A stretch of 64,000 bases of DNA from Ulota crispa (Eukaryota; Streptophyta; Bryopsida; Orthotrichales; Orthotrichaceae). The notes under the pieces were generated by a model. The model was not told the DNA's origin. It worked only from the letters and a program-made list of their open reading frames with translations, and ran no database searches. The translations under genes were made by a program, and so were the position numbers. Position 1 is the first letter of the stretch, and every line of letters begins with the position of its first letter. The DNA lies in contig OY987244.1 in assembly GCA_963920765.1 (NCBI GenBank), positions 15,130,501 through 15,194,500 on the forward strand, written 5' to 3'. Below, piece after piece: positions 1 to 64,000 of the stretch.

Positions 1-1240
1 CTAGAATCAATATACCATCTACCAAATGAGTGCAAAATCTCTAACTTTGATGTTGTTGTTTGGGCACCCAGATTCCATGCAGAAAGTACCATACTTGTGC
101 ATGTTGCTAGCTCCTCATTATTAATGATTTAATGATTAGTGGCAACAATGATACCTCATATGGGCAAAGCCAAGCCTGTTAGAAAAGGAATGCTCTTTAA
201 CTGCTTAACTTGCCCCCATGAGATCATTGGACATGACAAATGCATTCTCACCGATTGAAATTAGCAAAAAGGAGCGTTTTATTGAGACAGGGGGAGTAGT
301 TCTTTTCATCCGCACTTATCATCCATGTTTATCATCCACGTTTATCATCCATGCTTCATGATTGAAGTGTGTCAACCCCTCGCAGGACAACGCTGGAGAG
401 GCTCTGACATTCCTCACGAAAAGGCCGCAGTACGTGGCCGCCCTCTCCATCGCCACTCCTCACGCTGAGAGTCCCCGATTCTGACTGACCCAGCCAGGAA
501 ATAAAGAATAGCTGCAGAATTCCATAACGAACTCCGCATCTCCATAACTCAGGATCTGCGCATGCACTGCCACTCCCACTGCCACTCTCACTCCTACTTC
601 GCAGTGCTAATTTAGCTCTGTGTCTCTCGCAGCTGAGACGGCGCGTCCTCATGGAAACATTCCTCGTTCCTATGAAGCTCCCGCCCTTCCTGCATGTCCC
701 AGCTTGTCCACAATGGTCTTCCTCTTGGTGTGTTCCAAATACGCCTGCTCGACTCCTGTGGTCATGACGATGCCCGTGACGATGCAGCAATGCAGAGCGA
801 TGAAGTAGCGTTTGAGTTTCGAGCAACGCTGATGATGGCGTCGTAAGACTAGTGCTGCTACATACCCAAGGTTTGTTGCTCAATCAATTTCCTTTCGAGG
901 CATCCACGTCTTTCTTTCTGCAGTCACGATATTGCGTAGTTTCGCTTGCTGCTATCGATACGTATTCAACCGACTACTTTCTCTCTTCCCAAAGCTGAGT
1001 TATCGTTAACAACGTTCCTGATTTTGAACGACGCACGCGCTTGTGAGAGGTTTAATTGATGCTCGGTTGAAAGAATTTTTTGAAAGAATTTTCCTTTTTT
1101 GCTTCGCCATTGATTCAATTACTAGTGCCCTCGTCCTCCTACATTTTCAAACTGCATGCTGCCTTCAAACTTTGTGAATTTCGGTCGTGCTCACAGTTTT
1201 GTCTGTTGTCAACTACTAACGTGGTCTTTAGGTAAAAATA
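1..1240. other. left-edge stretch upstream of the sulfate transporter gene
   Basis: No recognisable complete gene. Short coding-like pieces occur on both strands: 670-879 on the minus strand, listed separately, and about 391-480 on the plus strand after a possible CGCAG acceptor. Neither extends into a convincing gene model. The part next to 1240 is likely promoter and 5' UTR of the sulfate transporter gene. Confidence 0.4.
670..879 (-). CDS. possible terminal exon, unrecognised membrane-type protein
   Basis: This minus-strand frame is open for about 69 codons and ends in TAG at 670-672. It has no ATG near its start, so it would be a last exon, with a possible TGTAG acceptor near 855. The peptide has a basic stretch, then one hydrophobic segment of about 18 residues (around RYFIALHCCIVTGIV), then a charged tail with EHTKRKTIVDKLGH. 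That layout is coding-like, but I recognise no family, and no upstream exon is visible between 880 and 1240. It could be a gene remnant or chance. Confidence 0.22.
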   Translation of the reverse strand, partial: ATNLGYVAALVLRRHHQRCSKLKRYFIALHCCIVTGIVMTTGVEQAYLEHTKRKTIVDKLGHAGRAGAS

Positions 1241-1461
1241 GGGGATATTAGGTAGATATGGAGTTATATAATCATATGTGGAGTGTTCACTACCATGATT
1301 TCAAGCTGGTGTAACTTGCCATCGACCTTTTTTTTTCCCCATAATACTACAATATGCTCTTGTCGTCTTAAGCTTCTAATCATTTTGCCACAGTAACTTC
1401 TAAATTTAATTCCCTCCCATGAAGAAGTTGGCACATACTCCATATCTACCTAATATGGGGG
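1241..1461. repeat. short inverted-repeat element (MITE-like) in the 5' region of the sulfate transporter
   Basis: The left end reads GGGATATTAGGTAGATATGG. The right end, read on the minus strand, gives CCCATATTAGGTAGATATGG, so about 25 bp are nearly perfectly inverted over a 220-bp span. The in-frame ATG at 1419 lies inside it, which argues that the native start of the transporter is the ATG at 1554. Confidence 0.6.
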
Positions 1462-1553
1462 TTAAATGCTTCAAAAGCAAACATCTGTTTGATGCATGTA
1501 TACTTTTTCTGAGGGGTTATATTGAATCTTGTTTTGGCGAGTTTGGGTTAGGG

Positions 1554-4500
1554 ATGGAGGAATCCATGGCACGTGATGATAAGCAAGACGAGAAAGGCAT
1601 AATGAACAGGAACAGTGCAAAGATTGTGCCCTCAGTGCACAAGGTGGAAGTTCCTCATAAACGGAACATTTTTGCGGACATATGGTTGGGGTTTTACGAA
1701 CTATTTTTTCATGATGCACCTCTGGATCAGTTCAGAGGCCAGAACGGCCGCAAGAAGGCACTTCTGGGCCTACAATTAGTGTTTCCTGTTCTGGACTGGA
1801 TCACTACATACACGCCCAGAATGTTACTTTCTGATATCATAGCTGGGTGCACCATCGCAAGTCTTGCAATTCCACAGGTAAAGAAAAACAGCCCCCCTGT
1901 CGAAAGTTGCATTGCGCTTTTGTTGCATCTTTGTTTTCAATATTTCCAGACTTATGAAGTGACCAACTTTAGGGTTGTTGCAACTGTAGGATCTCGGTTA
2001 TGCAAAGCTGGCTGGAGTACCACCTGTGCACGGATTATGTAAGCACTCTGCCTTCACTTATTGTTTACATCATTCTCGAGTAGCTGCAGGAAGAGTCTCA
2101 AATAAGAGTTACTTGGAGCAACGTTGTGCCAAAACTGAGCAAATGAACAAAATTGATGTATTCTCACATGTGAAGATAATGGCTCATTGCTTTGAGAAGT
2201 TCTCATTTGTTCAATGTGAGCTGAACAAAGTGTACAGCTTCCTTTTCATGTGTTAGGGATTTGTTTTCATGCCAATTAGGGTCTGCAATTCACGTTGTTT
2301 TAAATCTGATCAACTCAACATGAAAATACTTGCGACTTTAAAAGTTTTTTTCCCTTTTATTGGGTTTTGTGTGGAGCAGATTCTAGTTTTGTCCCTCCGC
2401 TGATCTACGCAGTGTTTGGGAGCTCCCGCGACATAGCCATAGGCCCTGTAGCGGTGGTGTCGCTTTTGTTAGGAACTCTGTTGAAGCAAGAGCTCAGCCC
2501 GACTGACAATCCAGGAGACTACCTCAAACTGGCCTTCACAGCGACATTCTTTTGTGGAGTTTTTCAGACTGCTTTGGGGGTATTTCGGTAAGGCTTCACT
2601 CTGCCAGTTCCTTTACATTGTCCTGCACATCTGCCACTACATCAGATTGCGTGGATTACAATCCATGGAGAGGCGAGATTTGTGTCATCAAACGTGTTTC
2701 TAAACGACACGATTTCTGTGGGGTTTTTTGTGACTGTGTTCCAGGTTAGGGTTTGTCACCGAGTTTCTCTCGCATGCAGCCATCGTAGGTTTCATGGCGG
2801 GTGCTGCCGTCACCATCGCTTTGCAGCAACTGAAAGGACTGCTCAACATCGTTCACTTCACCACTGAAACGGACTTCATCTCGGTCATGAAATCTGTGTT
2901 TGGGCACATTGATGAGGCACCTCCCTTTCTCTTCTTTTGCAACATTCTCTATTACGAACTAAATCTGCGGCGTTGCACTCATTCTGTAACCCAGAGATTT
3001 CCTTTCTCACAAAAGCATGATATACCTCTTTGCCTGGAGTTTTTTGCTGTGGGATTGCAATCATCTCAAATCTCACTGACTTCTGTTTTTATGAGAGAGA
3101 ACCAGCTGAAACTGGCTAATTATGTTTAAGGGGTTTGATGAGTACCTTAATCCTGCACATGCAGTGGAATTGGCCATCGATAGTGATTGGACTTGCCTTC
3201 TTGGGATTTCTCATTGCCACAAAACTTCTGGTATGGACCACGCCATTTCTAAGAATCAGTATTTTTTTATGTGCAACGAAGCCCTCGTTGATGAAAGTTG
3301 TCCTGGTTGCAATATCACTTTGCTGAGAAAGATGAATGGATATGTTGCAGGGTCAGAGGAAGAAGAAACTGTTCTGGATATCTGCAATTGCTCCCCTCGT
3401 TTCTGTGATCCTTTCGACCCTATTCGTGTTTCTCACAAGGGCTGACAAACACGGTGTCAAGATTGTGAGTGTGTTTCCAAGCCTGCAGATCTGTCATTTT
3501 ATATGCGCTTGTGGAAAATGTGTAGTTGCCTGCTTCATCATGTTCGGTGATCAGTCGATGTGAATTTTGATGTTCAATTGAGGTGTAGGTGGGACACATC
3601 AAGAAGGGGATCAATCCTGTCTCTGCGCATCAATTCTTTCTCTCCGGGCCCTTGGCTGCCGCTGGAGCCAAGATAGGTTTGATTGCATCGCTCATTGCAC
3701 TCACGGAGGGTGTCGCTATTGGGCGGTCGTTTGCTGCTCTGCGGGATTACCACATTGACGGCAACAAGGAGATGATCGCTTTTGGCGTCATGAACCTCTG
3801 CGGCTCTGTCACTTCTTGCTACATCGCCACCGGTATGGAACCTTAAACCCTAAACCCTCAATCCCAAAACCCTTGATAGTTCTATTTACCATCATGTCTG
3901 AATCCAACACATATTTGCACATAAGATCTGAAAGCGTGATTTTTTGTTCTTTTCTCTCATTTTAACATGCAGCATTGATTACTTAGAATTAGTGCTCGAA
4001 TGGCTTACCCCTCAGGGACCGAAGAGGTTAACTGAAGTCTTGATTTTTTTAGCAGTTTTTGAGTACTTCGTATGGAGACTATCTTGTATCTGGTTAAACT
4101 CTTCGTACCAGCACAGATTCTGTGTTTCACTGATTCGAAAGACTTCAAGTTTTTGATCCATCTGAAGTATGCTTTTTGTAATATGATCAATGGAATTGGT
4201 GAATTTGGAGCCATGTGTCCTCGGTTAAATTTCAAAATCATTCTCTGTTGATTCAACATGGTCTTGTAGAAAAGGAAAGTTGGAACTGAAGACCAGCGAG
4301 ATGTGGGGTTTTATGATCTGATACGAGCCTGTCGTCTGGTGACAGGATCGTTCTCAAGGTCAGCTGTGAATTACCAGGCAGGCGTGTGCACAGCCATGTC
4401 CAACGTCACAATGTCGGTAGTGGTGATGATCACGCTGCTACTGCTGACGCCGTTGTTCAAGTACACGCCCAACACCATCCTGTCTGCCATCATCATCTCC

Positions 4501-5910
4501 GCTGTGCTCTCTCTGATCGACTTGCGGGCCGCGTGGCTCATCTGGAAGATTGACAAGTTTGATTTCCTCGCTTGTTTGGGTGCTTTCGTTGGCGTCTTCT
4601 TCGTCTCTGTTGAAATCGGTCTCCTTGTTGCTGTAAGTCGGCCATCTCCCCTCTCATTTGTGGTAATTTTCGTGAGCATTTTTATGAGTGGTTGACAGTT
4701 CTCAAGGTTATTTGAATTCGCCACGTTCATAAATTTTAAAGCAGTTCACTTGAATCCATTCATTTGTGTTATTGGCGAGTTTGCACTCCTAAGCCAGCAA
4801 GCTTTAGGGTGTCTTCTTATGAGCTTATGCGACCCTCCGAACACACATTACAAGTCTCATGGACTGGTGCAAATACGGTTTGTGAGAAGGGTCAAAAAGC
4901 AGTGATTAGACTCATGTATCAAATTGGTTTCAACAGGTATCCATCTCTTTTGTCAAGATTCTATACAACGTCACACGACCTCACACGGCTCGTCTTGGGA
5001 ACATCCCAGGGACCAACGTGTACCGCAACGTGACACAATATCCCAACGCCACTCTTGTGCCTGGCATCCTTGCCGTCCGCGTGGATGCTGCAATCTACTT
5101 CTCTAACTCCAACTACATTCATAACAAGATCCTTCACTACCTCGAGGAGGAGACCCAAAGCATGACAAAAGCTGGAGGAGCGCAGATTCAGTACCTTGTT
5201 GTGGACTTGACCCGTAAGCCTTAAACCCTAAACCCTAATGTACTTCCAGGTTTAGATAAATCTTCTCCTGTCCTACTTCTAACGTTAAGTTCATTAAGAG
5301 TGAGCGTATTTCTTGTGATCCAGCTGTTACAAACATTGATACAAGTGGGGTCATTGCCTTTGAGGAGCTGGAGAAGACTCTGAAGCGAAAGAACATACAG
5401 GTAATAAAGGTTATTCAGGCGAAAATTTTGTTGCTTTCAATCTTTGCTTTCGTAGTTGAGGTGTGCATGAGACAGCAACATTAGATTCCAAAAACATCAC
5501 AAAGAGATTTTTTTCCCGTGACATGTTGGGAAATACTTTCTCATGATCGTACAGAAAGAAGGCCTCGAATAATCGCTCTCACAAAAAAAATCCTCTCCAT
5601 GATTCATGAAGAAAAATTCCTTTAAAATTCTTGAACCTATGATAGAGATTTTAAATGTAGGTATGAGCGTGCTGGATTGTGTATCGTTTGCCATTAATTA
5701 GGAGCAAAGTATCTGAGTGGGACTTAGGGGTTCCTCTTCCTGTGGTTGCAGTTGGCTTTTGCAAATCCGGGCGCTTTGGTCATCTCCAAACTTGATGACT
5801 CCAAGTTTTTAGCGCACTTGGGCTCTGAGTGGTTCTTCTTCACCATGAGCGAGGCCATCCAAGTTTGCACCATGTTGCTGAAGCAAGCTGCAGCTGAAAG
5901 TCAAGTCTAA
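1554..5910 (+). CDS. sulfate transporter (SLC26/SulP family) with C-terminal STAS domain, eleven exons
   Basis: Exons, joined in phase: 1554-1877, 1990-2038, 2380-2587, 2745-2916, 3165-3230, 3351-3464, 3589-3832, 4346-4632, 4937-5213, 5324-5400, 5752-5910, giving 658 residues, the usual plant SULTR length. SulP proteins move sulfate with protons across a membrane. The N-terminus has the plant VHKVEVP motif and TIASLAIPQ. Exons 2-3 carry the family signature region [17 protein letters not shown] followed by [12 protein letters not shown]. Many hydrophobic membrane segments follow, then a STAS domain with [14 protein letters not shown]. Intron 4 (2917-3164) appears to start with GC rather than GT. 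Start chosen at 1554 because the in-frame ATG at 1419 lies in a repeat. It resembles plant group 1-3 SULTRs; the exact group and membrane are not decided. Confidence 0.93.
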
Positions 5911-7510
5911 CCCCGCACGCAGCCAGTTTGAAACCCTAATCTAGTTGATGAAGAGATTCTCCACTTTAGATTTTCCAAAATCCCCATGGAGCTCACGTCC
6001 AAAAAGTTGACTGACATCACACTAATACTGTACAGATCTTCAAGGCAAGCAACCTTCTGGAGAAAATTATATTTTGATAAATTCTAGGCCCTATTTTACA
6101 GGAAACCATCACCAAAATACCGGCACTACCATTGGGCTCTCTCAGGATAAGCCTTGCTCTTCCACTTATGCTCTTTTTGCTTTATTTTCTGAGTTTTTTA
6201 GTCTCTCTCCCGAGGGGGAGAGGTTAGGCAATGGTTTGGAAGTTGTGCTCAATGAAAATGAGTTAAGAGCATTATTAGCATGTTGAGGCCCATCACTGTA
6301 AAAAATGACTTTTGTCTCTGTACTAATAAAATTGTGAATAGGAATTACAGGAATAGTGGTATTGATGATTCTAAAACTGCCTTCCAAATTTTTTGAGTTT
6401 TTTAGTCAGTGAAACAATGATATGTAGCAGATTGGAAACTTGGATTTTTGTTTCACGTAATTGATTTTGGATGCTTGAATGCCATATTTAATTACTTATT
6501 GACTATCCCAAGTTTGTAAGTAATAAGCAAGAAGCTGCTTTAGTTTGGAAAACATTCTCTACCTCTTCCCATTATCCTTTGGAGCAAAGTCATTAGCAAA
6601 GTTGAGTGTATATGAGAAAGAAACATGAAAACTGCACACTTTTGTTTTGAGTGAAGAAAGATTTGCAAGAAGCTGCTAATTTTATATCTTTTGGAAGTAC
6701 CAAAGTCTGCAACGGGATGCCCATATTATAATGCATTGAAAATGAAATCTTATGCCCTTGGCACTCTGTAGACTTTGAGTGACCTTGAACAAATAAACTA
6801 TTAATAAACACCAACAAAAACTAGTCAAAAATTGTAAGTCTATCTTTATGCTATGAATTTGTATACCAAGGGCCAACTTCTACATCAAAGTTGAACTCCG
6901 AAAACAGCAAATGAGTTATAGAATCATGCATGAAACTGTGTTGGAAAACAGTAGAACTGGTAATCAGAAATGGTGCGCTCCAACAAGTTCCTTTTATGAA
7001 GCACAAGTATTCTGGGAGTCTTAGCTTTACAAAGTCAAAAAAAAAAAAGCCAATCAGCATAGCCGATGCAGCATGGAAGTTTGCCCGAAGGGCTGCCAAA
7101 AGCAAGACTAGTCCAACTAATGAAGAACAACTACATGTAAGGACCTCCCAAACTCCACAATATTGAAGAGCACTTACTACCTGTGGTTGCTCTTCACGAC
7201 TTGGCTTGCATTGCATTGCATTTACCTGGACCAAATTTCAAAAGAAACAACTTTCAATTATATTTTGCTCTTGAATTCTTAAACAAGGAAAAACAACAAA
7301 GTGCAACTCTGTTCTTCCAGGTAGCCATGTGTGCACACGTGATTGGTATTGGGAAAGCCCACCAAAATAGACCAGCATTTCAAAACAGCATTTTGTAAAA
7401 AAACAAGTGGCAGGTGCATTTACATCTTTATGTATGAGTAGGATTTTTAATTGTTTATGGTCAAACTTTTGGGTCTGTTCCAAACTGATAGTTTTGAGTG
7501 TTCATAAAAG
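5911..7510. other. 3' flank and intergenic stretch
   Basis: Begins with the 3' UTR region of the sulfate transporter. The rest is AT-rich with short open frames on both strands, none with coding character or a recognisable motif. No clear repeat boundaries seen. Confidence 0.4.
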
Positions 7511-7929
7511 TAGGGATAGTCACGGTTGGTCTGAGACTAAATTTTTAGTGAAGATTGAGAAATGGTTGAGTGAATGTAGGAGTCAATGGGAGCAATTCTC
7601 CATGGAAGGAGGTGTGATACCCCTTTTGTGGGTGATGGAGAATGAAGAATGAAGAATTGAGAATGTTTTACTTAGAGGAAGGCAACACAGCCACCAATTG
7701 GAGGAGCAAAAAAAGTGAGGGTGACAAACAATTCACAAGCAAGTAAACAGAAGGATCATGGTAAAAATTCTCAAAAAAAAAAATTCTCAACCCATTTCTT
7801 CATGCCTGGGCACTGTGAATCGTTTTTCTCAATCTTCACGGAACTGCACTTGCACGAGTCACGGAGGAAGCACCACGGCAGTTTTCCGTGAAGATTGAGA
7901 ATGCAAAAATGCAACTGTGACTACCCCTA
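7511..7929. repeat. inverted-repeat element, AGTCAC family
   Basis: The left end is TAGGGATAGTCACGGTTG. The right end on the minus strand is TTAGGGGTAGTCACAGTTGC. The same ends recur in the cluster at 60985-61876 and near 55750-56160, so this is a dispersed family. No protein is encoded. Confidence 0.6.
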
Positions 7930-8096
7930 ATGTCTTGCCCATGGATGGAAAAGTTAATGTCTTTAGTAAAACAACAAAATGAAACTTTGAGCAAAGCGAT
8001 TGTCCCCAACAAAGTATTTCAAAAAAACAAGTTACAACTTCTTCATCTGTTTCAAATCGGCTGTTTTGGCTTGTGTGGCCCCGGCCAGCATCAGTA

Positions 8097-8420
8097 AGGT
8101 AGGAGGCTCTAATTCGGTTTAGGCTCTAAAATGGTGCACCTCCTCAAATGTAGTTTGTTTGTACATGTTGTTTTTCATAATCCTTCAACAATGTATAGGA
8201 AATGTAAATTTGAGGAGGTACATCATTTTAGAGCCCTATGTCACTTCAACTTCAATTTCATAACTAATTCCACAAAGCTCCAAAAAATATGAAACAACTT
8301 GGATTAGATGCCAATTCCTCTTGTCATTGAAGGAAAATTTACCGAAAAATATTTCAAGAAGTTTCACCTCCCGAAGTTCAGTTTCAGCTCTTAGATGGTC
8401 CATTCATGAGCCTCCTACCT
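8097..8420. mobile_element. TA-flanked MITE, AGGTAGGAGG ends
   Basis: Ends are AGGTAGGAGGCTC and its inverse GAGCCTCCTACCT, each flanked by TA, as for Tc1/mariner-type target sites. The interior matches the copy at 36697-37003 (shared run around TTAGATGCCAATTCCT and AGCTCTTAGATGGTC). It lies 60 bp beyond the stop of the PNGase A-like gene. Confidence 0.75.
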
Positions 8421-8482
8421 TAGTCATACCGAGTGACAACTAGGCAGAGCGGCAATGGCGAATCTTGTGAACAACAATGAGA

Positions 8483-10357
8483 TTAAGTGCAGCGAGTGTG
8501 CGAGTGATCGAATAGATACGAGCCATTGTTGCGCACTCCAAGCGACCGAAAGTAGCACCCACCACAACCGTCATACAAAAAGCTCTGCCTCGTCTCCGCC
8601 ACACCGCGATTATCCCCCACAACTGGCACAACCAGCCTCCCTCGCGACTGCTGCCGGTTCTTCAACGTACCAAAAAAGCTCGGACCGGCATTGCCACCAC
8701 CACCAACCCCTCTCGACTGATAATACCGCTCCTCTTCCCACGCGTGATCAATGGAAGCCTTCTGCAACAACGTCCCGTCCCCACAGGAATACTGGTGGAT
8801 GTCAAATCGCAACGGAAACCTGAACAACTCATAATCATAGACCAAACTCTTCTCGTCCGACTTCGTAACTGCAGTGCGCTCCGTGACTGTCTCCTGGTGC
8901 ACACGCAATGCGTTACCGGAATCGGTAACTGTTAGTACATGGGAGAATTGTGCGCAGATGTCCACCGTGGTTGTTAGATTTCCAAACGACGAGAGCAGCC
9001 AGCCGGAGTACACGAGGTGTCGAACGGTTTTCAGATAATACGTCCCATCCAATGCTAGGAAATTTGGATTGTCGACCGAGGTGGAGATTGAAGTGAAGTG
9101 GTGAACGAGTTCGCCGCGAGTAGTGTTGGGAGAATGGTCGTCGTCATCCACCCAGATGTGGAGGTTTAGCCCTAAGAGCCAGTACGGAAGTGCGGTCGTG
9201 ATGGAAAGAGAGAAAACATGTGCCTCCCCGTCCACAAGGCGGGCGAGAAAAGGCGTGACATCGACGTCGTACGAGGGGAGGACAAAGGAGCCAATCGCGG
9301 TCACAGGCCGCCAGAAGAACGGGTTGACGCCGCCGGTGTAGATCACGGGGAACGGGTGCACCACCCCCGCCAGTAGGTCGTCGTCGATGGTGACGAGAAT
9401 CTCACGAAACGGCCCGTTTTCAAACGCCGCCTCGGTGAAGTTGTTAGACTGGAAATACTCGTTCGGTTTATTTGCGTACCAGAACTCGTCGCTCTGGTGG
9501 GACGACACACAAATCTCGAGCACGGCTCGGTACGCGTTCCGTGGTATGTTTCGAATCCGGCGAGCTTGCACGTTGCTCTCAGCGTCAATTCGGATCCAGT
9601 GATCGGATGCCGACGACGGAGACGACGGAAAGGGCAGGATTAAATCAGCACCCGGCGCTCTCTCGCCAGAGGATTTAATCGTTGCTGCAAATGAAGCAGG
9701 CGTCATCATTTCCACCGCCTCGGTTTCTCCGTCCGAGTCTTCGATTTGCTTGGCGGCAGGTTTAAAATTTTTGAATGTTGTTGTTGTGGTTTGGGGCTCC
9801 TTGGTTTCGGCTCCGCCCGGGGTGTTGTAGAAACTGACGGAGAGAGTGACGTCGTAGAGGCCTGTGAGGGAATCGGCGGTTGAGAGGACGTTGGCGAGCT
9901 CTAAGGCGACCGGCTGGGGCCGTTTCCAGAGCGACGAGTAGCGCGTCACGTCTTTCTCGACCGTCCACTGGATGCCCCCGGGCTGCTTCACGGGCTCCGC
10001 GGTGCACGTGCGCAGGATCTCCACACCACCGAGCCAGACGGCCGATATCCGGTCGAACTGGCGGCCCGTGCTGCTGGCCGTCCACCGGAGCACGACGCGG
10101 CTCCAGCGCTGGCCGGTGCAACTGGGCGATGGCGAATAGTGACGCACAACGGGCGCGTCGTTGAAGGTGTTGCCGAACACATGGTGCAGTAGTACCTGCG
10201 TGCAGATCTTACTGGCTCCCAACGGCACATCCGGGGGCCTGGTGATTTCCAAAACCTCGAGAGGAGGATGCTGTCGTCTCGGTTTCTCCGCAACGAACGC
10301 TTCGGCTGGTGAGAGCAATGCCAGGACGATCACCAGCTCCAGGGTGCACAGTTTCAT
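8483..10357 (-). CDS. peptide-N4-(N-acetyl-beta-glucosaminyl)asparagine amidase A-like protein (PNGase A family)
   Basis: Intronless 624-residue protein. Residues 1-20 form a signal peptide (hydrophobic core ending near PAEA), so it should enter the secretory pathway. The family removes N-linked glycans from glycopeptides. Family hallmarks are plain: LEVTRP-like start at about 34-41 (LEITRPPDVP), LLHHVFGNTF, the W-SRVVLRW segment, then QFDRISAVWLGGVEILRTCTAEP and WTVEKDVTRYSSLW in the first third. The C-terminal part has an FPLRFDI strand, Gly-rich loop VGGGGNAG, and the CYFRSLGVRNN region near the end. Length is normal for the plant family, which is often intronless. The gene is more GC-rich than its surroundings. 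Catalytic residues cannot be assigned by eye, so activity is inferred. Confidence 0.92.
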   Translation of the reverse strand: MKLCTLELVIVLALLSPAEAFVAEKPRRQHPPLEVLEITRPPDVPLGASKICTQVLLHHVFGNTFNDAPVVRHYSPSPSCTGQRWSRVVLRWTASSTGRQFDRISAVWLGGVEILRTCTAEPVKQPGGIQWTVEKDVTRYSSLWKRPQPVALELANVLSTADSLTGLYDVTLSVSFYNTPGGAETKEPQTTTTTFKNFKPAAKQIEDSDGETEAVEMMTPASFAATIKSSGERAPGADLILPFPSSPSSASDHWIRIDAESNVQARRIRNIPRNAYRAVLEICVSSHQSDEFWYANKPNEYFQSNNFTEAAFENGPFREILVTIDDDLLAGVVHPFPVIYTGGVNPFFWRPVTAIGSFVLPSYDVDVTPFLARLVDGEAHVFSLSITTALPYWLLGLNLHIWVDDDDHSPNTTRGELVHHFTSISTSVDNPNFLALDGTYYLKTVRHLVYSGWLLSSFGNLTTTVDICAQFSHVLTVTDSGNALRVHQETVTERTAVTKSDEKSLVYDYELFRFPLRFDIHQYSCGDGTLLQKASIDHAWEEERYYQSRGVGGGGNAGPSFFGTLKNRQQSRGRLVVPVVGDNRGVAETRQSFLYDGCGGCYFRSLGVRNNGSYLFDHSHTRCT

Positions 10358-11985
10358 GATATGAGCCCTACAAGAACTGCAGCAACTTTCATAAGCATAA
10401 TTTGGGCACCAATAACGCGCAACTCCTGATTGATGTAACCATGGTAGTCAGAAGACTTGATCCCATCTCAAATACCGTTACCGACAGCAGCTCATGTATA
10501 CAAACACTTGGTTAGACTTCAATTCGCAAGTGGTGCTAGCAAGACTTGGCTAAATGGAGATGGAATGATCTACTAACGCTTACAGTAGTCAGTCAGCATC
10601 CTCCCACATTCAAATAGTACAAAAAGGTAGCCAACAGCATGCATTAATATACTAAACATGGCGCTTTCTTACAATCACTTGACAGTGTTTCTACTCCCAA
10701 TATCTAGAGCTTGACTGTTCCTCATGAACGAAACATGTGCATGCAGTTGGCTGCGCTCTGTAGAACAAGAGTAGCGTGGTTTTCTGGCGAGACTCAGTAC
10801 CGTCGAGCTATGCTACACACCGCCAGTGTGCTACAGAGTACATATGGATAGATTAAAAAATTGATTTCAACAGATTCGGGTCTTGAATCCAAAAATCTCT
10901 AAAACTTTATTTATCTACCAAAAATTACCCTTTTCATATGTTTAAATGAAGTTTGTAGAAAGGTAAGCAGATTCCTCTGTTTTAGAGGCTGACTCTACAA
11001 TCTGAAGACTGAGCCGAAAACTATCCAACAAACGCCCCACCCAAGCAACTTGAATATGCGAAAGAGAAATTCAGAAGTGAACCTGTCCATAGATTCACGG
11101 CTGTAGTCCAACAAAAGTCGACCTTGCTTGATCTCTAACCTCGAGGGAAGCTCCAGCTGATGATTTTCATGCAATGCGCGACCTAACAAGAAGCACCAGG
11201 AAAAAAATCAACACAATTCTCGTGAGTTCTTGCATGATCGACTCAAAACACCAACTTCCACCATAAATTCTGATTATAAATTGTTCTCACATTCGATCAG
11301 CCGGTCTTGCATTGACAGTTCCAAAAACCAGGTCTGTAGTTTAGTTGCTAAGAGGATACCTAGTTGATCAGAATGAGTCGGTTGTAACCTTCACAGCCAA
11401 CGCTGAATTCTCGACGGCGATCGATCAGCTTGGCAACATTTGCAACAATTTTCTGCACTGGTAGTGCTGCAGGACAACGGTTGTGGAAGTGGAGGTGCTG
11501 CAACAATCGGTGTGTTTTGGGTACAGTCGAGCTGGAAGAAGCTCCAGGGAGGCAGGGACGGTTGTCCATGAGGTACTATGGGATGTCAACAGCACCATTA
11601 ATGGCAACCAGTATTGCATTTAAAATCACACAAGTCAATTAGTCTCTTCGGATTCATTACCATCATTCGTACTTCACCACTGCGACACACCTCCCATCCG
11701 CTTCATGTCCACAATCTTTGGTAAAAAAAAGCATTTATGAACTAGATAACCGGTAAAGTCTCAGTTGTCATATGTATGTATACATGTATAAAATACATGT
11801 AACCGGTTGCTTCTAACTTAATCTTCAGCTATGGATATGTTGCGCAGTAGTGCAGGGTTTTGTGTTTCAAGGTTCCAGGCACCTTGCAATATTTAGAGAG
11901 GGTTCTGGTATATTGTGCTTGAGAATGCGCCAGTTCAACAACAATGCATGTTTTGGGTTGCCGATTATGCTTGGTTGGAGGGTAT
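10358..11985. other. upstream region of the PNGase A-like gene and intergenic stretch
   Basis: The first few hundred bases should carry the promoter and 5' UTR of the minus-strand PNGase A-like gene. Beyond that are short open frames only. I see no gene or clear repeat. Confidence 0.4.
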
Positions 11986-12895
11986 TTAACCCTTTAAAGA
12001 CTACACACATTTTCCCAAAATCCACTAGAAACCAGGGCAATAAGGTTAAATGTGCATTTGAAACAAATATGGATCCAATTTGAATAATTCAACTATATAA
12101 ATGTGAAGTATATGTTGTTTGTTGCAATGCATCAAAATTTTAGCTAGATCTACCGTTGGAGGTGAAATATTATAACGATTGAATGAGCCATATATGGAAA
12201 ATCTATAGATTTTCATGCTTGTGTGGTTTTGAATGGTAGTGCTTCATGCAAGCTTTGATTGAGAAGAACCTTACATTTCTAAAAAGGAGGGTTTCCCACC
12301 TTTCCAACAAGACTAGTTTCACTCAAAATAACCAAAAATAGCAATCACAAGGTGTAGCTAAGTGGACTAAAAGGGTAAAAAATCCCATTTTCTTTGCTAC
12401 CCTAAAACGGTTCTACAAGAAATTTGATAATTGTTACAAAAAATCCAATTAGTGAAAGCAATCAAGAATTGGCCTTAAATGTAGGATGATTTTAAAAAAT
12501 AAATAAATGATAGAATCATTTCAATGGATTCTCAAATAGTACAATTGCACTACTACCATATAGAGAAACAATATAAGCGTATTTCTTGAGCAATTTGAAG
12601 TTTTTTAAAATTGCACAATTGAAGTGTGGCATTCTTCTTGGATGTTTGATGTATGATGTTGTTGCTTTGATCCATCTTTGACCAAATATGGATATGTATT
12701 TTGAGGCCATGCTATATAAACATCATTATTTATCACATGCTTGATTTCATTTTTTTTGATTTGGTTGGATGCAAAATTCTTGTGATCATAAGCGTCCTTC
12801 AAGATCATTTTCCAAATTGTTGAGCAATTTTATTGTATAGGCCAAAAACTACTCTCTCAAACCAAAATATGGTTTGGTGGTCTCTAAAGGGTTAA
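11986..12895. mobile_element. TTAA-flanked non-autonomous element, copy A
   Basis: Left end is TTAACCCTTTAAAGACTAC and right end on the minus strand TTAACCCTTTAGAGACCAC, 910 bp apart. TTAA at both outer ends is the presumed target duplication. The interior is AT-rich and non-coding. Same end type as the other TTAA elements; the interior is not clearly shared with another copy here. Confidence 0.7.
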
Positions 12896-12923
12896 TTGAA
12901 AAATCATAATTTCTTTGCCTCTA

Positions 12924-13236
12924 AGGTAGCAGCACCAATAATCGTCAAATTAAGGGTTATGAACATGATGATCATTAATAAATATCTAGCAAATTATAGG
13001 ATCCTATTAGCAATAGAAAAAGGATGAGTTTGCACTTTTGAATATATTATTTGGATCCTGTGAGAATAAGTTGTGAATTTTAAAAGAGCCGACTGCAATT
13101 GCACCTAATACCAACATTACAATTCATGTTCACATGTTGTACATCCTTGTAATTACATCTATTCATTTCCACAGATTTTCCAAGATTTTAGAGGTGATGG
13201 TTACGAGTACAGTGATGGTTATGGATGTTGCTACCT
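12924..13236. mobile_element. TA-flanked MITE, AGGTAGCAGC ends, older copy
   Basis: Matches the copy at 19821-20139 almost throughout (for example AAATTATAGGATCCTATTA and TGTGAGAATAAGTTGTG). Left end TA-AGGTAGCAGC is intact. The right end reads GTTGCTACCT followed by CA instead of TA, so one flank has decayed. Confidence 0.75.
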
Positions 13237-13276
13237 CAACAATTTCTATTTCTGTCTAGTGTCCACAACAATGAAA

Positions 13277-13435
13277 TGCATTATTCATTAAATTGGGAAA
13301 AAGTGACATGTTGGGACTTTTGGATTTTATGTTTTTCAAAGAGTATTCATTAAACACTTTTTAAAAAACATAAAATCCAAAAGTCCCAAAATGTCACTTT
13401 TTCCCGATTTAATGAATAACACATTGGTTCTAGTG
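13277..13435. repeat. near-perfect hairpin, ATTGGGAAAAA family
   Basis: Two arms of about 70 bp are inverted with very few mismatches around a loop of about 20 bp, with ends reading GTTATTCATTAAATTGGGAA. The same end motif recurs at 32755-33003, 43861-44110 and 56828-57078, where the interior is longer. Confidence 0.7.
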
Positions 13436-13524
13436 GATTAATTTACATTTACGTATGCACATGCTTATTATATCAGGAGTTAGCTTTAGCTATTTTTTTA
13501 GTGTTTATAATCATGCAAAATTGT

Positions 13525-14193
13525 TTGATCCCTAAATGCGTGCGGCACCAAATTTTGGTGTTTGCAATACTTTGAAGTTCAACAAACCTAACTAAGTTAC
13601 TATTTTTAGTAGTTTACATTTTGGATTTATGTTTTGTGAAGTCTAATTTTAGGATCAACAATCTGATTTTGAAAGTGATCAATTATGAGTTTTTCATTCA
13701 AGTTTTTGTGCAAGGGTCTTGACTTTCTCTAGTGTTGAGAGCTCTTGGAAATGAGCCTCAAAGTCAAATACACTAAATCTTGGGGAAAAATTTGCATAAA
13801 AAATTCATTTGAAAAACTATAGAAAAGATTTTGAAAAGCTATAATACAATTGGCGTTATTTATGTTATTTCCATAACCTTATATATTTTTGATGGTCGTT
13901 TTTTTAGATCCAACATGTGAAAAGATAATTCAAAGGCTTTGAAGACATTTTTGTAGTTTTAACACCCTCATGATCAAACATTAACACCCTCATGATCAAA
14001 CATTAAAATCTTTCAATCCATTAGTGATATTGTTGTGTTTTCTTTTCTTGTGTGACCTCTACCATATCTAGTTTGAATTTATACAGTTGCAATTCAAAAG
14101 AACTTCATACAGCTTATTAAAATGTTGCCTTTCTGTTCAATTTGAAGCAAATTCCTAAAAGTCCAAAGAAGGCCTCAAGCATTTAGGGGTTAA
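13525..14193. mobile_element. TTAA-flanked element, copy B (about 650-bp subfamily)
   Basis: Left end TTGATCCCTAAATGCG is a slightly decayed form of TTAACCCCTAAATGC. The right end on the minus strand is TTAACCCCTAAATGCTTGAG. The interior matches copies E, L and M, for example CAAGATTTTGTGCAAGGGTG-like and GAGCCTCAAATACACT-like runs. A 22-bp unit (ACACCCTCATGATCAAACATT) is tandemly duplicated near 13958-14001. Confidence 0.75.
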
Positions 14194-15106
14194 CCCCTTA
14201 GGGCCAAAGGAGGCAGAAACTGCCTTCTTAGGTTTTGAAATGAAATTTAGGGTGTGTTACCAATTTTGGATCATGGGTTGACCAATTACAAACATGTAAG
14301 GAATGAAGTCTATTTTCCCAAGTACTTGTTTGATTGAAGTTTGGAATTACATCTTGTTGTAGAGAGAGTGATTCATCAAAAGGGGTATCAGAAAATTTGA
14401 GCATTTAGTACAAATCACTCACTAAAACACCAACAAGAGGATGACGTCACCTAATGTCTTTAGGGACCAAGTAAATAGTGCCATGACAACAACCAATCCA
14501 ATTATTCTTTGGCTTTGTACCCCCTACTTGAGCATTTTAGTCCTTTTAGCATTGCACAATCAAAATTAATCACTTATATATTGTCACACTTCTTTTGAAA
14601 AAAGACATGGTCGTAGATCAATATTATTCAAACAACTTGTCCGGTTGGATTTCTAACCATGCAAATCTCATTTTGTAAAAATTATCAAAATTTCATGATC
14701 TTTTCCACAATTTTTGCACCATAACCACCCATGCCTTTCCTTCATCAAATACAACAAATGGTACGACTTTTTCCCAAAACCCTAAGTCCAAGCCCTTCAA
14801 CATATCACATGTAAGAAAAGTGCACAATTTCAAAATCCAATTCTATGGTAGTTGCTTGTAGGAGCCATTCATTCAACTTATACAATCCAAACTTAATCTA
14901 ATGCACCACCTTTCACTTAACCAATGCAGCACATATCATAAGCAAAAAGTCCAAAAAATTTATGTGCTTATCTTCCAAGATTGCGGTTTACATTGGTACG
15001 GCTAGATTGTGCTTTTCACACCTGAATTAATTGCTAAAAAGTCTGAAGCAAGTAGTTTTTCCAAAAGAATGACCAGCTTGGAAAGCAGGTGGCCCTAAAG
15101 GGTTAA
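14190..15106. mobile_element. TTAA-flanked element, copy C, bookended to copy B
   Basis: Starts TTAACCCCTTAGGGCC and ends GGCCCTAAAGGGTTAA. Its first TTAA is the last TTAA of copy B, as expected if C inserted into the TTAA at the end of B. The interior is non-coding. Confidence 0.75.
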
Positions 15107-15500
15107 GGGAATTAATATGTGCACACCTAGGGTTTGATATATGGACATCAGGGATTGAGGGGGTGTAAATTTTAGAAAACTTTTACTAAAAAAAGCTGAA
15201 TTTGGAAAATTTGAATTCAAATTGGATTTAGAGACCTCTGCTTAGTCTAGAACTGCAAAGAAAGTTACAATCAAACGACTTCAAGTGGAAAAGCCTAGCT
15301 CTTTTTATAAACAAGAGTAAAAGCAATAATTTTCTCCCTACATAAGCTTTTCCACCATAATTTGTTTAATTGTAACTTTCTTTGTGGTTCTAGAGTATAA
15401 TCAAGGTCTCTAAATCCAAATCCAAATTCAAATTTTCCAAATTCAACGTTTTGATGGAAATTTTCTAACTTACCCCCCACATGTGCATATATCAATTCCC
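15107..15500. mobile_element. long foldback element, copy 1
   Basis: Ends are GGGAATTAATATGTGCACAC and its inverse, with arms close to 180 bp, so nearly the whole element can fold on itself. It begins at the base after copy C. The interior matches the copies at 37006-37419 and 49689-50098. No clean target duplication here. Confidence 0.75.
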
Positions 15501-18405
15501 TTGTTTAAATATATTTTTACAATAAAGTTAGTATAAAACCTAATTTAGACCATGTTTTTTTCTTGGGCAATCATAGCTTACAAATTTTGAATGGATTGGT
15601 ATGATGCCTTGATGTTGGTGTAAATCTTGCCTTATTCATACAATGTCCAAAGAACATATATTATAGTGCATTAGAATCTTCTCAAAAGCAAAAAGAACTA
15701 GGCCCATACATTAAAACCATTATAATGGAAACCACTTAAACCAAATTGAAAACCATAGAAGTGGGTTCTTTGTTTTTCTCGCATTATAGAAGTCAAGGTC
15801 AATCCAAAACAATTCTAAATTTGATATTAATGTAAGCATCATCATACAAGTAGTTGAGTGCTCTTAAGTGACGTTGACACAACGTAAGCGTCTCATGCAC
15901 AAGGATTATGATGTTTAAGTCATTGGGCACTCATGCTTTATCCTTGTTCCTAGTGGCTTAAATGTCAAAATCTCCTTGTATGAGGTGCTTACTCTACACA
16001 AAAAAGAAAGAATAGTTATGTGATGGTTTCATGCATGCCAAAAAAAAAGTGGCTAGTGGAGAAAACATATTCTAAAATTCTAATTGTAGAAAGTTTATAA
16101 TACTATAACTTATCATAAATTGGCCAAAAATTAGATTTAGATGAGGTAAGCTTCTAATAATAAAAAAAAAATACAATGATAGTTGAAATTGTGTCCTTAA
16201 GATTTAAGTTTTAATCATTGGGTCAGACTAAGATTAGGTGTAATTCAAAATTTAAGTTTGAATGAATGCCATGTTTAACTAATTATAGCCCAAGTGCAAA
16301 AAATATGAATCATGTCACAAGGTCTAGATAAACTAGAGGTTTATGCTAATATGGTTTGTATAAAAGGCATCAAGAGATCCCTCAATAGTGGGTTTAGCTT
16401 GTGTATGGTAAGTTTAGTTTCGAAAAATATGTATGATTTCATGATCCCCACTCATCATGACTACGTACAATCTTAATTTGCATACATAATCTATAATTAG
16501 GTGAAGGTAACTAGTTGGAATAATATGCAAAACTTTGAGGTATATCCTAATATCCAAGAACTTGTATGGTCAAAGTATATGAATAGTTCAAAATTAGTTA
16601 AATACATCATATGAAGTCGCAAAAGTTGTAAAGACTCGAAGTTCAATTGGTAGATTTTATCTACCTATCATTTCAGATCTACCTATCATTTTAGAAAGTA
16701 CACTTTGAATTAGCTGACCCAACCTTAGTTTGAGTATTTTTATCACATCCTCGAAATTGATAATTGAGCTTATTCTATAAACACAATAATCCCGTTATTT
16801 AATTCATCAAAATTTGCAAACATTGTGAATTCCAGACTTTAATGCATGCCGCCTTTAGAAGAGGCTTCACAACAACAATGGAACAAAAGTAACATTTTAT
16901 AGCCCCAACCTTGGTGTTGCGAGTCATAGTAAAAGGAGTTCCACATGTCCTTGCTAAGCAGAATCACAGTTTAACTGTAACTAATTGACTCCAATAAATC
17001 CATAAGCATCTTTGTAGTATTGCTGTGTCTAAATTTCAACTACAACCCTTTTGAGTGCAAATACACGAAAATCTCAAACCGCCAATGGAAGATTCAAAGA
17101 TGCATTGCGAACACCAGTTCATCAAATAATCCAACAATAATGCACATATTTACAATTATTTACCCACAGCCGAGAAAATTAACGCCTCCAAAACCTCCTT
17201 AGACAGACACTTTGGGAGGTGCGCTGCAAGACATTCAACTCCAGCATCTTAGTCAACTCGCCTTATCAATAAGGACAACAAGGACTCATAATAGCGTCTC
17301 CAAGTCTCGTATTTAAGGTCCGTAACCCCTAAAAGGCAGAGACTTCATGGTTCTAAAACGACTAATTTGATTTAATCATGGTGTATTGTGAAAACCATTA
17401 TGCAGATGGAGATGAAATCTATTGCTTGTGTTGGACACAAAGTAAGTGAAATTGAACAAGAAGAAGTTCCATATGAGCCACCCCGAAGTGCTAAAAAAGT
17501 TGTGACGCACATTCAAGGAGGGATTGACTGGTGTTTTAGACAATTCTTTTATTTATTAGAGAGTTCTATATTTTTCCATTGATGTAATAGCTGCCTAAAT
17601 TCTGCAAAATAGGTGTTTGAGCAGCACGAACTTGAAGGCCCACTTGATGAACTCTAAGAGTTGGACTTACTTTGCTCACCACACCAACCAACCATCCACG
17701 TCATGTCCATGTGTTTGTACATCCAAATATCCGCATCCAACTCCAAAGCTCGTTGCCTTTCTGCAATAGCCAAAACCACATCTTTAGCAAATTTCAACCT
17801 GATTTTCCATGCTTCTTAAAGACACAAAATAGCAGCAGATTGGGAATGCTCGTTCAAAATACCAAGCCAACTAGCACTAGCATTCTAATATGCTAAAAAA
17901 TGGTAATGGTACACAATGTTTCACATCGAGGATAAAGAACATCGCAAAGAAAAGTAGTTACATAAACAATGAATGTATGAGACAGTATGTACTCACCTAA
18001 AAATAGGGTCGAAATACTAGGGAGGGCTGCCACACATTCCGTTGTCCACAGAGTATTAATTGAAAGATTGTAGCAGCAATTTTGACCGACTCAACTCCAT
18101 CTCATCACCTATCCATTGATGTTGAGCAGGTGAAGGCTTGCATTTAAGGTCATGAGCCTTTTTGATTGCGATAATTATTAATCTTAGTTAAGTTTTGATT
18201 ACGGAACATTGATGGCAAAATGGAAGGCCAAAGACAATTGTAGCAAAACAAGGAATCGAGTGATAAGATAACAAACTTGCTTCCATTAAATTGCCCTAGA
18301 CATCTTCTCCTCCCACTTCTTACATATAACCCCCAATGAGATTCATGCATCAAGTTAACACAATAATTCTTATCACCATGATGTATATGACACCTTCTAG
18401 CATTT
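15501..18405. other. AT-rich intergenic stretch
   Basis: I see no gene with coding character, no clear terminal repeats and no RNA gene I can support. The right part, next to 18406, is the 3' side of the F-box gene. Confidence 0.4.
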
Positions 18406-19737
18406 TCACGATACAACAAGGGCGGATTCACATACCGAAAATTCGTTCCCTCTTGGCACCTGTGGAAAGTCAAGGACTTTCCATTGATTTGTCGATAGAT
18501 CATAAAGCCATGCCAGCTTTTTTTCACACCAATCATTTGAGTCAAGCTCTCCGAGTACCACCAAAAACCCTTTGCATGCATACAGATTCAACTCAAAATG
18601 TGTCTTCGGAGGATGCTCAAAAGGATTGCACCTATGACTCTTGGCCTTCACCCATTTAGTTGATTCCCAACGGAACTCTTCAATGTAGAAAGTTGGCGAC
18701 TCGTTTACCAGTTCTTCATTAGCAGGGCCTTCTGATCCAATCTTCAGGACAAAAAGACTCTCCTTGTAACGAGCGGTCTTATAAAAATGAGGCAACAAGT
18801 CGTAATGGTCAATAGCAATCAATTTTCCACTTGCAAAATCATAGATCCAGTGTTTACGGAGAAATAACACACTAGTATTACAAGGCAAAGGTCTCCATTC
18901 TCCTGTCAAAGAGTCATAGAGTAGTATTGCAAGTTCACCCATTATCCACCCTCTACTTGCATTTGTCCACACACACCTTCTTGCCGCTATAAACACCTGG
19001 AATGCTCCGGTTCTCTTGTCCACACTAATCTGCAACAGCTGCATCTGCCTCAAATCAAACAATGGAGGCAACTCCTGCGATATCCACGTCAACGGGTTCT
19101 CGACATGAAAAAAAAAGACTGAGCGGTCTCTCTTCCTCTTCGAATGCATATTTAAGTGCGTGAAAAAGCACACCAAACCTCCATCTTCGCATTCAGGACT
19201 CATCTGTGCAAAGTCTACTTCCCAGTCCACAGGAGGACGGCCAGCCTCAATTTCGTACAAGTGTCACTTTGCAGTGTTGATATCATAGACCCTTGCCCTG
19301 AAAAAATTATGTCCGTAACTTGAAATGAGACACACCATATTCGGATACACTTCGTTGCACAGCCGGTGAAAATCCGAGTCAGCTGCAATGGTTCGTTGCC
19401 ATTCTTTATTCAAAAATTGCATACGGCAAATAGCATTCAATGGAAGGTGTCCAAACACCAGCTGCAAAAGCTCCCGAGGAAGACTTTCCCAGAGTTCAGG
19501 GTCCATCGGTTGCACATGGTCACTGCACGAGTGTTGACACCGTTTCTCCACTTGCTTTCTCCAACCTTGATCTTTGCTCCAAATCCCAAACTCTTCAGCT
19601 GCTAGTATCAATACCACAATCAATGCAGAAGCTCCATCTCTACTCAAAGCTCCTCTATTCTGTAACCTATCTTTTAATACAGAGGCTACCCGAGAATAGT
19701 GCTGCTTATCATCTCCACTCACATCTTCGTCCGCCAT
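18406..19737 (-). CDS. F-box protein, kelch/galactose-oxidase-like C-terminus, interrupted by one in-frame TGA
   Basis: One minus-strand frame runs from the ATG at 19735-19737 to the TGA at 18406-18408, 443 codons, broken only by a TGA at 19264-19266. F-box proteins join SCF ubiquitin ligases and pick substrates. The first 157 codons contain an F-box at about 80-120 (LWESLPRELLQLVFGHLPL, then CRMQFLNKEWQ). The second part, from LYEIEAGRPP, has kelch-like strands: LLYDSLTGEWRPLP, LPHFYKTARY, WLYDLSTNQWKVLDFP. Total length fits this family. No good splice sites flank the stop, so it is a nonsense mutation, a sequence error or readthrough (the context is TGA-C). The 5' half alone would give a bare F-box protein. 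A MITE lies about 85 bp upstream. Confidence 0.8.
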
Positions 19738-19820
19738 AGAAACACTGCAGTATAGTCGCTTTTAAGAAATATTCCCAAACGTAGGGTTCCCACAGATCAA
19801 GAGATTTCAAATGTCACATA

Positions 19821-20139
19821 AGGTAGCAGCCCCCATAACCGTCAAACTAAGGGTTTTGAACATGATGATTATTAATAAACATCTAGCAAATTATAGGATC
19901 CTATTACCAAGAGACAAAATATGAGTTTGCACTTTCAAATGTATTATTTGGATACTGTGAGAATAAGTTGTGAATTTTTATAGAGCCGACGGCAATTGCA
20001 CCTAATACCAACGCTAAGGTTTCATGTACACATGTTGTACATCTTTGTAATTACATCTATTTACTTCCACAGATTTTTCAAGATTTTACAGGTGATGGTT
20101 ATGGGTACAGTGATGGTTATAGGTTGGGTGTTGCTACCT
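19821..20139. mobile_element. TA-flanked MITE in the upstream region of the F-box gene
   Basis: Ends AGGTAGCAGC and GTTGCTACCT, both flanked by TA. Close relative of 12924-13236. Its edge is 84 bp upstream of the F-box start codon, so it may carry part of that gene's promoter. On its other side it may cut off the putative gene at 20660-20968. Confidence 0.8.
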
Positions 20140-20659
20140 TAAAGCGAGGATGTCGCCATTTCTCAATTCCAAGCTCCAAATTCGAAGGCCTAAACCCTAA
20201 ATCAGCCAAAACCAAAAACCTTGCAAAGAGAAGAGCAGTAATTCACAGTAACGGAAGTAGCCATCAAACAGCAAATACAAGCCTGCACAAGCAAAAGAAG
20301 TCTCTCATAGCATTCCAAACCCTAATCCCAACATAGTACAAACGTCAAACCATGTCCTCTTGCGTTGTTTCAAGACACGGTCCCGAACAATAAACTCTCA
20401 CTCAGCCACTCTTTTTTAGGCTAAGCATCACCAAATTTCAAAAAAGCTCTTATTATCCAGCTACAAGCCAATCGAAAATCAAAGGAGAGGAAAACGTGAA
20501 ACTTAACCAGATTTTCAAAGAAAAATTGCATTTCAACTTCAAAAAGTAACTAAAAAACTGACAACTCACCAAACTTGATGACCTCAACCGTTAATTGGAG
20601 CAACACCAACAATAAACTCAATAAAAATTAACAAAAGATAAAAAGCATGATGCACTTAC

Positions 20660-20968
20660 TTCCTTGAGCTCGCAGTTTTGAATTAACGACTGATTTTCCA
20701 CTTGAAGAACTGGAAAGAAGTAAATTGTATAATAGAAACAATCACGAGCCGTGTAAGAGTTGCAACCATGGCCTTTCAAAAAAAAACGTCAAGCATCTGC
20801 TTCAGGAACATCCAAATACTCTGTTTTTCGCGAGAGCTCTAAAACTTCGATCGCCTCAAATGAAATACAAATTCCTGATCGCATACCGAAATTGCAGTAC
20901 TTCTAGGGTAGATCTTCCGAACTTGCAAGTATGCGGAGGAGAAGCGGAGGTGAAGCGGGCTCCTCCAT
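20660..20968 (-). CDS. putative first two exons of an unrecognised coiled-coil-type gene
   Basis: Exon 1 would be 20923-20968 (ATG, MEEPASPPLLLRILA) with a weak GT donor. Exon 2 would be 20660-20709, with a good CAG acceptor and a strong GTAAGT donor. Phases agree (1 then 2). The exon 2 peptide, ILQVENQSLIQNCELKE, has coiled-coil spacing. An AAACCCTAA telo-box, common in plant promoters, lies 2 bp upstream of the ATG. No convincing downstream exons are found before the MITE at 20139, so the gene may be truncated. Confidence 0.3.
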
Positions 20969-21132
20969 GAAACCCTAATTTCGAGCTGCGCCATGTTCAT
21001 GACTTCCCCTGCACTGGAGTTTCACAAGCTTTGCAGGGACATGCGGTTAACTGGCTGTTTTCTGATACATGCAGCAACTTAACAGCCCCTCAGCCACTTC
21101 TAAGGTAGAAGAACCTAAAACCGACACATATT

Positions 21133-21450
21133 AGGGGCGGTTCAAACTACGTCCCAAGTCCCACTGAAATTTGATGAAATCTGAGAGTTTGATTGGCAAA
21201 GAAGCAAAAGATGGGATTTTGGACTATGTCTTAAGTCCCACATCCCACTTGCTTATATGGAACTTACATGGCAGCACTTTTCCAAGTTTTGGCGCCAAAA
21301 AAAGTGGGACTTCACTCCAAGATTGAGTTTAGCATTTTGGCAACCCATCTTTCAGCCAAAGTCCCATCTTTTCTAGCCTAGAAAGATGGGATTTTGCACT
21401 CTCGTGGGACTTCGTCAGATGGGATGTGGGATGTAGTCTAAACCGCCCCT
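21133..21450. mobile_element. MITE with AGGGGCGGTT ends
   Basis: Left end AGGGGCGGTTCAAACTACG and right end on the minus strand AGGGGCGGTTTAGACTACAT, 318 bp apart. Related decayed sequences are at about 35527-35885 and 47995-48577. Confidence 0.7.
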
Positions 21451-21744
21451 TTCTTCAACTACGGCGCTCTAGAAGGTCTTTTGAGAATGTAATACCATGT
21501 GCTTGTTAGGAAATGGACACAGATGCAAGTGAAATTGTTTTTTGGAATTTTCTGAGATTGTATGAGTAAATTACAAATTGTTAAAGATAACTCCCTAGAC
21601 TGTCATATTGTTGGCACTAGACCCCCTTTGAAATGCTCATATTGAAATGAAAAGGCACCATCAAAAAGACCATGTCACATGCTCAACTTTTGCGCCACCT
21701 CGACAACTTGTGTTCTCTGTACCCGATTATAGTGACAGCTTTCC

Positions 21745-22588
21745 TTAACCCCTAAACTACCAAGGCCATTTTCTGCCAAAACCACTCAAAATTGCCCCTA
21801 TTGTTGCGTTCATCAAAATGTTGTTCTTGAAAACCTAACCCTAGGATCTTATAATGCACTTGTAGAAGAAAAAGTGGTAAAAATTTCATGACAATTGATA
21901 CAATGGAAAAGTTTATTTTTTCCATTGTGCCCTAAAATTTTAGATGGCTTTAACTAACATTTGCTGATTTTTTTTGCACTATAGACCTTGAAGATGTAGA
22001 TTTTTCTTATAGGTAATCAAGTTAGACCTTTGTACACCAATTTTCAAGGCAATCAAATATACGGAACACATCCTAAAAAATATTGCAATGCCACTATATG
22101 ACAAGTATTGCAAATACACTATATTTTTGGGTGAAGTTTCCCACCACATGTTTTTAGATATGGAAAATCCAAACAATATATTTGAAAATGAACATGTACT
22201 TCAAATGTTAAAGAAAAAAAGTTAAAAAACTCTAAAACTCTAAAATTTAGAAGCTCCCAAAGCCCAATGTGACCTCCTAATTGGAAATGAAAGGGGAATA
22301 ATGGAGACCACTAGAGCAACATGTGGCAATCCCTCTTTGCTCCCCCCCCCTTCAAAGTTGATATTTTCTCCCTTGCCCAAGCTGCCCCTTGAATTGCTTT
22401 TAGCCAAAAAAAGCCCATAACTTGTAAACCGTGTGACATAATCACATGATTTTTTGCATCCCACAAACCTTATACATTCCTACACACTCATAAAAAGTTT
22501 CAAAAAATCATGTAAAAAATTGAGGTCACATGAGCCTATCCAAAATCCCAAAAGTCCCCCAAGGGGACTTTGGGGCTTTAGGGGTTAA
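21745..22588. mobile_element. TTAA-flanked element, copy D
   Basis: Starts TTAACCCCTAAACTACC; the right end on the minus strand is TTAACCCCTAAAGCCCC. 844 bp, non-coding. Its right TTAA is shared with copy E. Confidence 0.7.
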
Positions 22589-23219
22589 CCCCTCACCGCC
22601 CAAGGGGGCCAAAATTGTCCCCGCTTGTTTGTAATTTGGGATTTATAAATAGGATTAATTACAATGATTTTTTTTTTTAAGTTCTTGCTAAGGACTTGTT
22701 TTAGTATCAAAAGTCTAATTTTGAAAATGACTAATTATGATATTCAAGATTTTGTGAAAGGATGTCCATTGCAAATCTCCACTTTTTGGTGTTGAGGGCT
22801 CTTGGATATGAGCCTCAAGTACACTGGAACTTGGAGAAAATAATACATTAGAAATTGAGTTTAAAAAATTGTAGAATAGATTTTGAGAAGCTATAAATTG
22901 ATTGGGATTATGTATATTATACTTTACATACTCATGTTTTTTAGGTACCCTCAATTTTAGATTTGAGATGTGAAAAGAGGATTGAAAGACTTCAAATCAA
23001 TTTCACAATTTGAACACCCTCATGATCAAATCTTATAATCTTTCAATTCATAAGTAATGTTGTAACCTATTTTCCCATGTAATCCCTAACATGTCTAGCT
23101 TGAATTTGTATGGTTACATTTTAAAAAAACTGACAAAATTTATCAAATTATTGATATTTTGTTCACATTAGAGCAGATTCTGAGATGCTCAAGATCTGCC
23201 TTGGGCGGTGAGGAGTTAA
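22585..23219. mobile_element. TTAA-flanked element, copy E (about 650-bp subfamily), bookended to copy D
   Basis: Starts TTAACCCCTCACCGCCCAAG and its right end on the minus strand is TTAACTCCTCACCGCCCAAG, one mismatch in 20. The interior aligns by eye with copies B, L and M in the same orientation (AACACCCTCATGATCAAA; GAGGGCTCTTGG). The shared TTAA at 22585-22588 fits insertion into the end of copy D. Confidence 0.8.
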
Positions 23220-23756
23220 TTTGTGTGTTAGGATTAGGTCAAGCAACTAGTGCAATTCCTCAACTTTATAGCTATTGGAAAACAACTAGTGTTGTAATTG
23301 GGTGCTCCTACCTTAGAAGCTTTCTAATTGCACACTCTCTATTAGCATTGTTATAAATAATAGAATACAACATTTTTCATATATAGAAAAATACAACCAA
23401 TTATAGAATTCACAATAATAGAATACACAACCAAGAATAGAGATTGGCTAAGAGAGAGTGTCATGGTGCAACTTTCAGTGACCTGTTCATCCTTTTACAT
23501 GGAAGAAAGGGGTACATGCATAGAGTGGAGAGAGGGCTACATGCATAGAGTGGTTTAATCCAAGACTTTACTTTGAATCAAGTTAGTGGCATTTGTGAGT
23601 TAATCAATCACTCATGGTTTAAATTTTTAAATTGGCCACATTTTGTAATAATATTACTAGCCCAAAATTTGTTATTACAAGGACATTACCAATGGGTGCA
23701 ATAGAAATCTTATCACAAAACGTGGCCAATTAAGAAAAAATGCAATCTAGTTAACT

Positions 23757-24350
23757 AACAAATGCTAGCAACTTGATTCATTTATAACTTTTGAACTTTT
23801 ACTTTTGTCCAAATTTTATACTTCAGTTAAACTTGTACTCTACCCGTTGTATCAATAGGTCAATAGGGTGATGCATCAATTCTATGTCACATTACCCCTA
23901 TCACCATGCCCCTTGTCCTTGTGCCCCATATTCCCATGCTCCCCTATCCCCATGCCTCTATCCATGTGCCTCCCAGATTTTACTTTATTCCATTTATAAA
24001 TTTAGTTAAACTTGTACTCTACTCTATTTTACTTTACATCCAATATGGGATTCTTTTATCTACATAATAATTGAATATTAGGCAGTCAAAATTGTCAATT
24101 CCATAAGTGAGGAGGACAATTCCGCAAAGTTCATCATTAGTTCCACTTAAAAATAGAGTAGAGTACAAGTTCAACTAAAGTTATAAATGGAAAAAAGTAA
24201 AATCACCTACAACTATTTACTAGATGTTAACAACATGTCAGTGGCAATTGCATCATCACTGGCAATTGCACCAAAACTTTCTCTCGGCAAAAGAGGGTAC
24301 GGGGATAGGGGGTGGAGGGCATAATCCTGTTGGTACAACAAGTAGTATTG
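23757..24350. repeat. dispersed repeat with degenerate CCCCTATCCCCATG minisatellite, copy 1
   Basis: Contains a run of degenerate 12-14-bp units like CCCCTATCCCCATGC (about 23890-23970), flanked by unique-to-family runs such as TTAAACTTGTACTCTACTC and ACAATTCCGCAAAGTTCATC. Related blocks are at 25440, 26226, 29195 and 31060. Boundaries are approximate and the element class is unknown. Confidence 0.5.
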
Positions 24351-24493
24351 TTGTATACAATATATGATGATGATGAGATATAGAAAAAGGTTATGTTCTA
24401 TTCTTGGTTATCTTCTCCTATATATAGAAAAGGTTGTATTCTACTATTTATAATGATAATAGTAGTGTTATTAAAAAATATAATGTAACCTTC

Positions 24494-25420
24494 TTAACCC
24501 CTAAAGGACCATTGTCTGTTTGGGGACAAATGGGATTTTGGGCATGTACCTATGGCTAAACTACTTAGTGTGATTTTTTGAAACTTTTATTGAAGGTGAA
24601 GAACTCAAAGATCTATTTGGGAATGTAATTTTTTCTTTATTCTGACATTTGACAAAGAAGTTGTGCATGAAAATCTGGAAAATGCTGCTCCCCGGGCAGC
24701 CAAAAACTTCTTTAAATTTTTTATTTTTTTCAAATAAAAATCTGAAATAGGTTCTTTAGACTTATATTGACGTGGGGAGCTTTGAATCATTCAATTTTGA
24801 TAGATGAGATGAAAGTTATGAGGAGTTTTTGTTTACGAGTAGTTCTAGATTCTCTACTCTAAAATAAACTTTGAAGTCCTTTATTTTACTCAATTTTCAT
24901 TATTTTGGAAAAAAAACAAGACCTAAGAATGTAGATTGTTTACCACAACATTAAAATTGTTGGGATTTGCATTTTTCATCTTAATAATTAAATTCTTAAC
25001 AATTTAGTGTTTTGGCTCATTCTCTACTTCATTTTACTTACTATTTTTTCCCATATGTTGTATAGTTCCAATTGATATGAAAACTCTCCCACACATATCT
25101 AACTTGGTCTCCTACATGGGAAAAATAAGCCTCAACTTTGCGTGGAGTATTTTTTTGCTCTAAGAGTGGTCAAAGCCATCTGAAATTTTTAGGCAGCAGC
25201 AACAAAAAAAAAAATCTGCAATTCAGATGTAAATATCTCACTCATTTTTGTGTAGATTGAGCTAAATTTCTTACCACGTGTACCTCTTGTAGTCTATTGT
25301 CAGAGCTTATGGTTGAATTTTTGTAAAAAACTTTTTTCCTTACCATTGTACTTGCTACCCCAAAAGTGGCAGTTTTTTGTGTTTTTTGCAGAAAAAACGA
25401 CTTGGTCCTTTAGGGGTTAA
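24494..25420. mobile_element. TTAA-flanked element, copy F (about 928-bp subfamily)
   Basis: Starts TTAACCCCTAAAGGACCA and the right end on the minus strand is TTAACCCCTAAAGGACCAAG: 18 matching bases. Internally it matches copies G and J around GGGACAAATGGGATTTTGGGC. Its only open frames are short. Confidence 0.8.
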
Positions 25421-25439
25421 TAATATTATATAGTAAACT

Positions 25440-25680
25440 GATGTTTTATTTATTAGCTAGTTAACTCACAAAGGCTAGCAACGTCATTCATTTATAACTT
25501 TTGTACTTTTACTCTTGTCCAAAATTTATATGTTGGTTAAACTTATATTATGCACATTGTACCAACGGGTCAATAGGGTGATGCATCAATTCTATGCAAC
25601 ATCACCCCCTATCCACATGCCCCCTATCCACATGCCCCCTATCCATGTGCCCATATCCACGCGCGGGGGTTGCACTCCCC
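25440..25680. repeat. dispersed minisatellite-bearing repeat, copy 2
   Basis: The left part (GCTAGCAACGTCATTCATTT, then CTTTTACTCTTGTCC) matches copy 1. It is followed by GTCAATAGGGTGATGCATCA and tandem CCCCTATCCACATG units. It ends near a short GC-rich run. Confidence 0.5.
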
Positions 25681-26225
25681 GTTTTTTTTATTACATGTGC
25701 AATCAACATTTTTGACCACTATCTTTATATTGTAAACAATCAGTTAAGTTGTTTGAAAATTTTATAGTGTGTTTTCTATATTGAAAGTTTACATTGTGAA
25801 TTAATGAAATTTTTCTTTATTCTAAACAATTACTTGCAAACTTTGGAAAAAAATAAATACGTTGTATAGCTGGAAAACAAAATCAACCCCTTACATTATA
25901 CAGTAAAAAAAGGTTTTAAACTACCAATAAATGAAGGTTTGGTTATAGTTTTTGTATACCAAAGTTGGATACACTTATTGTTCAAGTGCAATTTTGATAA
26001 GTGTTTGAAATGAAACTTCAAAAAATCTAGTGCAATTTTCAATTGCGCATTTGGATATCTTATTCATCTTAGTTGAATCCAAATTTTTCTCACATAAAAG
26101 ATACAATGATTTTGTGAGAACTCCCAAAAATTCAGAGCTAAATAAAAAAAATCAAAAAGCAAATAAGAAGTGAAAATTTTACTTGTTTGCACGTGCAAAT
26201 GTGTTGTATAAAAAATACATTGAAT

Positions 26226-26500
26226 GACCCCCCATGTATCCATGTACCTCTTTCCCCTTAGCCTCCTATCCATGTGCCCCCTATTCCCATGCCTAGTATC
26301 CTTGGGCTTCCCTTTCCCCATGCCCCCTATACTCATGCCCATATCCCTTTGCCCCTTGTCCATGTGCACCCTATCTCCATGCCCCCTATCCCTATGCCCT
26401 TATCCCCGTGCCTCCAAATTTTACTTTATTCCATTTTTAAATTTCGTTTATCTTGTACTCTACTCTATTTTACTTTACATCCAATATGAGATTTTTTTTA
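26226..26500. repeat. dispersed minisatellite-bearing repeat, copy 3
   Basis: About 14 degenerate units of the CCCCTATCCCCATG type (26240-26410), then the family tail TTTTACTTTATTCCATTT and TGTACTCTACTCTATTTTAC. Open frames here are Pro/Met/His-rich products of the repeat, not genes. Confidence 0.55.
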
Positions 26501-27226
26501 TATATATGATGATGAGATATAGAAAAATGTTGTATTCTATTCTTGGTTACAACCTTTTTGGCCAAGTTCCAATAAACCTGCAGCTAACAGAAGCTTTTCA
26601 CAAGGTCAACTTTCAGTGACCTATATATAGTTGTACTCTATTAATACATTCTTTATTATAGTTAGCTAGAGGTTAATTTAGTAAAGGAATCCCATGGACC
26701 AGTAGTAGAGAAAGACTTTTATTTCATGTCCTCTTTCCTTAGTATATAAGTGCTACTTGGAATAAGAAAAGAACTTACTTCTTTCTTGCAAGTTTTGGTT
26801 ATATATTATATGTGTCTTTGATATATTTTCTATTCCTAACACTTTTGGTTGCACCACTTGTGTATGTCGCCATTGGTACAACAGGTCTCAGCACTACTTT
26901 ATTTATAAAAATGATGTTGTACTACAAAATATTGTTATGATGTCGCTCTTTTGGCAATTATCTCTAGCACGATTGCCTCATGCCTTAGATTCTAGCTTCA
27001 TGCAGTAGATTCTTGCTTAGGTTTGTGTTAGAAATTGACTTGTTTTGTTTACAACGCTTCATTGTGGTTGGTGCTTGTGTTTATGGAATGTAGGATTTCA
27101 GCCATTGCAAGAAGCCTCAAAGTGTCCCTTGTGTTTGTTAAGGCAGCTGGCTATTTTTAAGGGAGGGAGATTGTTAGTGACTACTCTTGTTGGTGTTGAC
27201 GGAGGCTTGTCATTTATAAGGGCATA
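26501..27226. other. AT-rich intergenic stretch
   Basis: No gene, terminal repeat or RNA that I can support. Confidence 0.35.
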
Positions 27227-28154
27227 TTAATCCCTAAATTTTTGAGTGTTCTTTTGGGGGACAAATGAGATTTTGGGCAAGTGCCTACAGCTTCAATTTT
27301 TGTCTTGATTTTTTGAAACTTTTTCTGAAGATAGGAAAACACATTAGCTTTTGGAGAATATAATTTTTATTCCAATCCATGCCCAAAAGCAAAAGTTATG
27401 CCTAGATAAGCAAAAATTTATGGAGATCGGGCAGCAAAAAAAAATTACAAAACTTCTTTTTTTTTTCAAATTTTTTTCTTCTCATAGGTTATAGTTTTGT
27501 AAACATCTGAAGCTTTGATTCATTCCATTTGGACTAGTTTTGAAAAAGTTATGGACAATCTTGTTTTTTGGGCAATTCAAGCATCTTCTTGAAAAAGTAA
27601 CTTATAAACTTCATTTTTGAATGCAAGTTTAACATTTTTTCAAAAAAAAATGTTGAAAAGGGTGAAGTTTGCTGTGTAGAAAAATCTCATTGTTGGGATT
27701 ATTGTGTTTCAATTCCATTGCAAGGTTATTAACAATTTGAGTTTTTGTTCAATCTCAGACCTTCATCCACCTAATGATTTTTTTAAGAATGAGATTTAGG
27801 TATTTTTGGTTTTCATTTTTTTTTGAAGATTCTTAACTCAATTTCCCACCATAAAAATATAAACCTCAAATCTCTGTAGTGCAAAAAATTTAAGTTAAAA
27901 AGCTCAAAGTCAAATAATCTAGTCATGCAAGGTGCAAAGAAGCTTGTTTTTTACAATTCAATTGCAAATATCTTGCAATTTGTGCGGTCAAAGTTTATGG
28001 ATTTTTGTGTGCACATTCTTATACAAGTCTAGTACAAGATCCTACGGTTGGATATACAAAAAGACCAATTTTCAAACATTTGTACTCATTGCAATAGAAA
28101 TGACAGTTTTGGGTGTCTTTTGACAAATAAAGGCCCCAGGAATTTAGGGGTTAA
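27227..28154. mobile_element. TTAA-flanked element, copy G (about 928-bp subfamily)
   Basis: Starts TTAATCCCTAAATTTTTGAG and ends GAATTTAGGGGTTAA. Long runs of its interior are identical to copy J (37467-38397) in opposite orientation, for example ATCTCAGACCTTCATCCACC, so the two copies arose recently. No coding capacity. It ends 60 bp before the PB1 gene model. Confidence 0.85.
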
Positions 28155-28214
28155 TCTACCAACAATTTGCTGAGCTTTTGGTGCATATTTGGTTATAATT
28201 CAATTAGAGGAGCC

Positions 28215-28746
28215 ATGGATATTGTCCATAACACGATAAAGGTTTGTGTTTTGTCTCCAGTTGTTCTTTTACAAAAATTTCAAAATTTCTTCCTATTTCT
28301 CAAGATTTGCTTGATGTCAGCACAATTGGGGTTTAGAATGAATTTAATTGTACATTTGCAATGATCATTGTTTCACTCTCTTCAGGTTTCTAATATGTAT
28401 GCCGTAAGTACTATTATTGTTTTTCTTTGTATTGACAACAATAATTCTCAATTGTTTTCAATTCTTTCGACAGATTAAATATGGCACTCGCATAAGCCAT
28501 ATCGTCATGCGCAAAGTAATGTTCCAATGTAATTATCATCCCACTTTGGAGTTTAGCATGCTTGAAAATACCACCCGCCGTAAATTCAGAATATCTGAAA
28601 CATCCAAACTTAACATGGTTTACACGGATATAAACAATGATGAGGTGATCATCACTGACGATGAAGATCTCCAAGTCGCAATAAACCAAAAATTGAGTCC
28701 TCTTTGCGTGACAGTTTGGGTTCCAAAATCACATCAATCGGCATAA
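28215..28746 (+). CDS. small PB1-domain protein (NBR1-type PB1) or gene fragment
   Basis: Exon 28474-28746 follows a good CGACAG acceptor and encodes a PB1 fold: it starts IKYGTRISHIVMRKV, with the conserved lysine of the basic face, and later has VYTDINNDEVIITDDEDLQV, the acidic OPCA motif, ending VTVWV. PB1 domains pair with each other, basic face to acidic face; the closest pattern I know is the N-terminus of plant NBR1 autophagy receptors. Two tiny upstream exons fit in phase: 28215-28241 (MDIVHNTIK) and 28386-28403 (VSNMYA), giving 105 residues. A shorter model starts at the ATG at 28395. The stop comes soon after the domain, so the ZZ and UBA parts of NBR1 are absent. A retained PB1-only gene or a broken NBR1 copy are both possible. 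The PB1 call is firmer than the small exons. Confidence 0.55.
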
Positions 28747-29194
28747 GGCAACTGTCCTTGTGAATGCAAGCAGCAAAGCTTTCATAGTTTTGCCTCATTG
28801 CATGATTAGCTTTGTATTGCAATTTGTCTATTTATATGTATATGCATAATGCACCAATTTGTGTCTTTGTTTGTTGCATTTATGTAGAGACAAAATGTTT
28901 AAGGTTTTTCTAAAGCCTTCTCTTGGATAGATATTGTTTAAGTTTATTTTGACATGATTGTTTGTGGATGCAGCATTAGCAAATGGCCTTGCATGTAACC
29001 ACTAAAGTGGCATCTTGAGATTGTATTTTCTATTTATAACGGAGTATGCCTTGCACGCATTTTGCGCAATGCCTCTAATTTTTTCCCTCTCTTTCTCTAC
29101 CTTTTCCTCTCCCTCCCCTCTTCAAATTTCTTAGTTTTGGTGCAGTTATGAGTTGCATTCAATGCATGTAGCACTAAACAATAGTTTAACAAGT
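28747..29194. other. 3' flank of the PB1 gene model
   Basis: Presumed 3' UTR and intergenic sequence. Nothing else recognised. Confidence 0.35.
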
Positions 29195-29462
29195 ATAAAC
29201 CTAAAAATAGAGTATAGTACAAGTTTAACTAAAGTAAAAAATAAAAATAAAAATAGAGTAGTATACAAGTTTAAACAAAGTATAAAATTTGGGCAAAAAG
29301 TAAAAGTACAAAAGTTATAAATGGAATTTTTGGGTAACTTTGAATTAGATTGCTAGTGTTTGTGAGTGAAACAATTTTAATTTTTAAATTGGCACATTTT
29401 GTGATAAGAGTGCTATTGCAAGGATATTTTTGTTGCCTCCGTTGGTACAATGGATACATAAA
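29195..29462. repeat. dispersed repeat related to the minisatellite family, reverse orientation
   Basis: Carries the inverse of the flank seen in copies 1 and 2 (AAATAGAGTAGTATACAAGT, AAAGTACAAAAGTTATAAAT) and ends near CCGTTGGTACAATGG. The minisatellite core is missing. Confidence 0.45.
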
Positions 29463-31055
29463 CTAGATCTAACATAGTTCTAAAAGGGGCAATGTATGCA
29501 TGGTTCTAGAAGGGACAATTTACCAGTTTACGCATGGTACGTATATTTCTAAAAGGTGCAATATTTGTAAAATTTTAGAAGGGGGCATCAAAAATCAAGG
29601 AGAATTGACTATCAACACAAAATCATATCTTGTTGAAATGGCAAAATAGTCAACTAAAGTTTGAAATTATTAGAAGAAAAAAAAAGGTAAAAGCTTACAA
29701 CTTGTCAACATTTTGAGAACATTTTTTATAAGTTGAGTTCATGGGTGATTGCAAGAAAGACTTCACGTTTTTGTCTCAAAATGCCTCTTTTTGGGTGTAA
29801 TACTTGTAGTACTGGTAGTACTGCAAGTACTATAGAGCATCCCATCCCAGATCTATTGGGAATGAGGCACGTGGCATGTCATTTAGGAAGGCCAATTATC
29901 AGTAATGGCAATTCAATGAATGGATGAAAAAAAAACTCACATCCTTAAATGATGTCAGTGGCCATTGGTACTAAGTAGTGCTAGTTAATGGAGGGGAATA
30001 CTACGCAAGCATGTGGAGCAAAAATCACTAGAATTTCTAGGCTGCCATGTTTTCAATTTTAGTAATTACAAAAAACCCCAAAAAATAAAATAAAAAATGG
30101 CCATTTTTGCTCTATTCAAGACACTTGGATTGATGAAATTGCTTTCTTGGGGAAGTTTGTTTTCTTTCTCCAATGCTTGACCAAAAAATGCCCACTTTGA
30201 GAGCATGTGGAAGGCAAAGAATTTACAATTTCCTAAAACCCTTCTACAAATCCATGTAATGCTCTATGATGAACAACTTCCCTGATTTGTGGCATGAGAT
30301 TTGCTTTTTTGGACCCAAAATAATACTAAAAACCCTCAAAACGGTCAAGGTAGATACCTATTTGAGGGTTGCTTATAATAGAAAAATCATTTTCAAAAAC
30401 ACCAAAAAATCATTAAATGTCAATAACTTGCATGTTCAGGTTACCCTAACATGATAAATCAATATGACTTCTTTTACAAAAGTTACAAGCAAAAAACAAG
30501 ATACAGAAGGTGAGGGGGACAGAATGTAATACATGTCATTCTTGCAATCACCCACATGCATATTTTATGCATGCAACTCTAGTTTTTCTTTCCCCTTAAA
30601 TCCACAACCAACAAATGAGAATGCCTTTGAACACACAGTCAAACTCTAGACACGTACCAATTCTAATGACAACTCAAACATGTGAGATTCCTCATCTTCT
30701 TGAAACCCCAACATTTTGAGAGGTCTTTTTAGGTTGATGGAGATTTTGCAGTAGTACGTATGAATACATATGAATTTTATTGCTCTTTTTATTTTGAATC
30801 TGCCTTTGATTAGCAATTGCAATTGAAACCAAGTCCTTGCAGCCATTAGAACTTTCACCAGAATTATCTTTAAGTTTGTGAAAATAATACTAGCTCCTAA
30901 AGTCTACAATTTTACAAAACCTTTGAGTAGAAATGGGGTTGCATATAGGCCATAATAGCTGTTCTCAATTTCTCATTTTGAAATTACATAACAAAATCTA
31001 TATATATAATTGAATTGGCGGCGGGGGCAATGGTGGTGGTTGTTGTCACATTCAA
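29463..31055. other. AT-rich intergenic stretch
   Basis: No gene recognised. A small self-complementary run around AGTACTGGTAGTACTGCAAG lies near 29810. Confidence 0.35.
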
Positions 31056-31059
31056 CAAT

Positions 31060-31320
31060 TTCATAGGTAAGGACGACAATTCCGCAAACTCCATCTTTAG
31101 TTCCACTTAAAAATAGTATAGAGTTCAAGTTTAACAAAAGTTATAAATGGAATAAAGTAAAATTTAAGGCCACGGGGATGGAGGGGCATATGGATAGGGG
31201 GCATGGGGATAGGGGCATGGGAATAGGGGGTCACGAGGATAGATGGGCATATGGATAGGGGCCACGGAGATAGGGGTAGGAGGCATAATCCTGTCCGTAC
31301 GACGGGCAATACACTAATTG
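31060..31320. repeat. dispersed minisatellite-bearing repeat, copy 5, reverse orientation
   Basis: Family flank CGACAATTCCGCAAACTCCA, then about ten CATGGGGATAGGGG-type units, then GGCATAATCCTGTC, which also ends copy 1 near 24320. Confidence 0.5.
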
Positions 31321-31659
31321 TACATAATATACAAGCATCCAATATTAATAATGCCTTAATTGTTACACCTAAAGTGTGAGCATGAATGGTTAATTAAGAT
31401 AAGGTAAGCCATAAGTAAAGTAGTTTATTTGGAGAAATAACTAAATGTGTGTTATTAAATCCACCATTTTGTATTCATTTCATCATGTATTGTGCTTGAT
31501 TTTGAAGGTGGTCTTGCTATTTTTTTTTTATTGAGGTTCTACCACAATGAACTTAAAAATCAATCATCTATCCAAATTTTCTTCCTCCACATTAGTATAT
31601 CTTGTCATGCATGTGCTAAAAATTGCATGTTTTCTTCATTCAAATTTGAGTCACTGGGG

Positions 31660-31985
31660 GGTTTCAAACATAAAATATGGCCTTCAAACTTCTCACCTCA
31701 GAGGATCTCTGCTCACTAGTGAATTATTTTTGTTCCCTTGCACGCGCAAAGTCTGAGACACTCGTGAATTTGCAAAAAAATTTGGGAAAGAAGTTTCAAG
31801 ATTTGAGGACGCAGGTGAATGAGCCTCGCGAAATCACAAAAGTGAGGTTCTGAAATTCACTCCTCACATGTATCATGTTAGGAGTGAAGTCCAAATGTGA
31901 GTCACCTTGCGGTTCACTAATGAATTCAAAAAGATGAATCCCAATGTGAATCACTTAAAAAATTTGATGTTTGAAGCCCCTATTT
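31660..31985. repeat. MITE with GGGGCTTCAAAC ends, copy 1
   Basis: Left end GGGGGGTTTCAAACATAAAA, right end GTTTGAAGCCCCTA. The interior matches 57906-58233 in the opposite orientation (GGATCTCTGCTCACTAGTGA; TCACTCCTCACATG-type run). About 325 bp, non-coding. Confidence 0.65.
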
Positions 31986-32754
31986 ATTTACTTTGCTACA
32001 ACAAGTGATAATTGTAAGCGCCAATAATTTGATCTTTATTTTATTTTATTTTATTCAAATGATTCAACTTTTTACAAATAAAAATTGTCGATCTTAGTTT
32101 TTCTACTTGAACCTAAAGATAAGCTATTATTACACTGCAGCTTGTCATGGATTTTGGTCACAAATTGGTACTCAAGTTTATATTAGGGGATTTCAAAGCT
32201 TGTTGAACAAGCAAGATATCTTTTCCTTTTTGTCCATTGTTAGTAAGAGAAAATTTAATCCTCCTTCTCTCGTAGTGGTTTGAAGGCTTATGTCTCATCT
32301 TTTCCTCAAATTTTTATGCAAAAAACGCCCACGCTTGCATTTTTCTACACCTTGCCTAGATGCAAAAGACTCTCATGTCCTCTCATGAAAAAATGCAGTT
32401 TGCGTGATAAAAAACCTTAGTAATCTCCTCAAAAAACGCACTTAACATTCTCAGTCCTTAAAAATTGCCTCAATAGTTTTCCTTGAGTTTTGAAATCCCG
32501 TATTGCATTCAAAAAATATCTAAATAGCTCAAAAGTGCTTTTTATTGTTATTTAGGATTTGTGACTAAGTTGAACCCAGCAAAGAATCAAAAGATTGGAC
32601 TAGACTTGGGCACAAATTTACATAAAAATCAATGCCATTGTTAACCGGAATTATAAGCCTCATGCAAACAGCTGATAGTTAGACATGTTTGTGAGTTTTT
32701 GCACTGCTTGGTATTAGGATTGTAATGAGTTCAGGCGGTTTAAAATAGAACACC
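31986..32754. other. AT-rich intergenic stretch
   Basis: Nothing recognised. Confidence 0.35.
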
Positions 32755-33003
32755 GTCTTAGGTAAAATGGGAAAAACAATACATTCTGGGATTTTCACTA
32801 GTTTTGCCATTATGTATATATTAGCATATCACAAAAAATAAGCATGCTATTTCTTATAGAATAGTGAAGTCTTAGTGATTGCTTCTAAGAACTTCAATAA
32901 TTACAACTTTTGAGTAATAGTTATGCTTACACTTACTAATGCAAGATTAAGGTGGAGTGCAAAATGGTCCCTCCCTTTTTTTTCCCAATTTATCTAACAT
33001 GAA
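32755..33003. repeat. inverted-repeat element, ATTGGGAAAAA family
   Basis: Left end TCTTAGGTAAAATGGGAAAA, right end on the minus strand CATGTTAGATAAATTGGGAA. About 249 bp. Matches the ends at 43861-44110. Confidence 0.55.
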
Positions 33004-34459
33004 CATATTAGGTTATAAATATTATTTTCAAAACTTTTGGTCAACCACAATGTGAAGTCTCTAAAGGTCAAGACCAAAGTCCAAATCCATAACATTCACT
33101 TTCTAAAAGTAGACCTTCCAATCTGATGGTCAAAATCTTATCAATTTTTGACTATTTTTTATTATAAAAAAATCAATGACCTCTTGAACATAGTTTGAGT
33201 CTCCATTTTTGCTCAACTCAAATTTCTTTTGAGAAGCCATTGCTTTGGTTGAAAATATGATGCCTTTGTAAGAGCATAATTATCCACTAGTTCACTATAA
33301 ATGGGCAAATAGCATGCTCAGTGGCTTTTGTCCTTGTCTTAGATCTCCATAGGTGGCACTCTCTTGCACACAATCCAAGCGGCCTTGCTCAAAGACCTCC
33401 GAGGATGTTGAGCTGCTGCAACCCCAAGATTTTTGAGAGAGCAGAGTTTGCAATCTTTTGCAGTCTATTTTGAGAAAAATTGTTGGCAGAGTCGCAATTC
33501 ATGACAATAGTGATCTCATCGTAGGCCCCATTGTGCTAATGAGCTGTTTCAACCCCTCTAAACTGCAGGCGTGGCAGCCCATGCACAAAACCCAAGACAT
33601 TGCTTTCTTGAAAATAATCTCTTTCCCAGCAGGCGTGTTATTTTCCTAGGGCACCACTAGACTTCCGCGGTCTCGCCACACATAACTTCTCATGTTGTGC
33701 CTTCTCAATCACTTCTCTCATGTGCTATTCTCACTAGTCCGATAGAGATTCTCTAAACAAAAAGAGAGTAACAAGCTTTGGACTTTGACCTGTAATATGA
33801 AGGATTGAGAAGCCAAAGTCTTGATTCCTTGCAAAGTATTTATTTCTTGTAATCTTATTGTTGAAAATTGAGTACCTCACAAGTCACAACCTTTGGCCAT
33901 AGTGTGAAGAGGCCCTATTTTAGGGCATGTGAATCCAAAAGCTGAATTTAAAAGTTCTAAATTTGATGGAAAAGTGGTGAAACAAAAATTCCCGTTATTT
34001 TCCCCATGGTAAAGAATGAAGGTTGCACGCGCAATGTTAAATTGTGCCCACAAAAGTGGGCGGAGCCTATGTAGAGCTTGGAGCAGGGTAAGGGCTTGGC
34101 TGCCCAAACACAACCGTCTTCCATGTCAGGTCCCGTCAAGCCCCTATGTCTTGTGCAGTACAGCCCTTGTCATACCCCTGCGTCTTGCGCAGTACAATCC
34201 GCCAGCTCTCTTGACAAAACAACTTGTAAGAGAGTGGGGGTTTATCCCACATTGTTTGGCGTTGTGGGTGAGTTACTTTGGGTACAAGGAGGACCACTTG
34301 AAAGAGAAGAAACACACATTCAATTGCATTTCTCTCTAAGCAAAAATCTACACCAAGAGCAAGAATTACCAAGCACCACAATCTACAAAGTTTTCACCCT
34401 TGCAAAGCCCACAAACTACTTGGTAAAAATTTCAGCAAGTCTTCAAATTGTATATATGT
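33004..34459. other. intergenic stretch with no supported gene
   Basis: Open frames of up to 127 codons overlap near 34016-34461 on both strands but have no recognisable domain. Part of the span is a 40-bp direct duplication (CCCCTATGTCTTGTGCAGTA then CCCCTGCGTCTTGCGCAGTA, 34141-34195). A TAAGAGAGTGGGGGTTTATC run looks like a retrotransposon LTR edge, but no second LTR is seen. Confidence 0.35.
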
Positions 34460-34658
34460 GATAATGTCACAAAAAGTACAAATGTGATATTATAGAGGTC
34501 AAGATGTGATATTACAAAGGTCACTATGAACGTATCTACAATATCACACAAAGTGAAGATGTGGTATTAAAGAGGTTATGCTATGATACTATTGTGATAT
34601 TAAGGAGGTTATGCTATGATACTATTGTGATATTAACGAGGCTAGGTTGTGATATTAA
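34460..34658. repeat. degenerate tandem array of GTGATATTA units
   Basis: GTGATATTA or close variants recur at 16-38 bp spacing. The last part is a clean 33-35-bp repeat (GAGGTTATGCTATGATACTA). Copy H of the TTAA family begins in the TTAA of its final unit. Confidence 0.6.
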
Positions 34659-34995
34659 CCCTTAAAGGACGGGGCGACTATTATACATACTATGTACGGT
34701 GCTGTATAATTGGCATTTGCTACCAATAATTTTGTTTAAATTTAGGATCTTGACTACCTCACTAGAATGGCATTGATCTATATTCTAACTTCTTTGTTGA
34801 TCTCAAATGTAATAGAGGTGTGGATGCACTTCAAATACAAGAAATATACTTTATATTGTATCTGTCACAAAGGGCTGCCTTGTCCTTTAGGGATTCAAGA
34901 GAATAGTGTCTCTACAAAGGATACTACTCAAATCTCAATGACCACTGTAGCATCACAGCCTATTCTCTTTAAGGCCTCAAGGCTTTAGGGGTTAA
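34655..34995. mobile_element. TTAA-flanked element, copy H
   Basis: Starts TTAACCCTTAAAGGACG and ends GGCTTTAGGGGTTAA. 341 bp. Inner ends match less well than in other copies. Confidence 0.6.
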
Positions 34996-35526
34996 GCTGT
35001 TAAGGGCAAGAGGGGAGTATCCAAAAAATTCATAAATACCTTATGCAAAAGTATTGTTGAGACTAGGGTTCAAAGTTGGAATTAGCAATATGGTCGACCT
35101 AGACCTTGAATAAAATTCTACCTTCTTTGACACCAAAACTTCCAAAACATGTTATCATGTAAGAGCATCTCTTGCCACCTGCCAAATGAGCCTTGCGGGT
35201 TCAACTCGTAACAACTTTTTTGTTTCAACTCTTCAACAGCAAGTTAGCAAAGTACTCATCAATGTGCAGGTACGAGGCCTTTTAGGCTGAACCACAATCA
35301 CAAAAAAATTCAGCTTTGTACAGGTCCCCTTTACAGCCCTTGTCATGCACAATAAGTAAAAATGAAGAAGTTAGGGCGGGAGCGCTCCCTGGCGCTCCTG
35401 TTGTGCTGTTGTAGAGACTTCACATTGGGTTGCAAGAGAACTTCACACACTCTCTCTACTCCATGCTCTTGTCCCCTCCAAACCTAATTTCCAGGAGCTT
35501 CTTTAAGTTGGTGGCATGAGATGCTA

Positions 35527-35885
35527 AGCACTAAGGAACTTGGGATGTAATGTGAAACACCATGTCTCAACTTTCGGCTTTACCCCAATCAAATTCTCGG
35601 ATGTTATTCTCAGATTTTAACCCCTGAACGGCCCATCGGCCATCTCTGGCCGTATGTACGATCATATATACAATTGTATTTGAGATGCTCTGAGGGTTAT
35701 CCAAAAAAATTATGCACCCACCATCATACAACCCTTCAATGCGTATGGTTGTAACACTTAATTTCCAACTAATTCAAACTTCTAAATATTAATTGCGACC
35801 GTATTTGGTACCGTATCTCTAAAGCCGAAGGGCCCTTCAGGGGTTAATGACCCTTGGGACGTGGGACATAGGATAAACCGCCCCT
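35527..35885. repeat. decayed AGGGGCGGTT MITE interrupted by copy I
   Basis: Right end GATAAACCGCCCCT matches the MITE at 21133-21450. Its body (CTTGGGATGTAATGTGAAAC; TTGGGACGTGGGACATAGG) aligns with 48126-48240. It is split by the TTAA element at 35617-35847. Related sequence further left (35045-35160) aligns with 47990-48110. Confidence 0.55.
35617..35847. mobile_element. TTAA-flanked element, copy I (short subfamily), nested in another MITE
   Basis: Starts TTAACCCCTGAACGGCCC and its right end on the minus strand is TTAACCCCTGAAGGGCCC. 231 bp. The interior matches copy K (TGCTCTGAGGGTT; GTATTTGGTACCGTA). The uninterrupted host sequence near 48199-48213 allows the insertion point to be seen. 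Confidence 0.8.
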
Positions 35886-36696
35886 AAAGTGGCGACGCTA
35901 GCAGCTCCAGGTGGACGAATCACGGGTCTGCTGACGAGGTAACGCCCAACAGTTCTACGTCAAGCTCGCATTGGCCCAACGGCCTGAAATATCAGTTGCA
36001 AAGTCGATGACGGTGCACCAATGTAACCCTGAATTTGAGACACCAAGGGCACAAAGCCCCTGATCAGGCTGATGGCTGATTCTGTGAAGGACACGGCATC
36101 CACCGGGGGCCCCAGTGGCCGACTTGGCCCACCCTGAATCCCGAGCCCTGAACCTTCCGGCCTGGCCATGTCAAGCGTCAACCCCAAATAGGATCCCTTG
36201 ACCCAGCTACAAAATCAAACACGCCAGGACCTTCGTACCCCACCACCACCCCTGCGGTTTTGATGAATGATGATTATCATTCAGAATTGTCAAAATTAGG
36301 ACACCTCCGCACTTGGCTCCCGGTCAGAGCTCTTTCTCATGATGAGACGACTTCCCTTCTCCCCCTCCCGTGTTTCCCCTTTCCCCTGGTAACTTACCAC
36401 TCGAGTGGCCGCACACTCGTAAACAGTGTGCGCGGAGATTTTGAGCTATTTCGGCTAAAAGCCTACATTTCTCAATTTCATCCGGTTTTTCAGTGAATTC
36501 ATTGGCTATTCTTCATAAACCTACACTATAATTGGAAAATTTTCAAAAACCAAGTCTGTTTTTAGCTAATTTATTCAAATTTCAATCGGCTATTTGCAAA
36601 TTTCATTTGGTTGACCTTCTATTGTTTTTCGGCTCTCCCTGTTCATTGCTCAAAAATCTCCAAAACATTCACATACAACACCGTGGTTTTCATATA
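35886..36696. other. intergenic stretch, GC-richer at its left
   Basis: The part at about 35960-36187 is more GC-rich and has a minus-strand open frame of 75 codons (contains SLIRGFVPLVSQIQGYIG) of coding-like composition, but no family is recognised and no splice structure is convincing. Confidence 0.35.
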
Positions 36697-37003
36697 AGGT
36701 AAGAGGCTCAAACTCTGTTAAGGCAATAATACCGCTCACCTCCCTCAAATGAACTCCACCGGTACATGGCCTTATTTATAGCCTTTCAGAAATGTGCAGC
36801 AAACTTAGATCTGATGAAGTGATCTATTTTAGAGCCCTATGACCTTTCAATTCAAAATATCATAAAAAATACAAAATAACTTGAGTTAGATGCCAATTCC
36901 TTTTATCTTTCAAGGAAAATTTACTGAAAAATATATCAAGAAGTTCCACCTCCCCAAAATTCACTTTTAGCTCTTAGATGGTCGGTTTATGAGCCTCTTA
37001 CCT
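36697..37003. mobile_element. TA-flanked MITE, AGGTAAGAGG ends
   Basis: Ends AGGTAAGAGGCTC and GAGCCTCTTACCT, both flanked by TA. Second copy of the element at 8097-8420. A foldback element starts directly after its right TA. Confidence 0.75.
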
Positions 37004-37005
37004 TA

Positions 37006-37419
37006 GGGGATTGATATGTCTACCACACCCTTTCAGCTATTCTACCACACCTCAAGATAAATTTTAGATTTCTACCATCAAATAGCTGAATTTGAGAATT
37101 TGAAATTCAGATTTGGATTTAGAGACCTTGATTTTGTTTAGAACCATAAAAAAACAAAGTTGTAATTGAACAACACCCAATGAAGAAGCTTAACTCAAGG
37201 GAAAAGTATTACTTTTACTTGTTTTTATAAAAAAAGATAAGCTTTTTCATTGAGTGTTGTTCAATTAGAACCTTTTTATGATTCTAGACAAAATCATGGT
37301 CTCAAAGTCCAAATATGAATTCCAAATTCTCAAATTCAACTATTTGATGGTAGAAATCTAAAATTTACCCTGGGGTGTGATAGAATAGCTCAAAGGGTGT
37401 GGTAGACATATCTATCTCC
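37006..37419. mobile_element. long foldback element, copy 2
   Basis: Left end GGGGATTGATATGTCTACC, right end on the minus strand GGAGATAGATATGTCTACC, with arms of about 180 bp inverted throughout. No clear target duplication. Same family as 15107-15500 and 49689-50098. Confidence 0.8.
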
Positions 37420-37466
37420 TTTCACATATTGAATAGTTGCAAAATAAAACTTGGTAGAAGTTAGCA

Positions 37467-38397
37467 TTAACCCCTAAATCCCTGGGGCCTTTATTTTGTC
37501 AAAAGACACCCAAAACTGCCATTTCTATTGCAAAGAATTAAAAAGTTTGAAAATGAGTCTTTTTGTATATCTAACCGTAGGATCTTGTACTAGACTTGTA
37601 TTAGAATGTGCACACAAAAATCCATAAACTTTGACCGCACAAATTGCAAGATATTTGCAATTTAATTGTAAAATACAAGCTTTTTTGCACCTTGCATGAC
37701 TAGATTATTTGACTTTGAGCTTTTTTAACTTAAATTTTTTGCACTGTAGAGTTTTTAGGTTTATTTTTTTATGGTGGGAAATTGAGTTAAGAATCTTCAA
37801 AAAAGAAAAAAAACCAAAAATACCTAAATCTCATTCTTAAAAAAATCATTAGGTGGATGAAGGTCTGAGATTGAACAAAAACTCAAATTGTTAATAACCT
37901 TGCAATGGAATTGAAACACAATAATCCAAACAATGAGATTTTTCTACACAGCAAACTTCACCCTTTTCAACATTTTTTTTTGAAAAAATGTTAAACTTGC
38001 ATTCAAAAATGAAGTTTATAAGTTACTTTTTCAAGAAGATGCTTGAATTGCCCAAAAAAACAAGATTGTCCATAACTTTTTCAAAACTAGTCCAAATGGA
38101 ATGAATCAAAGCTTCAAATGTTTACAAAACTATAACCTATGAGAAGAAAAAAATTTGAAAAAAAAAGAAGTTTTTGTAATTTGTTTTTGCTGCCCGATCT
38201 CCATAAATTTTTGCTTATCTAGGCATAACTTTTGCTTTTGGGCATGGATTGGAATAAAAATTATATTCTCCAAAAGCTAATGTGTTTTCCTACCTTCAAA
38301 AAAAATTTCAAAAAATCAAAACAAAAATTGAGGTTTTAGGTATTTGCCCAAAATCTCATTTGTCCCCCGAGAGGACACTCAGGAATTGAGGGGTTAA
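37467..38397. mobile_element. TTAA-flanked element, copy J (about 928-bp subfamily), inverted relative to copy G
   Basis: Starts TTAACCCCTAAATCCCTGG; the right end on the minus strand is TTAACCCCTCAATTCCTGAG. Nearly identical to copy G in opposite orientation over long internal runs, so one of the younger copies here. No coding capacity. Confidence 0.85.
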
Positions 38398-38453
38398 TTC
38401 CAACAATTAGAAAAGTCACTGAAATTCTCATTTTACAAATCAAATAATCCAAA

Positions 38454-38505
38454 GAAACCATCCGGAGAAACCATCCGGAGAAACCATCCGGAGAAACCAT
38501 CCGGA
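38454..38505. repeat. 13-bp tandem repeat, four copies
   Basis: GAAACCATCCGGA repeated four times without mismatch. Confidence 0.9.
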
Positions 38506-38509
38506 GGTG

Positions 38510-40140
38510 AGATTCTCTGGTAACTCTAAAGCCTCTTCCACCTGTGCCAAATCCCTGAACCACGAGGTGAAAACATCCATAAGTTTCTCACTTGGGAAAT
38601 AATGCTGGAGTTTCAAAATTTTGGTTTTCGTATTTGCATTCAAAGACCCTCCAAGTAGTTCGTTCAGGTTTCATTAGGTGGAAAAATGAACAACCAGATG
38701 TAATAAGGGGGGAGCTTGTCCACACACTCGGAGTTCATAACCCCTAAGCGCCCAGTTCATTTTCACCAAAATCAGGGTTTTTGGAGACTCACAACTTTGA
38801 TGTATTGTATCTCAATCAATCAAATGATTCACAAAAGTGACCTTTGCAAATAGTAGAAAACCTATTAAGAAAATGACTTGCAAATTTTAGGAACAATTGA
38901 CTGTGGTAGACGGGAGACTGTAACATGTGATCAAACATGAGATGGCAAAATCTCAATTTTTGGCAGGTAGTTGTTGTTTGATGATTTTTACAAAACTCTA
39001 TAAGCCCTTGATTCATCTCTTATTTTGTGAGTAGCAAGAGTAGAGTAGATGTGAATGGACACATTTGCAAATTATTAAAGAGTGTGCTTCTTTCTATGTC
39101 AAGTTTTAGGGCTTCAAATAACTATTGTACAAAAAATGATGACCGGCATAGTTGGTGAGGGTTGTCACAATAAGGGTCTAGAACATGCTTGAGCCCTTGC
39201 CAACAAATTTCCCAATGCCACAAAGCACACACAAGGAAGCTTGCAAGGAATATTGACCAGTTGCACCTTGTAAAACTTTGCTTGCCACCGCGCTCGTATG
39301 GTGTTGCACCCAATCAAATCTCTTGAGGCACTTATACGTCATTTAGCTTGCCTTGCAATTATTACATTGGCATGGACAACTTTAATGCTTTCAAAATTGT
39401 AGTTTATAGCAAGATTAAAATATTAGATCTACTACCTCAAACAAGCCTTTGAAATCATGCGAGGACACTTTTGGTCCTCTGGGGCGTTCAGGAAAAGATC
39501 GAGGAGGGCACTATGCGGGATTCCGTATTGTTTCTAATGAGGCGTAACCCAGAAAGGCAATGGCAACAACTATCCTTTTGCTTTCTTTTGGAGGCAGATT
39601 TTTGGGTAAAGATAACAAGCTGTTCCACTTTGAGTAGCTCTCCACGTAGCATTGATACCCTTTTTGTGCGTAATCGTACTCATATTTCCTCGCATGCAAC
39701 TTTTGTCATACCAACGACAACAAGTTCGGTAATTAAGATGGCTTGTAATTAAGTTCCACCGAAGTTTACATTTATCTGGGAAAAGGCCCACTTATGACAA
39801 CCAGATATTGGACAGACAGTCGCTTCGTATGTGTGCGTATTTCACAAAAAGGCAAACCCGGATACTAACTATGCAATAAAGGTCCATTACCTTACAAACA
39901 AACCAACCTAACGAACCAAGATTGGAGATTTCTAAGCTAGATAAAGACTTCTCCGTACCAGAAAGATTCGCTGGTTTCATAATTTTGCCAAGGTACGGAT
40001 CATTAGGCTGACAGAGGTTTCGAGCTTTCGTTCCAAACTTAGAGAGGAATGACCAAGTGATTCAAAAAAAGAACATTCTAAACCCCGCTACACAAATTGA
40101 AAACCTCAAACATGAAAAACCCACTATTCCTGTGTTTCAT
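38510..40140. other. intergenic stretch
   Basis: A decayed TTAA-family-like end (CATAACCCCTAAGCGCCC) lies at 38736 with no partner found. Minus-strand open frames near 39500-39980 have no recognised family. Otherwise nothing supported. Confidence 0.35.
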
Positions 40141-40345
40141 TTAACCCCTCAACATCACGAAAGCCCTTTATACGTATTTGAGCTGCTCTGAGGGTTTTCC
40201 AATTTTTTTTATGCACGCATCATTGTACAACCCTTCAATATGTATGATTGTAACACTTAATTTCCAATTTCCAACTGATATTGATTGTAACTGTATTTGG
40301 TACCGTAGCTCCAGAGCCCAAGAGCAAAGGCCCTTCAGAGGTTAA
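40141..40345. mobile_element. TTAA-flanked element, copy K (short subfamily)
   Basis: Starts TTAACCCCTCAACATC and ends GGCCCTTCAGAGGTTAA. 205 bp. The interior matches copy I (CAACCCTTCAATATGTATG; GTATTTGGTACCGTA). It lies downstream of the RIN4-like gene. Confidence 0.7.
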
Positions 40346-40866
40346 CTTACATTACACAAGGCAAACAAGACCAAACCCAAAGAGACGTCAATCATCTGCC
40401 GAAGTGCCGTTCCGACGTATTATTCCACAATGTCGAAGTTTGAGCATACTGTACAGTCATCTCGGTTTGATCATAATCACCCCTCGTCAATAACAAGGAA
40501 AAGAACACAACTAGCTGCAAAATCTGGAGCTAAAAAATAGGCTGAAAACAGAGCATGCTAGCTTCATCTAGACCTGAATCAATCTGCAAATTCCTTGCAG
40601 CTCTGAAAATAAAGTTCTCGTCTCTGGACCACCTATGAAAATCAATATAACAAGGGAGCTTATCCCATCTCTGAACCAAATTGGCCATGGTGTCGGCGAA
40701 TTCATGTCAGTGAATGTAAGTGTGTGCACACAACAGCACAAGCGATACCTTTTTCACCACTTGCAACTAAAACCAGATGGTCCCAAGGTCACCGTGCCCT
40801 GTTGCGCTCTAAAATCCATTAAATTTGCAGCTTGGAAAAAACCTTCCAGGAGCAAAAGAGAATTAT

Positions 40867-41934
40867 TTAGCTTCCAACAAAGCAGCAAAGCAGGCCAGGG
40901 AGCTGCCGAGATTTTCGAACCGCTTTAATACTAGCAGGGTTATACGAATACAGATCTTCGTTTCTGGCTGGAGATTGCGGCTGTGGCGAGTGAATCCGAA
41001 CAGGCACACCGTTGCGCTTCTCCTGAGCCATGTTCTCAAACAGCAATGTGTAACAAGGGCCTTCGACATCGTTTTGGTTGTCCCACACGCCAAACTTGGG
41101 TAACCGAGCACAGTCCTCCTCTTTCATCATCCCAGACTTGGGAACGTACCCCGAGCTCGGGAGAACAGAGTCGGGGCTGGGGATAAGGCCACCGGAGTAA
41201 GGGATGAGGCGCTGCTTGGGGTACTTGGAAACGGAGGGTGTGGCGGCGGTGCTGGAGACGGTACTATCGGAATTGTTCGAAGGGCTAGTGCTGGACGGCG
41301 CAGTCGACTCGTCCCAGTCCTTCGACGCGCCCGTGCTGTCGCTGCCTGCTGTCCCTCGTCGTTGCGTCGCTAGTTGCCGAGCTCGTGCCGTGGGCGAGAT
41401 GTAGCTGGTCTTCACGGGAGCCATGGGTCTGCTGCTGCTCTTGGGATCAATGGCACCCGCGGGAGTAGTATCCACGCTCGACGCTCGCGGTGTGTCCACC
41501 CGGTAAATCGTGTGTTTAGTGCTCTTAGGATCGATAGCGATGGCGCCCAGAGCAGAGTCTACGCTTGACGCTCGCGGTGAATCCGCACGGTAAATCGTGT
41601 GTCTAGTATTCCTGGGATCGATGGCGGCGGCGCCCGCGGCAGTAGTAGCGTCTACGCTCGACACTCGCGGTGATTCCGCACGGTATATCGTGTACTTGGT
41701 GCTCTTAGGATCGATGGGGATGGGGATGGCGCTCGCGGCAGTAGCGTCCACGCTTGACGCTCGCGAGGAATCCGCGCGATAAACTGTGTACTTGGTGCTC
41801 TTGGGATCGATGGCGGTGGCGTCTACGCTTGACGCTCGCGGTGAGTCCGCACGGTAAATCGTGTGTTTGATCAAATTCTTGTTGTTCAAGCCTTCTCCTC
41901 GCTGGAGCACGAAGCTCTGATCCTTCATTGCCAT
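40867..41934 (-). CDS. RIN4/NOI-family protein with five N-terminal tandem repeats
   Basis: Intronless, 355 residues from the ATG at 41934. Upstream the frame stays open for 22 codons but has no ATG. The C-terminal part carries a NOI (AvrRpt2 cleavage-site) domain: LPKFGVW at 278-284 fits the xPxFGxW motif, followed by a region with YTLLFENMAQEKR. The tail GLLCCFVGS at 347-355 has two cysteines suited to palmitoylation, as in Arabidopsis RIN4, a plasma-membrane immune regulator. Residues 23-166 hold five imperfect repeats of 22-33 residues with core HTIYRADSPRASSVD and linker IDPKST; these are not part of the RIN4 I know. Residues 170-275 are Ser/Thr/Pro-rich and disordered-looking. Only one NOI domain is seen, where RIN4 itself has two. 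Membrane anchoring and an immune role are inferred. Confidence 0.88.
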   Translation of the reverse strand: MAMKDQSFVLQRGEGLNNKNLIKHTIYRADSPRASSVDATAIDPKSTKYTVYRADSSRASSVDATAASAIPIPIDPKSTKYTIYRAESPRVSSVDATTAAGAAAIDPRNTRHTIYRADSPRASSVDSALGAIAIDPKSTKHTIYRVDTPRASSVDTTPAGAIDPKSSSRPMAPVKTSYISPTARARQLATQRRGTAGSDSTGASKDWDESTAPSSTSPSNNSDSTVSSTAATPSVSKYPKQRLIPYSGGLIPSPDSVLPSSGYVPKSGMMKEEDCARLPKFGVWDNQNDVEGPCYTLLFENMAQEKRNGVPVRIHSPQPQSPARNEDLYSYNPASIKAVRKSRQLPGLLCCFVGS

Positions 41935-43860
41935 GATTCTTCCAACTCTACGTGACGATGAACGTACGTAATCAACCTCGAAATATACGATTGTCCCCAA
42001 ATTTTCCTACCTTCTAAAGCCACATACTCTCAAAAGTAGCCATCATGCACGAGAACACTAAGCAATTGAGATCATCTGTTGAGGCTTGAGACCCATCCTG
42101 ACGCCCATTCCAGGCGGTCTAAACTATTCCTGTGTGTAGTAGCAATCCACTTCTGCGACACACCAACTGTCAACCTCCGAGCTCCTCAGGTGTGTATCTT
42201 ATATAGTATGACCCTGTCTCCCTCTACGACATGGAGTGCTGTCCAGAGTTATAAATTAAGAAGCGAGTATAGAATGATTTGTACTAACCAAATAATACTC
42301 GAGAATCCTGACGGCACCTCACGACCAATTCTTCCACACGCAAAACGTTCCTGCCCCAAACCGTGGTACCAATTCCCCTAGAAAAGTCCTAAGCACCAGG
42401 TACTATTCAAATAAACCGTAGCGAGCACCTGAGGTCATCAAGTCCACCGAACTGTGACATGCATAGAGCAGGGGAGATGCTGTTCAGATACCGCGGTACC
42501 GCAACAGGTTGCCAGCAAAGTCTACCAAAGCGCCAAATTGGAGGCGAGCTTGCACCAGTCGTATATGGTGGAGAATACTAGGGTGGGTAAAATACTCACG
42601 GGTGGTCCGCTTCGGCCAGGCAGGCTAATGAGCGATACGCCTGGAACTCGATTGAATTGTGTGCTCCAGTTGTTGCGCCGTGCTAGAGGGACGCGAGAGA
42701 GACGGCCGTCGACGGAGCTTGAATTGAGGGAGGACACTATTGTAGTGCAGGCGTGGATTGCATGGAATGAATGAGCGAGCATTTGTTGACCCTCGGATGT
42801 GGATTGAGGTGCACTGCCCCTGCCCCCCCCCCCCTGGAGCCCTGGACCCCGCCAGTTCAAGACCACGGTTGACGCGGGCTGGCAACCGACTCGTGCTCTA
42901 ATCGCCAAGTGGCAGGCCACATCAAAAGGTCTCCGTAGTCCACGGGCTCTTTTGGACAATCTCTACCCCATTCCTGTCCCCGGTTTTATTTTTCCTCCCG
43001 TGTACTTGAGGACTGGGCCCTGGAGAGTTTACGGGGTGTGTAATTTTGGAAATATCATATCTTTGCAGTTAAATGGGATGCGAAATCATCATGATGCAAC
43101 CTCACTGCAGTCAGTAAGGGAACCTTACCTATACCCGAGCGTTTAAGGGTTTAGGGTACTTCAAGCTCTCGAAAAATTAAGGAAAAAATTGATAGGATTA
43201 GCCTTTCAACAAGTTATCATGGAACGTAATTTTTGTGGAAAAAATTATTGTAGATTATTTTATATGTTCATAGGGTTTTTATTAGCAACTCTAGACTACC
43301 TTTGAAATTGCTTTGATGTTTTCCTATACATGTGCTTGATGGTCCCAATCTTGATCATCTCACAGCAACTTAGCAATTAACATGTGACAAGATTTATTTG
43401 TGCAAGTGGCATTCACTGCTCCACTATAAGTTCAAGAGTGTGGGGAGAACACCCTACATGCAGAGTGAAAGGAATGGGGACCGCTCAAGTATGGGTACGT
43501 TACCTTAGGTTTGGAAAAACGTGATGCGGGACTTTGTGAATTGTCACCTAACGAGGATTTGTTGCAACTTTGTCGTGCTTTGCAATTAATCTCCTTGTTC
43601 ATGTTTATGACGGTTGAGCATCCACGTTGGTGGCGATGGTGATACAGCGTGAAAAAGCTCGACAGCGTCTGCGAGCAAGGGCCTCACGGCATATACAAGC
43701 CCCTGCCAGGAAGGATCATTTCGCCTTTGGCTCATGGCCAGGCCCATACCCAAAACAAACCAGCGATTTGTAAAATACAAGTGTTGGACTGGTGGCATTT
43801 GCTCTTTGAAAAAAATTTGAGTTTTTAATCTCAACCTTTTTGGTCTGTTTCAAACCAGAA
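41935..43860. other. upstream region of the RIN4-like gene and intergenic stretch
   Basis: The first several hundred bases should hold its 5' UTR and promoter; an AG acceptor just upstream (CACGTAG) would allow a 5' UTR intron. The GC-rich part at 42600-42960 has overlapping open frames on both strands with no domain and is not called as a gene. Confidence 0.4.
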
Positions 43861-44110
43861 CATCATATTAGGTAAATTGGGAAAAAGAGTTTTTTGGGGA
43901 TTTTTGAAGGTTTTAGGTGATCACCTAAAATCAAGCTCAGTTTTTTTTGGGTACACGTGTCGTCACTTGAGAGGAGGAATTTGTGAGGGAAAAAATCTTG
44001 GTGAATCAAATTGAATATGATATCTTTGAATCTAGTTTAAGGTGACTTCTTTGGATCTAAGTGACATACAAATTGGGACCCCCCGTTTTCCCAATTTACT
44101 TAATATGATG
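43861..44110. repeat. inverted-repeat element, ATTGGGAAAAA family
   Basis: Left end CATCATATTAGGTAAATTGG and right end on the minus strand CATCATATTAAGTAAATTGG, one mismatch in 20. The interior matches 56828-57078 (GAGAGGAGGAATTTGTGAGG). Confidence 0.75.
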
Positions 44111-44215
44111 TTTCAGGTGTTTTTAGTTTTCACCAATTGTTCTCTCCAACCTCTTACCCTTGAATGGTGAAAATTTTATATTGAGTGAAGTAACATATAG
44201 AACTTTGAATAAAGT

Positions 44216-44520
44216 ACTCTGAATATTGCATTTAGGTTGTCTTGACAATCAAGTTGTCTTACCTTGGAAAATCACCTCATGACTCATCACTTGGCCACTT
44301 GGAGGTGCATGTAACTCTCTAAAAACTTGGATTTTACATAGGTTACTATTTGAAAGCTATTAGTTTGTTGTTCTAGAGTGTAGTTGTTGTTGTTTCACTT
44401 TTTAAAACTTGTTTATTGCAATAATTATTGATGAAGGTTATTGTAGCAACAGTAAATATTTCAATAGTGTAAGATGTCAATAAATTAGTATAGGCCAACC
44501 TAAACACAATATTTAGTGTA
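44216..44520. repeat. dispersed repeat shared with 55131-55425, copy 1
   Basis: Aligns by eye with 55131-55425 in the same orientation: ATTGCATTTAGGTTG at the left, GGCCACT-GGAGGTGCATG inside, ATAATATTTAGTGTAG at the right. No terminal inverted repeats seen. Confidence 0.6.
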
Positions 44521-44579
44521 GTTGTTCCCAATTTTCCAAAAAAACAATTTACTTAGTCTTCATTTTCCAAACTAGCAAT

Positions 44580-44689
44580 CACTACAAGAAAACATGGTCA
44601 AATCTATAGAAAAGTTGACAAAAATTGTGACCTAATCTACAGTATTTTGTCAACTTTTTTGTAGATTTGACCATAGTTTCCTTGTAGTG
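44580..44689. mobile_element. miniature CACTA-type element
   Basis: Starts CACTACAAGAAAACATGG and ends with the inverse CCTTGTAGTG. CACTACAAGAAA is the classic CACTA (En/Spm) end. At 110 bp it is a single hairpin. The 3-bp flanks are AAT and AGT, one mismatch. Confidence 0.8.
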
Positions 44690-45925
44690 AGTTTTTGCTT
44701 GTGTGGTCTTAATATTAGACCAAGTGCTAGTTCCTTGGCACCATCCTTTCACTAGCATTGTGAGAGGCATTGTTGGAGTTATGCATCTTGCAATGAGCAA
44801 ATGTAAACCCTAAACCTTGTTGTTTTATAGGTCCATCAATAGTAAGGGCAACTTTACCCTACAAGAGAAGGTAATTTTTGAATCCATTTATGTGTGAATT
44901 TGTCTCTCATTAGTTAAGTTTTTGAAAACTACCATAAATCTTTACATATAACCAAATTTTCAAAAGATGTCTTTAAACCCAAATGAACAGATCTAACACA
45001 AGCCCATTTTCAAAAAGTGAGCTCACCAATCTTGAATAAAAGGCCAATTCATGATTCTAGAGTGATTCTCTTGTTTCATTGTTAAGCATAAAGTAACATT
45101 CTTAATTGGTCAACATTGGAGGATGAAAAAGAAATCTCAATTGCTCTACTTGGCCTACTTCATTCATCATTCTTTCCTAAAAAGTTCAAAGTCTTGCACT
45201 AATGGCCTTCAAAATTGACTTATAGGATTTTGAGCATGTGACTTTTATGAAAGTCAACACCCATAGTGAGCACATTGATGTTCAATATTTTAGATAAAAA
45301 AAACACAATAGTTGGATAGACAATAAGAGATTGGAAGTACATCATTTGAAAAATGTACCAAATTAATGTTTGGCAAAAATTAAACAAGTCATATAATGTG
45401 ACTTGTTTGACACCAATTTTCAAAAATAAACGTAGTTTCATCACAATTTTAAAGCACTTTCCTTGACAATAAGACCTTACCCTTGATCTTTATGTCACTT
45501 GGATTGCATGAAAATCATATACTTACCTTGAGGTGTAGTTTAGCAATTCCCAGCTTGTAAATGGTGTTGAGACTGGGCTACTCTTTCACCATGCATGCTT
45601 TCAAAGATTTGTGTTGAACATTTGATGTTGACATTGTTCTTGTAGTAATGAGTGGACGTGTCAAGGTCACAAATTCAACTATACCGTATCTTTTGCTTGC
45701 AAAGAGAGCCATTTGTGATCATGAACTGCAAAAACTTGTTTTCCACTACAGTACATGGCCCCACAGATTTTTTATTATGTTGCAGGATTTCTTCCTCCAA
45801 AGCAGCAAATTCATGGCGTGGGGCTTTCAGGGGAGGATCACATTCCAAGACGGTTCACACTAATTCCAACGTCCCATCCCAACAAAAGATGTCAACTTCC
45901 TGGGTATAAAATGGAACAAATAGTA
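44690..45925. other. intergenic stretch
   Basis: Overlapping short open frames near 45648-45973 have no recognisable domain. Nothing else supported. Confidence 0.35.
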
Positions 45926-46568
45926 TTAACCCCAAAAGGACCCCGAGGACAAAATGTGTCCTTTCAAAATTAAATAAAAATTTATCAAACTATTATTTTT
46001 AGTAGTTTATTTTTTTGAATTTTTTTTTAAAGTTTAGTTTTAGCTCCAACAATCCGATTTTGCAAATTATTGATTATGTTTTTTCTGTTCAAGATTTTGT
46101 GCACGGGTGTCCATTGCAATCTTGACTTTATGTAATGTTGAGGGCTCTTGGGAATGAGCCTCAAATACACTATATCTTTGAGAAAAAATGACATTAGAAA
46201 TTCATTTAAAAAATTTGTAGAGTAGATTTTGAGAAGTCATAAATTGATTGGGGTTATGCATGTTAGGCCCTTTAACCTCATATTTTTTTGATGACCAACT
46301 TTTTAGATTTGACATGTGAAAAGAAGGTTGAAAGACTTCAAATCACTTTCACAATTTTAACACCCTCATAATCAAACATTCTAATCTTTCAATCCATAAG
46401 AGATATTGTTGTGTTTTCTTTTCTAATGTGATCTCTAACATGTCTAGTTTGATTTTATACGGTTACAATTCAAAAAAATTGATATAACTTATCAAATTAT
46501 TGACTTTTTGTTCAAATTAGAGCAAATTCCTAGAAGCTCAAGAATTTCCAGGGACGTTCTGGGGTTAT
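45926..46568. mobile_element. TTAA-flanked element, copy L (about 650-bp subfamily)
   Basis: Starts TTAACCCCAAAAGGACCCCG. The right end on the minus strand is ATAACCCCAGAACGTCCC, so the right TTAA has become TTAT. The interior matches copies B, E and M. Confidence 0.75.
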
Positions 46569-47990
46569 GTAATTCATACAAAATCTCTCAAGTAAAATAA
46601 CCCAAGAAATTTCTAAGTGGGGGTTCTTTCGGGGAAGGTCAAAGTCGTATAATGTTTTACAACTACGGTCACTTGTGAGGGGATTGTTTTGGTAACATTA
46701 GGAACAAGAGATTAAGAAACTCATCAACACCCAAATCAATTAGACATGTAGATTCTTATTCTATAAACACTCTCACTAAATAGGTCAATTGGACTAAATT
46801 TCCAATCTAAGTTATAATAAATTACAAAAGCAATAAGAGTAGCACTTATCAAATGCAATACTCCCAACAATCTTGTCCTCTTTCCTTCCTACTCCAGTCT
46901 TAGTCCTTTGTCACTTGTTTTATGTTTCCTTTATTATAATCATCACATGCATTAGTACAATCTACAATAACTATAAATCTCATAGAACATAGAAAGACCT
47001 ACATTTAATTATACTTAGAAGTAATTTTAGACTTACATTTAATTATACTTAGAAGTAATTTTATTCTAAGGGTGATCAATCCTATAAAAGAATTTTCACA
47101 CTTCTTTCTAACTAAGGAATTTCTTTGTCTATACTTCTAGGTCAATCTAGACCTTAACTTTCACTTATCCAAACTCAATAATGGATAGCACTAAATTAAT
47201 CTTCATAGTCTAGTTGACTATGTTTACTTTCAATCACATTCAATTCTCTTAAGTTGTTTTTACAAATTACAAACTTATACTACAATCATCATTCAACCAC
47301 TATTCTACATTCTTTTTATTTAATTTTATCATGTTCAGATTTTCATATCTTTACTATAGATGTCTTGTCGATTAGACTTTAATGCGGTTCTTTTTTATTC
47401 ATGTCTACAGTCTATTTGACAATGCTTCTATTTCACTATTCTTGGATTGATTTAAAGAATTACCAACATCATCAAAATCAGATTTTTAGTTTCAATCATA
47501 ATTATTATAATCCATTTCATTTTATTATGCTTCAAAAAAGATTTCTATTCTTGTCTTTATACTTATTTGTTTGATCAAATAGACATTTCAGAAAGTTGAA
47601 TTCAATACATAAACAATCAATTCAATACTTCAATTCATACATACAAAGAACAACCAAATTAATATCTTTCACTTTCATTCAAAGTTTGCAATTTACTAAA
47701 CAAGGTTTGAGAATTTCTAACTATGACATACACTCCTAATAGTGTAGACCATTTGACATTGTTCCTTCCTTATTTATATACCTTATGTCTTTTCTTCTAA
47801 AGGCACAACTTTTTATATCTAAGTCAATTAGACCATTTTAAGTTTGATCTAAGTTATGATGATCTTCTTCATATCTTTTCAATTTTCATTAGCAAAACAA
47901 AATGCATTCATACTAGGAAATGTTTTTAAAACAAAAAACTGTTTTTTTCACACTACAGGTTAACAAAAGCTTTGAATATAATATGCAAAA
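46569..47990. other. AT-rich intergenic stretch with a 34-bp tandem duplication
   Basis: At 46997-47063 the run ACATTTAATTATACTTAGAA and its continuation occur twice at 34-bp spacing. No gene seen. Confidence 0.4.
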
Positions 47991-47994
47991 ATGT

Positions 47995-48577
47995 TGGTGG
48001 GCTAGGACTTGTGCTCAAAGTTGGGTTTAGCAAAATGGTTGACCCAAACCATGAGTGGAGTCCCATCTTCCTTGGCCCAAAAACTTTTAAGAAATGTTGT
48101 TATAGAGATAATATGCAATGAACAAGGACACGGGACTTGGGACGCAATATGAAATGCTAACTAGCAACTTTTGACTCTCAATTAATCAAATTTTGAGATT
48201 TCATTGGGACGTGGAACATGAGACATAGTGTGAACCGCCCAAGGTCCTTGGTTTGAATGGTTGAGAGGTTGAAAATTGAGACGCTATTTCATAAAATCCC
48301 ATGCCCTAACACCCGAATCCCAATCATAAACTTTGACATGGCAAACTATTTTTCCAAAACTTGGCGCTATGAAATGGGACTTTATTCTAAGAGTTGAGTT
48401 ATGCCAATACAGGAACCCAACATGGGAGCCAATTCTAAAACTTCTTCGCTATACTGTAATAGATTCAAACGTTCTTTTTAATTTATGTTTTTATCATTTC
48501 CCAAATGATGTGGAAGTAAAAATGGGACATGTAATGTTGGGGTGTAGGATATTCAGCGAACCGCCCCTCATTTGCTG
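47995..48577. repeat. decayed AGGGGCGGTT-family MITEs
   Basis: Two degenerate units: about 47995-48240, ending GTGAACCGCCC and aligning with 35045-35160 plus 35527-35885, and about 48320-48577, ending GCGAACCGCCCCT and aligning with the right half of 21133-21450 (ACTTGGCGCTATGAAATGGG-type run). Confidence 0.5.
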
Positions 48578-49548
48578 CTGCGCTTTACAACTCAAAATTC
48601 TAAAAAGCTCAAGATTTTTTAGTCCATTGCAAAAAGCCATTTGCAATTCGTATTCCACATAGGATTCCAATTCGATTTCCACGTGATATTCCGATTTGAT
48701 TTCCAGTTATTTCAATTAGATTTTTGGTTGGGTCGACCCAACTGACCTTCCGGAATCTAACGGCCCAATGGGATCCATTTCCTCCCTTTATTCAAAGATG
48801 CCATTGGACGTACTCAATGTCTTTATGAAAATATCATTCCAGTTTCAGGACTGTTATCACCGCCCATACGGAACAATAAACAAAATATTTACTACTGTTT
48901 CTTCAGTACAAAGTACAGATAAATATAAAACCCTTTCCCCAAACAATTAAAAAACAAACGAACTCTTCAGTACGTATCTCTACAGACAACTTTTAAAATT
49001 CCCTAAGTTTTTGTGTCTTTTTAAAATAAAATAAATAATTCTTCATATCGTGCACGATGTATAAAACATAATATAATAAATATGAACGCATTTTTTATTG
49101 ACTTTTTTGTTTTATTGATACAGGGCTGCTGTTTTTTCAGAATATAGATGCACAATTGATTTTTTTTTAAATGTGCTTTTGGAAGTATTCTGCTATCCAA
49201 TTCCATGCACTTTAAACTAATCATTGAAACATTCTGTTTAAATGTTCATTATACTCTAAATTTAACATTTTATTAATTTGGTTGGTTTTAACCTTAAAAC
49301 ACATAGAACGATGGAAAAATAGAAAATGTAATGGTGAAACCGTCATTATGCTTTCTTAACTTTTAGATTGAGTTTTAAACCTTGAGATTTTGTGAGCGTC
49401 TTTTATTCATTCCTATGAAAATAACTAGAAAAGTGTAGTTTTCCTATCAGAATTCGCTCATAAAATAACGATTCTGATATTTAAAATTTGGAGATGAAAT
49501 CACAAATTATTATGCATTACAAAGCTCTTTATGATCCCGTTTCAATTT
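48578..49548. other. AT-rich intergenic stretch
   Basis: Nothing recognised. Confidence 0.35.
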
Positions 49549-50609
49549 TTTTCCCCAAGTGCCCAAGGCACCACATTGTGGTCTTGACAATTCTATAAAA
49601 CCCAACTAAACTTCTATTGTTAGTCTATTTTATTTATTAAATATTCTTCCTGAATTCTAGTTTTAGCATCAAAAAACCTATTTTGTAAGGGAATTGATAT
49701 GCGTACCACACCTTCTTAACTATCCTAGCACACCCCAGGATAAATTTTAGATTTGTACCATCAAAAAGCTGAATTTGAGAACTTGGAATTTAGATTTGGA
49801 CTCAGAGACCTGGATTTCATTTAGAACCATAAAAATTTGTTGTAATTGAACAACACCCAATGAAAAAGCTTAGCCCGGGGGAAAAGTATAACTTTTACTT
49901 TTGTTTATAAAAAAGGTAAGCATTTTCATTGGGTGTTGTTCAAGTATTACTTTTTTGTGATTCTAGACAAAATCACGGTTTCTGAGTTCAAATCTAAATT
50001 CCAAATTCTCAAATTCAACTTTTTGATGGTAGAAATCTAAAATTTACCCTGGGGTGTGGTGGGATAGTCAAGAAGGTGTGGTACACATATCAATTCCCAT
50101 TTTGTAAATGATTGATGTGACTTTTCTATTCAAGATTTTGTGCAAGGGTGTCCATTGCAATCTTGGCTTTTTTAGTGTTCAAAGCTCTTGGAAATGAGCC
50201 TCAAATTCACTAGACCTTGGAGATAAATTTACATGAGAAATTCACTTAAAAAAATTGTAAAGGAGGTTTTGAAAAGCTGTAAGTTGATTGGATTTATGTA
50301 TGTTATGTCCTTTGACCCCGTATTTTTCATGTGGTCATTTTCTTAAATTTGACACGTGAAAAGATGATTGAAAGACTTCAAGTCATATTCACAATTTTGA
50401 CACCCTCTTGATCAAACATTATAATTTTTCAATCCATAAATGAAATTGTTGTGTTTTCTTTTCCTATGTGACCTCTAATATATGCAGTTTGAACTTGTAT
50501 GGTTATAATTAAGAAAAAGACCAATATAATTTATCAAAATTTTAACTTTTTGTTCAACTTAAATCAAATTCCTAGAAGTTCAAAAGTGCCTTGGGCATTT
50601 AGGGGTTAA
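49549..50609. mobile_element. TTAA-flanked element, copy M (about 650-bp subfamily), split by a foldback element
   Basis: The left end is decayed (TTCCCCAAGTGCCCAAGGC). The right end on the minus strand is TTAACCCCTAAATGCCCAAG. Without the 410-bp insert and one 9-bp duplicate it is about 640 bp, and its interior follows copies B, E and L. Confidence 0.75.
49689..50098. mobile_element. long foldback element, copy 3, with 9-bp target duplication
   Basis: Ends GGGAATTGATATGCGTACC and its inverse, with arms of about 180 bp around a short centre. It is flanked on both sides by ATTTTGTAA (49680-49688 and 50099-50107), a perfect 9-bp duplication, the length typical of Mutator-type insertion. It interrupts copy M of the TTAA family. 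Confidence 0.9.
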
Positions 50610-50752
50610 AAGAGCATAAAGGTTTTTTGGTTTATGTACACACCTTTCATCATACCAATCATTTTAATGAAGTCTGTTTGTAAATAGTTATTTCCAAAAG
50701 TTACATTAAAAAAAACATTTTATTGTGCGCTATATATATTTGATGATTTTGG

Positions 50753-50754
<2 letters not shown>

Positions 50755-50829
<75 letters not shown>
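50755..50829. repeat. (AT)n microsatellite
   Basis: About 36 uninterrupted AT units. Confidence 0.95.
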
Positions 50830-50832
<3 letters not shown>

Positions 50833-52457
50833 ATTTAGCACTAAATTTGATAGGTTTTTTAGCCATTGACAACAAAACTCTTTCTATTTAGATACTTAGC
50901 ATTTTCAATTTAATCAAACGTGTACAAAAGCAATATCTATGTAGAAAATTTTAGGCCTAAATTTGACATTTTTTTTTCTGAAACTCGAATGAAAAAAACC
51001 TATATGAAAGCTTGCTTTATCGTTTGAAATTGAAACCAAGAAAGAAGCTTGTAAAAATTATCCAATAAATATCGTTTATTTATGGTTTTATACAATCAAA
51101 CGGTAAGAAATGGTCATACTGTACATAAACCGATTTTTGGCCAATTTATTTCATGAAAGTTAATTTATTGCTCTTTAATTGTATAATTGTATCACCACAA
51201 AGTAAACTTTCCCCTCATTGCCAAAATGTAGTTGATTTGGCCCCTTTATCTGCTTGAAATTCACATTAAGATGGAGGTGACCCGTACTGATAATAATGTG
51301 AACTTTAGATTACTCAATCAATAACTAGTACACTTTTGAACAATTAACTAACGTTTCTCAAATAATCACAGTTTAAGATTCTTATAACAAGGCAATCATG
51401 AAATTTGAAATGTGATTGAGCACAACTTAAATTTAAGATATGGCTTGACACAACATATTACATTGAGTTGATAGTCTTTTCCAATTTGCACATTTATAAA
51501 TAAACTAGTTCCTAAAGGTTTTTGAAGTTTGAAAGTCCGTCTTTTTTTAAATGACGTAAGGAAACGTCAAACGTAATGACGTGTGAGTAATATATGCTAA
51601 TTTGAAATTTTCATCATAATATAAGCTTATGTATGATTGATTACACCGTAGCTATTATCAATAATGATTGTCTTAACCTTGATACCAAATATTAATTAGA
51701 ATTCCCTATAAATTTGTTGAAACAAAAACAGCTATGCTAAATTTGAAATATCTGGAATAGATCGGAAATGTAACAATAGTATTGCAATGGTTTTATATAG
51801 TTTTAGTTATTAAGATCTATGATTATTGGTATTTTGAATCTTAATTCAAATTATCAGTCAATTCAATCAAATTTCTATAAGAATCTATTTTCATAATTCT
51901 AGTAAAGCATGTCTTTTAGCAAATTCAGATTCAATTACTGTACAAAAGCATATCTGTTTTAGCAATTTTGGAGAAAATTATTGCATTGAAAATATGATTA
52001 TGGTTGTAGGGAGTAGAAGTTTGAAGTCATCCAACATCTGAAAGGAATTGGTTGTTATTGCCGCAAAGGATTTGGTTATTATTGACACAAAGGAGTTGGC
52101 TTTTGCTGAATTAAAAATTTATCCACAGGCATTTCATCATGTGCAAGAAAGCTTCAAGCCTTGTTTAAATTTTGTGGAACTAAGTCAACATTGTTAGTAA
52201 CTTCTGGTTGATTGTATCTTTGAGTGCATAGTTTGCCATGCTTGCGCAGTTTGTTATTATAATTTTCAGTTTGTTACCAATCGGAGATTTTTCATAGTGC
52301 AAAAGCAAAAAGTAAACCTTTACATATATCAACAATGTGCTATTTGTAAAAGTAAAAGTAGTATTTGTTGATATTGTTGACTTTGTTCGTCCTTGCTTAT
52401 ATGAGGGGTAAAGAAAGATTGAAGGTGAGTTAAAATATTCTTTGGCCACTTGATCGT
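50830..52457. other. AT-rich intergenic stretch
   Basis: Nothing recognised. Confidence 0.35.
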
Positions 52458-52777
52458 TTAGAGCATCTCCACCGGTGGCTCTGGCTCGTTCAAAGTGGAT
52501 GAAAAGTAGCTAGGTCCCTCTCAGGCCTCTCTCAAACTCTCTTATTTGGCTAGTCTAGCAAGTCACTCTCCAAATCACTATTCATGTACTATTCATCTTA
52601 CGTTTAGTGAGCTTTATTCTCTACTTCCCTAAATAAGTGGTCAACTACTTATTTCTGGGGTGTGTTTGAGTGCAAAGCCACCTTTTCAAAGAGCATGGGT
52701 GGAGATTGAGAGCCTTCATGCCTCGTCAAACCTAATGGAAAAATTTGAGCGAGTTTGGACCGGTGAAGATGCTCTTA
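52458..52777. mobile_element. TTA-flanked MITE, GAGCATCTCCAC ends, copy 1
   Basis: Ends GAGCATCTCCACCGG and CCGGTGAAGATGCTC, flanked by TTA on both sides, a PIF/Harbinger-type 3-bp duplication. Such GAGCATCTCCA ends are widespread in plant genomes. A TTAA-family element begins in its right TTA. Confidence 0.7.
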
Positions 52778-53151
52778 CCCCTTAAAGGAGGGATGGGTCA
52801 CCGTGGCTTGCTTTGCTTGTAGCAGTCTATAGTGTTTTTGGACATGGGCACCACTAGTATTACCTCAAAAAGTTGGAAAAGTTGATAATGCAAGCTGATC
52901 ACATGAGATCCCATGAAAATTGCAATAAGGGCAACTTGGGACCTAACATAGTGATTTTGAATTTTCTCACAACTTGAGGCATCTAAAAATATGAGTGTAT
53001 TTGATGATGTTTTTTTTGCCTTCCATGATGCACTACGTGTTTATGATCACTTTTGAAGAAAAATCAGACAAAAAACAGTTTTTCTGTGGGCTGCATGATC
53101 TTTTTTCGGAGCCACAGGACGATTTTTGCCCTCCTGACGTTTAGAGGTTAA
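52775..53151. mobile_element. TTAA-flanked element, copy N
   Basis: Starts TTACCCCTTAAAGGAGGG and its right end on the minus strand is TTAACCTCTAAACGTCAGGA. 377 bp. The left TTAA is altered, and it overlaps the TTA of the MITE before it. Confidence 0.55.
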
Positions 53152-55130
53152 ATCCTATTCTTAAATTTTGCTTGCATTGTTATAAATGCACTTAGAGCAT
53201 CTACACTTTCAGTTCATGAGCATTCATGTCATCAAAGGCTTTACCATGCCCTACACAAAGCACACACTATCAGTGTTGAATTTTGCTACGCTGTAGCAAC
53301 AATTACAACAAAAAATTATTACTCCAAAATCTTGTCAAGAAGATAATTTTTGTCCACATGTACAAATCCAATGTTGTTTTGAATCCTAATAGAAGCAGCT
53401 AGGAAACAAGTGAGAACAAACTGAAGTGATGACAACTATTCATGAAATTTTTACCTTTTGCAGTCATAGCCATTTTCATAACAATTTTTTTCTCCATTCC
53501 AAATTTTCTTTCTAATGTGATCAAAGTGGGCCAACTTGATATTTGGAAGTACAATGGCAAGGGAATGGCAAAGGATTAAAGTTTAAGCCAAAAACTCCCA
53601 ACTTGGCTTGGTCTAGCACACAGCTATGGATTTCCTCTTAATTCTAATGAAGCTAGCACTTTAGCAAAACTTACACTTATTTTACAATTAGCAAGATTTT
53701 TTAATAAAGGCCGATAGCCTAATTTCTTCTTGATCCATCTTGTATGGGACTTCCTATTTATTAAAATTAATATCACAAGCTATACAAATGGAATACAGGT
53801 GGCTTTAATGAGAGATTCTATTTTTGATTGTTCATAAAGGCTTGGTATATTATACATACATAAGTGTAGATTTATAGTTGAATAGTTAAAATTTCACCTA
53901 TCATAAAACATTAACCATTGAAAATCTATTACCACCAATAGGCACTAGGGGCACCAAGTACATTGTCAAAACTTAGTGCTTGATAACCATTTATATACGA
54001 GATTTTGACACTATAAAAAGTTTGATATTTTGGCTTAGTGCTTGAACTCCAAGTTTTTTACTAGTGTATAGTAAGTTTAAGTTTGAAATTTTAATTTAGT
54101 ATTTATATCCAAAACTCCTTATTTAGTCATGTGTAAAAGAAGATGATAAAATTGACTATATCAAAAACATGACATAGTTTTACTTTTATCCTTGTTCAAA
54201 TTATAAATTGGAAGCCATTCATCCAATATTTTAGTTCCAGAGGAGAACAAGAGATGCATGCACAACATTGTCAATGTAGAGCATTTTCAATGGATCAGCA
54301 CAGTTCCAAGGGCGGCAGGTGGTGAAATACCATCCAACCTTCCAACTTGGTCCATTGTGCACCCAATATCTCAAATTTAGATGCTCGCAGTTGGCCATTG
54401 CAAAATGGACAAAATGGTCCACATGTGCACAGCCATCTACTAAATCTGGTGTTTTAGCACATACCATCCAAATATTGGCTTGGCTAACATGCGTTTCACA
54501 TAGGGAATTAGTGCTTTTATCTATTTTTCATCCAAATTTTGTTAGAGCATCCTAAATGGGCCAATAATAAGCTTCAAAGGCATGACAAGGAGTGGGTGGG
54601 CGTAATGTTTTTTTCTTAGCAAATATTTGCCTTAAATTTACATCAAACTAATGCTAGTCACCATTACACTAAGAAATTTGGGTGAAAAAGTGGATGAAAT
54701 TGCCACCTCCTAATTTCCACAAATATCAAGTTTCCCAAATTTTGGATGAAAATAGCTTAACTTATTGGATGAACATGCACAAATCATTCCTTCATTTCAA
54801 ATTTAGCCAATTTTGGCTTACATGTGTACATTCTGGTGTGCTGTTTGCACTAACTTGCCCACACCAAAAAATTAACCCTAGGTGGGGGGATTGGGGGTGA
54901 GACTTGCAAACTAAAAATGAAGTCCCATGCAAGCATTATGCAACCTGGTTTCTCTGCGGCCTTGGCATGTTGACCCACGTTGATACTTCTAATGCACTTT
55001 AAAGAACCCAAAAACACGCTAGGTACACGTGTCGGTAATGCTTCAAGAGTCATTTGAGTATATGACCAACTCTTCGTGCAAGATATCTCCTCATCTTCAT
55101 TACATCATCCGCACCCACATCTTCATTTCA
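53152..55130. other. intergenic stretch
   Basis: Nothing recognised; short open frames near 54231-54555 overlap on both strands and lack any motif. Confidence 0.35.
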
Positions 55131-55425
55131 CTAAATATTGCATTTAGGTTGGGTTTCCTTCCTTTTGAAAGTTACCTTTTGACTCATCCTTGGCCACTGG
55201 GAGGTGCATGCAACTATTTGGATTTTAGAATTTCATATGATCTATGACATGGGTGTTACTAGTTTGCTTTTTTGTAAATTCATTGTTGTTGTTCGGCCCT
55301 TTAAAAATAGTTTATTATAGAGATTATTGCTAGAAATTACTATTGTACTAGTAAGTATTTTAAATAGTGTAAAATATAAAGAAATTAGTGTGGAGCAATC
55401 TAAACATAATATTTAGTGTAGAGCA
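55131..55425. repeat. dispersed repeat shared with 44216-44520, copy 2
   Basis: Same landmarks as copy 1, more diverged, same orientation. Confidence 0.6.
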
Positions 55426-55749
55426 TTTGTACCCACACACGTTCAAGGCCTTGCACATGCAATATTTGGATGATAAATGCTCAAGGTCCCATGCAAAATG
55501 TTCTCTTGACACTCAAACTTAGCGTGTCAACTATCAAGCAATGGCCCTTGAAATTGCTATTCATCCTAAGTTTAGTGAGCTCTATCTTCTATATTGCACT
55601 TGATGATTAATCAATAGATTGCTTGTGGATCTTGCTTGAAGAGCAAGGATGCGGGACAAGAATTTTGAGGGCTTTCCAAAAGTAGACCCAAACTTTTAGC
55701 ACGTTAGCAATTGCGTGCAAGAGTGCAAATGCTTTTAGCGATTATCACA

Positions 55750-56160
55750 CCTTTTTCACCCCATTCTCAATCTTCAAAGATTGAGGATGTGTCAATCTCT
55801 CCTTGATTTTTAAACACTTTGTTCTCTAAAAATTGAGAAATATTTCATTTCACCTCCGGTGAAGAATGAGGTGACAAAATCTCCATTTGCAAAGTTTTCA
55901 CCCTCACTTGTCTCTTTTTCACCCTTGTTAGTCTTTCTTCAATTGTCATTTTCCCTTTTTAGCCCTGTTTTTGTGATTGCTCCTCTTGCATTCAAGATTG
56001 CTTATCCTGTTTTTAATCATTCTTCATTCTCCACCACCCACAAAAGAGAAGTCACACTTTCTTCATGGATAAATACTCACATTGACTCTTATTTCTACTC
56101 CTCAACTTTTCATTCTCTTCATAGAAGTTTCAGTATCAAAAAAGGTGTGACTACCCTATT
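55750..56160. repeat. AGTCAC-family element, approximate ends
   Basis: Right end AAGGTGTGACTACCCTATT is the family end. The body (CACCCCATTCTCAATCTTCA; CATTCTTCATTCTCC) is the inverse of sequence in 61560-61870. Confidence 0.45.
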
Positions 56161-56215
56161 GATTATTTGCATCACTAGCTTTCTCAAACTTTCAGAGAAT
56201 CTCTTATATGGGGTT

Positions 56216-56521
56216 TAGAGCATCTCCACAAGTCTGGACTCTCTCAAAGTTTTCCAATTTATTTTGGCTAGCACTCAAGCCCCTTGATCTCCACCCATGC
56301 TTTCAACAATGTGACCTTGCACTCCAACACGCCCCATAAATAATTAGTTAACCACTTATCAAGGAAGGTAGAGGATAAAGTTCACTAAACATAAAATGAA
56401 TGGTGTATTGGAGGACCCTTACTAGACATGGTAGGATAAAGTGTCTTGAGAGGGTTTTGAGAGGAGCCTCAATATTTTTCATCCACTTTGAGTGTGTTTG
56501 AGCCACAAGTGGAGATGCCCG
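56216..56521. mobile_element. MITE, GAGCATCTCCAC ends, copy 2
   Basis: Left TTTAGAGCATCTCCACAAG, right end on the minus strand GGGCATCTCCACTTGTGG. The body shares TAAGTGG/CCACTTA and TTTAGTGAGC-type runs with copy 1. Confidence 0.6.
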
Positions 56522-57282
56522 TAAGGCACCATCAATCCAGCACTAGGAATGGGGCGGCAAAAATATTGTTATTTTTGATTGATGTATAATTAGATTTTGA
56601 GATTACTTTCATTAGAAGCGTATACAAAAACTTGTCAAACAAATAAATGACATATGGTATTGGAAATTGGACAATCCAAATAACGTCCATTGAAAAATAG
56701 CTAAAGGACAAACAAAATGGCAAACCATGCCTAATAAAGAAAATTCAAGGTAGGAGCACCCCAAATTCTAATATTTTGGGGTGCCACTACCTTGGATTTT
56801 CTTTATTAGGCACAATTTGCCATGTAACGCGTTATTCATTAAATTGGGAAAAACTATACATTTTGGGACTTTCAAGAATTCAAGTGATCACCTGAATTCC
56901 AGCTCACAGCGTTTTTTTTGTACACATGTCCTCACTAGAGAGGAGGAATTTGTGAGGGAAAAAATCTTAGTGGCTCAAATTGTATTTGATACCTTTGAAT
57001 CTGGTTTGAAGTAACTTTTTGGGTTTCAGGTGAAATACAAAATGGTACCTACGTTTTTCCCAATTTAACAAATAACACGTTGACGTTGTTTGCCCTTTAG
57101 CTATTTTTCAATGGACGTTATTTGGATTGTCCAATTTCCAATACCATATGTCATTTTATTTGTTTGACAAGTTTTTGTATACGCTTCCAAGGATAGTAAT
57201 CTCACTTTCTAATTATACACCAATCAAAAAATAGCGGTGTTTTTGCCACCCCATTCCCAGTGCTGGAATAATGATGCCCTTA
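56522..57282. mobile_element. large composite palindrome (foldback with nested elements)
   Basis: Outer arms at about 56525-56712 and 57085-57279 are inverted copies (for example TTGGACAATCCAAATAACGT on the left and its inverse on the right). The centre holds a hairpin at 56717-56822 with AGCACCCCAAA / TTTGGGGTGCC at its tip, then the element at 56828-57078. TTA-type flanks join it to MITEs on both sides. Confidence 0.75.
56828..57078. repeat. ATTGGGAAAAA-family element nested in the palindrome
   Basis: Ends CGCGTTATTCATTAAATTGG and inverse CAATTTAACAAATAACACG. The interior matches 43861-44110. Confidence 0.65.
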
Positions 57283-57671
57283 GAGTATCTCCACCAGACT
57301 AGGCAACTAGAGACTCACTGGAGCTCGTTGCTGCGTGAGGAGGCAAATGTGACTGAGCCCGTGTCCAGATCCCCACTAGTACAAACACGCTAGGCTTCAA
57401 GAGTGGGAGTTCGGGCCTAGAAAGAGTGTCTTGTCAAATCACTTTCTCCCAACATTGCGTCGTCACGCACGCACTTTCAAGTAAACATCGAAAGTTCAGC
57501 ACACTTCATAAGTCTTCAAACCTAAGAGCTCCCCATCCCCAGAAGCTTGCTTGGCAAGACCGATGAGTTTTTTGAGCGGGACAAGGCACCAATAGAGATC
57601 GGAAATTCCAAAAGTGCCTTCCGGGCTCGCCATCCTCTGACTGGAGTCAGCCGCCGGTGGAGATGCTCTTA
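57280..57671. mobile_element. TTA-flanked MITE, GAGTATCTCCACC ends, with GC-rich interior
   Basis: Ends GAGTATCTCCACCAGAC and, on the minus strand, GAGCATCTCCACCGGCGG, each flanked by TTA. The interior is GC-richer than the other copies and holds a minus-strand open frame with coding-like composition (contains FGISDLYWCLVPLKKLIGL). It may include captured host sequence, or this may be chance. Confidence 0.65.
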
Positions 57672-57905
57672 GTTCCGGCAACGCACTGGGACGCAAAGGC
57701 AGGCACTGGAAACGGCTCGCGGTAAGATCAGTAGAAGTACCGATGCCGGCCTAATGTGCCGGTCTCCATTGGAGTTGCTCGTAGTCTGAAGTCAGCCATC
57801 GGCAAAATGGGGTAAGAATCTGGCCAGAAGCTCCTTCAAGAAGATCAGCTGAGGCTTTGAAGTTAAAGTATTAAACCTTACAGTTGACTTTTTATTTCAA
57901 ATGAA

Positions 57906-58233
57906 TAGGGGGCTTCAAACTTAAACTTTTGCAAGTGACTCATGTTGCGGTTCACCTCTGTGAATCCACTAGTGAATTGTGATATGATTCACCTTTGGAC
58001 TTCACTCCTAACTTGATTCACGTGGGGAGTGAATTTCAGAAACCCACTTTTGTGGTTTCCAGGGACTCATGCACCTGTGTCCTCAAATTTTGAAATTTCT
58101 TTCGCAGAAACTTCCGCAAACTTACGGGTGCCTGAGACTTTGCACATATTAGGCAACGAAAACAATTCACTGGTGAGCGGAGATCCTTTGAAGTGAGAAG
58201 TTCAAAGGCCAGATTTTATGTTTGAAGCCCCCT
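57906..58233. repeat. MITE with GGGGCTTCAAAC ends, copy 2
   Basis: Left AGGGGGCTTCAAACTTAAA, right TTTGAAGCCCCCT. Opposite orientation to 31660-31985. Confidence 0.7.
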
Positions 58234-58248
58234 AATGCAAAGTGTCAG

Positions 58249-58446
58249 GCCCGTCACATGCTCCGCGAACTCCATGGACCAAAGTTCACCAAACTCACCG
58301 AAGGTTTCGTGACGAAATGGAAGGACGCCATTAAATTGGTCCATGACAATCCGGAAATGCCCAGGGATACGGCTCATGCTGAAAAGCCTGAAATCTGCAG
58401 GAGGATGACCTTCACAGCTCCACTCAAGAACTCATCTGCAGCATGA
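58249..58446 (+). CDS. possible terminal exon, unrecognised
   Basis: After a GTGTCAG acceptor the frame is open for 65 codons to a TGA, with coding-like residues (RHMLRELHGPKFTKL, FVTKWKDAIKLVHDNPEM). I do not recognise a family. It starts just after the MITE at 57906-58233, and no upstream exon is found, so it may be the tail of a disrupted gene. Confidence 0.3.
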   Translation, partial: ARHMLRELHGPKFTKLTEGFVTKWKDAIKLVHDNPEMPRDTAHAEKPEICRRMTFTAPLKNSSAA

Positions 58447-59320
58447 ATGCCAAAGCATCCCCATGACCCCATGCAATCATCAGACAGTATTCATTCATGG
58501 CGACGGTGCAGTGCTGGAGTAGACAGCATGGGATCTCGTTTCCACCGCACACACTAACTTATTTTAGCCCCTTCCTTTCCTCAAATATCATGTGCCCCTC
58601 ATTAACGAATTCCTTGTCGGTCTTCATGCGAGTCAAGCTGCACAATTTCAGGACTCAGGTTTGGTCGTAATTCCTCAACTCCCAAGATAGCAACCTTCTC
58701 ATCACCGTCGCTCTACTTGTCCGCAACAGATCTCGCTATTTTGTCATCGCTGCGTTTCTGGTGGCTGGTGCTGCAGTCTAGATTTGACCCGGCGCCTCAT
58801 TTGCAGCCTTGCTACCCTGGGATGGCATTACTTCTTTGCATCTTGAAATGTGAGCATTGTTGTGAACTGGCGGTTTATGCAAGTCCCAATTTCTACTCAA
58901 TTCTCAAATTCTGATTCTTTCAGCAGCTGAAACTTGGTACTTTTACCTTCATTTGGAAATGAATTGTGGAATATGACTCATGCATGGGTCTCTTCTCGGG
59001 GTTTTTAAGAAGTATGGAACCACTTGGATTTGAAAGGTTTTGCATTAGAGACTACAAGTAAAGGTTCCAACGAGAGAAAGGGATATATTGCAACCTAAAA
59101 CCTTCGTTTCTAAACATTTTGTGTCCTAGATTTTATTATACAAACAAGGATGTCTTGGTATGTGAAGGAGAATGTAGTGTTTGAAGGAGTTGCCATGCAT
59201 TGAGAAAATGCAAATTTTACAATGCAAGGGAATATTTTGGCAGGACCACACATTAGTTGCTCCTCTTTCATCCAAAAGTGTCTCTAACATGGTGTTTTGC
59301 TAGTATGAGTGGAGATACTC
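58447..59320. other. intergenic stretch
   Basis: No gene supported. A MITE-like end GGAGATACTCTTA at 59311-59323 has no partner located. Confidence 0.35.
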
Positions 59321-59323
59321 TTA

Positions 59324-59446
59324 AGGTATGTTCACACTTGGTGTTAAGAGTGATAGAAGCTAAGGAAAATTAGATACATTTGGACACACCTTTACATTGC
59401 ATTCACATTACTATTGTCCCACCTAACACCAAGTGTGAACATACCT
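59324..59446. mobile_element. 123-bp MITE, AGGTATGTTCACAC ends, copy 1
   Basis: Perfect 23-bp terminal inverted repeat beginning AGGTATGTTCACACTTGG, flanked by TTA on both sides. Confidence 0.85.
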
Positions 59447-59449
59447 TTA

Positions 59450-60380
59450 GTCTAAAACTATTGAGGAGTATACCACTCAACAATGCCAAATTAGGGGACA
59501 AGTTTGTCCTGGTTTGTAAGAAACTCTGAGATTTTGCCACCCTAGCCCCACAAAACGACAGGCCATCTAACCAATGTGCGCGACAAACCTGCATGTAGTG
59601 CACTGCCAGCCCGTTCCAATTGCAAAAAGCCGGTTGAAATTGAAAATTGCCAGCTAAAACAGGTCAAAATTTACCAAAATCTAAATCTAGTATTTTACAG
59701 TCCAAATACAGAAAATATCCCTTGCAATCCAACAAAATAACTGGTTGAATATGGAAAATACCGGATTTTAGCCGGTAAAGTCAAAATTTCTTTCCGAACA
59801 TTGCATCTAACCCCAGCCGGTGTCTAACGGTTCTTCAGATGCCGTCTTTGGCGTCTCACTAGGGTGTCCAGTGTCCACTGTCCACTGTCGAGCACGAGAC
59901 AGCTAGCGATGCAAAAAAATCCAGTCCACTAACTATCAGGCGGTTGCTATAGTTCTCCGCCCCAGGCCCCAGAGCGCTAGGATGGCGGCAATGAAGGCCT
60001 ATTTGCAATTTTGCACTGGCATGTCGAACGTGTCTCCACGATGGAGCTTTTGTCTCCTTTCACTTGAACTCGTTCCATGAACAACGTTGTATTGGAACGT
60101 GTGAACATGTGAGAGAACGCGTCAATCAAGTGCGTTTTTCCAGTATGATGCGTGTATGGGGATAATGGTGGTGGGATTCTAATTGCTTTTAGATTATATA
60201 TCTGTTTTTTTGTTCACATGTATTCCTTGGGCTCTACTGGTCAATGTGAATGAAAGTCTCAGAAAAGATATCTCGAATTACCTGTAGTGGCAATGACAGA
60301 CGGATCCGTGAGTTCATGGGCCAGTGCAAACGAAATTTGGAGTTGACTTTCATTGGTGGAAGAAAAGACCAACTTGCTAA
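59450..60380. other. intergenic stretch
   Basis: Nothing recognised. Confidence 0.35.
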
Positions 60381-60504
60381 AGGTGTATTCACACTTAGTG
60401 TTAAGAATGGTAGTAATAAAAGGAAAATTAGATGCATTTGGACACATCTTTAGACTACATTCATATTGTTAATACCCCTCCTAACACCAAGTGTAAACAT
60501 ACCT
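60381..60504. mobile_element. 124-bp MITE, AGGTGTATTCACAC ends, copy 2
   Basis: Ends AGGTGTATTCACACTTAGTG and inverse; the interior matches 59324-59446 (GGAAAATTAGATGCATTTGG). Confidence 0.75.
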
Positions 60505-60984
60505 TACACTTACCCTAAGGTAGAGTCGACGTGAACATGCTTGACAGCTTGATAGGTTAAAACATCCACCAACGCAATGGCAGCGCTACTTTACTTTTGT
60601 TTGCTGCGTTCCCGAGTTTCCTGTTTCTCGTTGTGGAGCTCGCGTTTTGTCACGTCTACGACATGCCGTAACTATAGAGCTCTGGGAGGTGACGGTCCAA
60701 ACTCCAAAGAGCTAATGTACGTTCCAGATGTGACTTATTGTTGTTCGGTTGGAGGTGCTGGTCAATCTGCTCCAGTTGACTCGGAGTGATCTCTTACGAC
60801 AGCCTAACCGGCGCATGTTGAATTCAAATTGTAATCTCCCGTGAACCCGTAATGCTGAGTTGTAGTTGCACGGAATTGCCCGATGAAAATTTTCTGTAGT
60901 CGAATGAATTTGTACTGCTAATTTGTACAGCCAAGCCTAATTGCTGATGAGGAATTTTGACTTTTTCCCAGCAATTTGGAACAT
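60505..60984. other. intergenic stretch with one unassigned short open frame
   Basis: A plus-strand ATG frame at 60577-60789 (70 codons) begins with an Arg/Ser-rich, acid-free segment that could be an organelle-targeting start. No domain is recognised and no splice sites support it, so it is not called. Confidence 0.3.
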
Positions 60985-61876
60985 TTGGGTAGTCACACCT
61001 TCTCAAAGAATGACATGAAACTTCCGTGAAGAATGAGAAGTTGTGGAGTGGAAATATGAGCCAATGGGAGCACTTCTCCATGAAGAAGGTGTGACTCCTC
61101 TTTTGCAATTAGGAATAGTCACGGCTTCTCAGAGAATGAAAAGAAAATGGAGATTGAGAATCGACTAAGTGAAAGTAGGAGTCAGTAGGAGTTTGTTCTT
61201 GGTGAAGATGCTGTGACACCCCATTTCTGTGTGATGGAGAGTGGAGAGTGGAGAATGGAGAATGGTTTACTTAGAGAAAGGCAGTATGACATGTAATTGG
61301 ACGAGTAGAAAAAGTTAGGATGAAAAAAGCGATTCACTGACGGGGAAAACAAGCATACCATGGTAAGTAGTTCACATGCTAGCTCATTCTCCACTCCATT
61401 ATTCACCTTTGGAGGAGAATAATGGAACTCTGAGAAGTTTAGCACGCTAAGTTAACCGCTGGCTTTGACAGCCACCAGCAGCGCAACACGTCTGCGTTTG
61501 CAATCTCCATATTTGCTCAAGGAAGTGCCGTGACTACCCCTATTGTAATTGGTGGAGAATGGAGAATGAAGGATGGAGAATGGTTTACTTAGAAAACGGT
61601 GGTGAAAGCATGAGGAGCAAGAGCTAGCGTGAAAGTAAGAGGAGCAAGAGCTAGCGTGAAAGCAAGAGGAGGAAGGGTAAAAACATGAGATGTGAGGGTG
61701 AAAAAGAGACCAACGTCAACAAAAACTTTGCGTGAAAAGATTTCTTCACCCCATTATTCTCCTGTGGAGGTAAATCAAAATATTTCCCAATCTTCAAAGA
61801 ATGGGGCTTTTCCAAATCAAGGAGAGAGTGCCACATCCTCATTCTTTGACTCAAGAAGGTGTGGCTACCCCTATTT
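60985..61876. repeat. cluster of AGTCAC-family inverted-repeat elements
   Basis: At least three units: 60985-61100 (TGGGTAGTCACACCTTCTCA and inverse), 61110-61542 (TTAGGAATAGTCACGGC, GCCGTGACTACCCCTA), and a unit whose right end is AAGGTGTGGCTACCCCTATT at 61855-61874. Bodies share GGTGGAGAATGGAGAATG. A 23-bp unit (AGGAGCAAGAGCTAGCGTGA) is duplicated at 61613-61662. Confidence 0.6.
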
Positions 61877-62033
61877 TAAAAGATAACCGGCATGGTTTCA
61901 GGGTGGATTTTGCTTAGCATATACATTTTTTCACAGGCTTTCTAAATTTCATACATAAAGAATTTTTTTTGTGTATCAGTGACATGTAACTCCTACAGAT
62001 GTGAATGTAAGAAATTTCGGAAGGACACAAAAA

Positions 62034-63945
62034 TCATGACGAGGTTAGAGCATGCTGCCATCGATGCGGTTTCTTCTTCGCTTCATCACTCAAGCTCAGA
62101 TCACCAGGATCTTCCTTCCATGTCTTCACCAGAGTCTTTGCTCCGAGAACCACCAACCGCTCAACCATAAAAAGCTGATAATTGTTGTGAACAACTGGGC
62201 CCAAAATTGCAGAGAAATTTTCTGCTTTCACGACCCTGTATCTGGGCACAATATTCAAATTCAGATGTAAGAATAATACAAGGTCAAAAAAAAGCACTTT
62301 CATGAGTCTATACTGTAGACCTTAAATTTCTGGAAAATTTTCGCCTAAATCTTACCTGGAATTGTGACTGGCTACCACAACACAAGGAAAATCCAGTGAG
62401 AAAATAGATGAAATGGCCAGGTCCCTCCCTAAGCAAACAAGAGGTTTGCCAAAGTTTGGATGAAAGCTACTAAAATTAGCACTTTTTATGGATGAACATA
62501 CAGAAGTAGTTAATTCTATCCATTTCTATCCGACTTTTCCTTACCTGCATTGCATTGTTGGTTGCCTATCGGGCGACCAACAAAAAAAACCAAATTTATA
62601 AGACTGGTCTATAGAATGGCCAAGGCTTGGTAGAGCTTTACTTTGAGGACAGCAGATCGAAATAGTGAGTTTGCCTCTCATCAGTAGCAATGAACAGAGT
62701 TCGGCCTGCCGGTATCCAGAGCTTGACACGTTCCATTATGGCCTCTGGTTGAGTGTCACGGTCCAGGTACGTATACATGGTGCGAGCCGCTCCAGATTTA
62801 TCCTTGTGAATCCTAACTTTATCACCCCTCCGAACATGTAATGCGTCGTAGTCTTTCAACTGCTTTATTATCTGCATCAAAAAATAAAAATAAAATAAAA
62901 TCTGTAGGGTAAGTGACATTCTCAACTAAGCTTTCTTCAGTGCACCACGTCTAAAATTCCAAGAATACCCCCATTCCCCATATTACACTTCACGTTATCC
63001 CCCTAAAGTCCTCCAATTACTACGTTTAAGGACCTGGCCGAAAACCACTTTGTCGAGCATTGAGATAAAGAATAGCAGATGAAGAAGCTTGCATGGGAAA
63101 TGGTACTGTAATTTGTTACCCAATTCTCCATTGTTTGTACCAAGAGAACAGAAATTCTGATTAGAATTGAATGAGTTCACTGGAGTCTACTGCGACTATT
63201 TCTACTGGAAACAAATAGCATGTCATTATCAATATTATAGATGTTATCTCGAAGACATTGTTCATATAAAACAAAAATTAAGAAATATTCTTAGGGATGT
63301 AGCGTAGCTCCTCCCCCCCAAATAGTTCTTCATTCTCAACCAAGGTTAATATATGGGGTTTCAAAATACTGCTTTATGATTTTAGGGTTTAGCAACTCAT
63401 GGAACATCAAGCCCTCGAATCCCAAACCTGTTCAGGAGGATTAACTGTGACCCCCCAACGTGTATAGAAGCTCTGAGATATCTTACCTGATCTGCAGCGG
63501 CGAGAAAGGGGCGAGCAGCCACAGATGGCAGGAAGGAATATGGAAGCGTGATGGCACTTCGATTGTGCCGATTTTTGCATTCCATGAACCTGCCACAGCC
63601 TAGCAAGTGAAGTCAGTGAACATTGAGTTGCTTCACGCCTCTTACCATGCATCTCATAATTCCAATATTTAAATTTTGCTTAGGTATGCTGAGGAGCTTG
63701 AAACATGAGCATCCATTTCAGTAAAAGATTCACAAAAGGACTGCAATCATGGCACTTTCTACACTTCGATCTTCGGTTCCAGCATATGACTAAACTGCTC
63801 ATATATGCATAAAGAGTTAAAGTAGCTCAATTATACATAAAAAGGGGGTCTTATTTGCATGATTAGAAGTGCGCCACATACCGCGTTGCCAGTGGTGTTG
63901 CAATCTCATGAGAATTTATACCGATGCCCAATCTTACCATGCCAG
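62034..63945 (-). CDS. O-fucosyltransferase-like protein, 3' exons only (5' end outside window)
   Basis: Exons on the minus strand, in order: about 63882-63945 (start uncertain; ends HEIATPLATR), 63487-63589, 62642-62871, 62034-62241 with stop TGA. Phases match at all three joins, and the introns are GT-AG. The encoded tail of about 200 residues reads FMECKNRHNR, LPYSFLPSVAARPFLAAADQ, then KDYDALHVRRGDKV with the Arg-Arg-Gly-Asp loop of the plant GDP-fucose O-fucosyltransferase-like family, TLFIATDERQTHYFDLLSS, YRVV, and NNYQLFMVERLVVLGAKTLV near the C-terminus. These are Golgi-type enzymes that transfer a deoxyhexose in this family. The N-terminal membrane anchor and donor-site start lie beyond position 64000. 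The exact substrate cannot be told. Confidence 0.82.
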
Positions 63946-64000
63946 CTTATTTGCAGTGCGATTTATGACATGCGCTTGCTGAAACACCAAATTCTTCGTA

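Follow-up and report, generated by a model that had tools for sequence, protein, structure and literature searches.

TTAA-flanked, CCC-ended MITE-like elements in the moss Ulota crispa and their probable piggyBac origin

Fourteen copies in a 64,000-nucleotide window

We analysed a window of 64,000 nucleotides of the moss Ulota crispa (contig OY987244.1, positions 15,130,501 to 15,194,500). Between positions 11986 and 53151 of this stretch lie fourteen TTAA-flanked copies, A to N, which make up about 14% of it and which an earlier note had described as one family of repeats. Their coordinates are given below; no strand is assigned, and TIR gives the matching bases of the terminal inverted repeats.

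Copy A, 11986-12895: 910-bp non-autonomous element of the CCCTTTA-ended family; TIR 12/14; 88% over 918 bp to a copy in L043
Copy B, 13525-14193: 650-bp family; left end mutated (TTGATCCC); 67-74% to E, L, M and w7
Copy C, 14190-15106: 917 bp; TIR 12/14; TTAA common to B
Copy D, 21745-22588: 844 bp; TIR 11/14; ends resemble F, J and w6
Copy E, 22585-23219: 635 bp, 650-bp family; TIR 13/14; 78% to L over 538 bp; TTAA common to D
Copy F, 24494-25420: 927 bp; TIR 14/14; probably derived by internal deletion from the full-length piggyBac elements E51, E46 and E41
Copy G, 27227-28154: 928 bp; 95% to J over 932 bp; end sequence resembles E51
Copy H, 34655-34897: re-delimited, 243 bp; positions 1-241 are 81% identical to a copy in E41
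Copy I, 35617-35847: 231 bp; TIR 13/14; 86% to w5 over 232 bp
Copy J, 37467-38397: 931 bp; TIR 12/14; inverted relative to G
Copy K, 40141-40345: 205 bp, I family; 78% to I over 179 bp
Copy L, 45926-46568: about 643 bp, 650-bp family; 78-80% to E and M; right flank TTAT; right end read from the sequence
Copy M, 49547-50609: 650-bp family; split by an unrelated inverted-repeat element; left end approximate; matches L on either side of the insert
Copy N, 52776-53151: about 376 bp; left end degenerate; 80% over 355 bp to L047 6291-6632

Most of the boundaries drawn earlier stand; those of four copies (H, L, M and N) were slightly corrected. For H, 34655-34897 is the better reading, because its counterpart in the joined locus E41 aligns with positions 1-241 only; the end at 34995 is an orphan with a 25-bp match to B, of the 650-bp type. 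The right end of L, at about 46568, carries TTAT instead of TTAA, and the element splitting M (49689-50098) is surrounded by a 9-bp duplication, ATTTTGTAA. In two cases neighbouring copies abut on one common TTAA, B/C at 14190-14193 and D/E at 22585-22588. The proposed subfamilies were largely recovered: pairwise identities of 67-80% unite B, E, L and M in the 650-bp group, and I and K group together (78% over 179 bp). The 928-bp family holds for G and J, which are 95% identical, but F shares with them only about 120 bp of end sequence.

The abundance of the ends was determined by exact pattern search. The end TTAACCCCTAAA occurs 30,972 times in the 275-Mb genome (15,477 + 15,495), nine times within the window, versus 77 (41 + 36) for the reversed pattern used as a control, showing that the repeated TTAA/CCC-ended copies are real; a telomere-like chance origin of CCCCTAAA was rejected on the same control. 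Short terminal inverted repeats starting CC(C), of the CCCCTAAA type, match at 14 of 14 bases in F and in the full-length element L042. Among the ends of the fourteen copies, 19 of 28 start exactly with TTAACCC (20 if H is ended as in the earlier layout) and the remainder are variants of it; the left end of M was not found when these ends were read. All of the first eight exact ends listed on contig C1 (L001-L008) have an inverted partner at a spacing of 232-1452 bp, with 12-13 of 14 end bases matching in seven pairs and 9 of 14 in L008.

The TTAA target in filled and empty sites

Since the end searches demanded TTAA or a near match, the frequency of TTAA in their lists cannot count as independent evidence. 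A test free of this bias is to tally the base preceding TAACCCCTAAA: genome-wide it is the outer T in 30,972 of 32,582 cases (95%). A search for empty sites with joined flanks, confined to the loci sampled at that stage (25 elements), gave no non-self match across the joint, and the evidence on empty sites was therefore taken from insertions into a known MITE family. One TTAA inside this other family is filled 26 times (control, 0); empty copies of the host MITE carry a single TTAA and filled copies carry two. When six filled loci were opened, TTAA flanked both sides of elements of 161-958 bp in five, the left junction not being found in L060. A second TTAA site, in another MITE family, is filled nine times (control, 0), as seen from one side of the insertions only. 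No empty site lacking TTAA was encountered in this comparison, which the earlier note had proposed. TTAA thus appears to be duplicated on insertion; taken alone, filled and empty sites would fit either a 4-bp TTAA duplication or a 2-bp TA duplication within TTAA. We favour the former because of the class of the transposase and the 95% conservation of the outer T.

piggyBac transposases and full-length elements

A profile search with PF13843 (the piggyBac DDE domain, DDE_Tnp_1_7) gave at least 120 matches on contigs C1-C11, with a best E of 1.3e-73, and none in 14 control genomes; among the matches listed, none lies inside the window. Nine frames from transposase loci were scanned against Pfam; DDE_Tnp_1_7 is the sole match of seven, and the other two have none. 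In the PDB, three transposase frames match only piggyBac of Trichoplusia ni (6x67/6x68) and piggyBat (9c0f), with E from 4e-20 to 1e-11, indicating homology by sequence. In alignments of the 30 best matches, the catalytic D is present at the three positions in 27, 22 and 26 copies, the complete DDD triad being found in 20; 29 of the 30 contain stop codons. Only 10 of the 120 listed matches are stop-free, several of them partial, and the third catalytic residue in the open frame of L048 is N. This genome has many copies of the piggyBac transposase gene, most of those examined being broken and none recognisably whole.

We scanned 12 transposase loci for pairs of ends, which were present in four within the initial stretch and in three more after extension, and absent in L044, L045, L048, L050 and L052. 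All three extended loci (E51, E46 and E41) are transposase elements of 8.0-8.8 kb bearing copy-F-type sequence at both ends; the earlier note had suggested a search for transposases with matching ends. The left F-type end spans about 180-200 bp and the right one 360-450 bp in two of these elements, and both are shorter in the third; F 1-180 is 87% and F 574-927 is 74% identical to the two ends of E51. Because E51, E46 and E41 carry such sequence at both ends, the F-type MITEs are best read as internally deleted piggyBac elements. L042 is a 5746-bp element whose identical 14-bp TIRs enclose a transposase, and the C-side end of L051 aligns over about 144 bp to the MITE w6 (score 94, against at most 25 across 400 shuffled comparisons). 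Long end sequence connects only the group of F, w1 and w6 and, more weakly, G/J with a transposase element. For the other groups the connection consists of TTAA and short end sequence; between the 650-bp and I/K groups and the transposase elements found, similarity is confined to short stretches at the ends, and the short ends of L042 resemble MITEs from more than one group.

Origin of the copies and their place among plant transposons

We conclude that the fourteen copies are very probably non-coding, non-autonomous transposons of the piggyBac superfamily in a land-plant nuclear genome, MITE-like deletion derivatives moved by the DDD transposase of full-length relatives. The plastid genes, too, indicate that the plant is a moss. 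As judged from sequence, this enzyme would bind the CCCCTAAA-type ends of the copies and excise them, presumably restoring TTAA, and their insertion at another TTAA would leave TTAA on both flanks. We infer that these transposases also moved the groups linked to them by short ends only. Activity is likely to be past or low, as stop codons occur in 29 of the 30 best matches to the transposase.

Kolobok and Sola3 also use a TTAA target, and the target alone would fit an assignment of the copies to either of these superfamilies; such an assignment is nevertheless very improbable, as the Pfam matches of the nine transposase frames scanned and the PDB matches of three point to no class other than piggyBac, and the transposase enclosed in the F-type full-length elements and in L042 is itself of the piggyBac class, so that this reading is disfavoured for the F group. 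An equally small chance is given to MITEs of the Tc1/mariner or PIF/Harbinger type that duplicate TA or TTA and strongly prefer TTAA. Filled and empty sites would look no different if an element beginning with ACCCC duplicated a TA within TTAA, but the outer T is kept in 95% of exact ends; a TTA duplication would not yield TTA at one flank and TAA at the other. For the F group both are refuted by the piggyBac transposase inside F-type-ended elements, and among the transposase loci examined no full-length relative encoding another class was found. Even less credible is the idea that piggyBac elements and MITEs are unrelated here, the F-type ends near transposases being chance MITE insertions. 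The density of MITEs in the window would make such insertions conceivable, and x41 does lie nested within E41; however, in three of three loci the transposase has the left MITE part on its N side and the right one on its C side, both parts terminating at TTAA, no complete F-type MITE is listed at E51, E46 or E41, and L042 provides an independent case with its 14/14 TIRs.

piggyBac is a cut-and-paste transposon, mostly described from animals, fungi and protists, and a workhorse of animal genetics. The moss elements resemble piggyBac and piggyBat in the aligned DDD triad, the TTAA target and the short ends starting CCC. A C-terminal Cys-rich segment, perhaps comparable to theirs, was read in L042 and L041. 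The moss elements differ in size, measuring 5.0-5.7 kb (L039, L042, L043) or, with nested insertions, 8.0-8.8 kb (E41, E46, E51), whereas T. ni piggyBac has 2472 bp with 14-bp TIRs (PMC10140906), and in an extra domain upstream of the transposase in six loci. The earlier statement that piggyBac is not established in land plants holds in part. A 2022 review, in whose text the word piggyBac is absent, gives six land-plant TIR superfamilies (PMC9033089), and the word is likewise absent from a Physcomitrium transposable element paper (PMC7466625). However, a MITE review counts piggyBac among seven angiosperm MITE superfamilies (PMC10004981), another review names it among plant superfamilies (PMC10794571), and repeat tables give small counts: 1230 entries covering 122,417 bp in the C-fern genome (PMC6890710) and one in feather grass (PMC8319324). 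The elements so listed share the superfamily name, and the passages concerned describe neither a transposase nor empty sites nor autonomous partners. In a Niphotrichum moss genome paper the matching word was 'piggybacking', and it was rejected as a record.

New here are the tens of thousands of piggyBac ends in a land plant, the diversity of its transposases and a conserved domain upstream of them that lacks a Pfam match. The roughly 31,000 exact piggyBac-type ends and the diversity of the transposases imply that in at least one lineage of plants the superfamily has been successful and has shaped the genome. For annotation, we offer the rule that TTAA followed by CCCCTAAA marks a MITE group which plant classifications may leave unnamed.

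No Pfam model matches the upstream domain, of about 75-125 aa, at E values up to 10, and the closest match of the domain in the PDB (E 0.39) was taken as chance. Its conservation is a testable addition to piggyBac biology. We raise, as a tentative and rather doubtful proposal, that moss piggyBac is an old and diverse radiation forming a major genome component, one clade of which gained an upstream second protein or N-terminal domain needed for transposition. PIF/Harbinger elements have a two-gene layout, which the arrangement seen here would parallel if the upstream domain were a second protein.

Terminal repeats, families and target sites

We showed that the fourteen non-coding copies (A to N) noticed earlier are real: they carry TTAACCCC-type ends, lie in window 11986-53151 and occupy 9,202 of the 64,000 bases (14.4%, with H counted to 34995 and the left end of M approximate). 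In the genome (274.8 Mb, 157 contigs), the 12-mer TTAACCCCTAAA occurs 30,972 times (15,477 forward, 15,495 reverse) against 77 for the reversed-pattern control (41 + 36). Opening the eight exact ends that head the list for contig C1 revealed an inverted partner 232-1452 bp away in every case, the two ends agreeing at 12-13 of 14 bases in seven cases and at 9 of 14 in the other (L008). The window holds nine exact ends, the orphan at 34995 included, versus about 28 ends across the fourteen copies. By extrapolation rather than count, the genome would contain ∼50,000 copies if this ratio applies throughout, or ∼15,500 if each copy carried two exact ends.

BLASTN of the copies against each other, with further MITE copies (w1-w7, x41, x43), gave the following families:

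∼650-bp family: B, E, L, M, w7
F family: F, w1, w2, w6
G/J family: G, J (95% identity)
w3 family: w3, w4, x41
A family: A, x43
I family: I, K, w5 (205-232 bp)

Of the three subfamilies first proposed, the ∼650-bp group (B, E, L, M) and I/K stand, while F must be separated from G and J because BLASTN places it apart, although its ends are nonetheless similar to theirs. Copy H is best read as a 243-bp copy with an orphan end close by, and copy M is broken by a long-inverted-repeat element flanked by a 9-bp duplication.

A different repeat family, whose inverted arms measure ∼148 bp, has copies at window 49689-50098 and 37005-37420. Its copy at 49689 begins GGGAATTGATATG and the 9-bp duplication is ATTTTGTAA, features suggesting a Mutator-like MITE; the flanks of the copy at 37005 revealed no clear duplication. 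Similar sequence is present in transposase loci L042 and L051. Outside the copies, window 56572-57230 contains two nested inverted-repeat pairs, with arms 99% complementary (370 bp between) and 91% complementary (507 bp between).

Genome-wide, T precedes the unbiased pattern TAACCCCTAAA in 30,972 of 32,582 cases (control for the non-T pattern, 77 + 72). The earlier note had proposed comparing filled with empty sites, and we took as host site a conserved TTAA within the w3-type MITE. This TTAA is unfilled in w3, w4 and the L049 copy, and x41 has GTAA there. A junction pattern allowing at most one mismatch picked out 26 copies as filled, 14 of them by an exact match, and the control gave none; six of the 26 loci were opened (L056-L061). 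In L056, L057, L058 and L061, host sequence is followed by TTAA, an element of 161, 654, 942 or 958 bp, a further TTAA and the resumed host; L059 repeats this layout around a 953-bp copy of w3 type (positions 557-1509); in L060, a left junction was looked for and not found. With five of the six sites clean, the same TTAA has been used by elements of various lengths and families. The L061 element begins TCCC, not CCCC. The I family offers another such site, filled in 9 copies (control 0; one side of the insertion examined). The filled sites would carry a TTAA duplication, which at the sequence level reads the same as a TA duplication within TTAA.

Transposase genes and the elements that enclose them

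The piggyBac DDE domain (PF13843, DDE_Tnp_1_7) has at least 120 matches in the genome, every one above cut-off, and zero in 14 control genomes; 120 is a lower bound, since 116 of 528 candidates were scored. A Pfam scan of nine frames taken from L042, L045, L041, L048, L043 and L047 returned the PF13843 family alone for seven and no Pfam match for the two upstream frames (L042 and L043). Three frames compared with solved structures matched solely piggyBac and piggyBat. Among the best 30 of the 120 PF13843 matches, the catalytic aspartates align in 27, 22 and 26 cases, with all three in 20, and stop codons fall within 29 of the matched stretches. Their median pairwise identity is 35% and they form 14 groups at 60%, indicating that several divergent transposase lineages coexist. 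Ten of the 120 listed matches lack a stop, several of these being partial. The open frame of L048 has N in place of the third catalytic residue; L045 keeps the three aspartates and its frame stops short of a Cys-rich segment. Stops at majority-residue positions fall on W, R or Q in 40 of 57 cases; together with the D-to-N changes, this would fit decay of methylated cytosines.

The piggyBac reading of the fourteen copies is right. A piggyBac transposase lies within elements bearing F-type ends. Loci L051, L046 and L041 were picked for an F-like C-side end, and the missing N side was then fetched and joined (E51, E46, E41). In all three, F-type ends enclose the transposase, over 8,829, 8,530 and 8,033 bp respectively. 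The left ends match over 181 bp at 87%, 176 bp at 78% and 52 bp at 85%, and the right ends over 363 bp at 74%, 368 bp at 71% and 59 bp at 83%. Nested insertions occur at least in E51 and E41. L041 also has a long simple-repeat array (4524-5345, translated as repeated YIHT) near the C-side end of a piggyBac element.

End pairs were present without extension in four of the twelve transposase loci scanned and after extension in those three more; in the other five (L044, L045, L048, L050, L052) a pair was looked for and not found. The four comprise L042, where 14/14 TIRs bound a 5746-bp element enclosing a transposase, L039 and L043 (5.0-5.1 kb, TIRs 12/14) and L040 (11/14). The L042 ends resemble those of w7, a ∼650-bp family member, along 20-33 bp, but w2 and w4 match them along 30 bp as well, so that its link to that family holds at the TIR level only.

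A conserved domain upstream of the transposase

An upstream-frame segment of L043 and L045 is common to L039, L044, L040 and L052, and the transposases of all six loci fall within one of four groups (40% identity).

L043:1622-1996: upstream domain, upstream of the piggyBac transposase, conserved

This domain has 91 matches genome-wide. Thirty-six precede a transposase match by 1.4-4.5 kb and share its strand (chance expectation, 0.14), and none lies downstream of or opposite-strand to one within 7 kb. For the other 55, no transposase match among the 120 listed is close by; that list being a lower bound, they may be deleted elements or adjoin unlisted transposases. Pfam yielded no match to this domain, and the PDB no credible one; the domain could represent either an N-terminal exon or a separate, second gene. 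It was looked for and not found in L042, L041, L046 and L051, N-side stretches L053-L055 included (E 1e-4), and no genome-wide match falls at these loci.

piggyBac in plants and the host genome

That piggyBac is not established in land plants, as first stated, stands in part. In its available text, a 2022 land-plant TE review recognizes six TIR superfamilies, and piggyBac goes unmentioned (PMC9033089). Against this, portions of two other reviews count piggyBac as a superfamily of plants or of angiosperms (PMC10004981, PMC10794571), excerpts of two papers mention piggyBac-like elements in plants in passing (PMC10140906, PMC8086355), and the accessible parts of plant repeat tables record piggyBac in small numbers, all of which counts against novelty. 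Partial texts of the open-licence literature yielded no description of a piggyBac with transposase in a moss, which is weak evidence of absence. The finding is of an already known superfamily, at large scale in a host that is unusual for it, with one unexplained extra domain.

By inspection, the window proteins are plant-like. The best-scoring PSI entries for plastid psaB and psaA on contig C157 are 7ksq, 6l35 and 8htu, which we take to be PSI from Physcomitrium; the host is therefore probably a moss. Forty-six of the 48 psaA/psaB matches lie off this plastid contig, on C1-C10, some without stops; they are nuclear copies of plastid DNA.
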